Below are positions 1-64,000 of a stretch of 64,000 nucleotides of DNA, in pieces. Source of the DNA: Pirellulaceae bacterium (lineage in GTDB: Bacteria > Planctomycetota > Planctomycetia > Pirellulales > Pirellulaceae); NCBI GenBank assembly GCA_026004795.1, contig BPJV01000001.1, positions 969,501-1,033,500 of the forward strand, read 5' to 3'. Numbering within the stretch: position 1 is the stretch's first letter; each line of letters opens with the position of its first letter. Made by a program: the position numbers and the translations under genes. The notes below the pieces were generated by a model. The model was not told the origin of the DNA, made no database searches, and worked only from the letters and a program-made list of their open reading frames with translations.

Positions 1-1
1 G

Positions 2-1546
2 GTGACTGCTCAGTCCCCATCGCGACCGAATATCGTGTTGATCCTCGTGGACGACATGGGATTTTCCGATGTCGGGTGCTACGGGGCCGAGATTCGAACA
101 CCGAACATCGACCGATTGGCCGCTCGAGGAGTGCGGTTCACGCAGTTTTACAATTATGGTCGGTGCTGTCCCACTCGTGCCGCATTGATGACTGGGTTGC
201 ATCCGCATCAGGTGGGAATTGGGCACATGACCGAGCCGCCAGAGCGGCCGTTGGGGATCAGCGGGCCCTATCAAGGGCATCTCAACGACCAGTGCACGAC
301 GTTGGCCGAGGTCCTGCGCGGTGCCGGTTATCGGACCTTGATGACCGGCAAGTGGCACTTAGGTTACCACCGTCGTGAGGACTGGCCGCTGCAGCGCGGA
401 TTCGAGCGATATTTCGGTTGCATTTCCGGGGCATGCAACTACTTTCGTCCCACCGGCGAGCGGGGGTTGACCATGGGCAATGAGCCGGTGGAGCCTGCCG
501 ACGATTTTTATGCCACCGACGCATTCACCGACTATGCAATTCAATTCATCGACGAGTCGCTGGTGGAGGATGGGAACCGCCCCTTTTTCCTTTATCTGGC
601 GTACAATGCACCCCACTGGCCTTTGAATGCCAAGTGGGAGGAGTTCCTCCGCTATCGTGGTCAATATCGCGACGGATGGGAAGCACTCATGCGCCGCCGG
701 TTGGCCAAGCAGTTGGAGCTTGGTCTGTGGGAAGAACCTCCAACGCCTGCTCCTCATGAAGGCCCGCGGTGGGAGTCGCTGTCGGAACAACAGCGAGATG
801 ATCTCGATGCCATTATGGCGGCCTATGCCGCGTGCATCGATTCGATCGATCAAAACGTCGGTAGGCTGGTCGGCTATCTTGAACAACGGGGCCAACTGGA
901 CAATACGCTGATCTTCTTCCTGAGCGATAACGGCGCTTGCCAGGAAGGGGGCACGCTGGGCAATGGTTCGCAAGCCATGGTGCGGAATCCTCCTCCGGGA
1001 ACGGCCGGGGTGCGCCTGGGACGGGCCTGGGCTAACGCCTGCAATACGCCGTTTCGCCTGTACAAGCATTTTTTACATGAGGGGGGCGCGTGCACGCCGT
1101 GCATTGCCCATTGGCCGGCGGGGATCGATAAACGATTGCAAGGAGGTTTTTTGCGGCACGTCGCGTGGTTGCCCGATTTCATGCCCACGGTGATCGAGCT
1201 GGCCGGCGCCGAGTATCCGGCCGATCTCCCCCCACCTGTTGGCCGATCGCTACTCCCGTTGTTGCATGGTCAGGATCAGCCGATTCACACCGAGCCGTTG
1301 TTCTGGGAGCACGAGGGAAATGCCGCTGTACGTCACGGTCCATGGAAGCTCGTGCGTCGCTATCAGAAACCGTGGGAGTTGTACCGCATAGATCGAGATC
1401 GCACGGAACTGCTTGATCTGGCCCAGGAGCACCCTGAGCAGCGGGACCGTATGAAGCATCAGTGGGAGGCATGGGCCGACGCGACCGGAGTCCAATATCC
1501 CCAGCGCTTCAATATGTACGAGTACTTGAGGAGCACGGAGAAGTAA
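2..1546 (+). CDS. sulfatase (arylsulfatase family), possibly cut at the 5' end
   Basis: A 514-residue type I sulfatase that would hydrolyse a sulfate ester, probably on a polysaccharide or glycoside. The N-terminal metal-site motif (LVDDMGFSDVGCYG, about residues 15-28) is followed by the formylglycine motif C55-C-P-T-R59, where C55 would be matured to formylglycine. The motif TGKWHLGY and the C-terminal GPWKLVRRY segment are also typical of the family. The frame opens with GTG at base 2, so a longer N-terminus with a signal peptide may lie outside the window; none is visible here. A second sulfatase follows after 34 bases, probably in one operon. The substrate cannot be told from sequence. 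Confidence 0.93.
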   Translation: MTAQSPSRPNIVLILVDDMGFSDVGCYGAEIRTPNIDRLAARGVRFTQFYNYGRCCPTRAALMTGLHPHQVGIGHMTEPPERPLGISGPYQGHLNDQCTTLAEVLRGAGYRTLMTGKWHLGYHRREDWPLQRGFERYFGCISGACNYFRPTGERGLTMGNEPVEPADDFYATDAFTDYAIQFIDESLVEDGNRPFFLYLAYNAPHWPLNAKWEEFLRYRGQYRDGWEALMRRRLAKQLELGLWEEPPTPAPHEGPRWESLSEQQRDDLDAIMAAYAACIDSIDQNVGRLVGYLEQRGQLDNTLIFFLSDNGACQEGGTLGNGSQAMVRNPPPGTAGVRLGRAWANACNTPFRLYKHFLHEGGACTPCIAHWPAGIDKRLQGGFLRHVAWLPDFMPTVIELAGAEYPADLPPPVGRSLLPLLHGQDQPIHTEPLFWEHEGNAAVRHGPWKLVRRYQKPWELYRIDRDRTELLDLAQEHPEQRDRMKHQWEAWADATGVQYPQRFNMYEYLRSTEK

Positions 1547-1580
1547 TCCGGCGCGAATCGCGTTATCAGGAGATTCTATC

Positions 1581-3098
1581 GTGTCCGCGACAGATTCGTG
1601 TGGACAGGGCAGGACGTCGCATCGCGCGGCCCTGCGCATCGTTCGGGGAACTACGTGGCACTACTTCGCCGCCCGAGTCGTGCCATTCTTTGGGCTGGTC
1701 GCCTGCCTGTTGGCAATGGAGCGGTCGGTGGGGGAAACGTCCGTCCAGGCTGCTGAGCGTCCTAACTTCGTGTTGATCTTCATCGACGACATGGGTTGGG
1801 GAGATTTCTCCTGCTTCGGGAACCAGGAGGTGCAGACGGAGAACTTCGATCGTATGGCAGCGGAGGGAATTCGTTTCGAGCAATTCTATGTCAATTCGCC
1901 GATCTGTTCTCCTTCGCGCGTCGCCATATCGACCGGACAGTACCCCACGCGATGGAGAATCACTTCCTACTTGAACAACCGGCGTAGCAACGAGGAGCGC
2001 GGCATCGCCCAGTGGTTGGATCCGCAAGCTCCCATGCTGGCGCGTTTTCTGCAACAGGCCGGTTATGCTACCGGGCATTTTGGCAAATGGCATATGGGAG
2101 GCCAGCGCGATGTGGGGGAGGCCCCCTTGATCACCGAGTACGGGTTCGACGCATCGCTCACCAATTTCGAGGGGCTGGGGCCGAGAGTGTTGGCGATGAA
2201 GGATCGGTACGACGGCAGCCCTGCTCAACCGCACACCCTGGGATCGGATCGTTTGCCTACCGGACCCATTTATTGGCAGGATCGGAGCAACATCACCGCA
2301 ACCTACACGGCAGCCGCCATCGAATTCATCCAACAAGCGCATCGGGCGGGCCAGCCGTTCTATGTGAATTTGTGGCCCGATGACGTTCACTCGCCCTTCT
2401 TCCCTCCGGCGGCACGTCGCGGTGATGGCTCGAAGCGCGCGTTGTACCATGGCGTGTTGGAGACTGCCGATGAACAGATTGGCGTGTTGCTTGGTTTCCT
2501 GCGGCACACCCCGGAGCTTCGAGACAATACCATCGTGTTGGTGTGCAGTGACAATGGGCCGGAGCAAGGTGCCGGTTCGGCTGGCCCTTTTCGCGGCTTC
2601 AAGACGCACTTGTTCGAGGGTGGAATTCGGTCGCCGCTGATCGTGTGGGGGCCCGGATTCCTGAATTCTTCTCGCCAAGGGACGGTCAATCGAGATTCCG
2701 TGTTTGCAGCGATCGATCTTGTCCCCTCACTACTGGAAATGGCCGCCGTCGATGCCGAAGGAGTGGTGTTCGATGGTCAGCCGCTAGCGGACGTGCTGCT
2801 GGGCAAGAGTACACGGTCACGCAGCGAGCCGTTGTATTTTCGACGGCCGCCTGATCGAGATCGGTTTTATGGTTTGGACGATGCGCCGGACCTGGCGATG
2901 CGCGAAGGGGATTGGAAGCTGCTGTGCGAGTACGACGGGTCGGAGGCCATGTTGTTCAACCTTCGCGAAGATCCTGGCGAGGAAAACGACTTGGCCGCTC
3001 AGCATCCGCAGATCGTTCAATCCATGGTTGCGCGACTAGTTGCCTGGCACCGGTCCATGCCTCAAGACAATGGTGCCCACTACCGGCAGGCTCGCTAA
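1581..3098 (+). CDS. secreted sulfatase
   Basis: A 505-residue sulfatase, paralogous to the gene just upstream. The GTG start is supported by AGGAG at 1568-1572. A hydrophobic stretch at about residues 33-46, followed by a candidate cleavage region near QAA-ERP, suggests export. The metal-binding segment FIDDMGWGDFSCFG and the formylglycine motif C109-S-P-S-R113 are intact, and FGKWHMGG matches the conserved second signature. With its neighbour it fits the large sulfatase repertoires of planctomycetes that degrade sulfated polysaccharides. The specific substrate is unknown. Confidence 0.93.
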   Translation: MSATDSCGQGRTSHRAALRIVRGTTWHYFAARVVPFFGLVACLLAMERSVGETSVQAAERPNFVLIFIDDMGWGDFSCFGNQEVQTENFDRMAAEGIRFEQFYVNSPICSPSRVAISTGQYPTRWRITSYLNNRRSNEERGIAQWLDPQAPMLARFLQQAGYATGHFGKWHMGGQRDVGEAPLITEYGFDASLTNFEGLGPRVLAMKDRYDGSPAQPHTLGSDRLPTGPIYWQDRSNITATYTAAAIEFIQQAHRAGQPFYVNLWPDDVHSPFFPPAARRGDGSKRALYHGVLETADEQIGVLLGFLRHTPELRDNTIVLVCSDNGPEQGAGSAGPFRGFKTHLFEGGIRSPLIVWGPGFLNSSRQGTVNRDSVFAAIDLVPSLLEMAAVDAEGVVFDGQPLADVLLGKSTRSRSEPLYFRRPPDRDRFYGLDDAPDLAMREGDWKLLCEYDGSEAMLFNLREDPGEENDLAAQHPQIVQSMVARLVAWHRSMPQDNGAHYRQAR

Positions 3099-3181
3099 CG
3101 GTGACGATGCGTGGTCCTGTCGGCAGTTGGGAGCCCCATTGGGCGTGTGACGGAGCTTTGTCGTTTCTGGGGAGGGAGCCT

Positions 3182-4117
3182 TCAGGGGGCCGGATGGTCT
3201 CTGCCGATCCAATCAAAGCCGTTCATGTCGGCTAGGGCCAAGATCAAGGCGTGCGTTCCGTTCTTGGCCCACCCCTTGGCCATGACGCTGCGATAAAGCT
3301 GTTCGGCCAGAGCGAGGCCGGGCATGGCCAGACCTATCCGTCGACTTTCTGCCAATGCGATCCCCATGTCTTTTACAAAATGTTCTACAAAGAAACCGGG
3401 ATCGAAGTTATTGGCGATCATGCGCGGTCCGAGATTGGAAAGAGACCAACTTCCCGCCGCGCCGGAGGCTACCGATTTCAATACGGTTTCTAAATCGAGA
3501 CCTGCTCGATACCCGTATATCAGGGCCTCGCAGACGCCGATCATCATGGTGGAAATAAGGATCTGATTGACCATCTTCGTGTGCTGACCGCTGCCGGCCG
3601 GCCCTTGGTGGACGATCGTCTTTCCCATTGCTTCCCAACAGGGTTTCAGTGCTTCGACCACGGGAGCATCACCGCCGATCATGATCGACAAGGTTCCCTC
3701 GCGAGCACCTTTATCTCCTCCAGAGACTGGTGCATCGAGCATGAAAACGCCTTTCTCCTTCGCGGCCTCGTACATCTCCACGGCCAGGCTCGGTTCGCTG
3801 GTGGTCATATCGACCAGCACGCTACCGGGCTTCGCCCCCGCCAGCGCGCCTCGTTGGGGATCGAGAAAGACTTCGCGCACGTCCTGCGGGTATCCGACGA
3901 TGGCAAATACCACGTCGCAGTGCTTGGCGACTTCGCGCGGCGTGTCCCCCCACTGGGCGCCCTGATCGAGAAGCGGTTGTGCTTTGGAACGCGTGCGATT
4001 GTAGACCACGACGTCGAAGCCGGCTGCCATCAGGTGGCGGCACATGTGGAATCCCATCACGCCGGTACCGATCCAGCCGATCCGAGTTTTTCCGGGGACG
4101 CATGTCGGAATGCTCAT
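3182..4117 (-). CDS. NAD(P)-dependent 3-hydroxyisobutyrate dehydrogenase-like oxidoreductase
   Basis: A 311-residue beta-hydroxyacid dehydrogenase of the HIBADH/tartronate-semialdehyde reductase family. The N-terminal Rossmann motif GWIGTGVMG is followed by VVVYNRT, a form often seen with NADP preference. The substrate motif [16 protein letters not shown] and the catalytic-lysine segment [11 protein letters not shown] are present. The start at 4117 is chosen because AAAGGAAAA lies just upstream and the Rossmann fold begins 12 residues later; 25 more in-frame codons upstream look untranslated. It is convergent with the sulfatase pair. The exact substrate (hydroxyisobutyrate, tartronate semialdehyde or similar) is not determined. 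Confidence 0.9.
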
Positions 4118-4255
4118 CGAGTTTTCCTTTGGTGGGTGGGAAGATGTCACAAGCTGTTGAACTGCCGACTCCATCGGTCGCGGTTTTGGCAACCTGATTA
4201 TGCAACTTGGTGCATGGAGGTAAATACCATGCCCATCTCGGCTAATCGCCCTCGG

Positions 4256-6052
4256 CTAAAGCGAATGGGATTCATGCTGTCTACGGTCGTACCACAGGAA
4301 TGCCATGAGGATAAAAAGAATGGCGACGGCCAGCAGGATGCCGGGATTCAACCAACCGAATCGCTCCCACCACACGATCGCGTAGCCCATGCTGCCTGCC
4401 AGGCCAGCGTAGTAGAGGAAGATGGGAAGCGTTTTGCGGATGACCAATCCTTCGCTGCCGATGAGGCCTACCACGGCACAGGCCGCCACCACATTGTGCA
4501 CACAAATGGTATTGCCCGCCGCGCCTCCTACCGCCTGTAAGGCGACTACCCATAACGGATCGACGCCGATTTCCTCCCCCACATTGAATTGGAAGAGCGA
4601 CAACATCATGTTGCTGATCGTGTTGCTGCCGGCAATCGCCGCGCCCAGGCCGCCGATGGCCGGCGCGAACAATGGCCAGAGCGAGCCAACAAGTTGGTGG
4701 ACTCCCATGGCCAGAGCTAGCGGCATTTTCTCGTAGCCGGCGGCTCCGCCATCACTGTTGAGAAACACTTGAACCATGGGAACGGTGGACAGGAGGGCGA
4801 TCGAGGCTCGAGCAACCGTCCTGGTAGACGCGCCCCATGCCACGCTGAACCGTGACCACCGCATCCGATGCACCACCCAGGCGAAAAGAGCAGCCAGGCA
4901 GAATACGGTTCCCGGCAAGTAAAGTGGCGCGACGGTGGCGCTGATCGAGGTGCCGAAGATGTTCGACCAAGAGAACGCCACCGACTTGAGAAGACGTTCC
5001 GGCGAAGTATCCAATCCGGGCACCGCTCGTTGACGACTGAGCACCAGCAGCACGGCAACCAGTAGGTAAGGAGACCAGGCATGCAGCAAAGGCATCTTCT
5101 TGTTGGCGGGGGACGCACTGTATGGTAAACCCGCTCCCGTCCAATGGCGGGGCCAGCGCGATGATGGTGGAAACTCCCATGTCGGGCCGCGCGGTAACAG
5201 AAAGCCGCTGCGAGAAGCACGCAGGACGATGGTCAAACCGAGTAATCCACCGAGCAGCGAAGGGAATTCTGGTCCCAGAAGGAAGGCCACGGTAGCGTAC
5301 GGCAACGTCATGGCCCCGGCAGCGAAAAGGGCAAACTTCCAGACCTCCAAGCCCTCCCGCCATGATCGATGTTCACCGAAAAAACGCGTGGTGAGGCACA
5401 CGAGCAACAGCGGCACGAGGCTGCCCACGCTGGCGTGGATCAAGGCGACTCGCCATCCGACCACATGCAACAATTCCCGTCCGGTCTCCATCCCCAGACC
5501 GGACGCAAACTGGTCGATCGTTCCCTCTCCGGCTAGCCCACTGCTCACTCCGATCAAAATGGGTGTTCCCACCGCGCCGAAGGAGACGGGCGTGCTCTGG
5601 ATGATCATTCCTGCCAGGACGGCGGCCAACGGTGGAAAACCTAGGCCCACCAACAAGGGGACGGCAACGGCTGCAGGGGTTCCGAATCCGGCCGCGCCTT
5701 CGATAAAACTGCCAAACAACCAGGCAATGATGATCACTTGGATGCGCCGGTCTGGCGAGATGTTCCCCAGCGAATTGCGGATGCGATCCAGAGCCCCACT
5801 CTCATGCAACGTGTTGAGTAGAAGGATGGCGCCGAAAACGATATACAACAGCTCGCCAGCCGTAACGAGTCCTTTCACCGAGGCGGCCATGATTTGAGTG
5901 ATCGGAATCTGCCACACGAAGGCCGCCAGGACGACGACCGAGAGATAGGACAAAGGCATCGCCCGGCTGGCTGGCCAGCGTAGGCCGACAAGCAGGATGC
6001 CGACGATGGCGATCGGAATCGTTGCCACAGCGGCCATCAGGGTGCTACTCAT
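4256..6052 (-). CDS. lctP: L-lactate permease family transporter
   Basis: A 598-residue integral membrane protein of the LctP/GlcA lactate/glycolate permease family, a little longer than the roughly 550 residues usual for the family. More than ten hydrophobic segments are visible. Family-typical stretches include [29 protein letters not shown] and the C-terminal GSNTISNMM / [16 protein letters not shown]. It would import lactate or a similar 2-hydroxyacid with protons. The ATG at 6052 is preferred over a TTG two codons earlier because AGGAG lies 8 bases before it. It is on the same strand as the HIBADH-like gene 138 bases downstream, so joint use in hydroxyacid metabolism is plausible. Confidence 0.92.
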
Positions 6053-6689
6053 GGTCAACTCTCCTATCGGCAGCGACGAGCCACTTGCCGCCTAAAACAA
6101 TCGACTGAAATAAAAAAGGTGAGCTTAGCTAGCAGGTGGAGCAATTGGAATCGGTGGAACAGGTACCTAGGATGAGGCATGCAATGGGATCGTCGGTCCA
6201 ACCACGTTGAGGGGACGTATTCGAGTGGCGTGGGCACCGCTCCCGCCCACAGCGGACGCTCCCCGGCTTGTCAGCTCCCCGGCTTGTCAATGGAACAGAG
6301 GGAGTAGCGGTGGCGATCCCTACCGTCCACCACAGTGGTCGTATTGCTACGGTATGAACATTTCATCCACACCGCGGATGCCTGGAGAAGATGTCTCGGT
6401 AGACCACTCGGGCGCCCCGGCAACCTGCCTAAATCTTACCCAATTCGTACATTGCGATGGCCTGGCAGTGAGTGGATCCTGCTTTCTATCGCGCTACGGC
6501 AGGAGTCGACTTCGCAATCCGGCCGTCGCTGACTAGGCTGTCTTCATGGATCGAAGCGGAAATGTACCTCCGGATGTCGGCCGCGGCTGTCGGGTGACTG
6601 TATCTATCCATCTCCGCTGGCGTGGTCCGGGCGTCGCATTTCTAGCTGGCTAATGATTTACTGATTCTCGAAGAAGGTGCGGACGAACG
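6053..6689. other. intergenic region without a supported gene
   Basis: About 640 bases between the divergent lactate permease and the 6690 gene. Open frames here are short and show no family features. A direct duplication of CTCCCCGGCTTGTCA occurs near 6258-6288. Promoters for both neighbours presumably lie here, but none could be assigned with confidence. Confidence 0.4.
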
Positions 6690-7586
6690 ATGGATGATTA
6701 CTACGAGAATTCTCCCCACGGCGAGGAACGGATGGTTCCTGCAGCAACGGAATCCGATCGCTTGGATACGTCGCTGGGAGGGGTGTCCATAGAAAGTGGC
6801 GAAGGAGATGATCCACAGTCGAGCGAGATTTCTCAAGATTTCGTGGTGCGATGGGAGAAACTGATCAGTACCACCAACTGGGAAAAGGGGCGGATTATTC
6901 ATGAGTGGCGTGAAGCATTGATCGCCAGCGGCGCCCCGGCAACCAGTTACAGTGATGAAGCTTGGGCTCGCCGTGTCGGCGGCGTCACTTCCCAGCACGT
7001 GGGACGATTACGTCGTGTCTACGAGCGGTTCGGCGCAGTCTATTCCACGTATTCTGGGTTGTACTGGAGCCATTTTTTGGCCGCCATGGATTGGGAGGAC
7101 GCCGAGATGTGGTTGGAGGGAGCTGTTCAGAGTGGTTGGAGCGTTTCGCAGATGCGTCGCTGGCGGTGGGAGACACTCGGCGCGGTACCAGAGGAAGAGC
7201 CTACCGATGAGGAACTGATCACGGCATCGGTCGACGAAGATTTTGTCCCCCTCGAAGAAATGGAGGAGGACATTTCTGCTGCCGACGGCACACGGGCGGC
7301 AACCGAAGGGCCACTGCCCGAAGGTCCCGATTTCGGCGATGAACGGGACATCGAGGCGCTGGCCGATGACCCGCCGATCGATGACGTCTTGCCTTGGGAG
7401 GGGGATCCCGAGCCAGGAGTGTCACCACTGGCGTCTCTGCCCAGCTTGCCAGTGGATCTAGCCGACGCGGTGGAACAATTCAAGCTGGCGATTATCCGCC
7501 ATCGGACAGAGGGTTGGAACGAGGTACGGCCGGAAGACGTCGTCCAGGCATTGGAGGCACTACGCGACTTTGTGCGTCAGGGATAA
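6690..7586 (+). CDS. hypothetical acidic protein with a possible DNA-binding N-terminal half
   Basis: A 298-residue protein I do not recognise. Residues 50-110 contain a basic, Trp-rich block (WEKGRIIHEWREAL, then DEAWARRVGGVTSQHVGRLRRVYERFG) that reads like a helix-turn-helix of the ParB/KorB or DUF3102 sort. The region from about residue 160 to 255 is strongly acidic and probably disordered. The C-terminal about 40 residues (VDLADAVEQFKLAI...VQALEALRDFV) form a likely amphipathic helix pair. There is no signal peptide, so it is cytoplasmic. It stands alone between an intergenic stretch and an IS remnant. Regulation or chromosome/plasmid maintenance is only a guess. Confidence 0.7.
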   Translation: MDDYYENSPHGEERMVPAATESDRLDTSLGGVSIESGEGDDPQSSEISQDFVVRWEKLISTTNWEKGRIIHEWREALIASGAPATSYSDEAWARRVGGVTSQHVGRLRRVYERFGAVYSTYSGLYWSHFLAAMDWEDAEMWLEGAVQSGWSVSQMRRWRWETLGAVPEEEPTDEELITASVDEDFVPLEEMEEDISAADGTRAATEGPLPEGPDFGDERDIEALADDPPIDDVLPWEGDPEPGVSPLASLPSLPVDLADAVEQFKLAIIRHRTEGWNEVRPEDVVQALEALRDFVRQG

Positions 7587-8259
7587 GGCGGTTGGGCTGG
7601 CTGCCCCCTGCAACAGCGGATGGACTGGCCGTCTCTCTTTGACGTCGGTCCATGAGATTCTTGGCTTCTGCTGGCGGTGCCGCGACCGCGCGCCGTACAC
7701 CGCACGGCCAACAAAGAGGGCTGCCATCGTTAGCAGGGGGCCAACCAACCTCGGCGATGATTTCCTTACAAGTGTGCCCATGGGGGCGCCTTCAAAAAGC
7801 TTGTCCATGAGTTATGAGAGGCTGCGGGCTTGAACGTTGGTAAGGAGGACTCCCATGAGACGAATGCAACGCACTCCCGCGCCGATCATCAGGAAGCTGC
7901 GGGAGGCGGATGCGCGTTGTCGGCTGGCCGGACGATTTGTTGGCTGACCGGACGATCGGCCAAGCATGCCCCGCGTTGAAGATCAGCCGGACGAAATGGC
8001 ATATCTAGACGCGGTACCAACTGGACGTCTGGTTGAGGGAGGGGGTGGGGCGTCGATGGCCGGCTGTCTGGAGAGGATTCTGGGAGGCTGGCGAGGCGAA
8101 CGAGAACTCAAGATCGGGTAGCGTACCGGCAGCGGATGCTCGCTGAACGGCAGGCCAGTGGCCTTTCGGTGCCAGCGTGCTGTTGCCCGACGAACGTTGC
8201 CGCTCACGCGATTTACTACTACTCTCGCGACCACTGCTCCCACTACTGCTCCCGAAAAC
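7587..8259. other. intergenic region without a supported gene
   Basis: About 670 bases with only short, overlapping shadow frames. It contains local repeats such as CTGGCCGGACGATTTGTTGG / CTGACCGGACGATCGGC near 7925-7960. It ends in the truncated IS3-type gene and may be the rest of a decayed insertion. Confidence 0.4.
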
Positions 8260-8484
8260 TTAGCGGCCACCAATCGCGGGATGATGGCAGGCGGCGGCCT
8301 GTGAGACATCGATCTTCAGCTCGTCGCCGAGCGTCCCATCTTTTTCGAAGGCGTCTTTCCATCGGTGAATATAGGTATCACGGATACCCAATTCCCGGGC
8401 AACCTCACGATAGGACAGTCCCTGTTCGAGCACTTTCCTGACCGCTGCCAGCTTGAATTCGCGGCTGAATTGTCGTCGTTGCAT
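8260..8484 (-). pseudogene. IS3-family OrfA transposase fragment
   Basis: A 74-residue remnant of the helix-turn-helix protein (HTH_Tnp_1 type) of an IS3-like element. The typical N-terminus (MQRRQFSREFKLAAVRKV) and helix-turn-helix (GLSYREVARELGI, then HRWKDAFEKDG) are present. The reading frame then turns into unrelated residues and stops, and no OrfB integrase is found nearby. The start at 8484 has a good AAGGAG just upstream. It marks the left border of the duplicated cassette region, since homology with the second cassette copy begins about 100 bases further on. Confidence 0.8.
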
Positions 8485-8595
8485 CGGAGTCTCCTTTTCC
8501 TTTCGGTCTATTCTGACATAAGGTGACCCACTGTCTACCAAACTCGGGAAGGTTCACACCTCCCAGACTTTCATGAAAAAAATCCGACAAAAAAC

Positions 8596-8624
8596 TTGAC
8601 TTGAGGGCGCCGATCTGCACAATA
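8596..8624 (+). promoter_or_regulatory. sigma70-like promoter of cassette copy A
   Basis: TTGACT (8596-8601), 17-base spacer, ACAATA (8619-8624). The same boxes and spacing recur in copy B at 21816-21844, while sequence immediately upstream differs. It would drive the lipoprotein/DUF1559 genes. Confidence 0.6.
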
Positions 8625-8692
8625 ACGGATGAAGTCGCTCGACTGCTCTTGTCCTCGTCTTGCCCGACCAGTCAGCGACATGGTGATAGCAT

Positions 8693-8710
8693 AGGAGGGC
8701 CGCCCCATGC
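8693..8710 (+). promoter_or_regulatory. ribosome binding site and candidate true ATG of the lipoprotein, copy A
   Basis: GGAGGG at 8693-8698 lies 8 bases before ATG 8707, a far better initiation site than the in-frame GTG at 8756. From this ATG the heptamer tract puts translation one frame away from the lipoprotein, giving a 26-residue dead-end peptide. Confidence 0.55.
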
Positions 8711-8715
8711 GCCCC

Positions 8716-8750
8716 TACTCACTACTCACTACTCACTACTCACTACTCAC
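8716..8750 (+). repeat. heptanucleotide tract TACTCAC x5 (copy A)
   Basis: Five perfect TACTCAC units lie between ATG 8707 and the lipoprotein frame (49 bases from ATG to the in-frame GTG 8756, one base too many). Loss of one unit would join the ATG to the lipoprotein frame and create a signal sequence ending in the lipobox LVGC. A 7-base unit shifts frame at each gain or loss, the classic design of a slipped-strand switch. Confidence 0.8.
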
Positions 8751-8755
8751 TCGCC

Positions 8756-9346
8756 GTGAGTCTTCTCTTGCTGGTAGGTTGCGGTGAGATGAATGCGGTG
8801 GGATTTTCTTCGGCCAGCGACCACGGGCCGTTTACCCAACGCGTTGCCGCGGGCCATGATTCTTCCATTGATTCTCGCCCGGCGGAGTCGGTCTTCGATG
8901 TTGGGATCGTGCTGGCCGATCGGCCGGGTTACCTGTGTGTGCCTTTCGAACGAGTCGGTTTGTCACCGGCAGCGCAGGTCGAGCATCTGCGCGCTTCGTG
9001 CGAGTGCATCGATCCTCGCGTCGTCAGCATCTTCAGCGATCGCGGCGACGTCGTCCCAGCGTTGTTGCTGGAGTTCGTTCCCGATCCGGCCTCCGATGCT
9101 GACGATGCTTCGGCGGGTCTTGCGGCTGCTCTGGACACCGGAGGTGGCTTCGGCGAGTTACCGGATCTAGGGGTTGCCTCATCGTCGTCTGAGCAACCGG
9201 TTGGATCGGCTCCTTCGCAGGCCACTCGGTCGCCCCGCGGTCAGAACTTGGGGGTGATCGTTGGCGTGGCTTTGTCCGACGGTGCGACCCATCAGTTTCG
9301 CGTCGACCTGCTGCACACGACTTTGCACCGGGAGGACCAGCGATGA
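8756..9346 (+). CDS. CxC lipoprotein (DUF1573-like), frame interrupted at its start, copy A
   Basis: A 196-residue frame starting at GTG inside a hydrophobic run LLLLVGC, a lipobox whose Cys would carry lipid. Residues 47-90 (FDVGIVLADRPG... then ASCECIDPRVV, C82/C84) resemble DUF1573, in which a DxGxV strand is followed by an S-C-x-C motif. The domain is thus related to the DUF1573-like proteins in the cargo of both cassettes. As written the signal peptide is too short: the well-placed ATG 8707 lies out of frame across a 5x heptamer tract. The protein is therefore either switched off or phase-variable. Copy B (21977) is nearly identical except for the middle-to-C-terminal linker, which is shorter there. 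Confidence 0.65.
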   Translation: MSLLLLVGCGEMNAVGFSSASDHGPFTQRVAAGHDSSIDSRPAESVFDVGIVLADRPGYLCVPFERVGLSPAAQVEHLRASCECIDPRVVSIFSDRGDVVPALLLEFVPDPASDADDASAGLAAALDTGGGFGELPDLGVASSSSEQPVGSAPSQATRSPRGQNLGVIVGVALSDGATHQFRVDLLHTTLHREDQR

Positions 9347-9398
9347 GAGCTTGGATTCCTCAGTCAAGGATTGTCCTCCGTCGTTCCCTGTCCATTGT

Positions 9399-9482
9399 GC
9401 CCCGTCAGTCCCTGCCGGGAACGCACAATGTAGCCCGTCAGTCCCTGCCGGGACCGCACAATGTAGTCCGTCAGTCCCTCCC
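9399..9482 (+). repeat. short tandem repeat with CAGTCCCTGCCGGG core
   Basis: Three imperfect units of roughly 30 bases built on GTCAGTCCCTGCCGGGA...GCACAATGTAG. Copy B has two units at about 22555-22612. The same core in inverted form recurs near 14231 and 24185 (GGCAGGGACTGCCGGG), so this belongs to a dispersed repeat family. Confidence 0.6.
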
Positions 9483-9612
9483 GAGCCTCGCTTGCAGAAT
9501 TCAACTGCTCGTACCGTGTGTTTCGGCTGCGGTCGAATGCCCACGTCGCATGGTTGGCCCTCCCCGCTCGCGCCCTCCCCGCTCGGGCCCTCCCCGCTCG
9601 CATTACTCGCGA

Positions 9613-9632
9613 CCCTCCCGCAAGCGGGAGGG
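9613..9632. repeat. GC hairpin of dispersed repeat family (inverted orientation)
   Basis: CCCTCCCGC-AA-GCGGGAGGG forms a perfect 9-bp stem, preceded by CCTCCCCGCTCGCATTACTC. In the opposite orientation this is the motif that flanks the IS66 insertion point. It could terminate or stabilise the lipoprotein transcript just before the DUF1559 gene. Confidence 0.55.
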
Positions 9633-9681
9633 TGGGGTGTGGATACACGGGGCAGGTAGGGCGGCTGTTGCATCGTGCGGT

Positions 9682-10719
9682 ATGGTTCTGGAGTGCAGGC
9701 GGGAGGTTACGAAGTTGCGGCGTGGTATGACGCTGGTGGAACTGCTGGTGGTGATCGCCATCATCGGGGTGCTCATCGGGCTGTTGTTGCCGGCGGTGCA
9801 TGCGGTGCGGGAAGCGGCCAGGCGGATGCAGTGCCAGTCGAACTTGAAGCAACTGGCCCTGGCGGCGCACAACTTCGAATCGGCTCACCAGCGTTTTCCC
9901 TCGGGCGGCTGGGGCTACCAGTGGCAGGGCTTTGCGGACATCAGCTCGCCGGCCGGCCAGCCCGGTGCGTGGCCCTACTCGCTGTTGCCGTTCGTCGAGC
10001 AATCGGCGCTGTACCACTTGGGTTCGTATCACTCGGATCCCGATCAGCGCAACGCCGACTTGCACCAGCGCGTCGGCTCGCCGGTGCCGATCTACAACTG
10101 TCCCAGCCGTCGTGGCGGCGAGCCGCTGGAGTTCAAACCGCAGTGCCAGAGCTGTCCGCGTCCGATCGGGGTGACCGAGCCGCTGCCGTCGACCGTGCGG
10201 GGCGACTACGCGGTCAACGCGGGCGACGGGGCGCCCGATCCGCAGCAACTGATCAGTTGGCCATTGAACTTTCCTGGTCCGGACGATGTCCAGGAAGCGA
10301 ATCGGTTGGCTCGCACGCGGCAGTGGCCCAAACCGCCGGCCGATTGGTCGGGGATCAGTTGGCTGGCCCGCAGCGTGCGGATGGCTCAGGTAACCGACGG
10401 CACCAGTCACACGTTTTTGTTTGGCGAAAAGTACGTGATGCGGGACGCGTATCACACGGGATTCGACTGGGGCGACAACGAGCCGCTGTATGGCGGGTTC
10501 AACAACGACAATCACCGCAGCACGCATCCGCATTGGCCTTTGAAGCGGGATACGGTGGGTGAGATATCGATCGGCAGTTTCGGGTCGGCTCATTCGACCG
10601 GCGTCAACTTTGCCATGGTCGACGGCAGCGTGCACCATGTTCCGTACGAGATCGATCAACAGGTCTATCGCTGGCTCGGCAACCGCCACGACGGCCAGAG
10701 CGTGGAGCTACCAGAGTAA
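9682..10719 (+). CDS. DUF1559 pseudopilin-like protein, copy A
   Basis: A 345-residue DUF1559 (SBP_bac_10-like) protein, a family expanded in planctomycetes. The start at 9682 gives a type IV pilin-like leader ending in KLRRG, followed by MTLVELLVVIAIIGVLIGLLLPAV, the N-methylation/cleavage signature. Next come the usual CQSNLKQLALAAHNF, a periplasmic body with NCPSRRGG, and the C-terminal FAMVDGSVHHV segment. The frame is open a further 113 codons upstream through repeats, which I regard as untranslated. The gene is practically identical to copy B at 22876, so the duplication is recent or maintained by gene conversion. The family's role (minor pseudopilin, surface assembly) is not established. 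The final ELPE-stop codons are the first unit of the 20-bp array that follows. Confidence 0.9.
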   Translation: MVLECRREVTKLRRGMTLVELLVVIAIIGVLIGLLLPAVHAVREAARRMQCQSNLKQLALAAHNFESAHQRFPSGGWGYQWQGFADISSPAGQPGAWPYSLLPFVEQSALYHLGSYHSDPDQRNADLHQRVGSPVPIYNCPSRRGGEPLEFKPQCQSCPRPIGVTEPLPSTVRGDYAVNAGDGAPDPQQLISWPLNFPGPDDVQEANRLARTRQWPKPPADWSGISWLARSVRMAQVTDGTSHTFLFGEKYVMRDAYHTGFDWGDNEPLYGGFNNDNHRSTHPHWPLKRDTVGEISIGSFGSAHSTGVNFAMVDGSVHHVPYEIDQQVYRWLGNRHDGQSVELPE

Positions 10720-10860
10720 ACATCGAGCTACCAGAGTGAATATCAAGCTACCAGAGTGAATATCAAGCTACCAGAGTGAATATCAAGCTACCAGAGTGAA
10801 TATCGAGCTACCAGAGTGAATATCAAGCTACGAGCGTGAGCATCGAGCTACGAGCTTGAA
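10701..10860 (+). repeat. 20-bp tandem array, 8 units, copy A
   Basis: Units of AGCTACCAGAGTGAATATCA type with period exactly 20; the array degenerates up to about 11040. It starts inside the last codons of the DUF1559 gene. Each unit carries a TGA, and because 20 is not a multiple of 3 the stops fall in all frames. There are no spacers, so it is not CRISPR. Copy B has about five units. Confidence 0.85.
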
Positions 10861-11166
10861 CATCTCGGTGCAGCGTGAGCGCTTCGAGCTACCCGCATGA
10901 GCGTGGAGCTACGAGATGGAGCGTGGAGGCGGAGAGCGAACATGGAGGTGCAGAGTGGGCATGGGGATTCCTGAATGAGCTTCGAGATTGGTGCATAAGC
11001 GTCGAGGTATTTCGATATGTGCATCCGGAGAAACAATCAACCCCACCCTCCCCCTGGGAGGGTCGCGAGTAATGCGTGAGTTTGCGGTAAGCGTGTGTGA
11101 GGGATTTTGGGGGAACGGGTAGGCTGGAGGTGGGTTTGATCCTCTAGCCGAAAGGAGCTCCGTTCT

Positions 11167-11673
11167 ATGGAACAATTGACTGCACATGACGAGCGTCTTG
11201 CTGCAACTAATGATTCTACTGCAAGTAGCGATTCGCTTACTGCAACGTACGAGCGTCTTACTGCAACGAACGATCGGCTTTTCGAGCAGGCTGTGGAAGC
11301 GTTCAGGCAGTGGAGGGGGGCGAAGTCGGGACGCGGGCGGATTCCAGATGAACTGTGGGATTTGGCGTGCCAGGTCGCTCAAAGGCATGGCGTCGCGAAG
11401 ACCGCCGGGTCGCTGAAGCTCGATTACTATACCCTGCAAAGACGGATGGACGGTCGCGGTGGGGCACGGGGTAAGGCCGCTGACGCTCGGAAAAAGCGTC
11501 GTCGTGGCGGTGCTGGGGCATTCGTGGACCTGGCGCCGATAACGAATGTCAGTCCGCAGGCGGAATGCGAATTGGAATTCGAAAACGGCCGCGGGACCAA
11601 GCTGACCCTGCGTTGGAAGGGAAACATGCCGCCCGACCTGGCCACGCTCAGCCAACTGGTCCGCCAGGAGTAG
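11167..11673 (+). CDS. tnpA: IS66-family accessory protein TnpA
   Basis: A 168-residue protein in the first position of the IS66 operon, with AAAGGAGC upstream of the ATG. The N-terminus has a short internal repeat (ERL-A/T-A-T-N-D, in register at both DNA and protein level) that may form a coiled coil. A basic helical region with LDYYTLQRRMDGRGG follows and would bind DNA, then the C-terminal LTLRWKGNMPPDLATLSQLVR. IS66 TnpA proteins are needed for transposition, but their exact role is unsettled. The stop is 5 bases before tnpB, indicating translational coupling. Confidence 0.85.
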   Translation: MEQLTAHDERLAATNDSTASSDSLTATYERLTATNDRLFEQAVEAFRQWRGAKSGRGRIPDELWDLACQVAQRHGVAKTAGSLKLDYYTLQRRMDGRGGARGKAADARKKRRRGGAGAFVDLAPITNVSPQAECELEFENGRGTKLTLRWKGNMPPDLATLSQLVRQE

Positions 11674-11678
11674 CGGCC

Positions 11679-12044
11679 ATGCTGCAGATTACCCCGCACA
11701 TGCGCATTTTGGTGGCGGTCGAGCCGGCCGATTTTCGCAAGGGCATCGATGGGTTGGCGCGTCTGTGCAAGGACGTGCTCGATGAAGATCCCTGGGAAGG
11801 CGCCGTGTTCGTGTTCCGCAACCGCCGGGGCACGGCCATCAAGGTGCTGATGTACGACGGCCAGGGGTTTTGGCTGTGCCAGAAACGACTGTCGGCCGGA
11901 CGCTTCCGGCACTGGCCCGTCGGCAGCAACGACGCGGCAGCCGCATCGCTGGCCGCCCATCAATTGTTGGTCCTGTTGGCTGCGGGTAATCCCGAGCAAA
12001 CCGAAGCTCCGGAGGACTGGCGCCCGGTGCGGCGCGGCACCTAG
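11679..12044 (+). CDS. tnpB: IS66-family accessory protein TnpB (IS66 Orf2-like)
   Basis: A 121-residue protein matching the IS66 Orf2 family: MRILVAVEPADFRKGIDGLA, then EDPWEGAVFVFRNRRGTAIKVLMYDGQGFWLCQKRLSAGRF, its best conserved stretch. The length is standard. The ATG at 11679 follows the tnpA stop by 5 bases. Its function in transposition is accessory and not biochemically defined. Confidence 0.93.
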   Translation: MLQITPHMRILVAVEPADFRKGIDGLARLCKDVLDEDPWEGAVFVFRNRRGTAIKVLMYDGQGFWLCQKRLSAGRFRHWPVGSNDAAAASLAAHQLLVLLAAGNPEQTEAPEDWRPVRRGT

Positions 12045-12246
12045 CGGCCAGTGGCAGTCCGCGGCGACGGCAATTTTTTCGAAAATTGACGTTCTACCTT
12101 TTGGCCGAAATGGGATAAAACGATGGCGGCTTTGGCGGCTGCCCAGTTTGCTGTGCGGCTCAGTGGCCCGTGCGGCTCCGTAGCTGCAGCAAGAAGCGGT
12201 TTTCAACGATTCGCGTGCTCCGACTTGCAAATCGGTGGACGTCCCG

Positions 12247-13965
12247 ATGGCTGGCTCGGCAAAACGGAAACGATCATCGAAGCCTGACGTGCAAGTGGTC
12301 GACATCACGATCGACGACTTGAACCGCCTGCTGGACCGGATCGAGCAGCGGAAGTTGGAAGAGACGGACTACGACCTGCTACTGCAGGTGCTCCGGTCGT
12401 ACGACTACGTAATGGGTCTGTTGCGCGACGACCACATCCGGCTGAATCGACTCAAGCGCCTGCTGTTCGGCGGCACCGAGACGCTGAAGAAAGTGGTCGG
12501 GGGCGGCAAGTCGGACGACCAGGCGGCGGCCGAGGGGGCTGAGTCGGACGGCGATGCCCCGTCGGAACCAACGCCGCCGGAGGCGCCCGATCAGGCCGCT
12601 CAGGCCGGACATGGACGCAACGGGGCCGACCAATACAAGGCGGCGCGCGAGGTTCTGGTCGAGCACGATCGATTGCGGCCCGACGACATCTGCCCGGAGT
12701 GCGGTGGCGGCAAGCTCTACGAGATCGGTCCGCGGGTGATCGTGCGGGTCAGCGGCCAACCGCCGTTGGAAGCGACGGTTTATCGGCTGCAGCGCCTGCG
12801 GTGCAAGGTGTGCGGGCAGTTGTTCCACGCCGAGACGCCGCCGGATGCCCAGGGACGCAAGTACGACGAGACGGCCGCAGCGATGATTGCCCTGTTGAAA
12901 TATGGGTCGGGGATGCCTTTCAACCGACTGGCACGGCTGGAGGAGGCGTTGGGCACGCCCCTCCCGCCGTCGACGCAGTGGCAAATCGTTTCCACCTACC
13001 TGCCCATCCCCAAGCTGGTTTACCACGCCTTGATCCATGAGGTATCGCACTGGGATCTGTATCACAACGACGACACGACGATCAAGATCCTGAATAAGCT
13101 GGGCTTGGAAAAACCGGATTGCGGCTCAGGTCGAACTCGCACCGGCACGTTCACTTCGACGGTGGTCGCCCGCCGAGATGGGGTCGATGCTGCGCTCTTT
13201 TTCAGCGGGCATCGGCATGCGGGCGAGAACCTGGCGGCGGTGCTACGCGATCGACCGGAAGAACTGGCTGCGCCGATCCAGATGTGCGATGCGTTGTCGC
13301 GGAACATGACCGATGAGTTGCGAACGATCGTGGCCCACTGTCTGGCCCACGCGCGGCGGAACTTCGTGGACCTGGTCGACGTGTTCCCCGAAGAGACGGA
13401 GTATGTGCTGAGGCAGCTCAGTCACGTCTACCGCGTGGATGCCGAGGCGCGGCGCAAGGGACTGTCTCCCCATAAGCGGCTGGCGTTGCACCGTGCCAAG
13501 AGCCAGCGGGTGATGGACGGGCTGCACAAATGGCTGATTCGGCAATTGGACGACCGGCGGGTGGAGCCGAATTCAGCGCTAGGGCAAGCGATCAACTACA
13601 TGCTCAAGCACTGGGAGCGGCTGACCCAGTTCTTGCGAGTTCCCGGCGCACCGCTGGACAACAACGTGGCCGAGCGCGCCCTGAAGAAGTCGATTCTGCA
13701 CCGCAAGAACTCGCTCTACTATCGCTCAGCCAGCGGAGCGGAGGCGGGGGACGTCTACATGACGCTGATCCATACGTGCGAATTGAACCGCATCAATCCT
13801 TATCAGTATCTGGTAGCGCTCCTTCGCCACGCCGACGACGTCGCAACACGGCCTGAAGCCTGGCTCCCTTGGAACTACGCTCGGCGTCAAACCGAGCTTG
13901 CCCAGGCGGGTCCATCTTCTGAAGCGTCTGAACCGAGCCCTGAGCAAGCCCCAGCACGGCGCTAG
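12247..13965 (+). CDS. tnpC: IS66-family DDE transposase TnpC
   Basis: A 572-residue transposase that would cut and join the element ends. From the N-terminus there is a Leu-rich helix, an acidic/Pro linker, a zinc finger (CPEC near 149-152, CKVC near 186-189) and the IS66 catalytic domain. Candidate catalytic acidic residues are in HNDDTT (about 276), MCDALS (about 348) and NNVAERALK (about 476). The C-terminal MTLIHTCELNRINPYQYL segment is diagnostic of IS66. ATG 12247 is preferred to GTG 12235. About 200 bases separate it from tnpB. The frame is intact, so the element may be active. Confidence 0.94.
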   Translation: MAGSAKRKRSSKPDVQVVDITIDDLNRLLDRIEQRKLEETDYDLLLQVLRSYDYVMGLLRDDHIRLNRLKRLLFGGTETLKKVVGGGKSDDQAAAEGAESDGDAPSEPTPPEAPDQAAQAGHGRNGADQYKAAREVLVEHDRLRPDDICPECGGGKLYEIGPRVIVRVSGQPPLEATVYRLQRLRCKVCGQLFHAETPPDAQGRKYDETAAAMIALLKYGSGMPFNRLARLEEALGTPLPPSTQWQIVSTYLPIPKLVYHALIHEVSHWDLYHNDDTTIKILNKLGLEKPDCGSGRTRTGTFTSTVVARRDGVDAALFFSGHRHAGENLAAVLRDRPEELAAPIQMCDALSRNMTDELRTIVAHCLAHARRNFVDLVDVFPEETEYVLRQLSHVYRVDAEARRKGLSPHKRLALHRAKSQRVMDGLHKWLIRQLDDRRVEPNSALGQAINYMLKHWERLTQFLRVPGAPLDNNVAERALKKSILHRKNSLYYRSASGAEAGDVYMTLIHTCELNRINPYQYLVALLRHADDVATRPEAWLPWNYARRQTELAQAGPSSEASEPSPEQAPARR

Positions 13966-14057
13966 CTCCCTCCATCATCTACCCCACTCAGCCGCCCCCC
14001 GCATTCGATCCCAAATTTTTTTCAGCCCGCACGCTTACCGCAAACTCACAGTAATGC

Positions 14058-14227
14058 GAGCGGGGAGGGCCAAGCGGGGAGGGCCAAGCGGGGAGGGCCA
14101 AGCGGGGAGGGCCAAGCGGGGAGGGCCAAGCGGGGAGGGCCAAGCGGGGAGGGCCAAGCGGGGAGGGCCAAGCGGGGAGGGCCCGAGCGGAAAGGGCCCG
14201 ATCGGGGAGGGCCAAGCGGGAAGGGCC
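14058..14227 (+). repeat. 14-bp tandem array, about 12 units
   Basis: GCGGGGAGGGCCAA repeated about nine times nearly perfectly, followed by three degenerate units. It begins directly after the right target duplication of IS66. The equivalent place in copy B (24155-24181) has only two units, so the array expanded in copy A. The G-rich strand (runs of GGGG and GGG) could form G-quadruplexes. Confidence 0.85.
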
Positions 14228-14285
14228 GTTCCGGCAGGGACTGCCGGGCCACTATAGTGCCACGCCAGTCCCTGGCGTGACCCCA
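14228..14285 (+). repeat. CCGGCAGGGACTGCCGG / CACGCCAGTCCCTGGCGTG palindromes, copy A
   Basis: Two adjacent imperfect palindromes, GGCAGGGACTGCC and CGCCAGTCCCTGGCG, found again in copy B at about 24182-24236. They belong to the dispersed repeat family also seen near 9400. They could act as a terminator or transcript-end structure upstream of the GT2 gene. Confidence 0.5.
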
Positions 14286-14448
14286 AAACCCAATTTCACC
14301 AATCAAATTTCACAAAACACTTGAATGAACAAAAATCAAGCGCGACCCCAAACACCAAACCAGCGCCCACTAACACACTCGTGAACGGAATGGACCACCG
14401 ACGCGACCGATTCCAACCAACATGGCCTGAGTCACCACGGCGACGAAC

Positions 14449-16548
14449 ATGAGCACGTCCACCAAACAAACGCAAACGCCCGCACCGCATCGCGCCGCGT
14501 CCGATTCGATGGCCGCTCGGTCGCCCGTCGAGTCGGTGCGCGTCGATCGGCCGCATGCAGCAAGTGACGTCGACGCACGCGCGACCAACGAACCGGCCTC
14601 CGGGGACGGCACCGAGACCAGTGTGCTGCTGACCGTCCTGATGCCCTGCTTGAACGAATCACGCACGTTGACCGCGTGCATCGCTGAAGCCCACCAGGCC
14701 TGTCGCGCTGCCGGATTGCGCGATGTGCTTGCAGCCAACGCTCAAGAGTTGGGGGCTAATGCGAAGAAGGGAAGTGAACACGAGGCCGAACCACGCTCGG
14801 CGGACGTCGATCCGCCCAGCGAGATGCCAGCGTACGAAATCCTGATCGCCGACAATGGCAGCACGGACGATTCGGTTGCGGTGGCCGAGGCGGCTGGAGC
14901 GCGGGTGGTGCACGTGGAGGAGAAGGGTTACGGCGCCGCGTTGCGAGGCGGCATCGCCGCGGCGCGGGGCAAGTACGTCGTGATGGCTGACAGCGACTGC
15001 AGTTACAACTTTGGCGACATTCCTCGCTTCCTGGCCAAATTGCAGCAGGGATTCGACTTGGTGGTCGGCAATCGGTTTGCCGGCGGGATCGAGCCGGGTG
15101 CGATGCCCTGGCATCACCGCTGGATCGGCAACCCGGTGCTGTCAGGGCTGGGGCGGCTGCTGTACCGCACGCCCATTCGCGACTGGCACTGCGGGCTGCG
15201 CGCCTTCGATCGGCAGAAGATATTGGGGCTGGGCTTAGGATCCTCTGGCATGGAGTTCGCCAGCGAGATGATCTTGCGCGCCTCGCAGGCACGTTTAGCC
15301 ATGGCCGAGCTCCCCACCACCCTCCGCCCCGACTGCCGCGATCGACGACCGCACCTCAGGTCCATGCGCGATGGGCTACGGCATCTGCGACTATTGGGAC
15401 AAGCCAAGATCGCCAATAAACCAAAGATACAGCAATCGTTAGGTCACAGGCTAACGCAAAAACGTTGGCGACTATATTCTATGACTCTGTTGCCAATGGT
15501 GGCGATTTGCTTGTTTGCATTGTTAAGCAGCAGAGAAAACGGAGCAAAAGTAGAGTTTTCCCGGCCATTGGATTTGACCGAATCTAGAAAGCACGGTCAT
15601 GTACGTACCCGTCCTGCGGGGTTCGATGGCGTAACATCATATGACTTCGGATTAGTGCTTTGTGGTACCCGCCCAGAGCATGAGTTTCGTCTCACCAATC
15701 GAACTGGCCGTGAATTGCAGATAGCCGGAGTCCGCAGTTCTTGTTCCTGTACCGTGGCATCAATTTCTCGGGAGATTTGGCTGCCGGATGACGAATTACG
15801 AGTTCGAGTACAGTACAAGTCCCCCAGTGTTCTGGCCGACGACTTTCAGAAGGTCGAGCTGCATTTTGCAGATCCCTTGCTGGCTCCACTGGCCTTACGC
15901 GTTGCTGCTAAAGTCCGTCCTCTATTGGCCATCGTGCCGCAGCAATTTCCAGAAATCGCTTGCAGTAGAGGAGAACAACTGACGCATAGATTCGAGATCA
16001 AGAATTTTGGCAGTCAACTGATCGACGACATTGAAGTTATTTCACCGAGCGCAGTTGTCACCGGTGTCGACCTAAAGCCGGTAAATCCTCCGTCCAAGAA
16101 CGACCTTGCCCGTCAGAAATGGCGTGTTGCAGTGCATATGAATTTTGCGAACATCTCGTTTGGCAGTCATCAGGTTCCCATCGATATACTCCCGAAAAAC
16201 GGGACGCCATTAAAAACAAATATTCCTATTTACGTAAGGTCGCCAATTAGTGTTGTGCCCAGCCAATTCTTTTTTGGACGCATGGACGATAGTTCGAGCA
16301 AAGGCAAAAGCGTTAGCATCCGCGTTCTATTCAACGGCGCACGATGTCCATTGGAGCCAGACGCGTTGACGATTGAGAAAGTTCCTGGTATCCAGTTTTT
16401 GGTGACGCGTATAAAAGACATTGGCTGGGAAGTTACTGCAACAATTGTTTCCAAACCCAGTCCATCATCGTTATCCACAAAGATAAGGCTGCGACTGAAT
16501 GGCGGCGAGGTAATTGAAGAAAATGTACCAATTCGTATTTATCAATGA
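14449..16548 (+). CDS. GT2 polyprenyl-phosphate glycosyltransferase fused in frame to a DUF1573-like protein
   Basis: A 699-residue open frame that looks like two genes read as one. Residues 59-320 are a DPM1-like GT2 domain: VLMPCLNESRTL, ILIADNGSTDDS, DSD at 181-183, GNRFAGGIEPGAMPWHHRW and RDWHCGLRAF. It would put a sugar on a polyprenyl phosphate. The C-terminal membrane part usual for this subfamily is missing. From about residue 345 (ATG 15481) a signal-like segment MTLLPMVAICLFALL starts a DUF1573-like domain, with YDFGLVLCG and S-C-S-C at about 431-434. The switch at about 15400 coincides with the border between sequence shared with copy B and divergent cargo. The DUF1573 part may be translated separately from ATG 15481. 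Residues 1-57 are low-complexity. Confidence 0.7.
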   Translation: MSTSTKQTQTPAPHRAASDSMAARSPVESVRVDRPHAASDVDARATNEPASGDGTETSVLLTVLMPCLNESRTLTACIAEAHQACRAAGLRDVLAANAQELGANAKKGSEHEAEPRSADVDPPSEMPAYEILIADNGSTDDSVAVAEAAGARVVHVEEKGYGAALRGGIAAARGKYVVMADSDCSYNFGDIPRFLAKLQQGFDLVVGNRFAGGIEPGAMPWHHRWIGNPVLSGLGRLLYRTPIRDWHCGLRAFDRQKILGLGLGSSGMEFASEMILRASQARLAMAELPTTLRPDCRDRRPHLRSMRDGLRHLRLLGQAKIANKPKIQQSLGHRLTQKRWRLYSMTLLPMVAICLFALLSSRENGAKVEFSRPLDLTESRKHGHVRTRPAGFDGVTSYDFGLVLCGTRPEHEFRLTNRTGRELQIAGVRSSCSCTVASISREIWLPDDELRVRVQYKSPSVLADDFQKVELHFADPLLAPLALRVAAKVRPLLAIVPQQFPEIACSRGEQLTHRFEIKNFGSQLIDDIEVISPSAVVTGVDLKPVNPPSKNDLARQKWRVAVHMNFANISFGSHQVPIDILPKNGTPLKTNIPIYVRSPISVVPSQFFFGRMDDSSSKGKSVSIRVLFNGARCPLEPDALTIEKVPGIQFLVTRIKDIGWEVTATIVSKPSPSSLSTKIRLRLNGGEVIEENVPIRIYQ

Positions 16549-16555
16549 TAAGAAA

Positions 16556-17179
16556 ATGGTCCGGTGTGCGATACATGTTGTATTTGCTTTGGGGCTGACG
16601 ATGCCCGTATGCTCAATGCGTGGTCAGGAACCAGAGCCGGCAGGCATTCGTTATGAAGATAAAGCATGCGGTCCGAGATGTGTCGAGTTCTTGCTTAAAC
16701 ACTTTGGCCATAGTGCTGATCTGATTGAATTAATCAAAGAGCTACAATGGCCTGATCTGGAAGCGGGAACTAACCTTGAAACAATAAAGAATTGTATTAT
16801 ATCGCGGGGCCTGTATGCGTACCCTGTTCGATTCGACAGCCACGATGTTCCATACTTAGAGGCACCAATCATTTTGCACTTAGGTCGCAACGAGAGTAGC
16901 GACGGAGGACATTTTTGTGTGCTCATGCCGAATTCAACGAAAGGTCATTTAGTGGCGATTTGGGATGGCGCTGCAGGATACCGAGTGTTGGAAAAGCAGG
17001 CGTTGCTAGAGTCGCTAACAGGTGTTGGCTTGGCGGTATCATCAACACCGCTGGATGAAAAAGCGTTGGAGGTGCGAGCTAGCCGGCGCTCGCCAATTGT
17101 GTTTCTCTTTGGGATAGTCGCGCTCGCCGGGGGCGCGTTTTCGTTGTGGAAGAACCTTTTTCGAAAAGGGGAGATGTGA
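16556..17179 (+). CDS. C39-like cysteine peptidase with C-terminal membrane anchor
   Basis: A 207-residue exported protein. A signal peptide (residues 1-23) precedes a papain-like fold resembling peptidase C39, the family that cleaves double-glycine leaders of exported peptides. Candidate catalytic residues are C38 in KACGPRC, H119 in DGGHFCVL and D137 in AIWDGAAGY. A single C-terminal membrane helix (IVFLFGIVALAGGAFSLW) with a basic tail anchors it, with the domain outside the cytoplasm, unlike C39 domains of ABC exporters. ATG 16556 is 8 bases after the preceding stop, and the stop overlaps the next start (TGATG), so it is coupled to the 12-Cys peptide gene. The assignment is by motif order only; a non-proteolytic role is possible. 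Confidence 0.65.
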   Translation: MVRCAIHVVFALGLTMPVCSMRGQEPEPAGIRYEDKACGPRCVEFLLKHFGHSADLIELIKELQWPDLEAGTNLETIKNCIISRGLYAYPVRFDSHDVPYLEAPIILHLGRNESSDGGHFCVLMPNSTKGHLVAIWDGAAGYRVLEKQALLESLTGVGLAVSSTPLDEKALEVRASRRSPIVFLFGIVALAGGAFSLWKNLFRKGEM

Positions 17180-17637
17180 TGAGGGTTTTCGGATTGGCAA
17201 GCAGTTTCTTCGGAGTCGCGATGATTGCCATCTGCTCGTACGGAGACGTAGCGCGGCCTGAGGTAGAGCCAAACTTGGATTTGAGTGTCGTATGGGGAGG
17301 GCAGAGTAGCGGAGGTCATTGCTTTGGCCTGGATACGTTCGATTATATTTGTGCTATCAGTAACAGGAACGGTTGCGGAAAGGTTGCGTGTAGTGGGCCT
17401 GGTCCCTGTCCCTCATCAACCAAGGATGTAAAGGCTTCGAATGGCTGGAGAGACAACTGCAAGTCGGTTCAAGTTGGTCAAATGTTTTGCAAGAGCGGTA
17501 CGATATACTGCAAAATTGTGCAGACTTGTGGTAGTTGTGTAAGGAACGCATATGGAGCGTACTATTGTTCTGTGGCGGCCTCATCCCCTGCTCAACCACA
17601 AACAGACCATGTTCCGGGCGGCCTGAGTTGCCCTTGA
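17179..17637 (+). CDS. secreted 12-cysteine peptide, copy A
   Basis: A 152-residue protein of no family I recognise. A signal peptide of about 22-25 residues is followed by a mature part with 12 cysteines, many in short spacings (NGCGKVACSGPGPC, QTCGSC). The last residues are SCP. A Gly-rich stretch VVWGGQSSGG lies before the first cysteine and contains two Gly-Gly pairs, the kind of site C39 peptidases cut. Its ATG overlaps the stop of the C39-like gene. Copy B carries a different peptide (25524) that also has 12 cysteines after its signal and also ends in Cys-Pro. Most likely a disulfide-rich surface or secreted peptide; its function is unknown. Confidence 0.7.
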   Translation: MRVFGLASSFFGVAMIAICSYGDVARPEVEPNLDLSVVWGGQSSGGHCFGLDTFDYICAISNRNGCGKVACSGPGPCPSSTKDVKASNGWRDNCKSVQVGQMFCKSGTIYCKIVQTCGSCVRNAYGAYYCSVAASSPAQPQTDHVPGGLSCP

Positions 17638-17872
17638 TTAAAAAGTGTTGGAAAAAGCAAGTTCCAATTTGGACGCCGGGGAAGCATTCGTGCGAGCGAA
17701 TGCTTCTTCAAAGCTTTTTCTTTCCTGTAATTTTTTCTCTGCGCAGTTTGTTTTATAATTGGAGTGGCTCCCGATCGGCGCGAAAGCTGTTTCCATGTCT
17801 CCCATAGTTGTGTGGTATTTCGGCTGATTGCAGTCGATCAACAACCGTTTGTAGAGCAACGAAAGGTTCGAA
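17638..17872. other. short intergenic gap with an inverted repeat
   Basis: Contains GAAGCATTCGTGCGAGCGAATGCTTCTTC (17681-17709), with arms GAAGCATTCG / CGAATGCTTC around a 9-base centre. It is followed by a T-rich run ending in TTTTTTCTCTG, so it is a probable terminator of the peptide operon. Confidence 0.5.
17681..17747 (+). terminator. probable Rho-independent terminator after the 12-Cys peptide gene
   Basis: A perfect 10-bp stem (GAAGCATTCG / CGAATGCTTC, 17681-17690 and 17700-17709) is followed by T-rich sequence. It lies 44 bases after the peptide stop and would separate the peptidase/peptide pair from the 17873 gene. Confidence 0.55.
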
Positions 17873-18922
17873 ATGAAAACCAAATGTTCCGCCTGTTTCG
17901 GTGTTTGGTTGATTCTTTGTGTGGTCGATTTTGCACTGACGAATTCTGCAATGGGAACTGATGATGCGGCAAATGCGTCGGATTCGCTCGCAGATGAGGT
18001 TTTTACGGGATACGAAGATAACATTAGCCGTGTGAGGACAGGCCGAGGACGGATTGAAGTGCATGGCTATATGGGCTTTGGGCAGCCTTGTGACATCAAT
18101 GTGAACTTTGCTTTTGACCAGGACGCTGCTCGATACCGGTTTGTTGTGAAACCGCGATTTTCACCAAAGTCGGTGGCCGCGCCGAGTGCAGTAAAATATC
18201 TCAGGATTGGCGATCGGGAATATGTTTGGAATGTTTTCAACGGTGGGAATGCTGTAACTCAAATGAGTTACACCGGTGAGCCTCAAAGTCCTGAGGTATG
18301 GCACGCATTATCGCTTCCGATCATGTCCTTCCATGGTCACCCGGGGAAACTTGAACCCACTGAGGTGGTGGATCTATGGAGGCATTGGTACTCGGAAGGC
18401 AAAGGAATTGCGGTTGAAAAAGATGGCATTGTTGAGATCTCGTTCGTGCAGGGGGCTGCGCCCGATAAGGTCATTTTGGCTTTTGATCGGGAGAAAGGAT
18501 ATGGACTCGTCCGGTTCGCTGCCTATCATCCGCAAGCAGGTTTGGTTGCAGAATATTTAACTGAATGGATGCAGCACGAAGATGTTTATGTTCCTCGTAC
18601 CGTCTCGTATCGCAGCAGCGAATCTGACGACGTGGTTCATACGGCTTCGGTTTCATGGGAATCTGTTAACGAGCCGCTAGACGCAAGCTTGTTCGAGGTA
18701 GACAGCTTGGTGGAGGAAGGCGCGGTGCCGCTTTACTCGGAAGAACTTGGCGAACCTGTCTACATCCGCATGGTTGGACCTGATGCGATCGCAGAGGAGC
18801 CACCGCTTACTGCACAGGAGGGCGCTCAATCGTCGTGGCTATGGGGTGTGCTTGTGATTGCCTTCGTGGTAACGCTGCTTCTAGGATTCGGTTATTGGAT
18901 GCGAGCGCAGCGAATTGCTTGA
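17873..18922 (+). CDS. exported protein with C-terminal membrane anchor (LolA-like?)
   Basis: A 349-residue protein. A signal peptide (residues 1-27) is followed by a beta-rich domain of about 270 residues (RGRIEVHGYMGFGQPCDINVNF, RYRFVVKPRFSP). This looks loosely like the outer-membrane lipoprotein-sorting/LolA fold common in planctomycete secreted proteins. An acidic linker then leads to a single C-terminal membrane helix (WLWGVLVIAFVVTLLLGFGYWM) with a basic tail. The same overall plan is seen in the cargo of copy B (25953), although the sequences hardly match. It sits between the peptide gene and the membrane glycosyltransferase gene. The function is unknown. Confidence 0.65.
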   Translation: MKTKCSACFGVWLILCVVDFALTNSAMGTDDAANASDSLADEVFTGYEDNISRVRTGRGRIEVHGYMGFGQPCDINVNFAFDQDAARYRFVVKPRFSPKSVAAPSAVKYLRIGDREYVWNVFNGGNAVTQMSYTGEPQSPEVWHALSLPIMSFHGHPGKLEPTEVVDLWRHWYSEGKGIAVEKDGIVEISFVQGAAPDKVILAFDREKGYGLVRFAAYHPQAGLVAEYLTEWMQHEDVYVPRTVSYRSSESDDVVHTASVSWESVNEPLDASLFEVDSLVEEGAVPLYSEELGEPVYIRMVGPDAIAEEPPLTAQEGAQSSWLWGVLVIAFVVTLLLGFGYWMRAQRIA

Positions 18923-18972
18923 TGAGAAGCGGATATTGATCACCGATATGGTATTCCATTTCGGAGCAGGTA

Positions 18973-19497
18973 ATGTTTGGGTGGACGGCACCTCGACCCT
19001 TTATTGTCATTGGACTCTTCGTCTGTTGTATCGCCATCCAAGCCTTCTTGGTGCTCCCTGCGGCACTGCGGGCTTTCCCGGCTATGGATGAAGTGGGCCA
19101 TTTGGCTGCTGCCGCCGCGCATTGGCGTTTGGGAACTTTTGACGCGTACCGAGTCAACCCGCCATTGATAAGACTAGTTTGTGGCTGGCCTTATATCTTA
19201 GACGATCAGCCGCTGGTATGGTCAGGCTATTCCGACCGGGGTGCCCATCGACCTGAGTTCATGATCGGGATTCATTGGTTAGGAGAGGGGGGGGCTTCCA
19301 TGGTGCAAGAATTTTGCGCTCCCGCGAGCAACCGCATTCATGATAAGCGTTCTCGGTGCGTGTTTCTTTTGTCGCATGGCCGCACATGGTGGGTTGGCCA
19401 TAGCTATGGTGTGGTGGTGCTTTTGTCCGAATATTTTAGGGTATTCTGCCACCCTCCTGCCCGATATCGGTGCCGTTACTATGGGCCTGTTGGCTAG
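18973..19497 (+). CDS. GT-C membrane glycosyltransferase (GT39-like), N-terminal part, frameshifted, copy A
   Basis: The first part of a GT39/PMT-like integral membrane glycosyltransferase. A membrane helix (IVIGLFVCCIAIQAFLVLPAAL) is followed by the MDE motif (D39-E40), the acidic pair expected at the first external loop of GT-C enzymes. Alignment with the copy B protein (28979) holds to ASMVQEF, after which this frame becomes unrelated. The match continues in the other frame with ALPRATAF. Reading TTT instead of TTTT at 19312-19315 restores a continuous alignment, so one extra T splits the gene. The second part is listed at 19340. Confidence 0.75.
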   Translation: MFGWTAPRPFIVIGLFVCCIAIQAFLVLPAALRAFPAMDEVGHLAAAAAHWRLGTFDAYRVNPPLIRLVCGWPYILDDQPLVWSGYSDRGAHRPEFMIGIHWLGEGGASMVQEFCAPASNRIHDKRSRCVFLLSHGRTWWVGHSYGVVVLLSEYFRVFCHPPARYRCRYYGPVG

Positions 19498-21256
19498 TTT
19501 TGCCGTCTGGCGATATTCGATGATGCCCACGATGCTGAAAGCCATCGTCGCCGGAGCAATTTTGGGATTGGCAATGCTCAGTAAATTGACCTGGTTGGTT
19601 GCCGCCATAGTATTGCCAGTCGTTGGACTTATTTGCTGTTTTGCTAGAGCGCATGCCGGTGGAAGCTATGACTTGAAGTTGCACATGAGAGATTTGGCGG
19701 TTTACTGGCTAACGGCCGCTCTGGCCTTGAATGCGGGATATTTGTTCGAAGATACAGCTAGGCCACTTGGAAGTTTCGAATTCTGCAGCAAGATGCTCGG
19801 GGGTGCAGATGCGACAAGGAGGAGTCCCGATAATCGTTTCGACACGAGCTTTGCTGCTTCAGTGCCGGTGCCGGTTCCGAGGAACTATCTGCTGGGAATC
19901 GATTACTTGCGTATGGAAGTCGAACAGAGGAAGTGGTCGTTTCTCAATGGCGATTGGAAGAAGGGTTCGTGGCCGCATTATTACGTGATGACGACGCTGT
20001 ATAAGACGCCTGAGCCGACGTTGATCGCGGCGGGGCTGGGGTTCGTCGTGTTCCTCATCGGGTGCTGGCGGAGGATGGTGTCACCGGAGTTGTTCTCGAT
20101 GGTCATCCTACTGGCTGTGCCCGCCGCCGCGTGCTTTGCGGCGGTCAGCCTCCAAGGGGGCTTCAATCATCACCACCGGTACGTGCTGATGATCTATCCG
20201 CCCATGTTCTTGTTCGCCGCGTTGGTGGCCCACCCGTTGACACGCGAGGTGTGGAGGAGGCGGGAGGCTGGAGGTCGCAGGCTGGAGGAGGGAGAGGAAT
20301 GGAGTGCGCCGGCAGGGGCGAGCGTAGCATTGGGCGGTGGGGAACAGGAGGAAACAGAGAGTACGGAGGGGGGGATGGGTGAAACACAGAGGGCACGGAG
20401 GGCACAGAGAGGAACAGCTGGCGACAATTGCGACGTGGCCAGCGGCCGGAGTCGGGAGGCTGGAGAGGAAAGCAGGCAGTTGGGCAGGCCGAGTGTAGCA
20501 GGGGACGGTGGGGAACAGGAGGAAACAGAGAGAACGGAGGAGGAAGGGGTTGAAACACAGAGGGCACGGAGGGCACAGAGAAGACAGAGGGGAGGGACCG
20601 AGAAATTGAGCAAGGGCTGGCTGGCTGGCGTCGGTGGGTGGGTGCGTGGCTTGCACTGGAATGAGTGGCTGGCCATCGTGTTGGTGACGTTGTCGGCCGC
20701 GTCGAGCTTGCGGGTGCATCCGCACTACACCAGCTATTTCAATACGCTCTCCGGTGGCCCGGAAAACGGATGGCGGTTGCTGAACCATTCGAACATCGAT
20801 TGGGGCCAGGACATGCTGGAGGTGGACGAATGGATCAAGGAACATCCGGAGTGCCGGCCGCTAAGGTTCGAACTCGATTACTGGGATTTCGGTGGCGAGC
20901 TGTTTGGGTTGGAGCCAGGCCGTCCGCCGCATTTGCCCACTGGTGCCTCGGTGGATCTAGCGCGGCGGATGGTGGATCGGACCGAGTGGTGGATCATCAG
21001 CGTGAAGACGTTGTACAACAAGCCGGGACAGAGTGGACTGGAGTACCTGCAGCAGCTCGAGCCGGTCGATCGCATCGCCTATGCCTACCACGTCTACCGC
21101 ATCGATCCGCTGCCCGGGGCGAGCGGTGGCGGTGATTCCGCCGCGAGGGAGGGAAACGCCAAGACGCCAGGACGCGAAGGCGCAAAGGATCGTGATTCGG
21201 GTGCGGATGATGTATCGGGAAGGGCGAGCGTCGGTAGGGGAGATGTCGAGCAGTGA
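19340..21256 (+). CDS. GT-C membrane glycosyltransferase (GT39-like), C-terminal part, copy A
   Basis: The continuation of the 18973 gene after a one-base frameshift; 638 residues from the first ATG in this frame. About eight membrane helices are visible, then an external segment with KGSWPHYYVMTTLYKTPEP. Next is a low-complexity, Glu/Arg-rich stretch of about 115 residues encoded by CACAGAGGGCACGGAGG-type repeats (20283-20615), a helix (EWLAIVLVTLSAASSL) and a C-terminal domain HSNIDWGQDMLEVDEWI...WWIISVKTLYNK. From about 20155 the DNA is nearly identical to copy B, whereas before that the two copies share only protein-level similarity. It would transfer a sugar from a polyprenyl phosphate to an external acceptor. 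The last about 40 residues look like run-on. Confidence 0.75.
   Translation: MISVLGACFFCRMAAHGGLAIAMVWWCFCPNILGYSATLLPDIGAVTMGLLASFAVWRYSMMPTMLKAIVAGAILGLAMLSKLTWLVAAIVLPVVGLICCFARAHAGGSYDLKLHMRDLAVYWLTAALALNAGYLFEDTARPLGSFEFCSKMLGGADATRRSPDNRFDTSFAASVPVPVPRNYLLGIDYLRMEVEQRKWSFLNGDWKKGSWPHYYVMTTLYKTPEPTLIAAGLGFVVFLIGCWRRMVSPELFSMVILLAVPAAACFAAVSLQGGFNHHHRYVLMIYPPMFLFAALVAHPLTREVWRRREAGGRRLEEGEEWSAPAGASVALGGGEQEETESTEGGMGETQRARRAQRGTAGDNCDVASGRSREAGEESRQLGRPSVAGDGGEQEETERTEEEGVETQRARRAQRRQRGGTEKLSKGWLAGVGGWVRGLHWNEWLAIVLVTLSAASSLRVHPHYTSYFNTLSGGPENGWRLLNHSNIDWGQDMLEVDEWIKEHPECRPLRFELDYWDFGGELFGLEPGRPPHLPTGASVDLARRMVDRTEWWIISVKTLYNKPGQSGLEYLQQLEPVDRIAYAYHVYRIDPLPGASGGGDSAAREGNAKTPGREGAKDRDSGADDVSGRASVGRGDVEQ
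20283..20615 (+). repeat. CACAGAGGGCACGGAGGGCACAGAG-type repeats inside the GT-C reading frame
   Basis: Two blocks (about 20328-20412 and 20505-20590) share GGGGAACAGGAGGAAACAGAGAG and AACACAGAGGGCACGGAGGG. They are carried in frame within a loop of the glycosyltransferase. Copy B has one shorter, diverged block (30338-30425). Such CACAGAGG repeats are normally intergenic. Confidence 0.7.
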
Positions 21257-21815
21257 TCGTCGTTAGTGGCGCATAGAGGTGTAAAGCGCAAAGACATCGG
21301 AGAGGCCAGCGGCCGGACTTGGATGGCTTCGTGCATTGATGGCCCAAGTGTCGCCTCTTGCTCCGCCTAAGCAGCGCCTGTGGGAAGTACTTGTGGTTAC
21401 GGTTCTGTGCAGCGGCGTTGTCGAAAGGAACGCAGTTTCATTGGGCACGGACATTCGCGGAGCGAAAGGAGACGATGGGGGAGCGAAACGTGACGTTGCC
21501 CCTAAAGACTCGCAGGCTGTAGGCAGCGCGAGAGAGGTTGGGGCATGCCGGATCCGTGCGGGTTAGCGGCGGTGGAAGCAGGAAAGGGGGCAAATCGCCG
21601 GAATCTCGGACCGGCCCAATGCGTCAGGGTGACCAGGAAGCACGGTAGTTATCCCGAAAAAACGGGTTCTTAACGCTCCGCTGGCCTCACATTGCCTGGG
21701 AAAACTGCGGCTAGGCGACTCCGGGGCCCTCGAGCGCCGTCCGTGATACGTGCGGATGCAGCGATCTGTCCGCGATTACCGTCTCACGTTTTTTTGAGAA
21801 AATCTCAGAAAAGGC
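21257..21815. other. intergenic region between the two cassettes
   Basis: About 560 bases with only shadow frames. Homology with copy A resumes at about 21806 (GGCTTGACTTGA...), so this stretch is unique spacer between the right end of cassette A and the left end of cassette B. A hairpin-like GAGAAAATCTC occurs at about 21796-21806. Confidence 0.4.
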
Positions 21816-21844
21816 TTGACTTGACGGCGCCGATCTGCACAATA
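21816..21844 (+). promoter_or_regulatory. sigma70-like promoter of cassette copy B
   Basis: TTGACT (21816-21821), 17-base spacer, ACAATA (21839-21844), matching the copy A promoter base for base in both boxes, with one difference in the spacer. Confidence 0.6.
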
Positions 21845-21936
21845 ACGGGTGAAGTCGCTCGACTGCTCTTGTCCTCGTCTCGCCCGACCAGTCAGCGACA
21901 TGGTGATAGCATAGGAGGGCCGCCCCATGCGCCCTC

Positions 21937-21971
21937 TACTCACTACTCACTACTCACTACTCACTACTCAC
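21937..21971 (+). repeat. heptanucleotide tract TACTCAC x5 (copy B)
   Basis: Five TACTCAC units between ATG 21927 (with GGAGGG 8 bases upstream) and the lipoprotein frame. The leader has one more base than in copy A (CCCTC for CCCC), so the distance to GTG 21977 is 50 bases and the ATG is out of frame in the other direction. Three or six units would restore the frame. Confidence 0.8.
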
Positions 21972-21976
21972 TCGCC

Positions 21977-22501
21977 GTGAGTCTTCTCTTGCTGGCGGGT
22001 TGCGGTGAGATGAATGCGGTGGGGTTTTCTTCGGCCAGCGACCAAGGGCCGTTCACCCAGCGCGTTGCTACGGACCATGATTCTTCCATTGGCTCTCGCG
22101 CGGCGGAGCCAGTCTTCGATGTCGGGATCGTGCTGGCCGATCGGCCGGGTTACCTGTGTGTGCCTTTCGAACGAGTCGGTTTGCCAGTGGCAGCGCAGGT
22201 CGAGCATCTGCGCGCTTCGTGCGAGTGCATCGATCCCCGCGTCGTCAAGATAATTGACGATCGCGGCGACGTCGTCCCAGCGTTGTTGCTGGAGTTCGTT
22301 CCCGAGCCGGCCTCCGGCGTGACGGCTTCCACGGATGGCTCCGCCGCCACCTCGGTTGGCTCAGCGCCGCCGTCAGCCCTCCAGTTGCCCCGCGGTCAGA
22401 ACTTGGGGGTGATCGTTGACGTGGCTTTATCCGACGGTGCGATGCATCGGTTTCGCGTCGACCTGCTGCACACTCACTTGCACGAGGAGGGCCAGCGATG
22501 A
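21977..22501 (+). CDS. CxC lipoprotein (DUF1573-like), copy B
   Basis: A 174-residue frame with the same lipobox (LLLLAGC) and DUF1573-like core as copy A: VFDVGIVLADRPGYLCVPFERVGL, then ASCECIDPRVV. It is shorter than copy A because the Ala/Gly-rich linker after FVPEPAS is different, while the ends match closely. As in copy A the good ATG (21927) is out of frame across the heptamer tract. A longer in-frame reading upstream to 21692 runs through promoter and non-coding sequence and is not credible. It probably encodes a periplasm-facing lipoprotein with a redox-like CxC; no activity is established. Confidence 0.65.
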   Translation: MSLLLLAGCGEMNAVGFSSASDQGPFTQRVATDHDSSIGSRAAEPVFDVGIVLADRPGYLCVPFERVGLPVAAQVEHLRASCECIDPRVVKIIDDRGDVVPALLLEFVPEPASGVTASTDGSAATSVGSAPPSALQLPRGQNLGVIVDVALSDGAMHRFRVDLLHTHLHEEGQR

Positions 22502-22734
22502 GAGTCTGGGTTCCTCAGTCAAGGATTGTCCTCCGTCGTTCCCTGTCCATCGTAGCCCGGCAGTCCCTGCCGGGACCGCACAATGTAGTCCGGCAGTCCC
22601 TCCCGGGCCTCGCTTGCAGAATTCAACTGCTCGTACCGTGTGTTTCGGCTGCGGTCGAATGCCCACGTCGCATGGTTGGCCCTCCCCGCTCGCGCCCTCC
22701 CCGCTCGGGCCCTCCCCGCTCGCATTACTCGCGA

Positions 22735-22830
22735 CCCTCCCGCAAGCGGGAGGGTGGGTTGCACCCCCGCGAGCGCGGAGGGGCCGACCACGCCCCGTGC
22801 CCGCGACCCTCCCGCAAGCGGGAGGGTGGG
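22735..22830. repeat. duplicated GC hairpin, copy B
   Basis: The CCCTCCCGC-AA-GCGGGAGGG hairpin occurs twice (about 22736-22755 and 22808-22827), separated by a 50-base unit (GTTGCACCCCCGCGAGCGCGG...). Copy A has a single hairpin, so a unit of about 72 bases was gained or lost. Confidence 0.65.
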
Positions 22831-22875
22831 GTGTGGATACACGGGGCAGGTAGGGCGGCTGTTGCATCGTGCGGT

Positions 22876-23913
22876 ATGGTTCTGGAGTGCAGGCGGGAGG
22901 TTACGAAGTTGCGGCGTGGTATGACGCTGGTGGAACTGCTGGTGGTGATCGCCATCATCGGGGTGCTCATTGGGCTGTTGTTGCCGGCGGTGCATGCGGT
23001 GCGGGAAGCGGCCAGGCGGATGCAGTGCCAGTCGAACTTGAAGCAACTGGCCCTGGCGGCGCACAACTTCGAATCGGCTCACCAGCGTTTTCCCTCGGGC
23101 GGCTGGGGCTACCAATGGCAGGGCTTTGCGGACATCAGCTCGCCGGCCGGCCAGCCCGGTGCGTGGCCCTACTCGCTGTTGCCGTTCGTCGAGCAATCGG
23201 CGCTGTACCACTTGGGTTCGTATCACTCGGATCCCGATCAGCGCAACGCCGACTTGCACCAGCGCGTCGGCTCGCCGGTGCCGATCTACAACTGTCCCAG
23301 CCGTCGTGGCGGCGAGCCGCTGGAGTTCAAACCGCAGTGCCAGAGCTGTCCGCGTCCGATCGGGGTGACCGAGCCGCTGCCGTCGACCGTGCGGGGCGAC
23401 TACGCGGTCAACGCTGGCGACGGGGCGCCCGATCCGCAGCAACTGATCAGTTGGCCGCTGAACTTTCCTGGTCCGGACGATGTCCAGGAAGCGAATCGGT
23501 TGGCTCGCACGCGTCAGTGGCCCAAACCGCCGGCCGATTGGTCGGGGATCAGTTGGCTGGCCCGCAGCGTGCGGATGGCTCAGGTAACCGACGGCACGAG
23601 TCACACGTTTTTGTTTGGCGAAAAGTACGTGATGCGGGACGCGTATCACACGGGATTTGACTGGGGCGACAACGAGCCGCTGTATGGCGGGTTCAACAAC
23701 GACAATCACCGCAGCACGCATCCGCATTGGCCTTTGAAGCGGGATACGGTGGGTGAGATATCGATCGGCAGTTTCGGGTCGGCTCATTCGACCGGCGTCA
23801 ACTTTGCCATGGTCGACGGCAGCGTGCACCATGTTCCGTACGAGATCGATCCACAGGTCTATCGCTGGCTCGGCAACCGCCACGACAGCCAGAGCGTCGA
23901 GCTACCAGAGTGA
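22876..23913 (+). CDS. DUF1559 pseudopilin-like protein, copy B
   Basis: A 345-residue protein differing from copy A (9682) by very few residues, for example DPQVY for DQQVY near the C-terminus and HDSQS for HDGQS. It has the same pilin-like leader (KLRRG/MTLVELLVVIAIIG), CQSNLKQLALAAHNF and C-terminal VDGSVHHV. ATG 22876 is preferred over an upstream reading through the GC hairpins. It is followed at once by its own 20-bp tandem array. The near identity over a kilobase contrasts with the unrelated cargo downstream. Confidence 0.9.
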   Translation: MVLECRREVTKLRRGMTLVELLVVIAIIGVLIGLLLPAVHAVREAARRMQCQSNLKQLALAAHNFESAHQRFPSGGWGYQWQGFADISSPAGQPGAWPYSLLPFVEQSALYHLGSYHSDPDQRNADLHQRVGSPVPIYNCPSRRGGEPLEFKPQCQSCPRPIGVTEPLPSTVRGDYAVNAGDGAPDPQQLISWPLNFPGPDDVQEANRLARTRQWPKPPADWSGISWLARSVRMAQVTDGTSHTFLFGEKYVMRDAYHTGFDWGDNEPLYGGFNNDNHRSTHPHWPLKRDTVGEISIGSFGSAHSTGVNFAMVDGSVHHVPYEIDPQVYRWLGNRHDSQSVELPE

Positions 23914-24000
23914 ACATCGAGCTACCAGAGTGAATATCAAGCTACGAGAGTGAACATCGAGGTACGAGAGTGAACATCGACGTGCAGAGTGAACATCGAG
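23897..24000 (+). repeat. 20-bp tandem array, about 5 units, copy B
   Basis: The same GCTACCAGAGTGAA[C/T]ATC[G/A]A unit as copy A with fewer copies, degenerating to about 24080. It overlaps the last codons of the DUF1559 gene. Confidence 0.8.
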
Positions 24001-24146
24001 GTGCAGCGTAGAGCGTGGAGCTACCAGATGAGCCTGGAGCTACGAGATGAGATGGCGGTGCAGAGCTACTGAAGATTGGTGAATAAGCGTCGAGGTATTT
24101 CAATGGGCATATCAAGAAACCCCACCCTCCCCCTGGGAGGGTCGCG

Positions 24147-24154
24147 AGTAATGC
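24147..24154. other. empty IS66 target site
   Basis: AGTAATGC within GGGTCGCGAGTAATGCGAGCGGGGAGGGC. This is exactly the sequence that is split and duplicated by IS66 in copy A (11068 and 14050). It shows the ancestral, uninterrupted arrangement. Confidence 0.9.
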
Positions 24155-24431
24155 GAGCGGGGAGGGCTCGAGCGGGGAGGGCCGTTCCGGCAGGGACTGC
24201 CGGGCCACTATAGTACCACGCCAGTCCCTGGCGTGATCCAAATAGTTGCACGCCAGTCCTGGCGTGACCCCAAACACGATTTCACAAACCAATCATTTCA
24301 ACATTGGAATGAAGAAGAATCAAGCAGCAACCCAAACACCAAACCAGCGCCCACTAACACACTTTGAACGGAATGGACCACCGACACGACCGATTTCAAC
24401 CAACATGGCCCGAGTCACCATGGCAACGCAC

Positions 24432-25454
24432 ATGAGCACGTCCACCAAACAAACGCAACGCCGCACCGCACCGCGCCGCGTCCGATTCGACGGCCGGCCG
24501 CTCGCCCGTCGAGCCGGTGCGCATCGATCCGCCGCACGGTGCGGCCAACGTCGACGCACGCGCCACCAACGAACCGGCCTCCGGGGACGGTACCCCGACC
24601 AGTGTGCTGCTGACCGTCCTGATGCCCTGCTTGAACGAATCGCGCACGTTGGCCGCTTGCATCGCCGAAGCCCACCAGGCGTGTCGCGCTGCCGGACTGC
24701 GCGATGCCTTGCGCCAACGCTCAGAGTTGGGGGCTGACGCGAAAAAGCCGATGCGAACGCGAGGCTCGAATCATCCTCGGCGGACGTCGAGCCGCCCAGC
24801 GAGTTGCCTGCGTACGAAATCCTGATCGCCGACAACGGCAGCACGGACGACTCGGTTGCGGTGGCCGAGGCGGCTGGAGCGCGGGTGGTGCAGGTGGAAG
24901 AGAAGGGCTACGGCGCCGCATTGCGAGGCGGCATCGCGGCGGCGCGTGGCAAGTACGTCGTGATGGCTGACAGCGACTGCAGTTACAACTTTGGCGACAT
25001 CCCTCGCTTCCTGGCCAAATTGGAGGAGGGATTCGATTTGGTGGTCGGCAATCGGTTTGCCGGCGGGATCGAGCCGGGTGCGATGCCCTGGCATCACCGC
25101 TGGATCGGCAACCCGGTGCTATCCGGCCTGGGGCGGCTGCTGTACCGCACGCCCATTCGCGACTGGCACTGTGGGCTGCGCGCCTTCGATCGGCAGAAGG
25201 TATTGGGGTTGGGCTTACAATGCTCCGGCATGGAGTTCGCCAGCGAGATGATCCTGCGCGCCTCGCAGGCACGTCTAGCCATGGCCGAACTCCCCACCCC
25301 CCTCCGCCCCGACGGCAGAGACCGACGACCCCACCTCACGGTCCGTTCGCGATGGGTTGAGGCATTTGAGACTGTTGGTGACTCACGTTCGCTGAGAGCG
25401 ACCGAATGTCCGTCAGAGCTCAAGCTGTGGCCAGTGAATCCAGCGGATTCTTAG
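24432..25454 (+). pseudogene. GT2 polyprenyl-phosphate glycosyltransferase, multiply frameshifted, copy B
   Basis: The counterpart of the GT2 domain at 14449, starting with the same ATG context. Two bases are missing near 24448-24453, which moves the frame. TSVLLTVLMPCLNESRTL lies in a second frame (24517-24825). Indels near 24705-24730 move ILIADNGSTDDS onward into a third frame (longest open piece 24804-25454). An extra base near 25338 derails the end, where removal would restore HLRSVRDGLRHLRLL and a stop at 25393. DSD and the other GT2 motifs remain readable. As in copy A the C-terminal membrane part is absent. This copy cannot make a full GT2 protein. Confidence 0.8.
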
Positions 25455-25523
25455 AAGGCGTATTCAGATCAAGTGTATTGGTGTTGCTGTTAACTGCTTG
25501 TTTTCGATGGAGGTTGATTGACC

Positions 25524-25925
25524 ATGTTCGTTCGTACAATCGCTGTGTTAGGTGTTATTCTTGGGGGAATAGCATGGTGGGAAACGCTGCCACAGACAAC
25601 CGCGCAAGTTGACACGAGTTTTGAGGCTGGTTGGTTCTCCGTTTGTGTCGCGCCGGGCGCAAATACTTGCCCGGCACCGTGCTTTAGTTCCTGCGTGGCG
25701 GGTGGACGGGGTGGCGTTTTTTGCACTCAGATTGGTGCTCCCGGTACTGGGCCCGGAACATATGGGAACTGCGTATTTTCGATCTTGCCATGGAATTCCT
25801 GCGCAACGGTCCCAGTATGTTTGCCGGGCGTTGCGACGCCTCCCGCGTGTCCGGCAATGCTTGCTAACGGTTCGTGTCCCCAAGTAGCATGTGGAGCACC
25901 GGTGTTTATGTTCGAATGCCCGTAG
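25524..25925 (+). CDS. secreted 12-cysteine peptide, copy B
   Basis: A 133-residue exported protein with GGAGG upstream of its ATG. A signal peptide (residues 1 to about 28, ending near TTAQ) precedes a mature part with 12 cysteines in a Gly/Pro/Ala-rich background (NTCPAPCFSSCVAGG, SCPQVACG). It ends in ECP. It does not align with the copy A peptide apart from the number of cysteines, the position in the cassette and the Cys-Pro end. A GG pair (VAGGRGG) follows the fourth cysteine, so leader cleavage as in copy A is not obvious. It is probably disulfide-bonded outside the cell; the function is unknown. Confidence 0.65.
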   Translation: MFVRTIAVLGVILGGIAWWETLPQTTAQVDTSFEAGWFSVCVAPGANTCPAPCFSSCVAGGRGGVFCTQIGAPGTGPGTYGNCVFSILPWNSCATVPVCLPGVATPPACPAMLANGSCPQVACGAPVFMFECP

Positions 25926-25952
25926 TATCTGCAACCGACTGGATTACTCGTT

Positions 25953-27398
25953 ATGCGACGGAGCACTCGACTCGCGAGATACTTCTCTCGCCCCGAGTGG
26001 CGGGACAAGCTCCCTACGGGTGCTCCGTGCCTCACCCATGTTTCGTCCGTTCTGATTTTTCTGTTCCTAGGTTGCGCAACCAGCAATGAGGACGCTCATG
26101 CACTTTTGTTCACCTTTTTCGCGGCTTGCGAAAATGGCCTTTACATACGCCTTAATGACGTCAACCAACGCGAGCTCGGTCTTTCGAAGGCAGGTTTTCT
26201 TCTCGATCCGAGCGCTGTTCTTACGATTGCTCTTGGTATGTTCTTGATTCATCCTACCCTCGTTGCGGCTGACGAGCTATCCGTCGACCAGCAGCGTCTG
26301 CGTGTTGCGCGCGCCAAACAAATCCTTTCTTCAGTTGGCGTCGTGTATTCGATCAAAGAGCATTGGGAGGGTGCACCTGACAGTGCTGAACAATTCACTT
26401 TGATTGTGAATCCTACATCCTTCCAACTCGCAAGAGGCATCGATCTTTCCAAACAACTCGGTAAACTTGTTCCTATAAATCACTCAAACCTGCAAACCAT
26501 CGCCTCGAAAGGTTTTTTTTACACAGGACACATGCATCCAAAGAGCGAGTTCTCGTCCTTTAATTTTAAGACAGAGCTCCCAGGCGAGTACATTTATTAT
26601 TACACCACTGTTCCCGACCGTTTGATGCGTTTGATTCACACACCGATATTTATATCGGTTCCTGCACTAATACCTCGCGAAGAAGCCCGATCACCGCTTT
26701 GGCTCATCGCAGATGAATCAATTGACTGGGAACTGTTGCCTGGATCTGACGAATTGTTCTACATTCCCGTCAGGTCGGTCACGACGAAGACGAAACAGGG
26801 GGCGGATGTTTCGTTTCGCACCATCCTAGTATTTTCGTTGCACCCCTCTCGGAGCGGAGTTCCGTCAGAAGTATGGATGACAGCGGAATGGAATTTTCAA
26901 GGCGAGAAAGCGATTATACCGCTGGAGTATTGCGGTCAATATTGGCGTTTTAAAGACTGGAAGCCTGGACCCGCTGGATTGCAGTACCCTACTTTCCAGG
27001 TTGAGGTTAATGAATTAACTAGTATAACCATGGAGGACATGCTCGATGAACAAACGGGGGCACTGCGGCAGCTGCTATCTGGCGGTTTTCGCCCCGCTGT
27101 TAACCCGAACTTACGGAGAGAGATTCACGTTAAAGAATGGACCTCTATATCTCCAACTGCTGATCTTTTCCTATCCGCTGAAGAAGGTACGATCATCAGC
27201 GATGTAGACACAGCCGATTTTTACATCAAAGGGATCGATCGCCAGGAAAGCGACAAATTACTGGGGCTTGCTGAGCTTGAGGAACTCCCTCAAACTAGGC
27301 ATGGGAACGGTCGCCTTTTGGCGACTATCGCTGGAGCGTTTGTCGCCGTGTCCTTGCTCCTGTATTGGTATCGTCAGCGCAATCTGCAACGTGGCTAG
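25953..27398 (+). CDS. exported protein with C-terminal membrane anchor, start uncertain
   Basis: An open frame of 481 codons. The first about 85 residues look like repeat-derived, untranslated sequence. The credible protein begins near the hydrophobic segment VLTIALGMFLIHPTLVAADE (ATG 26238 or a non-ATG start upstream). The body is beta-rich, with no recognised domain, and ends in a membrane helix (LLATIAGAFVAVSLLLYWY) and a basic tail. This is the same plan as the 17873 protein of copy A. It is followed after 8 bases by the C39-like gene, so they are co-transcribed. The DNA is visibly more AT-rich than the flanking cassette arms. Confidence 0.6.
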   Translation: MRRSTRLARYFSRPEWRDKLPTGAPCLTHVSSVLIFLFLGCATSNEDAHALLFTFFAACENGLYIRLNDVNQRELGLSKAGFLLDPSAVLTIALGMFLIHPTLVAADELSVDQQRLRVARAKQILSSVGVVYSIKEHWEGAPDSAEQFTLIVNPTSFQLARGIDLSKQLGKLVPINHSNLQTIASKGFFYTGHMHPKSEFSSFNFKTELPGEYIYYYTTVPDRLMRLIHTPIFISVPALIPREEARSPLWLIADESIDWELLPGSDELFYIPVRSVTTKTKQGADVSFRTILVFSLHPSRSGVPSEVWMTAEWNFQGEKAIIPLEYCGQYWRFKDWKPGPAGLQYPTFQVEVNELTSITMEDMLDEQTGALRQLLSGGFRPAVNPNLRREIHVKEWTSISPTADLFLSAEEGTIISDVDTADFYIKGIDRQESDKLLGLAELEELPQTRHGNGRLLATIAGAFVAVSLLLYWYRQRNLQRG

Positions 27399-27406
27399 GT
27401 GCCAGA

Positions 27407-28594
27407 ATGAATCCAAAACATCTCTTGAGCGTTTTGTTGGTGGTGCTGTTTGTCGCCGAAACCCGCACAGCACATTCGGAGGATTGGTATTCCGGAAGAA
27501 ACTGTGTGGATATCGCGATTGTGCGATTCGCGAAATCTGTAGGAAAGCCGATAGATCAGTCAATTTATGACTCCGTGCTGAGCGAGCTAGCGCTTTCGCC
27601 TACAAGCCCAACACGAACTGTGGCCGAAACAAAGAGGATATTGCAAAGGCTTGGGATTCCATGTATCGCGTACTCCTCGTCCTGCAGTGCAAGCGAGAGC
27701 ATACCCGAGCGAGGAATCGTGTTTTGCCACCTTCCGAAGGTGGGTGGGCACTGTGTTTTTGTCCGTCGAAGTCCTGAAGGAGTAGTCATACACGACAAAG
27801 AAGTGCAGTTGCTTACGCTCGACGACTGGTATCGGTTGGGTAAGGTGATTGTTGTCATTCCTCGTCAGGCGTATCAGTGGAGTCGCGCGAAATATTTTTC
27901 GGTGTGGATCGCGCAAGGTTTCGCTGTGGCCTTGCTATGCGGGGTGGCATTTAACATTGGTTTCTCTCTGTGGAAACGAGCGCGTATTTTCGTGCTGTCA
28001 ACGCTTGTACTGCATTGCTTAATAGGCGGATGTGAATCACCCTCAGTGCCCGAGCATAATCAAAAGCGACAAGTCGTCGACCTGGGAGTGGTTTCTCAGG
28101 ACATTGTAGAGCACGAGTGTACAATCCATACCAGCCAAGAAGCGATCGTAGACAGGGTAGTTAAAGGCTGTTCATGCTTATCTGTAGGATCGGTCGAAGG
28201 AACTCGAGTGACACCCGAGAAACCGTTGTCATTTCAATGCAGGCTGGATATTTCTGGTAAGACCGGTGATTTCATTGAACGCTTAGATATCTATTGGAAA
28301 GGGCAGGAAGAGCCTAACACAATTATGTTTACCGGATTCGCCACGAGGCCTCCACTGACCACTCCTGAGCCAGTAATAGTTCTGGTGCTGAATGGGCATC
28401 CACGGGAAGCAGTGGTTGAGGCTCGCCTAACGCACGCCTTCGACGAACACCCTACGATTGTTGGCTGTGACCTCGTCGATGCAGATGGTAGTCCGGTAGC
28501 CTCCCTGGCGATTACAAACACTGTCAGCAAGAGTCGATGGCTCTCTCCTGGCAAGGGGCCGTACACTACACGGAAAAACTTGCATGCCGCTTGA
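27407..28594 (+). CDS. C39-like peptidase fused to a DUF1573-like domain, copy B
   Basis: A 395-residue frame with two modules. A signal peptide (residues 1-24) precedes a C39-like domain with C33 (GRNCVDIA), H115 (GGHCVFV) and D130 (VVIHDKE). A membrane helix (IAQGFAVALLCGVAFNIGFSLW), a short basic turn and a second hydrophobic segment ending LIGGC (lipobox-like) lead to a DUF1573-like domain with DLGVV and GCSC. In copy A these are separate genes, with DUF1573 attached to GT2. After about residue 378 the frame leaves the family: the equivalent of the copy A sequence WRVAVHM continues in another frame (28537-28974, WQGAVHY). A single indel at about 28545-28560 therefore probably truncates the protein. 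Confidence 0.65.
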   Translation: MNPKHLLSVLLVVLFVAETRTAHSEDWYSGRNCVDIAIVRFAKSVGKPIDQSIYDSVLSELALSPTSPTRTVAETKRILQRLGIPCIAYSSSCSASESIPERGIVFCHLPKVGGHCVFVRRSPEGVVIHDKEVQLLTLDDWYRLGKVIVVIPRQAYQWSRAKYFSVWIAQGFAVALLCGVAFNIGFSLWKRARIFVLSTLVLHCLIGGCESPSVPEHNQKRQVVDLGVVSQDIVEHECTIHTSQEAIVDRVVKGCSCLSVGSVEGTRVTPEKPLSFQCRLDISGKTGDFIERLDIYWKGQEEPNTIMFTGFATRPPLTTPEPVIVLVLNGHPREAVVEARLTHAFDEHPTIVGCDLVDADGSPVASLAITNTVSKSRWLSPGKGPYTTRKNLHAA

Positions 28595-28974
28595 AGGACA
28601 ACTGGGGTCTCGATCGTCCCGTCGACGTTCCTGTAGTCCTCCATTGGAGCGAACCTCGAATCGATAACATTATCACCGTCCGGTTATTGCCTGTCCCCGC
28701 CCTGGAATTTGCATCAGACAATGCCTGGTTGTGTTTTAATCCTGATTGTCCCCGAATTGCAGATTTTGCTTTAAAGGTGCACGACCCGAGCGTTTCGCAT
28801 GATGCAATTACGATCGAATTCAGTGATCCGCGTTTACAATGCGCCAGCATCGACTTTGATCGCGGTTTAGTGCATACTGAGTTTCACGGTTCCCCCGACA
28901 CTGAACTAATATGTTCGGGAGTACTTAAGTTTCGAGGCAAGGAAATAGATCGCATTCGCGTTTTTATTAACTAA
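28537..28974 (+). CDS. C-terminal continuation of the copy B DUF1573-like protein (other frame)
   Basis: A 145-codon frame overlapping the previous one by 58 bases. Its beginning (WQGAVHYTEKL...VDVPVVLHW) parallels residues of the copy A DUF1573-like protein (WRVAVHMNF...VPIDILP), so it is most likely the separated C-terminal third of one gene. The Met used as start is an internal codon without a ribosome binding site. It ends 4 bases before the next gene. If the frameshift is a sequencing error, the complete product would be about 520 residues. Confidence 0.5.
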   Translation: MALSWQGAVHYTEKLACRLKDNWGLDRPVDVPVVLHWSEPRIDNIITVRLLPVPALEFASDNAWLCFNPDCPRIADFALKVHDPSVSHDAITIEFSDPRLQCASIDFDRGLVHTEFHGSPDTELICSGVLKFRGKEIDRIRVFIN

Positions 28975-28978
28975 CCTG

Positions 28979-31015
28979 ATGCGGGCACTGCAAAAATCTA
29001 CACCATGCTTGGTTATGTTATGGATCGCAAGTATCATATTCTTGCTTATTGCCGCTTGGCCGATGCTGCGGCGTTTTCCTAATAATGACGAGACGGCTCA
29101 TCTCGCGACAAGTTACTTTGTGCGCGAAATCGGTCGGTTTGATTTATATCGCGTTAATCCACCTTTTATGTCCATCGTTGTATCTTTTTTCCTCGACGAC
29201 GAACTGAATGATAGTTTCGATTGGGAATGGGTGGATGGAATCGGGATTGCGAACGCAAGATTTGAGTTTTTCTTAGCTGCTCCCTGCCTGCGGCGTCACG
29301 GTTTATCAATTGCCCAGTATTTTTTTCGGCCGCGTTTGGCTTGGTTTCTTGTGTCGAGTTGTTCAGGCATTCTCTTACTGCTGGTTCTTTGCCGCGCCGG
29401 AGGCTTTGGATACCTTGCAACGTTGACTGCATTTGTCTACTTCCTAACCTGGCCAGACTTGCTCGCTCATGCAACCTCACTTTCTCCGGATGTCATGTCC
29501 GCGATCACCGGTTTTCTACCCGTAATTGCCGGTCTCCAATACATCGTGACACGGACTAGAGCTAATGCTTGTTGGTTCGGTGTAGCGCTGGGATTCGCAT
29601 TGCTCACCAAGTTCACTTGGTTGGTTGGAGCGGCTGCATCCGCAGCAACAGTTCTAGTTCTAAGCATGAAGGAAGCTAGAACCGAGGGTGACTGCTATTT
29701 GTTCAAGTCGATTTGGCACGGCGTACTTGTGGTAATGATCGCTATTCTGACCCTCTCGGCGGGTTACGGATTTCAGCACATACTCACTCCTTTGGGCGAT
29801 ATGGAGTTTGGTAGTGAAATGCTGGTAGGTGAAAAGCCAAATAGAACAGGAAATCGACTTAACCGATTTAGGGGTACGATCTTCGAAGACATTCCAGTGC
29901 CACTACCACGCGATTACGTCTATGGATTGGATACCTTGCAGGTTGAATCTGAGATCGGCTATTGGTCGTTTCTCCATGGGGAGTGGAAGCAGGGCACTTG
30001 GCCCCATTATTATTTGATGACGACGCTTCATAAAACATCCGAGGGATTACTGTTCGCAGCCCTGTTCGGCGCACTAGTTTTTTTGATTGGCTTGTATCGG
30101 GGAATGCTGGACGAGAATATTCGGAATCTGTTGTTGCTTACGGCTATCCCTGCATGCACAATTTTCATTGTGCTTAGCATAAAGGGGGGCTTCAATCATC
30201 ACCACCGGTACGTGCTGATGATCTATCCGCCCATGTTCCTGTTCGCCGCCCTGGTGGCCCATCCGCTTACGCGCGAGGTATGGAGGAAGCGGGAGGCAGG
30301 AGAGGAAAGTGAGCTGAAAAGGTTGAGGGCTGAATGCGGCGGTGGGGAACAGGAGGCAACAGAGGGAACGGAGGTGGATGGGGAGGGAAACGCAGAGGGG
30401 ACAGGGAGAGCACAGAGAGCAGAGATGGGTGGGGAGGTTGAGTTGGGGCGAGGTTGGTTGGCGGGCGTAGGTGGCTGGGTGCGGGGGTTGCACTGGAATG
30501 AGTGGCTGGCCATCGTGCTGGTGACGCTGTCGGCCGCCTCGAGCCTAAGGGTGCATCCGTATTACACCAGCTACTTCAATACACTCTCCGGTGGCCCGGA
30601 AAACGGATGGCGGTTGCTGAACCATTCGAACATCGATTGGGGCCAAGACATGCTGGAGGTGGACGAATGGATCAAGGAGCATCCGCAGTGCCGGCCGCTG
30701 AGGTTCGAACTCGATTATTGGAATTTCGGTGGCGAGCTGTTTGGGTTGGAGCCGCGCCGTCCACCCATATTGCCGACCGGTGCGTCGGTGGATCGAAGCG
30801 CGGCGAATGGTCGAGCAGACCGAGTGGTGGATCATCAGCGTGAAGACGTTGTACAACAAGCCGGGACAGAGTGGACTGGAGTACCTGCAGCAGCTCGAGC
30901 CGGTCGATCGCATCGCCTACGCCTACCACGTCTACCGCATCGATCCGCTGCCCGAGGCGAGCGTGGAGGTATCGGAATAAGCTTCGACATTCGGAATAAG
31001 CTTCGACATTGGTGA
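28979..31015 (+). CDS. GT-C membrane glycosyltransferase (GT39-like), copy B, 3' frameshift
   Basis: A 678-residue frame. Helix 1 (LVMLWIASIIFLLIAAWPML) is followed by NDE (D37-E38), the GT-C acidic pair, then about eight further helices, a Glu-rich low-complexity loop (30285-30465) and the conserved HSNIDWGQDMLEVDEWI domain. Up to about 30184 the DNA differs from copy A; after that it is nearly identical. Compared with copy A there is one extra base within GATCGAAGCG (30791-30800). After ASVD this frame therefore leaves the family, and the true end (ARRMVEQTEWWIISVKTLYNK) runs in another frame to a stop at 30978. It is probably the acceptor-modifying partner of the GT2 enzyme. Confidence 0.75.
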   Translation: MRALQKSTPCLVMLWIASIIFLLIAAWPMLRRFPNNDETAHLATSYFVREIGRFDLYRVNPPFMSIVVSFFLDDELNDSFDWEWVDGIGIANARFEFFLAAPCLRRHGLSIAQYFFRPRLAWFLVSSCSGILLLLVLCRAGGFGYLATLTAFVYFLTWPDLLAHATSLSPDVMSAITGFLPVIAGLQYIVTRTRANACWFGVALGFALLTKFTWLVGAAASAATVLVLSMKEARTEGDCYLFKSIWHGVLVVMIAILTLSAGYGFQHILTPLGDMEFGSEMLVGEKPNRTGNRLNRFRGTIFEDIPVPLPRDYVYGLDTLQVESEIGYWSFLHGEWKQGTWPHYYLMTTLHKTSEGLLFAALFGALVFLIGLYRGMLDENIRNLLLLTAIPACTIFIVLSIKGGFNHHHRYVLMIYPPMFLFAALVAHPLTREVWRKREAGEESELKRLRAECGGGEQEATEGTEVDGEGNAEGTGRAQRAEMGGEVELGRGWLAGVGGWVRGLHWNEWLAIVLVTLSAASSLRVHPYYTSYFNTLSGGPENGWRLLNHSNIDWGQDMLEVDEWIKEHPQCRPLRFELDYWNFGGELFGLEPRRPPILPTGASVDRSAANGRADRVVDHQREDVVQQAGTEWTGVPAAARAGRSHRLRLPRLPHRSAARGERGGIGISFDIRNKLRHW

Positions 31016-31100
31016 ATAAGCGTCGAGGTACTGACGTGGGCATATCAAGAAACCCTACCCTCCCCTTGGGAGGGTCGCGAGTAATGCGAGCGGTGGATTG
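30958..31100 (+). repeat. third copy of the cassette tail repeat and GC hairpin
   Basis: Three 19-20-bp units (CGGAATAAGCTTCGACATT type, each with a TAA) follow the true end of the GT-C gene. Then come GGTGAATAAGCGTCGAGGTA, CATATCAAGAAACCCTACC and the hairpin CTCCCCTTGGGAGGG followed by TCGCGAGTAATGCGAGCGG. The same succession follows the 20-bp arrays at about 10990-11075 and 24070-24160. Confidence 0.75.
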
Positions 31101-31129
31101 GGCTCGAGCCGAGTGGGCACGGGCGGTCG

Positions 31130-31765
31130 ATGCGCGGGGAGAGGTGGGTGCATAGACGCACAGCGGTAAGGGACACGTTGGCGAGCAGCTGGAGTCGTAG
31201 ACCCCCTCCCGGCTGCTGGGATGAACGACGTTTGGGCTGGTAGGGACCAAATGATCGCCATGCCACGAGTCCAGTCGACTCGACCTGCCGCCGACCTCCC
31301 CCGCGAAATAGGGTGTTTGGTAGCCGGCGGTCGATGCGCGGGGGAGGTGGGTACAAAGACGCACAGCGGTAAGGGACACGTTGGCGAGTCGCTGGAGTGT
31401 AGGCCCCCTCCCGGCTGCTGGGTTGAACGACGTTTGGGCTGGTAGGGACCAAATGATCGCCATGCCACGAGTCCAGTCGACTCGACCTGCCGCCGACCTC
31501 CCCCGCGAAATAGGGTGTTTGGTAGCGCGAGCGGTCGATGCGCGGGGGAGGTGGGTACAAAGACGCACAGCGGTAAGGGACACGTTGGCGAGTCGCTGGA
31601 GTGTAGGCCCCCTCCCGGCTGCTGGGTTGAACGACGTTTGGGCTGGTAGGGACGAAATGATCGTCATGCCACCAGTCCAGTCGACTCGACCTGCCGCCGA
31701 CCTCCCCCGCGAAATAGGGTGTTTGGTAGCACGGGCGGTCGATGCGCGGGGGAGGTGGACTACGG
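31130..31765 (+). repeat. tandem repeat of about 203 bp, three copies
   Basis: Landmark GCACAGCGGTAAGGGACACG recurs at 31158, 31361 and 31565 (spacing 203 and 204). Units 2 and 3 are nearly identical over their length, and unit 1 is slightly diverged. The inverted pair GTCCAGTCGACTCGACCTG lies in each unit. The last unit runs into the leader of the sulfotransferase gene. Long open frames on both strands of the array are a by-product of the period. Confidence 0.85.
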
Positions 31766-31780
31766 ACGGGAGGTGAGAGG

Positions 31781-32776
31781 TTGGCGGTCAAGGTGGTGTA
31801 TATTGCGGGGACGGGCCGGAATGGCTCAACGCTGCTGGGGATGTTGCTCCATCGACTGCCCGGGGTTACGTTCGTCGGCGAGCTGACGCATCTGTGGGAG
31901 CGGGGGCTGGAGCAGAATCAGTTGTGCGGGTGCCGACGGCCGCTGCTGGCGTGCGAATTCTGGCGCGAGGTGTGCCGCCGGGCGTTCGGCCAGGTGCCGC
32001 CGGCAGAGCTGCCGCAGTTGATCGCGCTGCGGCGACGCGTGTCGCGGTTGCGAGGTCTAGCGTGGCTGGCCGCCGGCCAGTCGCATGTTGATCGCTTAAC
32101 AGTACAGGAATATGGTCAGGTGTATCGGTGTCTGGTCGAAGCGATTGCTGCCGTGTCGGGCGATTCGACGATCGTCGACTCGTCGAAGTATCCCACGGAT
32201 CTGGCGGCGTTGCGGTGCGCCGTGCCCGAATTGCCGATCTACACGCTGCACCTGGTTCGCGATTGCCGCGCCGTGGCCTATTCGTGGAAGCGGCGGAAGG
32301 AGCGGCCCGAGATCCACTGGACGCGAGCGCTGATGCCGCGGTACGGCGTCGTCCGCACCGCCATGGCGGCCAACGTCTTCTTTCGCCTGATCGCTCGCCA
32401 GGGCCGGCAGGTGCCCCAACGGTACTGCCGATTGCGGTATGAAGATCTGGTCGATGCCCCCGAGGTGACGTTGAGGCGGGTGAGCGAATGGCTCGAACAT
32501 GATGCGGTGATGAATGTGAAGGAGGAGATAGGGGAATGGGGACACCGGCCGGAGCTGATCCATACGGTAGCGGGCAATCCGTGTCGATTCGCGGCGCCAG
32601 GGAAGAGAATTCGCCTGGACGACGAGTGGATGACCGAGATGAAGCCCACCGAGCGTTGGATCGTCGAATGGTTGTGCAACGGGGTGCAGCGTGAGACGGG
32701 ATATGCGGCCGGTCCGACGGGGCGGAAAGTGGAAGTGGGCCATGACTTGGTGGCAGTGGACGAGGCGAACCGATGA
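31781..32776 (+). CDS. sulfotransferase family protein
   Basis: A 331-residue PAPS-dependent sulfotransferase. The 5'-phosphosulfate loop (YIAGTGRNGSTLLGMLL) lies at the N-terminus, and the 3'-phosphate site (LHLVRDCRAVAYSW) at about residues 160-175, preceded by IVDSSKYP. The TTG at 31781 is preferred because GGGAGGTG lies 5-6 bases upstream; the 13 codons before it come from the 203-bp repeat. It would sulfate a carbohydrate or other hydroxyl. With the sulfatases at the window start it fits active sulfate-ester metabolism. A membrane glycosyltransferase follows after 66 bases, suggesting joint work on a surface glycan. Confidence 0.85.
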   Translation: MAVKVVYIAGTGRNGSTLLGMLLHRLPGVTFVGELTHLWERGLEQNQLCGCRRPLLACEFWREVCRRAFGQVPPAELPQLIALRRRVSRLRGLAWLAAGQSHVDRLTVQEYGQVYRCLVEAIAAVSGDSTIVDSSKYPTDLAALRCAVPELPIYTLHLVRDCRAVAYSWKRRKERPEIHWTRALMPRYGVVRTAMAANVFFRLIARQGRQVPQRYCRLRYEDLVDAPEVTLRRVSEWLEHDAVMNVKEEIGEWGHRPELIHTVAGNPCRFAAPGKRIRLDDEWMTEMKPTERWIVEWLCNGVQRETGYAAGPTGRKVEVGHDLVAVDEANR

Positions 32777-32842
32777 CGTGCATAACACGCAAAAGCCATT
32801 GGACGAAGCGGGACGTTACTTAATGGCTGAGTTGGAGGCGCG

Positions 32843-34936
32843 ATGAGCGACGGGGTGATGGCGGCGTGGTGGTTGTTGGTGACCGCGGGGTCGGTGGTTG
32901 CCGGCTGGGTGATGGCCGGGCGGCTGTACCAGGCGGAGCCGCCGTCGAGCCGCTGGCTGCATGCGTCGGTGCTGGTGGTGGCCCAGTGGGTGGTGGTGTT
33001 GACCGTGTTGGGGGCGGTCGGGTGGCTCAACGGATTTCTGGCCACCGTGGTCATGTTGGTGTCCAGCGGTTTGTTGGTCGCATGGGGAAGGCGGCTGAGG
33101 CCGTTTGACTGGCCTTTGGCGACGCCGGAGCCGCGGGGTGCGTGGTTGCTGTGGGCTGCCGTGGCGACGGTCCTGGTCGGGCACATGATCGTGTATGGCT
33201 TGGGACGCTTTCCGGACGATTTCGATTGCTTGATGTACCACATGCCGCTGATCGACATGTGGATCCAGACCGGATCGCTATGGTCGACCGATCTGTTGCG
33301 GTGGTCGGATGCGGCCAACAGCGAGTTGGTCGGGCTGTGGTTCGCCTTGCCGTTCAGCGGCGATTTTCTCGTGCCGCTGAACAATCTGCCGATCGTCGTG
33401 GTGTGGATCGCCGCCGCGGTGGAACTGGGGCGCCAGATGGGACTGCGGCGGTGGTGGCCGCACCTGGCCGCGGTCGGTTGCCTGGCGGTTTACACGACGG
33501 TGCACGAGACCGATGATGCGTCCAACGACCTGATGGTGGCGGCCATGTTTCTGGCGGCGGTGGCGTATCTGCTGCGTTATTGGCAATCCGAGTCGGCGGC
33601 CGATCGGGCGTTGTTCGGGATCACTTTGGGGCTGCTTGCTGGGACGAAGTTCCTGGCGGTCCAGTATGGTCTGGTGGTCGGAGCGTTGTTGGCCGTCGGT
33701 TCGTGGTGGCAGTGGGGGTGGCGGCGGGCGGCGTGGGACAGCCTGCGGGCGGTAGCGATTTCGTTGCCGGTGGGAGTGTTCTGGTATGTGCGGAACTTTG
33801 TGCTGACCGGTTATCCGCTGTACCCCAGTGGATCGGACGCGTTGCACGATCGGATCCTGCATCCGGACATCTCGCAGACGACGTTGTTGTTCAACGATCA
33901 TCCGGCCGTGTTCGAGCTGGCTCTGGACGCAGTATGGCAAAAAGCGGGGCCGCTGCATTTCGTGGCCCTGTTGGCGATACCGGCCGTGTGTTTGGAGTTG
34001 ATTTTCGGTTCAGCCAAGCGGCGCGAAGTTGCGGCGGCGCGGATGATCGGTTGGACGGTGATCGGTGCGCTGTGGGGTGGGTTGGCCGTCGTGTTGGTCA
34101 CGCCCATGTTGGTCGAGGACCAGCCCGAGACGCTCAACCATCTGCGGTGGGCTTATACGCCGGTGCGGTACAGTCTGGGGTTCTTGTGCCTGGCAGTGTT
34201 GGGGCTGGCGGTATTCCTGCAATCGTTGTCCGAGTTGCTGCCGAAAGTGGTTGGCGGTCTGCTGGCGCCGGTTTTCCTGGGGGGCGTCGGTTGGCAGTTC
34301 CTGCACCATTACTGGTCTTATTATGATTCACGCGACAGTGATTTCCTGGCCGCGGTCGGTTGGGGGGGAATCGTGATCGCCGCGGTCATCATCAGCGGAC
34401 AGTTGGTCTTGCTCAGTCGACGCCACCGCGGTTGGGTGGCGGCGGTGGTGGGCGCGGCCTGGCTGGTGGCGTGCAGTGTGGGGGCGCAGCGGCTGTCGAC
34501 CTGGTGGCACGATGGATTGGCGGCCCATTTCAACACGTTTTATTCCACTTTCGTGTTCCATGAACTCTACCAGCCGCCGAAGCGGATCCTGGTGCTCGAC
34601 AAACGGCCCTATGCGTTCTTTGGCTCGCGGCGGCAGAACACGATCTACCAACCGTGGCGCTATCGCGGCTTGGAAGAGGTCAAGCGGTTGATGGTCGAGC
34701 GGGATCTGGAACTGGTGGTCACCTTGGTCGACACCCACCGCAAGCTGGCTCCGTTTCGACCCGTGTGGGACGACCTGGACGCTTCGCTCGACTTCGAGGC
34801 TCTTCCCAGCGGTAGCCGCCTGCGTGTGTATCGAGCTGCGGTGAACCCGCACGTCGCTGGAGGGACACCAGCTAACGCGGACGCGGAGGACCGTGATCCG
34901 CCACCTGATCGCGTCCGGAGGGAGGACGACAAGTAG
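32843..34936 (+). CDS. GT-C family membrane glycosyltransferase
   Basis: A 697-residue integral membrane protein with about 12-14 helices. The external-loop motif RFPDDFDCLMYHMPLIDMW is typical of bacterial GT39-like, ArnT-related glycosyltransferases, where the Asp residues are catalytic. A C-terminal soluble domain of about 130 residues follows the last helix (RILVLDKRPYAFFGSRRQNTIYQPWR). ATG 32843 has GGAGG just upstream. It is not closely related to the two cassette GT-C proteins. It is probably co-transcribed with the sulfotransferase and likely acts with it on an extracellular polysaccharide or glycolipid. Confidence 0.8.
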   Translation: MSDGVMAAWWLLVTAGSVVAGWVMAGRLYQAEPPSSRWLHASVLVVAQWVVVLTVLGAVGWLNGFLATVVMLVSSGLLVAWGRRLRPFDWPLATPEPRGAWLLWAAVATVLVGHMIVYGLGRFPDDFDCLMYHMPLIDMWIQTGSLWSTDLLRWSDAANSELVGLWFALPFSGDFLVPLNNLPIVVVWIAAAVELGRQMGLRRWWPHLAAVGCLAVYTTVHETDDASNDLMVAAMFLAAVAYLLRYWQSESAADRALFGITLGLLAGTKFLAVQYGLVVGALLAVGSWWQWGWRRAAWDSLRAVAISLPVGVFWYVRNFVLTGYPLYPSGSDALHDRILHPDISQTTLLFNDHPAVFELALDAVWQKAGPLHFVALLAIPAVCLELIFGSAKRREVAAARMIGWTVIGALWGGLAVVLVTPMLVEDQPETLNHLRWAYTPVRYSLGFLCLAVLGLAVFLQSLSELLPKVVGGLLAPVFLGGVGWQFLHHYWSYYDSRDSDFLAAVGWGGIVIAAVIISGQLVLLSRRHRGWVAAVVGAAWLVACSVGAQRLSTWWHDGLAAHFNTFYSTFVFHELYQPPKRILVLDKRPYAFFGSRRQNTIYQPWRYRGLEEVKRLMVERDLELVVTLVDTHRKLAPFRPVWDDLDASLDFEALPSGSRLRVYRAAVNPHVAGGTPANADAEDRDPPPDRVRREDDK

Positions 34937-35313
34937 CAGAAAGAGCGGCAGAAAAGGCCTCTTCAGCACCGTGTCTTATAAGTCACTGCTGCGTAGTGGG
35001 GTTATCGACAGGCACCTATTCGTGAGCGCGCAACAGGACCAATCGTTGGGGGGGAACCAGCGGCAGTTTCGGCTTGCCGAGGCGATGCGGCGACGGGATT
35101 GGGCGGACGCGTGTGGCTGCGGCTCGGGCGCGGCGCTCATCCGGCCGCTCCGCTTTCGCTCGACGCATGCCATCTTTGTGTTTCGTTCGTCTGGTCCTGG
35201 GAGCCTCGAGCCGGCAAGAAAATACCGCCCGTGGGGCTCTAACAACGGGCGGTGGCAGTGCATGTCATCCTGTAAGAGGTAGTACCCGATAGAGGGCTCA
35301 TGCGGTAGCGGGC
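34937..35313. other. convergent intergenic region
   Basis: Between the GT-C gene (+) and the haem protein gene (-). It contains one clear hairpin (listed as terminator) and no supported gene. Confidence 0.5.
35217..35252 (-). terminator. Rho-independent terminator of the Tll0287-like gene
   Basis: A perfect 9-bp stem, ACCGCCCGT (35224-35232) with ACGGGCGGT (35244-35252), and an 11-base loop. Read on the minus strand it is followed by ATTTTCTT. It lies about 60 bases after the minus-strand stop. Confidence 0.7.
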
Positions 35314-35865
35314 CTACTTGTCGAGGGGAAGCGCATAACTGATAGCTCCCACGGCTGCTCCGGCCTGGACGTCGGCATAGTGCGGATGGCACATCACGCA
35401 TTTGCTATGGACGACCGGGATGGCCGTCATCGCACGGTAGATCGTTTCGCCCTGTGGTCCCTTTTCTACCTTCTCGACAAAGCTCTTGCCGGCCTTGATT
35501 GCCTTGATGGCTTCGCGTTCGAAAGCATCATCGGCTACGTTGTCCGAGTCGTAGGGATCGCCGGTGACATCCAACAACTGGGCCTTGTGCCACCCCTTCT
35601 GCTCAATTGCATCGAACAGCGCCACCGCTGCTGCACCGGCCGCGAAGGAATCCTCGTCTTCCACATACTTGTCGGTGATCAACACCACCGCCGTTTTGTA
35701 GATGTCATCCAGCATCTTAACCGTCTTGCGTGCTTGGACGACTCGCGCTTCTGCGGCTGGTCCGTCGGCTGGCGATGGATCGTCCCCCAGGCTGCGCGAG
35801 TAGCTAGCCAAACCAACCAAGGCTGCTCCCACCAAGGTGCAGCCAACCAAGATCGTTCGTTTCAT
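35314..35865 (-). CDS. Tll0287-like (DUF3365) haem-binding periplasmic protein
   Basis: A 183-residue exported protein. A signal peptide of about 25 residues (MKRTILVGCTLVGAALVGLASYS) is followed by the Tll0287-like/DUF3365 domain. The pattern includes YRAMTAIPVVHSKCVMCH with C156-x-x-C159-H160 as a c-type haem site. Such domains are stand-alone small cytochromes or sensor domains; a redox or sensing role in the periplasm is likely. ATG 35865 is chosen because an upstream extension of 76 codons lacks protein character. It is monocistronic with a terminator downstream. Confidence 0.85.
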   Translation of the reverse strand: MKRTILVGCTLVGAALVGLASYSRSLGDDPSPADGPAAEARVVQARKTVKMLDDIYKTAVVLITDKYVEDEDSFAAGAAAVALFDAIEQKGWHKAQLLDVTGDPYDSDNVADDAFEREAIKAIKAGKSFVEKVEKGPQGETIYRAMTAIPVVHSKCVMCHPHYADVQAGAAVGAISYALPLDK

Positions 35866-36303
35866 TACCCTTTCTCCATGCGACGTGAAAGCAACTCCTC
35901 GTCGTGCGGCGAGGTCCTGGCGGTCACCTGCAATCGTCCGCCAAGGCAAGCCACTATCGTAGGCGGCAATAAATCGGATGTCAAGGTCCTGATATCCTGT
36001 TTTGGATTGAGCGCTGCGGCAGCGTGGATTGCTTTTGCCCCGGTATCGGCCCTGTAGTTGATCGAGGAAGGAGAACTGCGCTACCTGGGCCACTGTCCGA
36101 GCCTATCAGGGACCGGTCCCAACAGAGCAGAAGAGTGGGAGAGATGGGTAGGTTGTGCGGCTGGCGACAATTAACAGGAAGAGTGGTCGCGTGGCAAGAC
36201 GATGACCAATCTATCGTTTCATGGTGCATGGACGCCGCCATCGAGGAGCGGTGGTGCGCGTGGTGGCACGCGACCGACTACTGCAGCAGGGAAGCTTGGT
36301 CTT
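35866..36303. other. divergent intergenic region
   Basis: About 440 bases between the haem protein (-) and the 36304 gene (+). In-frame extensions of both neighbours cover parts of it but look non-coding. No promoter could be fixed. Confidence 0.35.
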
Positions 36304-36909
36304 ATGAAATTGCGTCAGATCCAAATCACGCCTAGCGGCATGCTGGTGCTGATTTGCTGGATGGCCATCGGCTGGGGGATGGCAACCGAGACGAAGGCAC
36401 AAAGTCCTGGGCTGGGTTGGGGACATCTACAAGATTCCTGCGAACAATTCAAACGGGATTTCCATCGCAACCGACTGTGGCCCGCACCGTTTCGAGCGAT
36501 GGACACCGCCGCGGTAATGAGCTACTTCGAGGTGCAGCGAGACAATGGTTGGCGGTTGCACAATACGCTGGGAACAGGAATGTTCGATCCATCGACCAAC
36601 CAGCTCACCGATGCCGGTTACATGCACTTGCGCTGGATCGTGACCCAAGCACCGCAAGAGCGACGGGTGGTGTTCATTCTCCGCGGTCGCAACGAGTCGA
36701 TTACTGCCGCGCGTGTCGAGGCGGCACAGTTGGCGATAAGTGAGTTGATCCCTGTGGGCCCTTTGCCGCCGATTTATCTGACCGATCAAGAGTCCCCAGG
36801 CTCGTCAGGCGTCTACCAAACAAGTGTTAGCCGCCAGATCACCCAGTCGATTCCCGCCCCTCGATTGCCTCCACCGACAAGCGGCAGCAGCGGCAGTAGT
36901 TCACCGTAA
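36304..36909 (+). CDS. hypothetical secreted protein
   Basis: A 201-residue protein with a signal peptide (LVLICWMAIGWGMATETKAQ). The conserved-looking core contains RLWPAPFRAMDTAAVMSYFEVQRDNGWRLHNTLG and then a beta-alpha stretch RRVVFILRGRNESITAARVEAAQLAI. The C-terminal tail is rich in Ser, Pro and Gly. I recall no named family. ATG 36304 is chosen to begin 12 residues before the hydrophobic core; 34 further codons upstream are probably not translated. Confidence 0.65.
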   Translation: MKLRQIQITPSGMLVLICWMAIGWGMATETKAQSPGLGWGHLQDSCEQFKRDFHRNRLWPAPFRAMDTAAVMSYFEVQRDNGWRLHNTLGTGMFDPSTNQLTDAGYMHLRWIVTQAPQERRVVFILRGRNESITAARVEAAQLAISELIPVGPLPPIYLTDQESPGSSGVYQTSVSRQITQSIPAPRLPPPTSGSSGSSSP

Positions 36910-37084
36910 GCCAGCTGTCAGATCGCATCTTGGCACGCCACTTGCTTCAACCAATCTCGCGTCAGGCAAAGAACGAAGAGTGCCGCATTGTCGCGGTGCA
37001 TCTTCTGCTGAGGGATGTTTCCCCAAGCCCTCGGTGCAACATTTCGTTGGCAAAGTCTACTGCGCGGAAGATTGGAGGTGTGGC

Positions 37085-37825
37085 ATGAGTATGAGGAAGC
37101 TGTTGATTTGCGGTGGTATCGATGGGCAACCATCTGCGTGCGAAACCTTGCAAGGCATGTTGGCCACGCATCGACCTGATGCCGTGCTGTTCGCAGGTGG
37201 CATCGGGCCGCAAAAAGACGAAGCAGCTGCCGATGATTTGACTGAAGATCAAGTGCAATCATGGGAGCGGTTTTTCCAGCTGATTGGCGAGTCAAGAGTC
37301 TACACGGCTTTCTTGCCCGGTTGGCAAGACACGCCGATCGATGAATTCCTGCAGGCCGCGATGAACGCTGAAGTCGATTTCGATAACATCCATTGCGTTC
37401 ATGGTACGCTGGTGGAAGAGGCGGACGTTGCCCTATGCGGTATTGGTGGCGAGATCGCTGAGAATGGTTCCTGCAAGGGCGGTCCGTGGCGGCGTTCACG
37501 AACGGCGGCCGAGTACTATCTTCGTCGCTTGTGGGCTTCGGACAAGCCGCGCAAGTTCCTGTTGTTAGGAACGCCACCGACGGGATCGCTTGGGGGCGAT
37601 CAGGGGAGTCGAGTCGTCACCGAGTTGATCGATAGCTACCATCCGGACCTGTGCGCTGTTCTCGGTTGCAGTTCGCATCGCGGTGTCGAGCGAGTGGCCC
37701 ATACCTACGTGGTCAATCCTGGTCGGCTCTCTCAAGGCCACGCAGCGCTTTTCGATTGGTCGAAACCAGCGGAAGAACGCTGTGAACTATTGGGTGCCTT
37801 GGAGAAGGCTAGCACAACACGCTAG
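37085..37825 (+). CDS. metallophosphoesterase-like protein with degenerate motifs
   Basis: A 246-residue cytoplasmic protein laid out like calcineurin-type phosphoesterases. A beta strand ending ICGGIDG is followed by AVLFAGGIGP, a long helical part, VALCGIGGEI, FLLLGTPPTG, VLGCSSHRG and VVNPGRLSQGHAALFDW. The usual metal ligands (DxH, GD, GNH, GHxH) are replaced by Gly/Ser in most places, so catalytic activity is doubtful, although GTP and SSHRG occupy the right positions. ATG 37085 has GGAGGTG 5 bases upstream. It stands alone, and a terminator lies 150 bases downstream. Confidence 0.6.
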   Translation: MSMRKLLICGGIDGQPSACETLQGMLATHRPDAVLFAGGIGPQKDEAAADDLTEDQVQSWERFFQLIGESRVYTAFLPGWQDTPIDEFLQAAMNAEVDFDNIHCVHGTLVEEADVALCGIGGEIAENGSCKGGPWRRSRTAAEYYLRRLWASDKPRKFLLLGTPPTGSLGGDQGSRVVTELIDSYHPDLCAVLGCSSHRGVERVAHTYVVNPGRLSQGHAALFDWSKPAEERCELLGALEKASTTR

Positions 37826-37974
37826 TGATTATCAAACATTCGTCGCAATACCCAGCCGGTTAGCAATTGGTCGAACCTTCATTGTTCGTCCTTTCAAAAG
37901 GGAAGGGGAACGAATGGTGGAGGTGTCGGTAGGCTAGGCGGCTGGTGCAGCGCGGTGAACGCCAGAGGGAAAAT

Positions 37975-38008
37975 GCCGGCGCTGCTAGAGGCACCGCCGG
38001 CGCTTTTT
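37975..38008 (+). terminator. probable Rho-independent terminator
   Basis: GCCGGCG (37975-37981) pairs with CGCCGGC (37995-38001), followed by a run of five T (38004-38008). It lies about 150 bases after the phosphoesterase-like gene. Confidence 0.55.
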
Positions 38009-38246
38009 CCAGGACCAAAGTTTTCCAGGAACAACGATGCCGAACGGTATGGGGCGTTCCCGCAGGTGGGTGACGCGTCCTCGATCACGGCTCCTCTAGC
38101 CAGCGATCAGCAGTGACCTCCGATGGTGTTGCAGTGACCGCCGCTTTGTCGCATCGGCCGAGTGGCGAGCGTCACTGGGCGTCGCGGCGACGCTCCCACC
38201 CGTAAACGATCATGGTGATGGATGGTGCCTGCGACCGCCCATGGTA

Positions 38247-38765
38247 TCACGACTGGCCCGTTGAGGCGTGTGCAGCCATGAAATTGACCCATCGCGTCGC
38301 CAGGCTACCCATCGAACTGTTGGCTTCGTTCTCATCCTTCCAGCATTGCTTGAGACGTTCACCCACCTGGTGGTGGCCAACTTCGTGGGCGAACGCGGCA
38401 GCCGTCGCATAAGCGGCCATCCCCAGGTGTCCGATCCGCTGCAAGATGGAGATGAGGGCGGCATCGCGAACATGGGGTTCCGCGTCCCGCTTACCTAGCT
38501 CCAGGGCCTCATCGATCAATCCGGCCATGGCTCGGCACTGATGATCCCCAGCACTCATGCCAAGCTCCGCGAACGCCTCTTTCAAGGTCTCAATGTGCCT
38601 GCGAGATTTGGATTCGAAGCCAGCAATCTCTTTCTTCAGCCATTCATCATTGGCGATCTCGATCAACTGGGGAAGCGCTTCGGTCAGCTGTTGCTCGAAG
38701 CTCAGCAGCTCTTGCAACTCGTGCTGCAGCAGCGTGTGAAGTGAGTTGAGTTTGGCAGTTGACAT
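38247..38765 (-). CDS. ferritin-like DUF892 (YciE/YciF) family protein
   Basis: A 172-residue four-helix protein of the DUF892 group. Helix A is TLLQHELQELLSFEQQLTEALPQLIEIA; FESKSRRHIETLKEAFAELG and the metal-ligand-rich TAAAFAHEVGHHQVGERLKQ follow. Members are ferritin-like stress proteins; iron binding is likely but not shown. ATG 38765 has AAGGAG upstream, and the extra 35 codons before it look non-coding. It stands alone on the minus strand. Confidence 0.88.
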   Translation of the reverse strand: MSTAKLNSLHTLLQHELQELLSFEQQLTEALPQLIEIANDEWLKKEIAGFESKSRRHIETLKEAFAELGMSAGDHQCRAMAGLIDEALELGKRDAEPHVRDAALISILQRIGHLGMAAYATAAAFAHEVGHHQVGERLKQCWKDENEANSSMGSLATRWVNFMAAHASTGQS

Positions 38766-39546
38766 GGTAAGTCTCCTTCGGGCTACGAGGAACGAGTGCA
38801 GGAAGTCGTTGGGTAGCGACGCCGGGCGGCGTGCTCGGTGTCGCGCTGGCGACAACTTGACCTGCTTCACCTACACAGAGCAACACGAAACTCTGTGCGG
38901 ACGCAGCGGAATGTCCCCTGGGCGGCATGTCCTCTGCCAGCTCCCCGGGGAGCGTGCTGCCGCTTGGGGCGGGCGGTAACGCGAAGGCGCTCAGGACCTT
39001 CTGGCCGATCAATGGCGGGGCGTCCCCAAGCCATCGCCGGGGAGCGTTCCCGGTAGGAAGCCTCCCCTCCCAGCAGCTTCGTCCGCCGATGCCCTTTGAA
39101 AACGTAACGTTGCAACATTCATGCCAACAGCTCATGCGGTACTCGACGATCGAAGTGGGGGAGTGGTAGCGAGAGCTTCGGTACGGATGGGTGACAGTTT
39201 GTCGGACGTGCTGAAAATCTGTGCCTCCGTGGTGTTGGTGGAAAAGATCTAGGAGGTAGCGAGGTGTCCGTAGCGTCGAGTTGGCCGAGCCGGTAGAGGC
39301 TACCTGGTGGGAGCAAGGACGGTACGTTGGGCCATGCGAAGCGGGCCCTACCGAGGGGCGGTGGCGAGAGGTAACAAGCAAGGGGGGGCCGCGCGGGACC
39401 GGCGTGCTGAGGTCGATCGAAGTGGTTCTGGGACGCGTGACCGGTTACAATGAGGGAGTGGTCTGTGGAAGCAAACGGCGGCTGCGGCCGGACAAAACGT
39501 AGCAGCTAAGCAAGGCTTGGTCTACTAATCTATTTCATATTGGAAT
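38766..39546. other. intergenic region without a supported gene
   Basis: About 780 GC-rich bases. All open frames are short and overlapping. I compared 39160-39500 with RNase P, tmRNA and SRP RNA landmarks and saw none. The promoter of the sigma factor gene should lie near its end (ATTTCATATTGGAAT before 39547), but no consensus is assigned. Confidence 0.4.
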
Positions 39547-40188
39547 ATGTCGATGGTTAGGTCGTTGTGTGGTGATGGTTGTTCGGCGCTGAGCGAATGG
39601 ACCGATGAGCGGTTGATTGCGCGATTCGTGCAGGATGGGGATCGTGCTTGTTTCGAAACCTTGGTCCGCCGCTACCAGCACGAGCTTTACAACTATCTGC
39701 GTCGGTATCTAGGGGATGATGTTCTTGCTGAAGATGCTTTTCAACTGACGTTTGTGCGAGTGTTCCAACGTGCGGATCAATTCGATCCCCAACGACGATT
39801 TCGCCCATGGCTGTACAGCGTGGCGACGAATCAGGCGATCGACCTCCGGCGGCGGCAAAGTTCACGAAGCTGTCACAGTTTAGACGTCCCGGTCGCCACC
39901 GGCGATGGGCGCCGCATTGATCATGCAGCGATCATTCCCGATCATCGTGGGGGTGACGAGGATCCGCTGGTCCAACAAGAGTTTCGGGAGCAGATGCACT
40001 CGGCCATCGCAGAGATTGGCGAGCCGGGTAAGAGTGCGCTGGAGCTGGTTTACCTGAAAGGAATGCCGTATAAGGATGCTGCGGAGGTGTTGCAGGTTCC
40101 GGTGGGGACGGTCAAAAGTCGAGTAAATGCCGCGATTCATAAACTCTCGGTCGTCTGGAAACGTAAGAAGGATAAGGCCGACGGTTGA
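39547..40188 (+). CDS. ECF-type RNA polymerase sigma factor
   Basis: A 213-residue sigma-70 family factor with only regions 2 and 4. Region 2 holds LYNYLRRYLGDDVLAEDAFQLTFVRVFQ and FRPWLYSVATNQAIDLRRR. Region 4 holds ALELVYLKGMPYKDAAEVLQVPVGTVKSRVNAAIHKL, a clean helix-turn-helix. A linker of about 35 residues separates them. It would direct transcription of a stress or envelope regulon. The next gene, 69 bases downstream on the same strand, encodes a membrane protein that probably acts as its anti-sigma factor. Confidence 0.92.
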   Translation: MSMVRSLCGDGCSALSEWTDERLIARFVQDGDRACFETLVRRYQHELYNYLRRYLGDDVLAEDAFQLTFVRVFQRADQFDPQRRFRPWLYSVATNQAIDLRRRQSSRSCHSLDVPVATGDGRRIDHAAIIPDHRGGDEDPLVQQEFREQMHSAIAEIGEPGKSALELVYLKGMPYKDAAEVLQVPVGTVKSRVNAAIHKLSVVWKRKKDKADG

Positions 40189-40257
40189 GTCGACGCCTGC
40201 GGAATGCTTGGTGCACCGTCATTGGACAGCGGCTTTCGTCTTAGGTCCGGATAGGGT

Positions 40258-41325
40258 ATGCAGTTCTCAGATGAACTATTGATCGAGTACCTGTTGGGAG
40301 AGACTCCCCGAGAGTTAGGCGAGTTGATTGAACAGTGTGCTCGTCACGACACCTCGTTGCAGGAGCGGTTGGCGACGCTCCGATTTGCCCTTGGCCAAGT
40401 GGATACTGCTCCGGTATTCGAGCCGCCGGGGGATCTCGTGGATTTGACCATGGCGCGAATCGGTTGCCCCGCTAATGAGCACTCCTCGGCATGTGCTAGC
40501 GAAACGCGGGATCACGCCCCAGTTCGTCAGCAAGCGCTCCTGCCTGGGGCTCACCCTGACTGGGAACGCAGTGCCCGCGGAGGCAGGATCTGGGATTCGA
40601 CTTTCTTGGTAATGTCCCTTTCAGCGCTGTGCTGCTTGCTTTTGCCCGTGATGTTGCGTGTGCGTTTCGATGCGCGGCGATGGCAGTGTGCCGAAAACTT
40701 GCGAGTCGTGGGACGGCAGTTGTTCGACTATGCGGTGTCCCACCCGCGCGGGCGGATGCCGGAGGTGTTCATCGAAGGGCCTTTTGACTTCGCCGGAATC
40801 TATGCAGTCCATCTGAAATCTTCTGGTCGGCAGATTACTCCCTTCCATTTGCAATGCCCGGGGTCCGTCGGTCCGGCGGATCAGTTATGCACCCGCGGAA
40901 AGGTCCCCTCGTTCACCGAGTTGCGCACGCTGAGCGTCGCGGAAATCGACCATTGGGCGAAGGTCGTGGGTGGGGATTACGCCTACAGTTTAGGCGTCAT
41001 GGAACGGGGGGAGATTGTACCGGCCAAGTATTGCGGACGCGAGTATTATGCTGTTCTGGCCGATGCACCGCTGTTCCAAGGGCCGCGAGAACTCTACTCT
41101 GCGCATGGAGGAGTGGGAATCAATGTGCTGTACGAGGATGGACGAGTTCGGTTCTTGCCAGTGAAGCAGACCGTGGCAGCGGAATGGTTGCATGATCATC
41201 CGTTTCGCAATCATCTGGGGGAACACCGCGTGGGAATCACGCAGGAGGATGCCGCCCTGGGGCCAAGTGACTTCTCACCGCTGGGAAACAGTGCAGCGGA
41301 AATCTCTTGTGCAGAGCTGCCGTGA
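40258..41325 (+). CDS. putative anti-sigma factor with a pseudopilin-like external domain
   Basis: A 355-residue membrane protein. The N-terminal cytoplasmic part (SDELLIEYLLGETPRELGELIEQCARHDTSLQERLATLR) resembles the N-terminus of planctomycete anti-sigma proteins. One membrane helix (STFLVMSLSALCCLLLPVML, about 118-137) follows. The external part begins with CAENLRVVGRQLFDYAVSHPRGRMP and ends with GINVLYEDGRVRFLP, both reminiscent of DUF1559/pseudopilin domains. It is co-transcribed with the ECF sigma gene. It probably holds the sigma factor at the membrane until an envelope signal arrives; this is inferred from context. Confidence 0.75.
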   Translation: MQFSDELLIEYLLGETPRELGELIEQCARHDTSLQERLATLRFALGQVDTAPVFEPPGDLVDLTMARIGCPANEHSSACASETRDHAPVRQQALLPGAHPDWERSARGGRIWDSTFLVMSLSALCCLLLPVMLRVRFDARRWQCAENLRVVGRQLFDYAVSHPRGRMPEVFIEGPFDFAGIYAVHLKSSGRQITPFHLQCPGSVGPADQLCTRGKVPSFTELRTLSVAEIDHWAKVVGGDYAYSLGVMERGEIVPAKYCGREYYAVLADAPLFQGPRELYSAHGGVGINVLYEDGRVRFLPVKQTVAAEWLHDHPFRNHLGEHRVGITQEDAALGPSDFSPLGNSAAEISCAELP

Positions 41326-41718
41326 GCTACCTGTCGATCGGATGCTCCACGACGGCGAGGCCTGACTGCTGGAAAGAAACAGCGGGAAACGAGTGCCCGA
41401 CCAGTCTGGCCAATCTTCCGCGTCTGGTGCGGAAGTCTCTGCTGCTGGAAGACCCTGCAAACCCTCGCGATAATTTCTGTAGCCCAGCCAATGCGGCTCA
41501 CCCAGCCCCCTCAGGGCGGCGAGTTTCCGCATAGAACAGCATTATGCAGTACCGCATTCTGCAGCACGAGTTTTCGGCGCGCCTGTGGTGGGATGGGGAT
41601 AGGCATCGGCGTCAGCTTACTGCAGCTTGTCGACAGGAAAGCGTGCCGAGACCGGAATACGCAGCGAGCCTTGAAGAGGCTGTGCAGGGTTTGAAGCCTT
41701 CTCTCCAGGCACTCACCA
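41326..41718. other. convergent intergenic region
   Basis: About 390 bases between the anti-sigma gene (+) and the GDPD gene (-). Short frames only, with no repeat or terminator that I can define. Confidence 0.4.
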
Positions 41719-42546
41719 TTAGGGGGAAGGCCGCTGCAACGAGCGACCGATGATGTCAGGCCGGTTCGTCGTGATCGATAGAGCACCCAGGCGTTGAAAA
41801 TAGCGGGCTGTCTCCGGGTCATCGATCGTCCATACATGAAACTCGGTGACGCCTAGACGGCGGAGTGCATCGAGGAAGTCTTCGGTTACCACCTGGGGAT
41901 TGCCTTCCAGGCCTACACCGTCCGCTTGAGAGCGTTTAACGGCGGCGGCGATCTGTTCCACCGACGGCGGCTGGCGGTCGCCTCTGGGGCTGGTAGAGGT
42001 TAACCAATGGCCACGATACTCTGGTGCCAGTTGTTTGCAGCGACGAATGACTTCCTCGTGAAAGCTGATGATGAGCACCTGCTCGGGCGCCATCTGCAAT
42101 CGCCGCAGCTCCTCAACAAAAGGTTGCACGATCGCTGAGTCGGATTTCAATTCGATAACGAACAGTTTACCTGAGGGGACAGTGCGATATACATCTTCTA
42201 GCGTGGGAAGTGGCTCGCCGCGGAATTCAGCGGATTTCCAACTGCCATACTCCAATTGCTTCAGGGCGTCCAAGGTGCTTTGCTCGACGATGAGGTTCTT
42301 TCCTCCAGTTCGCCGTGTATTCTTGTCGTGAATGCAAACAATGTGTCCGTCCGCTGTTAAATAGAAGTCGCCTTCGATCCCGTCGGCCCCCATTTCCCAA
42401 GCCTTGCGAAAGGCCAAGAGCGTATTCTCCGGATAATCGAAAGAGGCACCACGGTGAGCGACAATCCGTTGCGCCTGGCAACGCGAGCATGTCATTATGC
42501 CCATCAGCAGGGCCAGGAAAAGCGATAGAAGGAGAGGGGAATGCAT
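41719..42546 (-). CDS. glycerophosphodiester phosphodiesterase (GDPD family), exported
   Basis: A 275-residue enzyme that would split glycerophosphodiesters to glycerol 3-phosphate and an alcohol. A signal peptide (HSPLLLSLFLALLMGIMTCSRCQAQ) is followed by the family start IVAHRGASFDYPENTLLAF (catalytic His). Next come GIEGDFYLTADGHIVCIHD (metal site and second His), VIELKSD and the C-terminal VHVWTIDD-like FHVWTIDDPETARYF with ITTNRPD. ATG 42546 has AGG 7 bases upstream; ATG 42561 is an alternative. It would act outside the inner membrane in phospholipid turnover. Confidence 0.92.
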   Translation of the reverse strand: MHSPLLLSLFLALLMGIMTCSRCQAQRIVAHRGASFDYPENTLLAFRKAWEMGADGIEGDFYLTADGHIVCIHDKNTRRTGGKNLIVEQSTLDALKQLEYGSWKSAEFRGEPLPTLEDVYRTVPSGKLFVIELKSDSAIVQPFVEELRRLQMAPEQVLIISFHEEVIRRCKQLAPEYRGHWLTSTSPRGDRQPPSVEQIAAAVKRSQADGVGLEGNPQVVTEDFLDALRRLGVTEFHVWTIDDPETARYFQRLGALSITTNRPDIIGRSLQRPSP

Positions 42547-42669
42547 GGAGATACCTGCCATCGAATCCAGCAAATTGAGGGGAGGGTAACCAACCAAAGC
42601 CGCGCAAACGATCAAAAACTCGCTCTGCTGTTGTAATCGAAAGCTATGGAGGAGTCAGCGGGCGGTCCG

Positions 42670-43455
42670 TTAAATCGATGTGAAGTCGTGTCCTGAGCCG
42701 CGGACAAAGGGACCTATCGCGGTGCGCAGGGGATCGAAGTTGGGGGCAGAGAAACCCAAGTGGAGGTGCTGCCGCCACCCCTCGGCATACTCGAACTCCT
42801 CGCTAAGCAAGCCGACTTCGCGATTCAACTGAACCATCGTTTCGACGTAGGAATCCATGCCTTGACTATCGTCCAGCCATTTTGCCTGGCTGCCATGGTG
42901 GGCGAGCAGTTGGCGTTTGCGATCGATGAGGTCGCTGACATCGACGTAAAGTGTGGGAACGATCAGGTGTCCCATGGGGTCTCGGTTGCCGTGGGGCTGG
43001 GCATGATAGATTGCCACGTCATGCTCAAATGGTTCCCAAGGAGGGCTGGTGGGGAAATTAGGCATGCCTCGGCTGAAGGCCGCCGTCACTGCCAGGCGAG
43101 CGACGACCTGGTGGTCTTCCATGTAGTCGACCGGCGAGTGGGTGAGGATGATCGTCGGACGCGCTTGGCGAACGATTGCTGCTATTTCCCGTAGCGTGGG
43201 GGCGTCGTAGAAAATCTCCAGGTCGTCACGAATCGGCGGATAAAACTCGGCCGGAATGGCTTCGGCCGCCTTCATTGCTTCTTCCAGCCGAATTTGTGCC
43301 GTGTGTTCTCGGGAATACTCTGTCGACCCACAGCAGCCGTTGGCGACGTTGAAATAATGCGCGGACCATCCGGCGTCGATCAGCCGGAGTAAGGTTCCTG
43401 CCATCACGAATTCGATGTCATCCGGATGAGCGGCGATCGCCAGTACGGAGGGCAT
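42670..43455 (-). CDS. PIG-L family (LmbE-like) deacetylase
   Basis: A 261-residue zinc-dependent N-acetyl hydrolase of the PIG-L/LmbE family. The metal motif AHPDD (H10, D13) lies near the N-terminus and HSPVDYMEDHQVVARL supplies the second His. The substrate would be an N-acetylated sugar or a glycoconjugate; cytoplasmic, with no signal peptide. It is on the same strand as the sugar kinase 290 bases upstream and the GDPD gene 123 bases downstream, so it may belong to a loose carbohydrate cluster. Confidence 0.9.
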   Translation of the reverse strand: MPSVLAIAAHPDDIEFVMAGTLLRLIDAGWSAHYFNVANGCCGSTEYSREHTAQIRLEEAMKAAEAIPAEFYPPIRDDLEIFYDAPTLREIAAIVRQARPTIILTHSPVDYMEDHQVVARLAVTAAFSRGMPNFPTSPPWEPFEHDVAIYHAQPHGNRDPMGHLIVPTLYVDVSDLIDRKRQLLAHHGSQAKWLDDSQGMDSYVETMVQLNREVGLLSEEFEYAEGWRQHLHLGFSAPNFDPLRTAIGPFVRGSGHDFTSI

Positions 43456-43746
43456 AGTCGCTTCCTCGCTGAAACTCCACGGCGGAAACTGTGATCATGG
43501 GGACAGCACTGGGGCCGCCGCCGAGCACGATGCCAGATACTGCTATCGCGGCCTGACGGCGAGCAGAAGTGACGTCATTTCGTCGTCTGGTGCGCAGGGG
43601 CACCCTGACCAGGCGAAGGCGTTCCGGGAACACCACCAAGGGTTGCCGGGCAGCAAGGCGGCCTCTGGTTGCCCATGGCACCGCCTTGGTGGGAACGCAT
43701 CGTAGTGGCGGTGATCTCCTCGCCAAACGGCTGTGGTGGCAAGTGA

Positions 43747-44826
43747 TCAGCGTTGCACGCGCGCGGAACCACCAGCGGCGAGCGCTTCGACCTCGTGAAG
43801 TTTGGCCATGGTAACGTCGCCCGTGAACGTGGTTAACAAAGCGCCGTGGGCCCATCCCAAACGAAGTGCCTGTTCCGGTTCCCGTCCGTCGATCATGCCA
43901 TAGATCAATCCACTGGCGAAACCATCGCCACCACCAATACGGCAGATGACGTCAAGCTTCATCGTTGGCGTAACGTAGCGGTTACCATCGTACCACAGGA
44001 CAGCGCCCCAGTTATGGCGATTGGTCGATTCCACTTCCCGCAGGGTGGTAGCCACCATCTTCACGTTGGGGAACTGCTTGGTTACCTGCTCGATCATACT
44101 GAAGAACTGTTCCGGGTCGAGCTTGGAGGCCTTCTCCACGTCTTGGCCCTCGATGCCCAGCCCCTTTTGTAAATCCTCTTCGTTTCCGATCAGGACATCG
44201 CAATGGGAGGCGATCTGGCGGCACATCTCTTGTCCTCGTTGCTCGTCGCCAATCGTCCTCCACAGCTTGGCGCGATAATTCAAGTCGAACGAGGTGATGG
44301 TGCCGGCTGCTTGCGCTGCCTGCATGGCTTCCACGATCAACTCCGAGGTGGTGGGGGAGAGGGCAGCGAAGATACCTCCCGAGTGGAACCACTTCACTCC
44401 CTCGCTGAAGATAGAGTTCCAATCGAAGTCACCCGGCTTGAGCATCGCCCCGGCCTCGTTGGCTCGATTATAGAAAACGACCGGTGCGCGCACTCCGTAC
44501 CCGCGGTCACTGTAGACGGTGGCGATGTTGGGGCCGCGCACGCCGTCATGCTCAAACCATTTGAAATACGGCTTAACTCCCATCTCGCGGATCGCCCGCT
44601 GCACGATCTCGCCGACAGGGTAGTTCACCATCGCCGTGCAAATACCGGTGCGCAGACCGAAACAATCGCTCAGGTTCGCCGCGACGTTGTATTCCCCCCC
44701 AGAGACGTGAACTTCGAAGGAACGTGCTTTGCGGAAGGGGATGGTGCCTGGATCGAGGCGGTGGACCATAGCCCCCAAGGAGAGAAAGTCGAGCGCTGCA
44801 TCGGATTTGATGTTCAGTTTTGCCAT
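43747..44826 (-). CDS. PfkB-family sugar kinase, probably 2-keto-3-deoxygluconate kinase
   Basis: A 359-residue ribokinase-fold kinase. VSGGEYNVAANLSDCFGLRTGICTAMVNYPVGEIV gives the N-terminal PfkB signature. CRIGGGDGFASGLIYGMI is the C-terminal signature, with Gly-Gly-Asp in place of the common Gly-Ala-Gly-Asp; the catalytic Asp is kept. SFDLNYRAKLW and LIGNEEDL are typical of KDG kinases. It would phosphorylate KDG to feed the Entner-Doudoroff cleavage. The SDR gene immediately upstream on the same strand resembles D-mannonate oxidoreductase, which supports uronate catabolism. ATG 44826 has AAGGTAG upstream. Confidence 0.85.
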   Translation of the reverse strand: MAKLNIKSDAALDFLSLGAMVHRLDPGTIPFRKARSFEVHVSGGEYNVAANLSDCFGLRTGICTAMVNYPVGEIVQRAIREMGVKPYFKWFEHDGVRGPNIATVYSDRGYGVRAPVVFYNRANEAGAMLKPGDFDWNSIFSEGVKWFHSGGIFAALSPTTSELIVEAMQAAQAAGTITSFDLNYRAKLWRTIGDEQRGQEMCRQIASHCDVLIGNEEDLQKGLGIEGQDVEKASKLDPEQFFSMIEQVTKQFPNVKMVATTLREVESTNRHNWGAVLWYDGNRYVTPTMKLDVICRIGGGDGFASGLIYGMIDGREPEQALRLGWAHGALLTTFTGDVTMAKLHEVEALAAGGSARVQR

Positions 44827-45005
44827 AACACTACCTTACGTAGAAAAAGAGTGGACTGTAGAGGAAAAAGCGGAATGCATTCAGTGTGACTGGAGGTGGG
44901 GAAGACCTTTCGTGAACCAAGGGGCTGGCTTGCTGCTTGCCGGTGGCAGAATTGGCCATCGACCTGCCGTAAGAGGCTCGCAGCTGGTTCCAGCGGGTGA
45001 AACGC

Positions 45006-45818
45006 TCAAATGGTAACCGCCGAAAAACCGCCGTCGACGACGATGTTTTGACCGGTAACAAAACTGGATGCCGCTGCGGATGCCAGCCACACCACGGCGC
45101 CTCCCAATTCCTCCGGGTTGCCGAATCGCCCCATCGGCGTATGCCCGATTATCTGGCTGCCGCGCTCGGAGAGCGAGCCGTCTTCGTTATAAAGTAGCGC
45201 CCGATTCTGCTCCGCTGGGAAAAAGCCGGGACTGATGGCATTGACGCGCACTCCCTGCGTCGCCCATTCGCGAGCCAGAAACTTCGTCAAATTGATGACT
45301 GCCGCTTTGGCCGCCGAGTAGGCGACCACGCGCGACAAGGGGGTCATTCCCGACATGGAGGCGATGTTGATGATGCTCCCCCTTCCCGCTTGAACCATCA
45401 CTTTGCCAAACACCTGGCAAGGTAAGAGCACACCCCCAACGAGATTCAAATTGAAGACGGTCTGCCAAGCGTCGAGAGGCAGTTCGCAAAAGTCGGCTCC
45501 GGGGGGCAGCGTCGCTTGCGGATGATTACCGCCTGCGGCGTTAACCAATATCGTGGGCGTCCCCCAATGGGCTTGGATCGCATCACGGGCTGCTGCCAAC
45601 GAATCGAACGAAAGGGCATCGGCCGCCTGAAAGTGCGCTTGTCCCCCCTCTGCTTCAATGGCTTGGACGCGTTGGCCGCCCCGCTCCGCATTCCGCCCCA
45701 CAACGGCCACTCGCGCTCCGGCCGCCGCCAGGGCATGGGCCATCGCACCACCCAGGCCGCCCGTCCCACCGATAACCACCGCCACATCGTTGGATAGATC
45801 GAACAAAGGGGATGCCAT
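45006..45818 (-). CDS. SDR-family oxidoreductase, probably D-mannonate oxidoreductase
   Basis: A 270-residue classical short-chain dehydrogenase. The cofactor loop GGTGGLGGAM, NAAGGNHP, the catalytic Ser in IASMSGM and YSAAK (Tyr, Lys), and SPGFFPAEQNR and FVTGQNIVVDGGF near the end are all intact. The NAAGGNHPQAT and SPGFFPAEQNR stretches are like SDR-type fructuronate/mannonate reductases. It would interconvert D-fructuronate and D-mannonate. It lies 179 bases upstream of the KDG-kinase-like gene on the same strand. AGGAGTG precedes the ATG. Confidence 0.88.
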   Translation of the reverse strand: MASPLFDLSNDVAVVIGGTGGLGGAMAHALAAAGARVAVVGRNAERGGQRVQAIEAEGGQAHFQAADALSFDSLAAARDAIQAHWGTPTILVNAAGGNHPQATLPPGADFCELPLDAWQTVFNLNLVGGVLLPCQVFGKVMVQAGRGSIINIASMSGMTPLSRVVAYSAAKAAVINLTKFLAREWATQGVRVNAISPGFFPAEQNRALLYNEDGSLSERGSQIIGHTPMGRFGNPEELGGAVVWLASAAASSFVTGQNIVVDGGFSAVTI

Positions 45819-46586
45819 CCTAATTTCACTCCTGAGGACCTTGCGTGCGATTCACATTCCACTGGCCAGGTGACCGGGCTTTCCGTCAATACGTGGCGGC
45901 CAGTCGCATTAAACATCCACAGAACGGCAAGAATTTCAAGGGCCGGTGGAGACTCCACCACCGCTCCTATTGCCGATGCGCGACGCCAGACATCGTTCAT
46001 GACCGCGCCGGCGGAGTTTTTCCTGGGCCTAAGGCTTGGATTAACTGAGTGTTCGATACGTCCTCCGCCTGCCAATGAGGTCCATTTCGCCTCATTGCTC
46101 GCACCGCGCCCAATAGCTGAAGTCGATTGGGCCATTGCTTTTTGGACTCCATGGACGCACTCACGGGAAAGTGATCTATCGCCGTGGAGGATGTTACTAC
46201 GTATTCCGATCCAGCGCCCCCATCTCGATCCGCCTGGGGGGAACTGCACCATGGTGCGACCGAATTGGTCAACCGTCCTCGCCACACAACTGGTTCCGTT
46301 ACCCTGCCTTGCCTGGTTGCAAACGCGTCAGCGGCAAGTTTTCCATGCGGGAAATCGGGGTGAGGAGCCAATGGCGGGCGCTGTTGAGCCAAAAGCCCGC
46401 CTATCGCAGTTTGCGACAAGGCGATGCGCTCAGGTACAATGCGGGGGCCCCTTCAAGCCGGATAGTCGCTCCCAAGCCGGTCGCGGCTGCGTGGTTAGCG
46501 GCGGTCCTCGATGGACTCCTCCCGCGTCACCTTTGCCTGATTGTTGAGCAGCAAGGGGACTCCAAGCCGAGAGATGGAGTACGATT
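45819..46586 (+). other. region without a convincing gene; weak ORF 46135-46590
   Basis: About 770 bases upstream of the 46587 gene. One frame (46135-46590, 151 codons from a TTG) ends in an ATGA overlap with the next start, the pattern of translational coupling. Its composition is odd, however, no domain is visible, and equally long frames run in other phases. I do not call it a gene. Confidence 0.25.
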
Positions 46587-47522
46587 ATGAGTTCCTTTAG
46601 CATTCGCTTTGACCGGGATTGGGCTGGATGGCATGATCGCAGTGAACTCACGCTCCACTTGGAAGACTGGCAAATCCATTACACCGATCAGGGGATCGAG
46701 GCACGCCCGCAGCCGATCAGTCTGTTGTGGCGGGTCTGCACGGCCGTGCTGTTTTTAGGCATCGCCGGTTATCTAGCATTTTGGTGCGTACAAACGGTCG
46801 TCCAGCGGCAATCGGCCGCTCGTCGCCAATCGCTCCGCCACCCCGTGGTTACCCGAGCGGTGTGGCTAGATCGGACGCGCCCTACAGTTAGGTTGGTGGC
46901 CAACCCTATGTTTGCTCAGGTGGCCTCGCCATCGCGAGAGGTTGATACGCGGGAACTCCAGCGGCTTAATGACAGGATCATGGAACGTCTGGGGCCCGCG
47001 GGACGCCAGCGGATGGAGGAGCTTCTGCAGGAGTCGGTCCGGCGGCAGCAGGAGAGCCAGATCCGGTCCCGCAACATAGATCGTGTGCTGACTCTGCTCA
47101 TGTGGATCGGCTATCCCTTGCTAATCCTTTTGATTGTCGTTTTCGGTTGGGTGGGAGTGCGTTTTGGCTTGCTGGAGGTGATTCGATATCCGATTGATCG
47201 ATTGTCGATTCAGTTACAATCCGGCTCCGAGCTGGTGGTCCGACGGCCAGGGGTGCGCCAGGAGTTGATGATACGGCGCCCGATCACTCAATTGAGCCAT
47301 ATTAGCTGCCAGTTGTGCAGGATGGGGCGACGGCAATGGCGGACGTACCACTGGATGGCGACGCTACATTGCACGTCCTCCTGTGGCTTGCCTCGGATCG
47401 TGTTTTTTGTCGAATCGCAGGCCGACGAGCCCTCTGGAGACGGACTGCCGCCGCGCACGGCCCGCTTTCTACGCCGTCTGCACCAATTAACCCGCTGCCG
47501 AGTGCTAATGGTACAGTCGTAA
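46587..47522 (+). CDS. hypothetical membrane protein with two transmembrane helices
   Basis: A 311-residue protein I do not recognise. A soluble N-terminal part of about 45 residues comes first. Helix 1 (VCTAVLFLGIAGYLAFWCV) follows, then a loop of about 100 residues with a charged helical segment (RLNDRIMERLGPAGRQRMEELLQESVRRQQE, likely coiled coil). Helix 2 (LLMWIGYPLLILLIVVFGWVGV) leads to a C-terminal part of about 120 residues with RRPITQLSHISC. Both ends would be cytoplasmic. It has no clear operon partner. Confidence 0.65.
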   Translation: MSSFSIRFDRDWAGWHDRSELTLHLEDWQIHYTDQGIEARPQPISLLWRVCTAVLFLGIAGYLAFWCVQTVVQRQSAARRQSLRHPVVTRAVWLDRTRPTVRLVANPMFAQVASPSREVDTRELQRLNDRIMERLGPAGRQRMEELLQESVRRQQESQIRSRNIDRVLTLLMWIGYPLLILLIVVFGWVGVRFGLLEVIRYPIDRLSIQLQSGSELVVRRPGVRQELMIRRPITQLSHISCQLCRMGRRQWRTYHWMATLHCTSSCGLPRIVFFVESQADEPSGDGLPPRTARFLRRLHQLTRCRVLMVQS

Positions 47523-47929
47523 GAGTTCATCTTAGAACTCCTCTTCCGGTTCCCAAACACTTACTGGCAACGAGAAAAGCCACCGGTGCGGAGCATGCTT
47601 AAGCAAAAGCTGGGAACGAGAGCGCCATCAGACGAGAGCGAAAGGGCTTGGCTGACAACGATTTCGGTCGGTCACCAGGATAGCCGCGGAGGGGACGGAT
47701 CGTCGGCTAACGAGCTCCTCGCCTCACCGGGGGCAGCAAAGTTTTTCTTGAAGTTGACTCCAGCATTCGGTAGTTTTCTCAGTCCCCAATGCCAGACCCA
47801 TCTGCTCTGTCCCCTGTAGTTCCCCTAGCCCCGCCCTGCCCTCTCTGCGTAGGGGAGATTGGCGTATCGATACGCCGAGGCTTTGTAGTAGAGTGGTCAG
47901 GAAGTGCTGGAAAAGGGGATGAGGGAATC
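47523..47929. other. intergenic region
   Basis: About 400 bases before the DUF481 gene. The DUF481 frame stays open upstream to 47789, but that part reads as non-coding. No structured element is recognised. Confidence 0.4.
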
Positions 47930-48964
47930 GTGGAATCGACTAGCGTGAAGTTACCATTCGGCAGATCGTGGCGAACAAGCGGCTGTACGGCGCGCTGGTG
48001 TTGGCACCTGTTCGTCCTCGGTCTCCTGCTTTTCTGCAGGAGTTTACCGACTAGTTGGGGGCAACCACCTTGGCTTGCCGATTCTCCGTCGGAGCAGAAA
48101 GACGGAACGACAGGAGATCGGAGAGGGGAAGATACCTCCAATTCGCTGCCTGCATGGCTGGTTGAGTCCGACAGCGCCGGGGTGTTTACTCCGACGCCGC
48201 CTCTTCAAGAGGAATTGCCATCATCGTTGCTGGAGGCCGATCCGAAAGAGGGGCAGCCGGGAGGTGAGGTGCGCAGTCCCGTGTGGTTCATGCCTTGGTC
48301 ATGGATTCCCAGCGACGGATGGGCCAACAGTGCCGAACTAGGCATCAACGGCACCGATGGGAACTCGCAATCGTTTAGCTTCCAAGCCGGGACACGGTTC
48401 AAGCGCAAGACCGACATTAGCTTGTTCGATTTGCGGTTAAATCACAACCGAACCTATGCCAATGGTCAGGAAAAACAAAACAATGCCCTCTTGTATGTCG
48501 ACTTCGAGCGTTTTTTTGGACAGTCCCGCTGGACCTATTTCGTGAAGAATGGGGTGGAATATGATGAGTTCAAAGCGTTTGATGTTCGTTTCAACATCAA
48601 TACGGGGGCTGGCTATCGCGTTTTCAAGGACGATGACCGCACGTTGACCACACGTCTGGGAGCAGGGGCGTCGCGAGAGTTCGGAGGCCCCTCCGACGAT
48701 TGGGTGCCGGAGGCACTGTTCGGGGCCGATTACGAGCATCAACTCACTTCGCGGCACAAAATTATAACCCGTCTGGATTATTTTCCATCCGTCGAAGACT
48801 TCAACGATTTCCGTTTGGTGGCCGATGCTGCTTGGGAGTATTTGATTGATGATGACGGGAATCTGTCGCTCAAATTGGGGGCGAACGATCGGTACGATAG
48901 CACGCCGAATGGGAGGAAAGCGAACGATGTCAACTACTCGGCGTTGCTGTTGATCAAGTTTTGA
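47930..48964 (+). CDS. DUF481 family outer-membrane beta-barrel protein
   Basis: A 344-residue protein. A signal segment (WCWHLFVLGLLLFCRSLPTSWGQ) is followed by a Pro/Ser/Glu-rich linker of about 90 residues, then the DUF481 (YdiY-like) barrel. The barrel starts at SAELGINGTDGNSQSFSFQAGTRFKRKTD and alternates hydrophobic strands to the C-terminal VNYSALLLIKF, which ends in Phe as outer-membrane proteins do. GTG 47930 is chosen for the GAGGGA just upstream; GTG 47945 is an alternative. It is probably a salt/stress-related outer-membrane protein; its specific function is unknown. Confidence 0.8.
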   Translation: MESTSVKLPFGRSWRTSGCTARWCWHLFVLGLLLFCRSLPTSWGQPPWLADSPSEQKDGTTGDRRGEDTSNSLPAWLVESDSAGVFTPTPPLQEELPSSLLEADPKEGQPGGEVRSPVWFMPWSWIPSDGWANSAELGINGTDGNSQSFSFQAGTRFKRKTDISLFDLRLNHNRTYANGQEKQNNALLYVDFERFFGQSRWTYFVKNGVEYDEFKAFDVRFNINTGAGYRVFKDDDRTLTTRLGAGASREFGGPSDDWVPEALFGADYEHQLTSRHKIITRLDYFPSVEDFNDFRLVADAAWEYLIDDDGNLSLKLGANDRYDSTPNGRKANDVNYSALLLIKF

Positions 48965-49197
48965 AGTGCGACGCGATAGGGAGGCGGCAGAATTCGAAGA
49001 ACAGCGGGCTGCCTGCTTGCTGCTGTGGGAGAAGACCGACGAAAATGGAGGTGGGTGCTACCGCTTGAAACACCTACGTCTACCATATTGACTGTTCTTC
49101 TGGGCCTTCGATTCTTGCTCGTGCAGCGGCTTGGTGCCGCGGTGCTGTGGGTTGGGAGCCCGCGGATTGTTGACCATCCAATGAGAAGCGAGGGGGC

Positions 49198-49944
49198 ATG
49201 GCTGCGGACACGGGGAAATCCAGCAATCTACCTCACGTGTCGGCTGACGCGCGCAAAGCCTTTCTGCGCCGCTTGGGAGAACTGCTCCGCCTTCTGCAGC
49301 AAGCCGGCGAGCGAGACGACGCTCTAGACCTCGACGAAGAGCTGCTCACCGGCTGTCCTGAACTGCGGTGCGTGCCGCTGCCGTTGCTGCAAGCTTGGGT
49401 CCGGCACACCGAAAGTTTATGTTCCAGGGCGGTTGGCACGAATCGGCGCGTGGCAGTACTAGGACCGGAATTCAGTTACAGTCACTTAGCCGCCATTGCT
49501 CATTTTGGCATGGCCGTCGATGTGGCGACCGTGGCCACGATCGAAGCCGCCTTCGAGGAAGTGCGCCGGGGCCATTCAACCCATGCTGTGGTACCGATCG
49601 AGAATAGTACGGATGGACGGATTGTCGACACGCTGAGTTGTTTCGCGCGGGCACCGCAACAAGTGTGCGGTGAAATCCTTTTTTCCATTCATCATTGTTT
49701 GTTGGCGCGTTGTTCCCGCGATGCGATTCGAGAGGTGAGAAGCAAACCTCAGGCGTTGTCTCAATGTCGCCGATGGCTAGCCAGTCACTTGCCGGAGGCG
49801 CGCTTGGTGGAGGTGCCCAGTACGGCGGTCGCAGCCCAGGACGCTGCTCGGATGGAAGGAGTAGCGGCGATTGCCAGTCGCGAAGCGGGGGTGGCAGCAC
49901 GGATTGCAGATTATCGCGGAAAACATCGAAGACAACGTCCATAA
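49198..49944 (+). CDS. pheA: prephenate dehydratase, N-terminal part (frameshifted gene)
   Basis: A 248-codon frame. Residues 1-80 are a helical domain in the place where bifunctional PheA carries chorismate mutase, but it is only weakly like one. From about residue 84 the prephenate dehydratase domain is clear: VAVLGPEFSYSHLAA, AVVPIENSTDGRIVDTLS and SKPQALSQCRRWL. After AAIASREAG the frame turns to nonsense. Reading GGGG instead of GGGGG at 49887-49891 continues as WQHGLQIIAENIEDN, exactly the family length, in the 49871-50281 frame. One extra G therefore splits this normally essential phenylalanine-pathway gene. Confidence 0.85.
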   Translation: MAADTGKSSNLPHVSADARKAFLRRLGELLRLLQQAGERDDALDLDEELLTGCPELRCVPLPLLQAWVRHTESLCSRAVGTNRRVAVLGPEFSYSHLAAIAHFGMAVDVATVATIEAAFEEVRRGHSTHAVVPIENSTDGRIVDTLSCFARAPQQVCGEILFSIHHCLLARCSRDAIREVRSKPQALSQCRRWLASHLPEARLVEVPSTAVAAQDAARMEGVAAIASREAGVAARIADYRGKHRRQRP

Positions 49945-50281
49945 CGTCACGCGATTCGTCATTCTCGGAGCCGCCAGTCCGCCTCCCACTGGATTGGACA
50001 AAACGATGATCATCCTACGTCTGGTACACCGTCCCGGTGCCCTGGCCGACGTAATGAATGTGTTTCGAGATGCTCAATTGAACATGACGTGGATCGAGTC
50101 GTTTCCGATCGTGGGGGCGCCGTCAGAGTACCTGTTCTTCATCGAGTTCGAGGGGCACACGGCAACGCCGACCGTGGCACGGGCGATCGAGGCGTTGACG
50201 GCCACTGCCCAACGGCTGGACGTTCTCGGTTCTTATCCCAAAGCCCAGCACGGAGACGTGGGGACAGGGAGTCGTGGGTGA
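49871..50281 (+). CDS. pheA: prephenate dehydratase, C-terminal part with ACT domain
   Basis: The continuation of the 49198 gene in the next frame. HGLQIIAENIEDNVHNVTRFVILG closes the dehydratase domain (N-x-T-R-F signature). It is followed by an ACT domain, TMIILRLVHRPGALADVMNVFRDAQLNMTWIESFPIV, which usually binds phenylalanine for feedback inhibition; the ESRP-type site is represented by IESFP. The listed start is only the first ATG in this frame, not a real initiation site. With the one-base correction the whole protein would be about 360 residues. Confidence 0.8.
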   Translation: MPVAKRGWQHGLQIIAENIEDNVHNVTRFVILGAASPPPTGLDKTMIILRLVHRPGALADVMNVFRDAQLNMTWIESFPIVGAPSEYLFFIEFEGHTATPTVARAIEALTATAQRLDVLGSYPKAQHGDVGTGSRG

Positions 50282-50369
50282 GCGAGCCACCGTGGCTTGC
50301 TCGGCACCAGGTCTAGAAGGCAAGCGTGAACGACGTTCCGCAACTCGCCGGCGCGGTAATCGCTAGGCG

Positions 50370-52007
50370 TCAATTGCCGATCCACAGACGGGCGAGACGC
50401 CCTCCCAGGCGGCGCACCACATCATTGATTTTCTGCCGATCCCCGGTGGGAAAATCAGGTTGACTGACCATGCGTCGGGCCTGCTCGAAAGCGCGTTGGA
50501 ATTGGTCATCCTCCTCCAGTTCCTCGTACAGAGCTGCCTTTTGCACTTGAGCAAGCGCGCGATACAGCACGGGCAAGCGTCCGTCGTTGGTCAGCCGATC
50601 GAGTATTTCCATCGCGCCAGTGTACTCTCGGCGGTCTTGCAGGGCGCGGGCAAGCTGTAGCGAGGCTTGAGCAACGTAGAGGCGGTTGGTGTCGTTTTCT
50701 TCAGCCGGAAAGTAAACGCCAACTGCCTCCCACTTGTCCAGGGCGTGCAAGTCTTTGCTCAGCAGGGCCAACAAGTACTGTTGGCGAGGCGTTTCCTGAC
50801 GCGGGATGTCACGGAACACCGCGATATCGGAACTCGGTAGTTCCGTGCGATCGTAGGTAACTGCGAACCCTGCGGTAAACGCCATGGCCACGGCTATCGC
50901 GACCACGGCGGTTCTCAGCAGACGTGATCGACGGTGTTGCCGCCGCAGGGCGAGCTTGGACTGCAATTCGATCGTTGCGCGTGAGGCATCGCTGGGGGCG
51001 ACCCCGGGGAGTGGAACGACCTGTTCTGGCCAAAACGCAGCTAGGTCGCGGTCTCGGTTCTCTCGCAGATAATCGATGACTTGCATGGGCGTGTCGAACC
51101 GCTCGGCGGGATTTTTGGCCAGCAATCGAGCAACAAGTTGCGCAAGCGATGCGGGAACATCTGGACGCAGTTGGCGGATGTCTGGCGGCGTGTTGTGGAC
51201 GTGCTTCATCGCCAACGCCAACGGCGTATCGCCGGAGAAAGGAGGCTGGCCGGCCAACATATGAAACAGGGTCACCCCTAAGGAATACAGGTCGCTACGG
51301 ATATCGACCTTACCGTCCTGAATCTGTTCGGGGCTCATGTACAACGGCGTACCCATCGTGGTGCCAGCTTGCGTCAGTTGCGGGTCGTCGCCCAGGAGCA
51401 CGCGCGCCAGGCCGAAGTCGGCTACTTTGACTTCTCCTTCCTGAGTCAACATGATGTTCTCCGGCTTGATGTCCCGGTGAACGATCCCCGCTCGGTGCGA
51501 TCTTGATAGCGCCGCGAGGATTTGCAGCAAAATGCTCAAGCACTCGTTGATCGGTAAAGGACGATCGGGCGAGGCAGAAGTGCCATCGCAGGATGAGGCG
51601 GTGGTGGCGGCAGCATCGGCTTGGTCGCGGGGAAGCGCAGTGGAGGTTGCTTGATCGATGTCCGACGGCCGCGATAAGTACTGACGAAGGTTTGTCCCCG
51701 GAATGTACTCCTGAGCGATGTAGCGATAGGGGCCATCGAGGTTGACATCGTAAACTTGCACGATGTTGGGGTGAACCAAGCTGGCCGCCGCCCGGGCCTC
51801 CTGTTGAAACCTCTGCAGGTGCTGCATGTCCGAGGCCAAGGAAGCTCGCAGGACCTTCAGTGCGGCTGGCCGCAGCAATTCACGATGGATGGCGAAATAA
51901 ACGTCCGCCATGCCGCCGCGGCCGATCAGCCTTTCAATCTGATACGGCCCGATGGTCGTTCCCGGAGGCAAGACGCAGTCGTCGCTGTCAACTGGAGGTT
52001 GGTTCAT
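50370..52007 (-). CDS. eukaryote-like serine/threonine protein kinase, membrane anchored
   Basis: A 545-residue protein. The kinase domain (about 21-315) has GRGGMADVY, K51 in ALKVL, VHRDIKPEN (D179), DFG (197-199) and GTPLYMSPEQ. An unusual Ala/Ser/Asp-rich insert of about 35 residues (114-149) lies between the N- and C-lobes. One membrane helix (LLRTAVVAIAVAMAFTAGFAV, about 363-384) is followed by an external helical domain of about 160 residues that looks TPR-like (AQASLQLARALQDRREYTGAMEIL). It is probably a sensor kinase of the PknB type, typical of planctomycetes. It ends convergently with pheA and lies 122 bases downstream of rsmA. Confidence 0.92.
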   Translation of the reverse strand: MNQPPVDSDDCVLPPGTTIGPYQIERLIGRGGMADVYFAIHRELLRPAALKVLRASLASDMQHLQRFQQEARAAASLVHPNIVQVYDVNLDGPYRYIAQEYIPGTNLRQYLSRPSDIDQATSTALPRDQADAAATTASSCDGTSASPDRPLPINECLSILLQILAALSRSHRAGIVHRDIKPENIMLTQEGEVKVADFGLARVLLGDDPQLTQAGTTMGTPLYMSPEQIQDGKVDIRSDLYSLGVTLFHMLAGQPPFSGDTPLALAMKHVHNTPPDIRQLRPDVPASLAQLVARLLAKNPAERFDTPMQVIDYLRENRDRDLAAFWPEQVVPLPGVAPSDASRATIELQSKLALRRQHRRSRLLRTAVVAIAVAMAFTAGFAVTYDRTELPSSDIAVFRDIPRQETPRQQYLLALLSKDLHALDKWEAVGVYFPAEENDTNRLYVAQASLQLARALQDRREYTGAMEILDRLTNDGRLPVLYRALAQVQKAALYEELEEDDQFQRAFEQARRMVSQPDFPTGDRQKINDVVRRLGGRLARLWIGN

Positions 52008-52128
52008 GAGTCAACATAAATCGGGGTGATGGCATAAGGTTGTTGGTAGCCGTGGCGGGCGACGACGGAGCCGATCGCCTCGGAGCCATTGCCGGACGCG
52101 GACAGCGGGCGGGGAACGGCGGCTACCT

Positions 52129-53046
52129 TCATGGTGTGGCCGCATCGGCACCACGCTGTTTCGCCAGAACGAGCTTGGTCAATTCGATCATCTCCGCCGG
52201 GCTCAATTCTTCGGCTCTTGTCCTGGCATCCACTGCGAGGGCCTGCAGCACTTCATCGACTTGATCCTTGTCCAGTATACCTTTGACGGCCGCTTGGAGC
52301 GCACTGCGCAGGTATTTGCGCCGGTGGAGGAAGATTTTGCGGACGAGATCATGAAAAAAGGTCACGTCGCCGATGCGTTTGCGCAGCAGCGGTTGAGGCC
52401 GGATATCGATAATTGCTGAATCCACTTTGGGACGCGGCCAAAAGACCGAGGGTGGCATCACGCGCACGATGTCGACGCGGCACTGCGATTGCACCCATAC
52501 GCTCAAGGCGCTGTAGTCTTTGGTTCGTGGAGAAGCGGCAATGCGTTGCGCGAGCTCTTTTTGAATAGTGACGACCATTCGCTGGGGCCATGGATGGCTA
52601 TGCAAAAGGTTCGATAGGATGGGCGTGGCCACGTTGTAGGGAAGGTTGGCCACCAGCTTCAGCCGTGCTCCAGCGATCGCGCTCATTTTCTCGTTGATGG
52701 TATCCAGCACGACAGGGGATAGCTCATTCTTGTTCTTCAGGGCGTCCTGTTGCAGCAACGTGATGTTGTCAAAAGCACGCAGCTCCTCGGCCGCCATTGC
52801 CGCCAGGGACGCGTCCACCTCGACGGTGATAACTTGCCCAGCACGCTCGGCCAGCAAACGGGTCAGCGATCCCATGCCGGTGCCGACTTCCAACACCACG
52901 TCGCGGGGAGTTAGTTCGGCCGTGCGGGCAATCAACTCCACGAGATTCAGGTCGATGAGGAAATTCTGTCCGAACCGTGTTCGCGGCTGATGGCCAGCAG
53001 CATGAAAACGCTGCTGGAGATAGGAAAGAGTCTGACGTTCGGCCAT
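52129..53046 (-). CDS. rsmA: 16S rRNA dimethyladenosine transferase (KsgA)
   Basis: A 305-residue SAM-dependent methyltransferase that dimethylates two adjacent adenosines near the 3' end of 16S rRNA (A1518/A1519 in E. coli numbering). FGQNFLIDLNLVELI, the SAM loop LEVGTGMGSLTRLLAE, VANLPYNVATPILSNLL (NLPY catalytic motif) and the FWPRPKVDSAII segment are all intact. Length is slightly above the usual 270-300. ATG 53046 or the GTG one codon earlier may start it, with AAAGG upstream. It follows ribE by 6 bases, so the two form an operon. Confidence 0.95.
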   Translation of the reverse strand: MAERQTLSYLQQRFHAAGHQPRTRFGQNFLIDLNLVELIARTAELTPRDVVLEVGTGMGSLTRLLAERAGQVITVEVDASLAAMAAEELRAFDNITLLQQDALKNKNELSPVVLDTINEKMSAIAGARLKLVANLPYNVATPILSNLLHSHPWPQRMVVTIQKELAQRIAASPRTKDYSALSVWVQSQCRVDIVRVMPPSVFWPRPKVDSAIIDIRPQPLLRKRIGDVTFFHDLVRKIFLHRRKYLRSALQAAVKGILDKDQVDEVLQALAVDARTRAEELSPAEMIELTKLVLAKQRGADAATP

Positions 53047-53052
53047 CACAGG

Positions 53053-53697
53053 CTACCTTTCTCCACGATCACCACCGGACAGGGGGACGCTAGGGGACGA
53101 TCCCCAGTTTTGCGTTTCCAACTGACGCTGGACATACTTCGCTAATAAGTCCGTTTCCAAGTTGACGAGATCGTTGACTCGCCGCTGACCCAAAGTGGTC
53201 ACCGATAGGGTGTGCGGAATCAGCGCGATGGAGAAGTCGTGATCGGTCACGTCGACCAACGTCAGGCTGACGCCGTCGATTGCTACGGAACCTTTCGGCG
53301 CCATCTGCCGTAGCAACGAGGTGGGGGCAGAAAACCTCATCGTGCACCACTGCCCGTCATCTTCGCGGGCCGTGACCTGGCCCTGGGCATCGACATGACC
53401 GGTTACCAGATGCCCACCGACGCGCGCTCCAAGAGCGAGCGCACGTTCTAAGTTCACGCAGTCTCCGGGGCGAAGGATTCCCAACGTGGTTTTCTGCAGT
53501 GTTTCCGCTCCGGCTTGGAATTCCATGCACCCATCGGCAAGGCGGATCACGGTCAGACAGCAGCCATTGATGGCGATACTGTCGCCGATGCCTACATCGT
53601 CGAACAACTCTGGAGTGCGGATGGCCAAGACCATGCCTGGCCCCTCCGCAAACAGGCGTTCCACCGGCTCATACGCCTCGACTAGTCCTGTAAACAT
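53053..53697 (-). CDS. ribE: riboflavin synthase, alpha subunit
   Basis: A 214-residue riboflavin synthase that dismutates 6,7-dimethyl-8-ribityllumazine to riboflavin. The two lumazine-binding repeats are visible. The first starts MFTGLVEAYEPV and contains GDSIAINGCCLTV. The second starts GGHLVTGHVDAQGQV and contains KGSVAIDGVSLTLVDV. The start is fixed by the conserved MFTGLVE. The C-terminal about 15 residues (SSPSVPLSGGDRGER) look like a variable tail. It lies upstream of rsmA in the same direction, and the region of about 300 bases towards eno carries divergent promoters. Confidence 0.95.
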   Translation of the reverse strand: MFTGLVEAYEPVERLFAEGPGMVLAIRTPELFDDVGIGDSIAINGCCLTVIRLADGCMEFQAGAETLQKTTLGILRPGDCVNLERALALGARVGGHLVTGHVDAQGQVTAREDDGQWCTMRFSAPTSLLRQMAPKGSVAIDGVSLTLVDVTDHDFSIALIPHTLSVTTLGQRRVNDLVNLETDLLAKYVQRQLETQNWGSSPSVPLSGGDRGER

Positions 53698-53971
53698 AGG
53701 AGATTTTCTACGCGAAGAGTGGTTCGTAATAACGGGTTGGGTGAGCATCGTCGCCGAGGACGGAAGGCACTCCGCAATTTCTCAATCAACCACTTGCCAT
53801 TCTAGCAGTGCGATGCTTCGATTCTATGGGGCCCCAATAACGAAGATCCGCGTCGTGTCCACGACGAGCGAATGCCTGCCGCGGCATGGTCGGACCGTGC
53901 TGCGGAGCCTCGGGAAGGGCTGGTCAAAAATGGAGGCTTGGTCACAATAGCGGCCGACAGGTTCGGATTGA

Positions 53972-55282
<1,311 letters not shown>

Positions 55283-55388
55283 CCGACGCTCCGCCGCCTT
55301 GTCCGGGCAGCCATCGAGCGAGGCTGTGCTGGTATATTGATCTTGTGGGACAGAGCTAGAATCGACCGAACCAGCTCACGGAGGTCTT

Positions 55389-57314
55389 GTGACGGTGCAG
55401 TTCAATGACCAGCAATTAACAGCCATCCAATCAGACGAAAAGTACCTACTCGTCTTGGCCGGCGCCGGGACAGGAAAAACGAGAACAATCATCGGCAGAG
55501 CTGCCCACCTTCTAGAACGGGGGACGCCTGCCGATCGGATTGCTATCGTCACGTTTACTCGCCGCGCTGCCGCGGAGATTAAGCATCGCCTGGTGGCGAC
55601 GATTGGCAAGCGCGCCGATCCAGTCACGGCGGGAACCTTTCACCACCTTTGCCTGCGAACCATGCGTGCTCGTCCCAAATGGTTCGGATACCATGATATG
55701 ACGATTCTCGACCGCGATGACCAGCTTCAACTGCTGCGGTTGATTCGCAGCGGTGTGGTCGACAAGAAGTCGAAACTTCCGCAGGCTGCCGAATTGCTGG
55801 GGATCCTCTCCTTCGCCCGCAACACCAATCAGGGAATACGGCGGTATATCGAAAAGTACACGGAGATCCCACCCGAGCATGTGGATGCCGTGCTCAAGAT
55901 TTATCAACTCTATTCGCAGCGGAAACACGAGAGAGGGTACCTCGATTACGACGATATCTTGCAGCGGTTTGCAGAAGTCCTGCAACAGGAACCCCAAGTT
56001 CGAGAGGCAATCTGCGGGCAGTACGATCACTTGTTAGTCGACGAAATGCAGGATACCAACCCCTTGCAATGGTCGATCCTGGAAAGTTTTTCGCACCACT
56101 GCCATCTCTTCTGCGTCGGAGATGATGCCCAAAGCATCTATGCGTTCCGGGGTGCCGACTTTCGGAACGTGCACTCATTTGCAAAGCGGTTGCCAGGGGC
56201 TACTACCCTGCCTTTGACGCTGAACTACCGCTCGACGCAACCGATCCTTGACGTTGCCAATTGGTTGCTGGTCCAGTCCTCGCTTCCTTACAATAAAGTG
56301 CTTAGAGCAGATAGAGGAGGCGGAGTCAAACCGATTCTGGCTGAGTTTGCCTCCGAATACGAGGAAGCCGAATGGGTGGCGGAGCAAATCCGGTGTCGCC
56401 ATCAGGCGGGGGCTAAATGGTCCGACCATATGATCCTCAGTCGCACTGCCTACACCGCACGGCCAATGGAAGCCGCGTTGATCGAAGCCGGGATTCCCTA
56501 TCGCTTCATCGGCGGCATGAGTCTGCTGCAAGTGGCGCATGTTCGCGACATCTTGGCCGCGATTCGCACGGTTGTTAACTACCGTGACGAGTTGGCGTGG
56601 ATGCGGTACTTGATGCTGTTCCCGGGAATTGGTGAGGTGCGTGCCGGGCGAGCAGTGCGTGACATGCTCGCTGCTCCGGATCGGGAGGCTGCCTGGGAGG
56701 TGCTATGCAAAAACTTGAGTGGATACGAATCGCTCGCCCAGATTCCCATGGCAATCGCTGGTCAAGAGGCTAAACCGTCTGCCGCGATTGCCTTGGCAGC
56801 AGAGGCGATGACCCCGTTGTTGGAGCGGACCTACGACGATTGGGACCGCCGACAGAAGGATCTTTCTTTGCTGCAGCGAATGGCGGCCAAACACTCGACA
56901 CTCGCTGAGTTTCTTGAAACGTATACGCTCGACCCGGTCTCCGTTAGTGAAGTTGATAACGACGCCCAAGAGGGGGTGGTCACCTTGATTACTGTTCATA
57001 GCGCCAAGGGAACCGAAGCCCCCACCTGTTTCGTCATTTCTGCGCAAGCCGGAAGTTATCCTCATTCCCGGAGTTTAGGAGATCCTGAGGCTATCGAGGA
57101 AGAACGGCGGGTCCTCTATGTGGCACTGACCCGGGCCCAGGATGAATTGATCATCACCCGTAATCAGGCTGCATCCTACCATCGTTTTTCTTGGCAACGT
57201 TTGCCGATGGGAAGCCCCGACGATTTCCTGGAAGATTTACCTCGAAAACTGGTGGAATACCACGATGTCGATCTGTGTAGCTATGATTCCACGGACAGCA
57301 CGGGGAATCGATGA
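55389..57314 (+). CDS. UvrD/Rep-type ATP-dependent DNA helicase
   Basis: A 641-residue superfamily 1 helicase. Motifs in order are Q-motif FNDQQLTAI, Walker A AGAGTGKT, TFTRRAAAEI, GTFHHLCLR, DYDDIL, Walker B LLVDEMQDTN, GDDAQSIYAFRGA, LTLNYRST, TVHSAKGTEAPTCFV and VALTRAQDEL. At 641 residues it is shorter than UvrD/PcrA (about 720) and lacks their C-terminal tail. GTG 55389 has GGAGG 4 bases upstream. It would act in repair or replication restart; whether it is a Rep or UvrD type cannot be told. Confidence 0.93.
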   Translation: MTVQFNDQQLTAIQSDEKYLLVLAGAGTGKTRTIIGRAAHLLERGTPADRIAIVTFTRRAAAEIKHRLVATIGKRADPVTAGTFHHLCLRTMRARPKWFGYHDMTILDRDDQLQLLRLIRSGVVDKKSKLPQAAELLGILSFARNTNQGIRRYIEKYTEIPPEHVDAVLKIYQLYSQRKHERGYLDYDDILQRFAEVLQQEPQVREAICGQYDHLLVDEMQDTNPLQWSILESFSHHCHLFCVGDDAQSIYAFRGADFRNVHSFAKRLPGATTLPLTLNYRSTQPILDVANWLLVQSSLPYNKVLRADRGGGVKPILAEFASEYEEAEWVAEQIRCRHQAGAKWSDHMILSRTAYTARPMEAALIEAGIPYRFIGGMSLLQVAHVRDILAAIRTVVNYRDELAWMRYLMLFPGIGEVRAGRAVRDMLAAPDREAAWEVLCKNLSGYESLAQIPMAIAGQEAKPSAAIALAAEAMTPLLERTYDDWDRRQKDLSLLQRMAAKHSTLAEFLETYTLDPVSVSEVDNDAQEGVVTLITVHSAKGTEAPTCFVISAQAGSYPHSRSLGDPEAIEEERRVLYVALTRAQDELIITRNQAASYHRFSWQRLPMGSPDDFLEDLPRKLVEYHDVDLCSYDSTDSTGNR

Positions 57315-58019
57315 GAAGGTGGTGGCGGTGCAGTTCGCGTTGGTGCGAAGCGCATTCCCGCCTAAAAAATCGAGTTGGTCTTCCCCGGGGCGTCGAACCG
57401 CAAGCCGCAATGGCGAACGCTCGCTCAGTCATCGCACATCGGGCATTCATGCCGACGCTCTCCCCCGCTCCTACGATTAATAGGGTCGGCTGATGCCGGA
57501 GAAAGGCTCCTCACCCCGCCAGTTTCCGGTTCCTGTCATGCGTGACGGAAAAAAGCAGTCACGGTCGAGATCTTGGTCAAAGTCTCAAAAGCAGTTCGGG
57601 AGTCTCGCGAGCAAGTAAATCGAGCGCCGACCGTTCCCGGCTGCAGCGGAAATCTGGCACAACATCGCTGCCGGCGAACTCCAAGGGAGCACAATAGTCC
57701 AAGCTGCAGTGCGGCCGCTTATGATTGGGCGCGTGAAGCTGACCCCGACCAGTGGGCGATGCAAACAGAACGTCCGATTGCAGAGCGATTTGAGGACGTC
57801 GAGTATCGATTTGCTGGAGCAGACTCTCCAATGCTGATGGCATGAGGAAAAATCAGGATCGAATAGCCTGCTGACAGCGCAAGCGCCTCCGCCACACTGC
57901 TCGCCGCAACCTGGCCAACCCTTCTCCTCGCTAAGCCCATCACCTCTCTCCCCCCGGCTTCCTACAGCAGCGGTACCCAACACGGTCTACCAGTAGTGGA
58001 ATTCGCCAGAATTCCCAAA
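57315..58019. other. intergenic region without a supported gene
   Basis: About 700 bases with only short frames in all phases and no domain features. It leads into the repeat-rich stretch. Confidence 0.4.
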
Positions 58020-58456
58020 TGCCACAAATCGCCCCGAAGGGGCAGCGCCATATAAGCCTAGGACAGAGCGCCAGTGGCGTAGCCACTGAAAGCGCCGCCC
58101 TGGGAACACGAACGACCAACCACCCAAGCCCTGAAAGGGCGATCCAATTCTGCCCCAAGATGGAGTTGCGCATCGAGGTTGTTGGCGGGAAGCCAAATTC
58201 ACCGAAACCGATGCGTCCAAGCTGGGGGCTTGGCATGGATCTGGGGTGTTGTCATGGATCTGGGGCATTGTCAAGGATTCTTCGACGTGCATCGGGGTCG
58301 AGCGGACCACCGCGCCAGTGAATTTGGCCTTCGGCCAAAATGGGCTTATTCCGACTCCAGTTCCTGGGGCGTTGCCGCCAGGCTACGGTGCCGCCAGGGC
58401 TTCGCCCAAACTCCACACTCTCCTGAACCTCCCTGGCGAGCGATTCCGACCGCCGC
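58020..58456 (+). repeat. dispersed repeat, copy 1
   Basis: Begins ATCGCCCCGAAGGGGCAGCG and contains AGCCCTGAAAGGGCGATCC. It then has CGACGTGCATCGGGGTCGAG and the palindrome TTTGGCCTTCGGCCAAA. The last about 130 bases are nearly identical to copy 2 (59837-60243). It is of the GCCCCGAAGGGGC / CCCTGAAAGGGC type common between planctomycete genes. Confidence 0.8.
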
Positions 58457-58532
58457 GTGAACAATTCGGCCAACCACCCAACAGTCCCGCAGCGACAGCA
58501 TGCCGTAGCCACGACTCGCCACCCCGCGGATC

Positions 58533-59276
58533 CTAAATTCTTATCGCATAGACACTTGCGTCAAGCCAATGAGTGGGTGGCACCAAACTGGCCCAGAGGT
58601 TGGTGTTGGTCGGATGGTACTCGTAACCGCTTAAGTGGACTTCATCGTCGCCCGAAACCGTGAACGACTCGTCGAACTGGCCGGTCGATGGATCGAAGAG
58701 GGCGTTCCAGTTGGCCGAGCGCTGGAACGAAGCATCGCGCAGCGATTGGTAATCCCAGCCCATCTCGCCCAGCAACATAATGGCTTGGTCGACTGAATCG
58801 TAATGCTGTTGGTAATCGACCGACGAAGTGGCCGAGGAGGATGCCGAACCGTTCCAGGTGAACGTGTCATCAGCGGCCAGACTGGCCGACAGCGAGCCGG
58901 TGCTGTCCCACTGGTCGACGAGTGTTAAGTGCAGGGACGAGTTGCTGGTCGAAGAGCCCTCCCAGACATCGTTGAAACCGGCCTGCTGCCGCTCCGAGCC
59001 AACATAGTCACTGGTCTCGTCAATCAGCAGGACCGCAAAGCCCTGACTATCGCCATCGCCGGAGAGGGAGGCGGAGGCGCCGGTCAATGCACTGGCCAGC
59101 GACTGATAGGCTCCCCGCCCGGTGCCGTAGCTGGCAGCAAAATACTCGAGCGACGAGTTGTTATTGCGGTTGGCTTTACTGAAGACAGGGCCGAAAGGAG
59201 TCTGCTCACCGTTTTGGATATCGTCTCGTTCCCAGGCTCTGCCTGGGAACGCCCAGCACCCGAGGCTCTGCCTCAC
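58533..59276 (-). pseudogene. C-terminal fragment of a large secreted protein (hypothetical)
   Basis: An open frame of 247 codons whose first about 30 are repeat-derived. The remainder (NNNSSLEYFAASYGTGRGAYQSLASALTG... to HWLDASVYAIRI) is a coherent, Ser/Asp/Gly-rich, beta-type sequence like the end of a long extracellular protein. There is no signal peptide and no credible start, so it appears to be a leftover 3' end. Two short decayed copies of the same 3' end, including the words TGAGTGGGTGGCACC, lie near 60395-60425 and 60475-60505 on the opposite side of repeat copy 2. The family is unknown. Confidence 0.5.
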
Positions 59277-59324
59277 GATCTACTTCTTCATGGCTTCGTT
59301 TCCGTCTTTGTGCTTACCGTCGTT

Positions 59325-59580
59325 TTCGGCTTTTTGTCTTCGTTTTCGTCTTTCTCTTCGTCGTTGATTTCCTCTTCGTCGTGTAGCGACGCCGTGAGGC
59401 AACACAACGCCCCCGATTCAATTGGCGCTGTTGATCCTCAGACAAGAGGATTCCACCGCGCCGGTCCTGGTTGCCGTCGCGTAGCGACGCGGTGATGGTA
59501 GCCCGGTCATTCATGGCCGGGTTGTCGAGTCCCTCAATTCCCTCCCTACGCGTCGCATAGCGACGCGGTGAGGCTCTTCC
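59325..59580. repeat. CGTCGC-TAGCGACG palindromes and a TTCGTC-rich tract
   Basis: Three copies of CGTCG[T/C][G/A]TAGCGACGC[C/G]GTGA at about 59377, 59475 and 59551, each an inverted repeat. They are preceded at 59325-59375 by a pyrimidine-rich low-complexity tract (TTTTCGTCTTCGTTTTCGTC type). Confidence 0.7.
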
Positions 59581-59654
59581 ACTCTCTTCGATTTCCGATT
59601 CAAGCCGCGAGAAATAGACTGGCCTGATCATGCTGCCGGACAGTCTCTTCCACC

Positions 59655-59735
59655 CTCTTCGGTTTCGATTTAAGCCGCGGAGCGGCGGGATGATCTAGCT
59701 CCGGGCGTGAGCCCGGAGTTGGATGGCGCGTTGTT
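59655..59735 (+). repeat. GATTTAAGCCGCGGAG unit, copy 1 of 3
   Basis: GATTTAAGCCGCGGAGCGGCG followed by GGATGATCTAGCTCCGGGCG and TGAGCCCGGAGTTGGATGGC. Diverged copies lie at about 60540-60600 and 60615-60690. Confidence 0.65.
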
Positions 59736-59836
59736 TTTCCAGCAGTCCCGCAGGGACGGCATGGGCGTGTCCCTAGCTGCAATGGTGATCATTGTCGATC
59801 CGCCTTTCGGGGCGTCGCACAATCGTCAGAGCTGCA

Positions 59837-60243
59837 ATTCGCCCCGAAGGGGCAACGCCATGAAAATCACGGCCAGAGCGCCAGCGGCGTAGCCGCTCGA
59901 AGCGCCGCCCTGGGAACACGAACGACCAACCATCTAAGCCCTGAAAGGGCGATCCAATTCTGCCCCAGGATGGAGGTGCACATCGAGGTTGTTGGCTGTA
60001 AGCCGAATTCACCGCCGCCGCAACCGACGCGTCGAAGCTGGGGGCTTGTCATGGAGCCGAGGTGTTGTCAAGGATTCTTCGACCTGCATCGGGGTCGAGC
60101 GGACCACCGCGCCAGTGAATTTGGCCTTCGGCCAAAATGGGCTTATTCCGACTCCAGTTCCTGGGGCGTTGCCGCCAGGCTACGGTGCCGACTGGGCTTC
60201 GCCCAAACTCCACACTCTCCTGAACCTCCCTGGCGAGCGAGGC
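59837..60243 (+). repeat. dispersed repeat, copy 2
   Basis: Aligns with 58020-58456. The stretch from AAGGATTCTTCGACCTGCATC to CTGAACCTCCCTGGCGAGCG is almost unchanged, including the palindrome TTTGGCCTTCGGCCAAA. The middle is shorter by about 20 bases. Confidence 0.8.
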
Positions 60244-60539
60244 CGATTCCGACAGCCGCTCGAACACCCCGGCCAGCCGCCGCACAGCCTCACAGGGACG
60301 GTCGGACCACGCTGCCGAACAGTCCTGTATAGACAGCATACCGAAGTCACGGAGCGCCAACCCGAAGGCCATAACTTATAGTTGCAGAAGCACTTGCGGC
60401 AATACAATTGGTGGGTGGCACCAAAATACTCGTGAGAACGCCGCCCACGGAACCTAACTTTCTTCCGCCGAGACCCTTGCGGCATCTCCGATTAGTGGGT
60501 GGCACGAATGGCAAATGGCACTGTTGATCCTTCTTTGAT

Positions 60540-60690
60540 TCCAATTTAAGTCGCGGAGGGGTGGGGTGATCTACGTCCGAGCGTGAGCTCGAAGTTCAAT
60601 TTCCACCCTCGGCGAATATGATTTAAGCCGTGGAGCGGGTGGAGGATCTAGCTACCAGCGTGAGCCCGAAGTTCGATGGCGCGGTTCTAC
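60540..60690 (+). repeat. GATTTAAGCCG units, copies 2 and 3
   Basis: Two diverged copies of the 59655 unit: CAATTTAAGTCGCGGAGGGG...CGTGAGCTCGAAGTTC and GATTTAAGCCGTGGAGCGGG...CGTGAGCCCGAAGTTCGATG. From here to the rplI end (61011) nothing else is recognised. Confidence 0.6.
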
Positions 60691-61010
60691 GAGTAGTCCC
60701 CTGGGAAGAGAACGAGAACGCCTCGAAGCAGAGACGAGTTGCTGGTCGGGAAGTTTCCCAGGCTTTCTCGCAACCAGCCTAATGCTGGTTCGCGCCTGTC
60801 GGGTTGCAGGTCTGATCAATCCTCACGACAGCAACCCCGGCTCCCTTCATCGGCAGGTGATGGCTACTGAAAAGATGTTGAAACGCTGAACAGGACAAGG
60901 CCGGCTCTACATCAGCAACGCTATGCGGGCCGGCCTGGCAGAATCCTTTTGCTTCCCCTACCTCCGGTCAATGTCTGCTCCAGAGGCCGACAACTAGGCC
61001 CATAAACTGA

Positions 61011-61526
61011 TTACGAGGTGGGAACCACCCAGACCTTCAGGTCGGCCTCGATATCGGCGTGCAGATGCACTTTGACGGTGTACAGCCCCAATTCTTTCAG
61101 CGGTCCCTGCAAGCGAATCTGGTCGTCAGTAACCGTGATGCCGTTCGCTTTCAATGCTTTGGCAATATCGACGGCGCCGACCGATCCGTAGAGATGGCCT
61201 TCGTCATTCGCATTTGCCTCGATGGTAATCGACTGCTCGGCGATTTTTTCGGCCAACTGCCGCAGACCGCTGAGGCGAGCCAATTCGATTTCCTTGAGCT
61301 TCGCCTTGTGCTTTTCCACCATTCGCTTGTGGTGCTCGGTGGCCACGATTGCCAGGCCTTGAGGTAGCAGGTAGTTGAAGGCGTGCCCGGGGCGCACTTC
61401 CACTACTTCTCCTTGCTTGCCTACGTGATCGACATTCTGGATCAATAGAAGTTCAATACCACCATGCGGACCTTTGGGAAGCCGCTTGTATCGCTGCTTT
61501 CTCACACGCTCTTTTACTGACGCCAT
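61011..61526 (-). CDS. rplI: 50S ribosomal protein L9
   Basis: A 171-residue bL9 protein. The N-terminal rRNA-binding domain (GIELLLIQNVDHVGKQGEVVEVRPGHAFNYLLPQGLA) is preceded by a basic extension of about 22 residues (MASVKERVRKQRYKRLPKGPHG) not present in E. coli L9. The long connecting helix (EHHKRMVEKHKAKLKEIELARLSGLRQLAEKI) and the C-terminal domain (GSVGAVDIAKALKANGITV...) are complete. It is the last gene of the rplY-pth-rpsF-ssb-rplI group on the minus strand, 212 bases after ssb. Confidence 0.96.
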   Translation of the reverse strand: MASVKERVRKQRYKRLPKGPHGGIELLLIQNVDHVGKQGEVVEVRPGHAFNYLLPQGLAIVATEHHKRMVEKHKAKLKEIELARLSGLRQLAEKIAEQSITIEANANDEGHLYGSVGAVDIAKALKANGITVTDDQIRLQGPLKELGLYTVKVHLHADIEADLKVWVVPTS

Positions 61527-61738
61527 GGTTGTGCTCTCTTATCTCCTTGGAAATCGATCTTATTTTCGTCCGGTGGCACTGTTTTCACAGTTGTCGATAA
61601 TCGCCATATCTTTGAATCGATTGATCAACGCCGCCGGGAAATGGTTGACATTATTAGCTTCGTTGATTGACGCGTGCGCCAGCCCTTGTCACCGTCGCCA
61701 GCCCCATCACAGCAAAGAGTAATCATTCCATTCGAAAA

Positions 61739-62179
61739 TTAAAACGGCACTTCATCGTCATCTTGCTGCCCGATTCCTGCGCTGCCCATATCCGTGTCAT
61801 CGCTTCGACCGGGATAGCCACCACTCCCTTCCTGCCGCGAGCCAGAGGAGGAACGGCCACCGATCAGCTGCATGCGATCGGCAACAACCCGTAGCTTGTA
61901 ATTCTTCTGGCCATCCTTTTCCCAGCTGTCGAGTTTTAGTCGTCCTTCAATGAACACTGGGGAGCCTTTGCTGAGGTACTCGGCAGCCACTTCGGCCGTG
62001 CGTCCCCACAGGGTGACGTCGACGAACGTGGTTTCTTCGACCCACTCTCCAGTCTGGCTCTTACGGCGATCGTTGACTGCTAAACCAATTTCCGCAACGG
62101 CCGTCTGATTGGGGGTAAATCGCAATTGAACATCGCGCGTAAGGTTCCCCATCAGAATGACTCGATTGTAACTGGCCAT
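61739..62179 (-). CDS. ssb: single-stranded DNA-binding protein
   Basis: A 146-residue SSB. The OB fold starts [25 protein letters not shown] and runs through [36 protein letters not shown] Gly/Ser/Asp-rich tail ends in DDDEVPF, the acidic tip that recruits replication and repair enzymes. The start is fixed by the conserved N-terminus and GGAGAA upstream. It lies between rpsF and rplI as in many bacteria. Confidence 0.97.
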
Positions 62180-62331
62180 TTTACGGTTCTCCGCCAATCG
62201 CGGCCTGGAACTCACTTCCCGCTTGCTGAACGGCTCCTCGCTCCTCTCGGCAGCCAACTGTTGGAAACCAGCACGTCCGGAATCGAACCAATCATGCTGG
62301 GCACAGCAAAATCGCTAATTGTTCGTTGATT

Positions 62332-62724
62332 CTATTCTTCCTCGTCCGCGACGCCGACCGGTACTGCTTCCTCGTCACCCTGGCTGGTTGCCACACGTCC
62401 CAAAGCGTGGTCTACCAATGTATCAATCAAACGCGGATCTACCTTGGTGACCAGAAAACGCATGATGGTTTCATTCAGCTGACAGGCCCGCTCGAATTCC
62501 TTGAGTCGTTGCGTGTCCATGCGGAAAAAACTAATCCAATACGTTCCTTTCTGATGACCATTGATAGGATAGGCCAACTTACGTTCTTCCCACAGGCGAT
62601 TGACCAGCACTTCTCCGTCGTGGTCTTCGATCGCCTTTTGAATCCAAGCAGCAACGCCGCCTGGGTCCCGATTGTATTTGTTGCTGTCGAGCAGGAAGAA
62701 ACAATCGTAACACCCAGTTGCCAC
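62332..62724 (-). CDS. rpsF: 30S ribosomal protein S6
   Basis: A 130-residue bS6 protein. CYDCFFLLDSNKYNRDPGGVAAWIQKAIEDHDGEVLVNRLWEERKLAYPINGHQKGTYWISFF covers the beta-alpha-beta core. The C-terminus is acidic (GDEEAVPVGVADEEE). The start is GTG 62724, as no ATG precedes the conserved region in frame except far upstream. RBS AGAGGGAG lies 9-10 bases before. It is followed by ssb after about 150 bases. Confidence 0.94.
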   Translation of the reverse strand: MATGCYDCFFLLDSNKYNRDPGGVAAWIQKAIEDHDGEVLVNRLWEERKLAYPINGHQKGTYWISFFRMDTQRLKEFERACQLNETIMRFLVTKVDPRLIDTLVDHALGRVATSQGDEEAVPVGVADEEE

Positions 62725-62882
62725 AGCTAATGACTCCCTCTTATGGATTGAACTCGATCGACTCGCGAAAACGCCAATGGCTCGCCAATTAAAGTTCGAT
62801 TGGCGAGCGGCACAATTATTTTGCATCGCCACGCGACCGACAGCCAGCAGGCATGCGGGGCCTAGCGATCAGTAGCTTAAAC

Positions 62883-63467
62883 TCAATTGTAATGGTTCAT
62901 CGTAAAGGCAATACCTCGCGCAACCCAGGCCTCGACCGCATCGCTTGCTCTCGCCACGGCCGATTGGATCTGTTCACGTTCCGCGGGCGAGAAGGAACCG
63001 AGTACATAATCGGCCGCATCCCACTGCGGAGGGGGCGACCCAATGCCCACACGCAGCCGCGGAATGCTTTGCGTGCCCAGGGCTCGCAGTATATCGGCTA
63101 AACCTTTCTGCCCTCCTGCTGATCCGGATGCTCGCATTCGCAGCTTCCCCAGCGGCAGGCTTAGGTCGTCGCAAATGACCAACAGGTCTTTCTCGACATC
63201 GATTTTATAAAAACGAGCGATTGCCGCCACGCAACGCCCGCTGTGATTCATATAAGTTAACGGCCAAGCCAGCAACACTCGCGATGCACCGATCGTCACG
63301 GAAGCCAACTGGCCCTCGAACTTCGACTGAGGAACTCCGGCCGAAAACCGCTCGGCGATACAGTCGAGGACGTCAAAACCAACATTGTGACGTGTGCCAC
63401 GATACTTGGGACCAGGGTTCCCCAACCCCACGACCAGCTTCAGTGAGTCGGATGATTCCATCAGCAC
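62883..63467 (-). CDS. pth: peptidyl-tRNA hydrolase
   Basis: A 194-residue Pth that frees tRNA from prematurely released peptidyl-tRNA. The family signature VVGLGNPGPKYRGTRHNVGF contains the catalytic His. TYMNHSG, the catalytic-Asp segment LLVICDDLSLPLGKLRMRASGSAGGQKGL and the C-terminal WDAADYVLGSF are intact. GTG 63467 or ATG 63461 may start it. It lies 74 bases downstream of rplY, a classic pairing. Confidence 0.96.
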   Translation of the reverse strand: MLMESSDSLKLVVGLGNPGPKYRGTRHNVGFDVLDCIAERFSAGVPQSKFEGQLASVTIGASRVLLAWPLTYMNHSGRCVAAIARFYKIDVEKDLLVICDDLSLPLGKLRMRASGSAGGQKGLADILRALGTQSIPRLRVGIGSPPPQWDAADYVLGSFSPAEREQIQSAVARASDAVEAWVARGIAFTMNHYN

Positions 63468-63541
63468 GTCTTGCCTGGCCGCTGCTTTGTTTGCTCATCG
63501 CCGACCTACCGGCTTGCCAAAGCCCGCCGGGCAGTCTTCGC

Positions 63542-64000
63542 TTATGCTCCGGCTTCTTCCTTCTCTGCTTTCTCTTTCGCTCCGATCACCTCTGGCTCTC
63601 CGGCTGCAGCTTCTTCTACCGCTTCCGTTTCCGCCGTCGGGTGGACCACGTGGACGATCACTTCGTGCTCGTTGCTGATAAGTTTCGCGCCTTCGGGCAG
63701 CTTCACTTCACCGGCGTGAATCGTCTGTCCCAAATGCAACTCGCTGATGTCGACCTCAATTTCGTCGGGGATGCTACCGGCAGGGCATTCAACGGTAATC
63801 TCGTGGACGACGAATTCCAGAACTCCACCTTCGGAGGTGCCGGGCGATTCCCCACGCAGCTTCACGGGAAGCGTCACCTCGACGCGTTCCTTGAGTGACA
63901 CCCTGGTGAAATCAACATGCAATACGTCGCTACCCAAACTGTCCCATGCCACGTCGCGCAGCAAGGCTGTCTCCGATACTGCTCCGGTCAAGTTCAGCAA
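63542..64000 (-). CDS. rplY: 50S ribosomal protein L25 (CTC type), 5' end outside the window
   Basis: 152 residues of the C-terminal part of a bL25 protein of the longer CTC type. The N-terminal rRNA-binding part is cut by the window edge. Visible are HVDFTRVSLKERVEVTLPVKLRGESPGTSEGGVLEFVVHEITVECPAGSIPDEIEVDIS and EGAKLISNEHEVIVHVVHP, followed by a Glu/Ala-rich tail. The first in-frame Met (64000) is internal. It heads the visible minus-strand operon with pth, rpsF, ssb and rplI. Confidence 0.93.
   Translation of the reverse strand: MLNLTGAVSETALLRDVAWDSLGSDVLHVDFTRVSLKERVEVTLPVKLRGESPGTSEGGVLEFVVHEITVECPAGSIPDEIEVDISELHLGQTIHAGEVKLPEGAKLISNEHEVIVHVVHPTAETEAVEEAAAGEPEVIGAKEKAEKEEAGA

Follow-up and report, generated by a model that had tools for sequence, protein, structure and literature searches.

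Seven dispersed cassettes with shared ends and differing centers (A, B, C2, C3, C7, C10 and C12) were found in the Pirellulaceae genome GCA_026004795.1. Two of them, A (8579-21133) and B (21799-30970), lie in the window, i.e., the whole stretch of 64,000 nucleotides that was analyzed, and five further copies are located elsewhere in the genome. We propose, and consider probably correct, a reading in which the ends stay alike through ectopic homologous recombination and are combined anew with diversifying centers for a secreted disulfide-rich protein. Dispersed copies would undergo gene conversion and crossing over through the left genes (lipoprotein, DUF1559 and GT2) and the 3' half of the GT-C gene, homogenizing the ends and joining them to differing centers.

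Structure of the two cassettes

The planctomycete operon has the order lipoprotein, DUF1559, GT2, secreted Cys-rich protein, anchored protein, sometimes C39 peptidase, DUF1573 and GT-C. All features described here are on the + strand. The left arm of A (8579-15384) comprises the promoter region, an ORF for a 196 aa lipoprotein with a CxC motif (8756-9346), a DUF1559/pilin-like gene (9343-10719; PF07596 1.8e-46, N_methyl 2.6e-06), a 20-bp tandem array of 7.3 copies (10706-10851), a short direct repeat (10973-11076) and the GT2 core (14449-15384). It is split by an IS66-type insertion (about 11075-13969, transposase 12235-13965), which is 88-90% identical to one in C2. The lipoprotein has no Pfam match at 0.01 and no NCBIfam match at 0.1, and its relatives were found in L071 and L127, single relative cassettes in two other genomes, with a profile that itself contains L071 and A. 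B has a copy of the DUF1559 DNA at 99% identity, and C7 has one at 97%. The final arm codon encodes the H of ...RDGLRH, and the center continues in frame with GT2 into a DUF1573 region (15385-16548; PF07610 4.9e-14). It is followed by a C39 peptidase (16514-17179; PF03412 4.8e-12) with a signal and a C-terminal membrane segment as judged by eye, an exported 12-Cys protein in which a WGG motif precedes the Cys-rich part (17179-17637), and an exported protein that appears by eye to be C-terminally anchored (17873-18922). The GT-C gene is present as an N-terminal piece (18973-19497) with a frame change before 19500 and the remainder (19340-21256), in which the right arm starts at about 19886 (versus C3) or 20156 (versus B) and ends at 21133.

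The left arm of B (21799-25377) contains GT2 in two ORFs of different frames, with a direct repeat upstream of GT2 (24073-24183). Its center encodes an exported 12-Cys protein (25518-25925), an exported protein of 481 aa, by eye also C-terminally anchored (25953-27398), and a weakly C39-like region fused to DUF1573 (27365-28594), the latter at 23.4 bits, under the Pfam cut-off of 26.1. The GT-C gene (28979-31015) has a frame change near its C-terminus; its right arm is 30290-30970, with older similarity from 30185, and a direct repeat follows downstream (30994-31118). The initial annotation had stated that the kinds of genes correspond between the two centers. The kinds do match, whereas the order differs (DUF1573, C39, Cys-rich and anchored in A; Cys-rich, anchored and C39-like plus DUF1573 in B) and sequence similarity is mostly absent, the anchored protein of B having no sequence link to that of A.

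Shared ends and edges of the arms

Self-BLAST of the left arms of A and B aligned 8579-9095 with 21799-22316 (93%), 9198-9639 with 22353-22761 (86%), 9608-10854 with 22802-24046 (97%) and 14199-15397 with 24154-25378 (88%). In the right arms, 20156-20411 aligned with 30185-30419 (76%) and 20453-21133 with 30290-30970 (87%). The E values ruled out chance similarity of the arms. Between the centers, no alignment of at least 90 bp passed E 1e-8, and one 74-bp alignment was seen (19934-20007 and 29963-30036, 82%). Ordinary tandem duplication was rejected as well, since it would leave the centers alike. The center of A has a GC content of 49.9%, versus 65.6% in the left GT2 and 62.5% on the right; for B the values are 50.0%, 66.7% and 61.2%, respectively. 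Self-BLAST and GC thus bore out the previously noted shared ends and unalignable, AT-rich centers; contrary to the description of both arms as near-identical, the right arms are only 76-87% alike.

All six left arms stop at the same GT2 codon, and this edge is abrupt. Across the 14 pairs compared, identity in 30 columns drops within 40 columns from 0.72-0.97 to 0.29-0.59 and does so at a single place; the C2-C12 pair was omitted because these two copies share their cargo. The right edge is less sharp, extending over about 45 codons at the resolution of the comparison; in A, C2, C3 and C12 it lies near GT-C residue 290, in B near residue 370. The GC3 of the GT-C C-part minus that of the N-part was +14.6 to +32.3 in six family genes (the second piece in the case of A) versus -19.6 to +9.3 in 37 others.

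O-antigen and capsule loci have conserved, GC-richer flanks around an exchanged, AT-richer center, with homologous recombination in the flanks. The cassettes resemble them in their conserved GC-richer flanks, abrupt edges (the right one less sharp) and unrelated, compositionally distinct AT-richer center. They differ in having seven copies in one genome and a center for a secreted Cys-rich protein and its partners instead of a sugar polymer pathway.

Distribution of the cassettes

A DNA search of the genome itself placed the GT2 arm at six sites (91-100% identity) and the right arm in seven long matches (87-100%); C10 retained the right arm alone. Such mosaics could in principle arise if a metagenome-type assembly had joined repeats chimerically. 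A contig indeed ends no more than about 10 kb from each of C7, C10 and C12, and B and C7, 98-99% identical in the right arm, shift frame at different places. However, A and B sit inside a 1.16-Mb contig (BPJV01000001.1), arms with unlike centers and the same GC3 break occur in two other genomes, and most arm pairs have pS of about 0.15-0.25, which is too high for collapsed copies. We consider an assembly artifact very improbable.

In these two genomes, the arm DNA pieces of L071 and L127 are 68-83% alike, whereas their Cys-rich, anchored and DUF1573 proteins lack similarity (E 0.49 or worse); same arms with new cargo, anticipated in related genomes, were thus found. The genome collections contained one genome per species. 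GT2 arm DNA was detected in 3 of 14 other genomes of the genus, with the best match at 71% in one genome (G001) and only 123-168 bases in the other two. The anchored protein of A gave one weak match outside its own genome among 60 genomes.

The short direct repeat of A recurs at the right end of B, C2, C3, C7, C10 and C12 and also upstream of GT2 in B and C7. The dispersal of the copies, the common repeat flanking GT2, center and GT-C in B and C7, and the patchy spread of the right-arm protein (of 396 genomes sampled from the order, 3 had it at E 1e-25, including this genome and a weak match of 38%) would fit a mobile element that moves as a unit with the repeats as its ends. This is improbable, since no transposase or recombinase that the copies share was seen in the ORF lists, half of the direct repeat is a genome-wide repeat, and the insertion elements, present in A, C2, C7 and C10, are not the same, three of the four interrupting GT-C.

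Constraint on the arms

The GT-C gene is unbroken in only two of the seven copies (C3 and C12), thus in neither A nor B. Frame changes occur in A, B and C7 and insertions in C2, C7 and C10. With GT-C or GT2 broken in five of seven copies as assembled, and insertion elements in four, the cassettes might be functionless pseudogenes amplified by insertion sequences. The arms are nevertheless under constraint: GT2 showed pS of 0.155-0.219 and dN/dS of 0.17-0.23 (10 pairs of five copies), the right arm showed pN of 0.011-0.020 versus pS of 0.142-0.245 in five in-frame copies, and pN was lower than pS in all six gene comparisons of C2 and C12. Decay is therefore an unlikely explanation of the family, though somewhat less so than a mobile element.

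Recombination between copies

In the C-terminal part of GT-C, the copies A, C2, C3 and C12 reach 96-98% identity. The N-terminal parts are 21-43% identical between copies of unlike center (full matrix) and 28-45% to their best matches in other genomes, so they are no closer within the family. The left arms of C2 and C3 contain an identical 556-bp tract, with mismatches per 100 columns of 6-9% before and 3-14% after it. Their centers are unrelated, whereas the center of C2 matches that of C12 at 95.4%. B and C7 have differing centers and share the right arm and the downstream genes (30174-34950, 97.7% over 4826 columns, about 100% from 32 kb on); this block contains the right arm, a sulfotransferase (PF13469) and a 697-aa ORF without Pfam match. 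The PHI test was significant for the left arm (p 0.0005, 51 sites) and not for the right arm (p 0.20, 36 sites). These comparisons support different histories for arms and centers.

In concerted evolution, ectopic gene conversion homogenizes segments and tracts between dispersed copies. The same is seen here, except that homogenization halts at fixed edges and the centers lack DNA similarity, save for C2 and C12. Seven old paralogous operons with fast-evolving middles may have stayed in place while their ends were overwritten in this way. This possibility overlaps with the recombination that we favor and differs solely in denying that the centers moved; we regard it as the less probable of the two, yet a serious one. 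In its favor, the left boundary lies where the conserved GT2 core naturally ends, as it also does in L071 and L127, and the C2/C3 tract is conversion-like. A free tree of the GT-C N-parts split the family's own copies, but a single clade of them (one origin) was not rejected by the AU test (p 0.243). On the other side, the B/C7 block starts at the center edge, runs 4 kb beyond the right arm and stops in unrelated DNA, which arm conversion alone does not yield. The center genes of C2 and C12 also tend to differ less than the arms (synonymous differences of 0.035-0.128 versus 0.149 in GT2 and 0.112-0.336 in GT-C windows, ranges that overlap). No donor of any center was found. Under the favored recombination between dispersed copies, we infer that centers were exchanged or acquired. 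The idea, put forward in the initial annotation, of a system that swaps or diversifies cargo by recombination in the arms is thus partly supported, by the further cassettes with other centers and by the differing histories; the moving part may be the center or the arms around it, and dedicated machinery (none seen in the ORF lists) and adaptive swapping would be additional assumptions.

Proteins encoded in the centers

The center product would be an exported, disulfide-rich protein, accompanied by an anchored exported protein and a DUF1573 protein. An exported Cys-rich protein is encoded in the centers of five of the seven copies, with no candidate in C7. Of 53 loci, 34 had such a candidate on the same strand as GT-C, and 1 had one on the opposite strand, which served as a control. 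Searches for known domains gave no Pfam match to the Cys-rich protein of A or to the anchored protein of either window cassette, and no NCBIfam match to the Cys-rich protein of A, B or C2. The structure model of the 12-Cys protein was unusable (pLDDT 42.6). For the anchored protein of A (model pLDDT 50.7), the best Foldseek matches were DUF1329 and LolA at E of about 1e-3, none at or below 0.001; given this E value and the low-confidence model, a LolA-like fold is a lead only.

Leave-one-out profiles linked the anchored proteins of A (1.4e-5) and C2 (0.0026), while those of C3, L071, L082 and L127 had no match at E 1 and the B protein was unlinked. In the whole genome, the anchored-protein profile matched eight proteins: five in cassettes, one in another cluster (L128) and two weakly, and no array; the profile itself contains four of those five and L128. 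This search is insensitive, because a leave-one-out profile misses unlike relatives, and at that sensitivity no silent archive of centers, or switching from one, was seen.

The C39 peptidase would trim the precursor. A, C2 and C12 exceeded the 22-bit cut-off of PF03412 (46.3, 33.5 and 35.9 bits), and a C39 profile found seven matches in the genome. The region in B had no Pfam match at 0.01, none at 0.001 in the genome search, no leave-one-out match and nothing at E 1 in a PDB sequence search, whereas hhalign aligned it with the C39 set at E 1.8e-4 (48% probability). A Gly-Gly site occurred in 6 of 10 loci with C39 versus 3 of 24 without (Fisher p 0.009, weakening to 0.053 or 0.15 with three near-duplicates removed and B moved), and any link between the two is weak. 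GT2 and GT-C, which we take to be lipid-linked sugar enzymes, would make such a sugar available and carry out its attachment outside the cytoplasm. As a first guess, the product may be a diversifying surface or secreted interaction protein.

Glycocins and other double-glycine peptides are processed by C39 peptidases (PMC12457901, PMC6363468). The cassettes are similar in their Cys-rich precursor and glycosyltransferases and, each in some copies, a Gly-Gly-like site and a C39 peptidase. They differ in a signal-peptide-like segment on the precursor, a separate C39 and no ABC transporter; no such domain was found at 0.01 among the 20 window proteins scanned. Polymorphic toxin systems (PMC3482391) likewise join variable to conserved parts by recombination and export the product, whereas the cassettes have no recognized toxin domain, fused conserved delivery domain or identified immunity gene. 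The literature excerpts searched contained nothing on this cassette or on DUF1573 together with planctomycetes; DUF1559 was mentioned once in each of two planctomycete genome papers.

If our reading is true, secreted Cys-rich proteins with dedicated partners form a class that is widespread in planctomycetes and not found in those excerpts; one lineage diversifies them through recombination among dispersed operons; and the sharp change within GT-C would tell a substrate-fitting half from a general half. More speculatively, and with considerable doubt, the family could be a multi-locus diversification scheme, in which recombining ends install new centers (Cys-rich product, anchored partner, processing peptidase and GT-C N-half) behind standard expression and glycosylation genes. 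A second Cys-rich family of the same genome would suggest the same scheme at gene scale: two of its genes share a 118-bp block at 96%, which covers the start region and the signal peptide and has a pS of 0.04, whereas the mature parts, with a pS of 0.62, approach saturation.

Cassette copies in the genome

The initial annotation had described cassettes A and B as having their ends in common around centres that could not be aligned, and a self-comparison of the window (C1:969501-1033500) confirmed this. A search of the whole genome (5.59 Mb, 17 contigs) with the arms as query gave seven cassettes in total, A and B included. The others, named by contig, were found at C2:723589-734360, C3:72223-77997, C12:1756-9678 (minus strand) and C7:257953-268173 (minus strand), while in C10 (up to position 6585) the search picked up the right arm only, behind an apparent insertion. 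One centre is present in both C2 and C12, at 95.4% over 5853 bp. In the other pairs, no centre alignment of at least 90 bp was found at E 1e-8, except for the part of GT-C adjoining the right arm. Just past cassette B, the window contains a 204-bp tandem repeat (31117-31758; 3.1 copies, 95% matches), and matching DNA is present at the C7 copy.

Boundaries of the centres

In all six left arms, similarity stops after one and the same GT2 codon (...RDGLRH), and its loss spans about 40 alignment columns. The frame of cassette B is shifted at this edge, yet the DNA position of the edge is unchanged. Since GT2 of L071 and L127, the family cassettes of two other genomes, likewise ends shortly after RDGxRH, the left edge marks where a conserved core of the gene stops and is not a recombinase site.

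The right edge lies within GT-C, at about residue 290 in A, C2, C3 and C12 and at about residue 370 in B, and therefore a single gene joins a divergent N-terminal part to a conserved C-terminal part. The N-terminal parts are 21-43% identical between copies with unlike centres; their best identities to other genomes are 28-45%, and the copies are no closer to each other. Mutual identity is 96-98% for the C-terminal parts of A, C2, C3 and C12, whereas those of B and C7, both with a frame change near the end, are 72-73% identical to these four and 81% to each other. Six family genes have a third-position GC break of +14.6 to +32.3 points at the join; the differences in 37 further GT-C genes are -19.6 to +9.3. 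The break is not peculiar to our assembly, because L071 and L127 show it too. GT-C of the window and of loci L051 and L052 also contains an in-frame repeat of about 57 residues, the copy number of which varies among cassettes.

Separate histories of ends and centres

Three results show that the ends and the centres have had separate histories. The left arms of C2 and C3 share 556 identical bp (before this tract they differ in 6-9 of every 100 columns, after it in 3-14), despite unrelated centres, that of C2 being common to C12 instead. DUF1559 is missing from C2, C3 and C12, and an identical 222-bp stretch is found at that place in all three, though the C3 centre differs. Finally, window positions 30174-34950 are common to B and C7 at 97.7% (near 100% beyond 32 kb); this block starts at the centre edge and ends at 34950, with unlike DNA after it, and the two cassettes have left arms that agree at 90% and dissimilar centres.

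Between C2 and C12, the centre genes had 0.035-0.128 synonymous differences per site, compared with 0.149 for the GT2 arm and 0.112-0.336 for windows of the GT-C arm; this contrast agrees with separate histories but is not decisive, as the ranges overlap. Support for recombination came from the PHI test of the left arm (p 0.0005); that of the right arm gave none (p 0.20). The arms are under constraint: the dN/dS of GT2 was 0.17-0.23 in all 10 pairs of the five in-frame copies.

Both layout and reassortment are, with high probability, genuine. The earlier proposal that cargo is swapped by recombination was borne out in its layout of conserved arms and unlike centres, and a dedicated swapping system was not. 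A variable centre between recombining flanks is a known kind of locus, and the present family matches that layout; it stands out by having several copies in a single genome and by the genes of its centre.

Relatives in other genomes

DNA matching the GT2 arm was present in 12 of 60 related genomes, our own counted, the best match elsewhere being 71% (G001). A sample of 396 genomes from the order contained the right-arm protein at E 1e-25 in three, namely our own, G314 (66%) and G213 (38%). Judged by coordinates, the G314 match and L071 are one record. L127 lies on a contig of G001, a genome which is absent among the right-arm protein matches listed and was probably outside the drawn sample. 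A single family cassette was observed in each of G001 and G314, both fragmented genomes (79-86% complete). The arm DNA of L071 and L127 aligned in six pieces, 68-83% alike; their lipoproteins are only 33% alike, and similarity was not detectable between their Cys-rich, anchored and DUF1573 proteins.

In the tree of the C-terminal part of GT-C, L071 and L127 were sisters (100/100), nested on very short branches among our copies, together with which they form a set of eight (100/100). In the N-terminal tree they stood apart, L071 grouping with C12 (96/64). An AU test did not reject a single origin of our N-terminal parts (p 0.243), which counts against a clean story. Another family of the order may hold a further expanded set, as G040 gave 19 GT-C profile matches, pieces counted.

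Gene order and the Cys-rich product

Planctomycete GT-C loci show, in part, a recurrent gene order: lipoprotein, DUF1559, GT2, exported Cys-rich protein, exported anchored protein, (C39), DUF1573, GT-C. One automatic filter was applied to 53 loci in which GT-C was hit (six of our cassettes, 26 loci of one set, L127 and 20 further regions). It gave a candidate for the exported Cys-rich protein on the strand of GT-C in 34 and on the opposite strand in one, and the link is therefore not due to chance. A, B, C2, C3 and C12 have such a candidate and the C7 cassette has none.

C39 peptidases cut after Gly-Gly. C39 exceeded the Pfam threshold in A, C2 and C12. Among loci with a candidate, Gly-Gly preceded the first cysteine in 6 of 10 with C39 and 3 of 24 without (Fisher p 0.009); four C39 loci and 15 C39-less loci had no candidate. 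A recount minus three near-duplicates, with B put on the other side, gave p 0.053 or 0.15, and the association is thus only a lead. Lipid-linked sugars are made by this type of GT2 enzyme, and outside the cytoplasm they are transferred by enzymes of the GT-C class. We infer the cassette functions from the neighbouring genes only, and names such as 'LolA-like', which come from a weak model, are putative.

A second family

Three other clusters of our genome (L129, L130 and L131) have GT-C and DUF1559 in common at 90-96%. L131 (contig C11) contains three Cys-rich genes in a row at 9968-15861, each with the gene of an anchored-type protein nearby; these anchored-type proteins have 26-32% mutual identity, and the first pair was read in L129. 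Two of the Cys-rich genes are alike only in a 118-bp block (95.8%), which begins shortly before the start codon and ends shortly past the signal peptide, with pS of 0.04 within the block and 0.62 in the mature part. In this pair, the combination of a similar leader with a dissimilar product recurs on the scale of single genes.

Frame changes and insertions

GT-C is unbroken in two of the seven copies. Cassette A has one frame change, B has two (one in GT2, one in GT-C), and that of C7 is at another place than in B. Insertions were observed in C2, C7 and C10, the types in C7 and C10 being named by eye. Frame changes were kept as assembled; together with the insertions, they may reflect real decay or sequencing error. 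Adjoining the C10 remnant, locus L054 contains a phage-integrase-like ORF and then an IS91-like ORF (8471-9948; names by eye). A prephenate dehydratase-like ORF of the window (49198-49944, by eye) stops early, at 248 aa, relative to what we take to be its full length, and is perhaps another frame change. A further internal duplication is found at 58025-60700, where 58025-58496 matches 59835-60299 at 84% and pieces of weaker similarity lie beyond.
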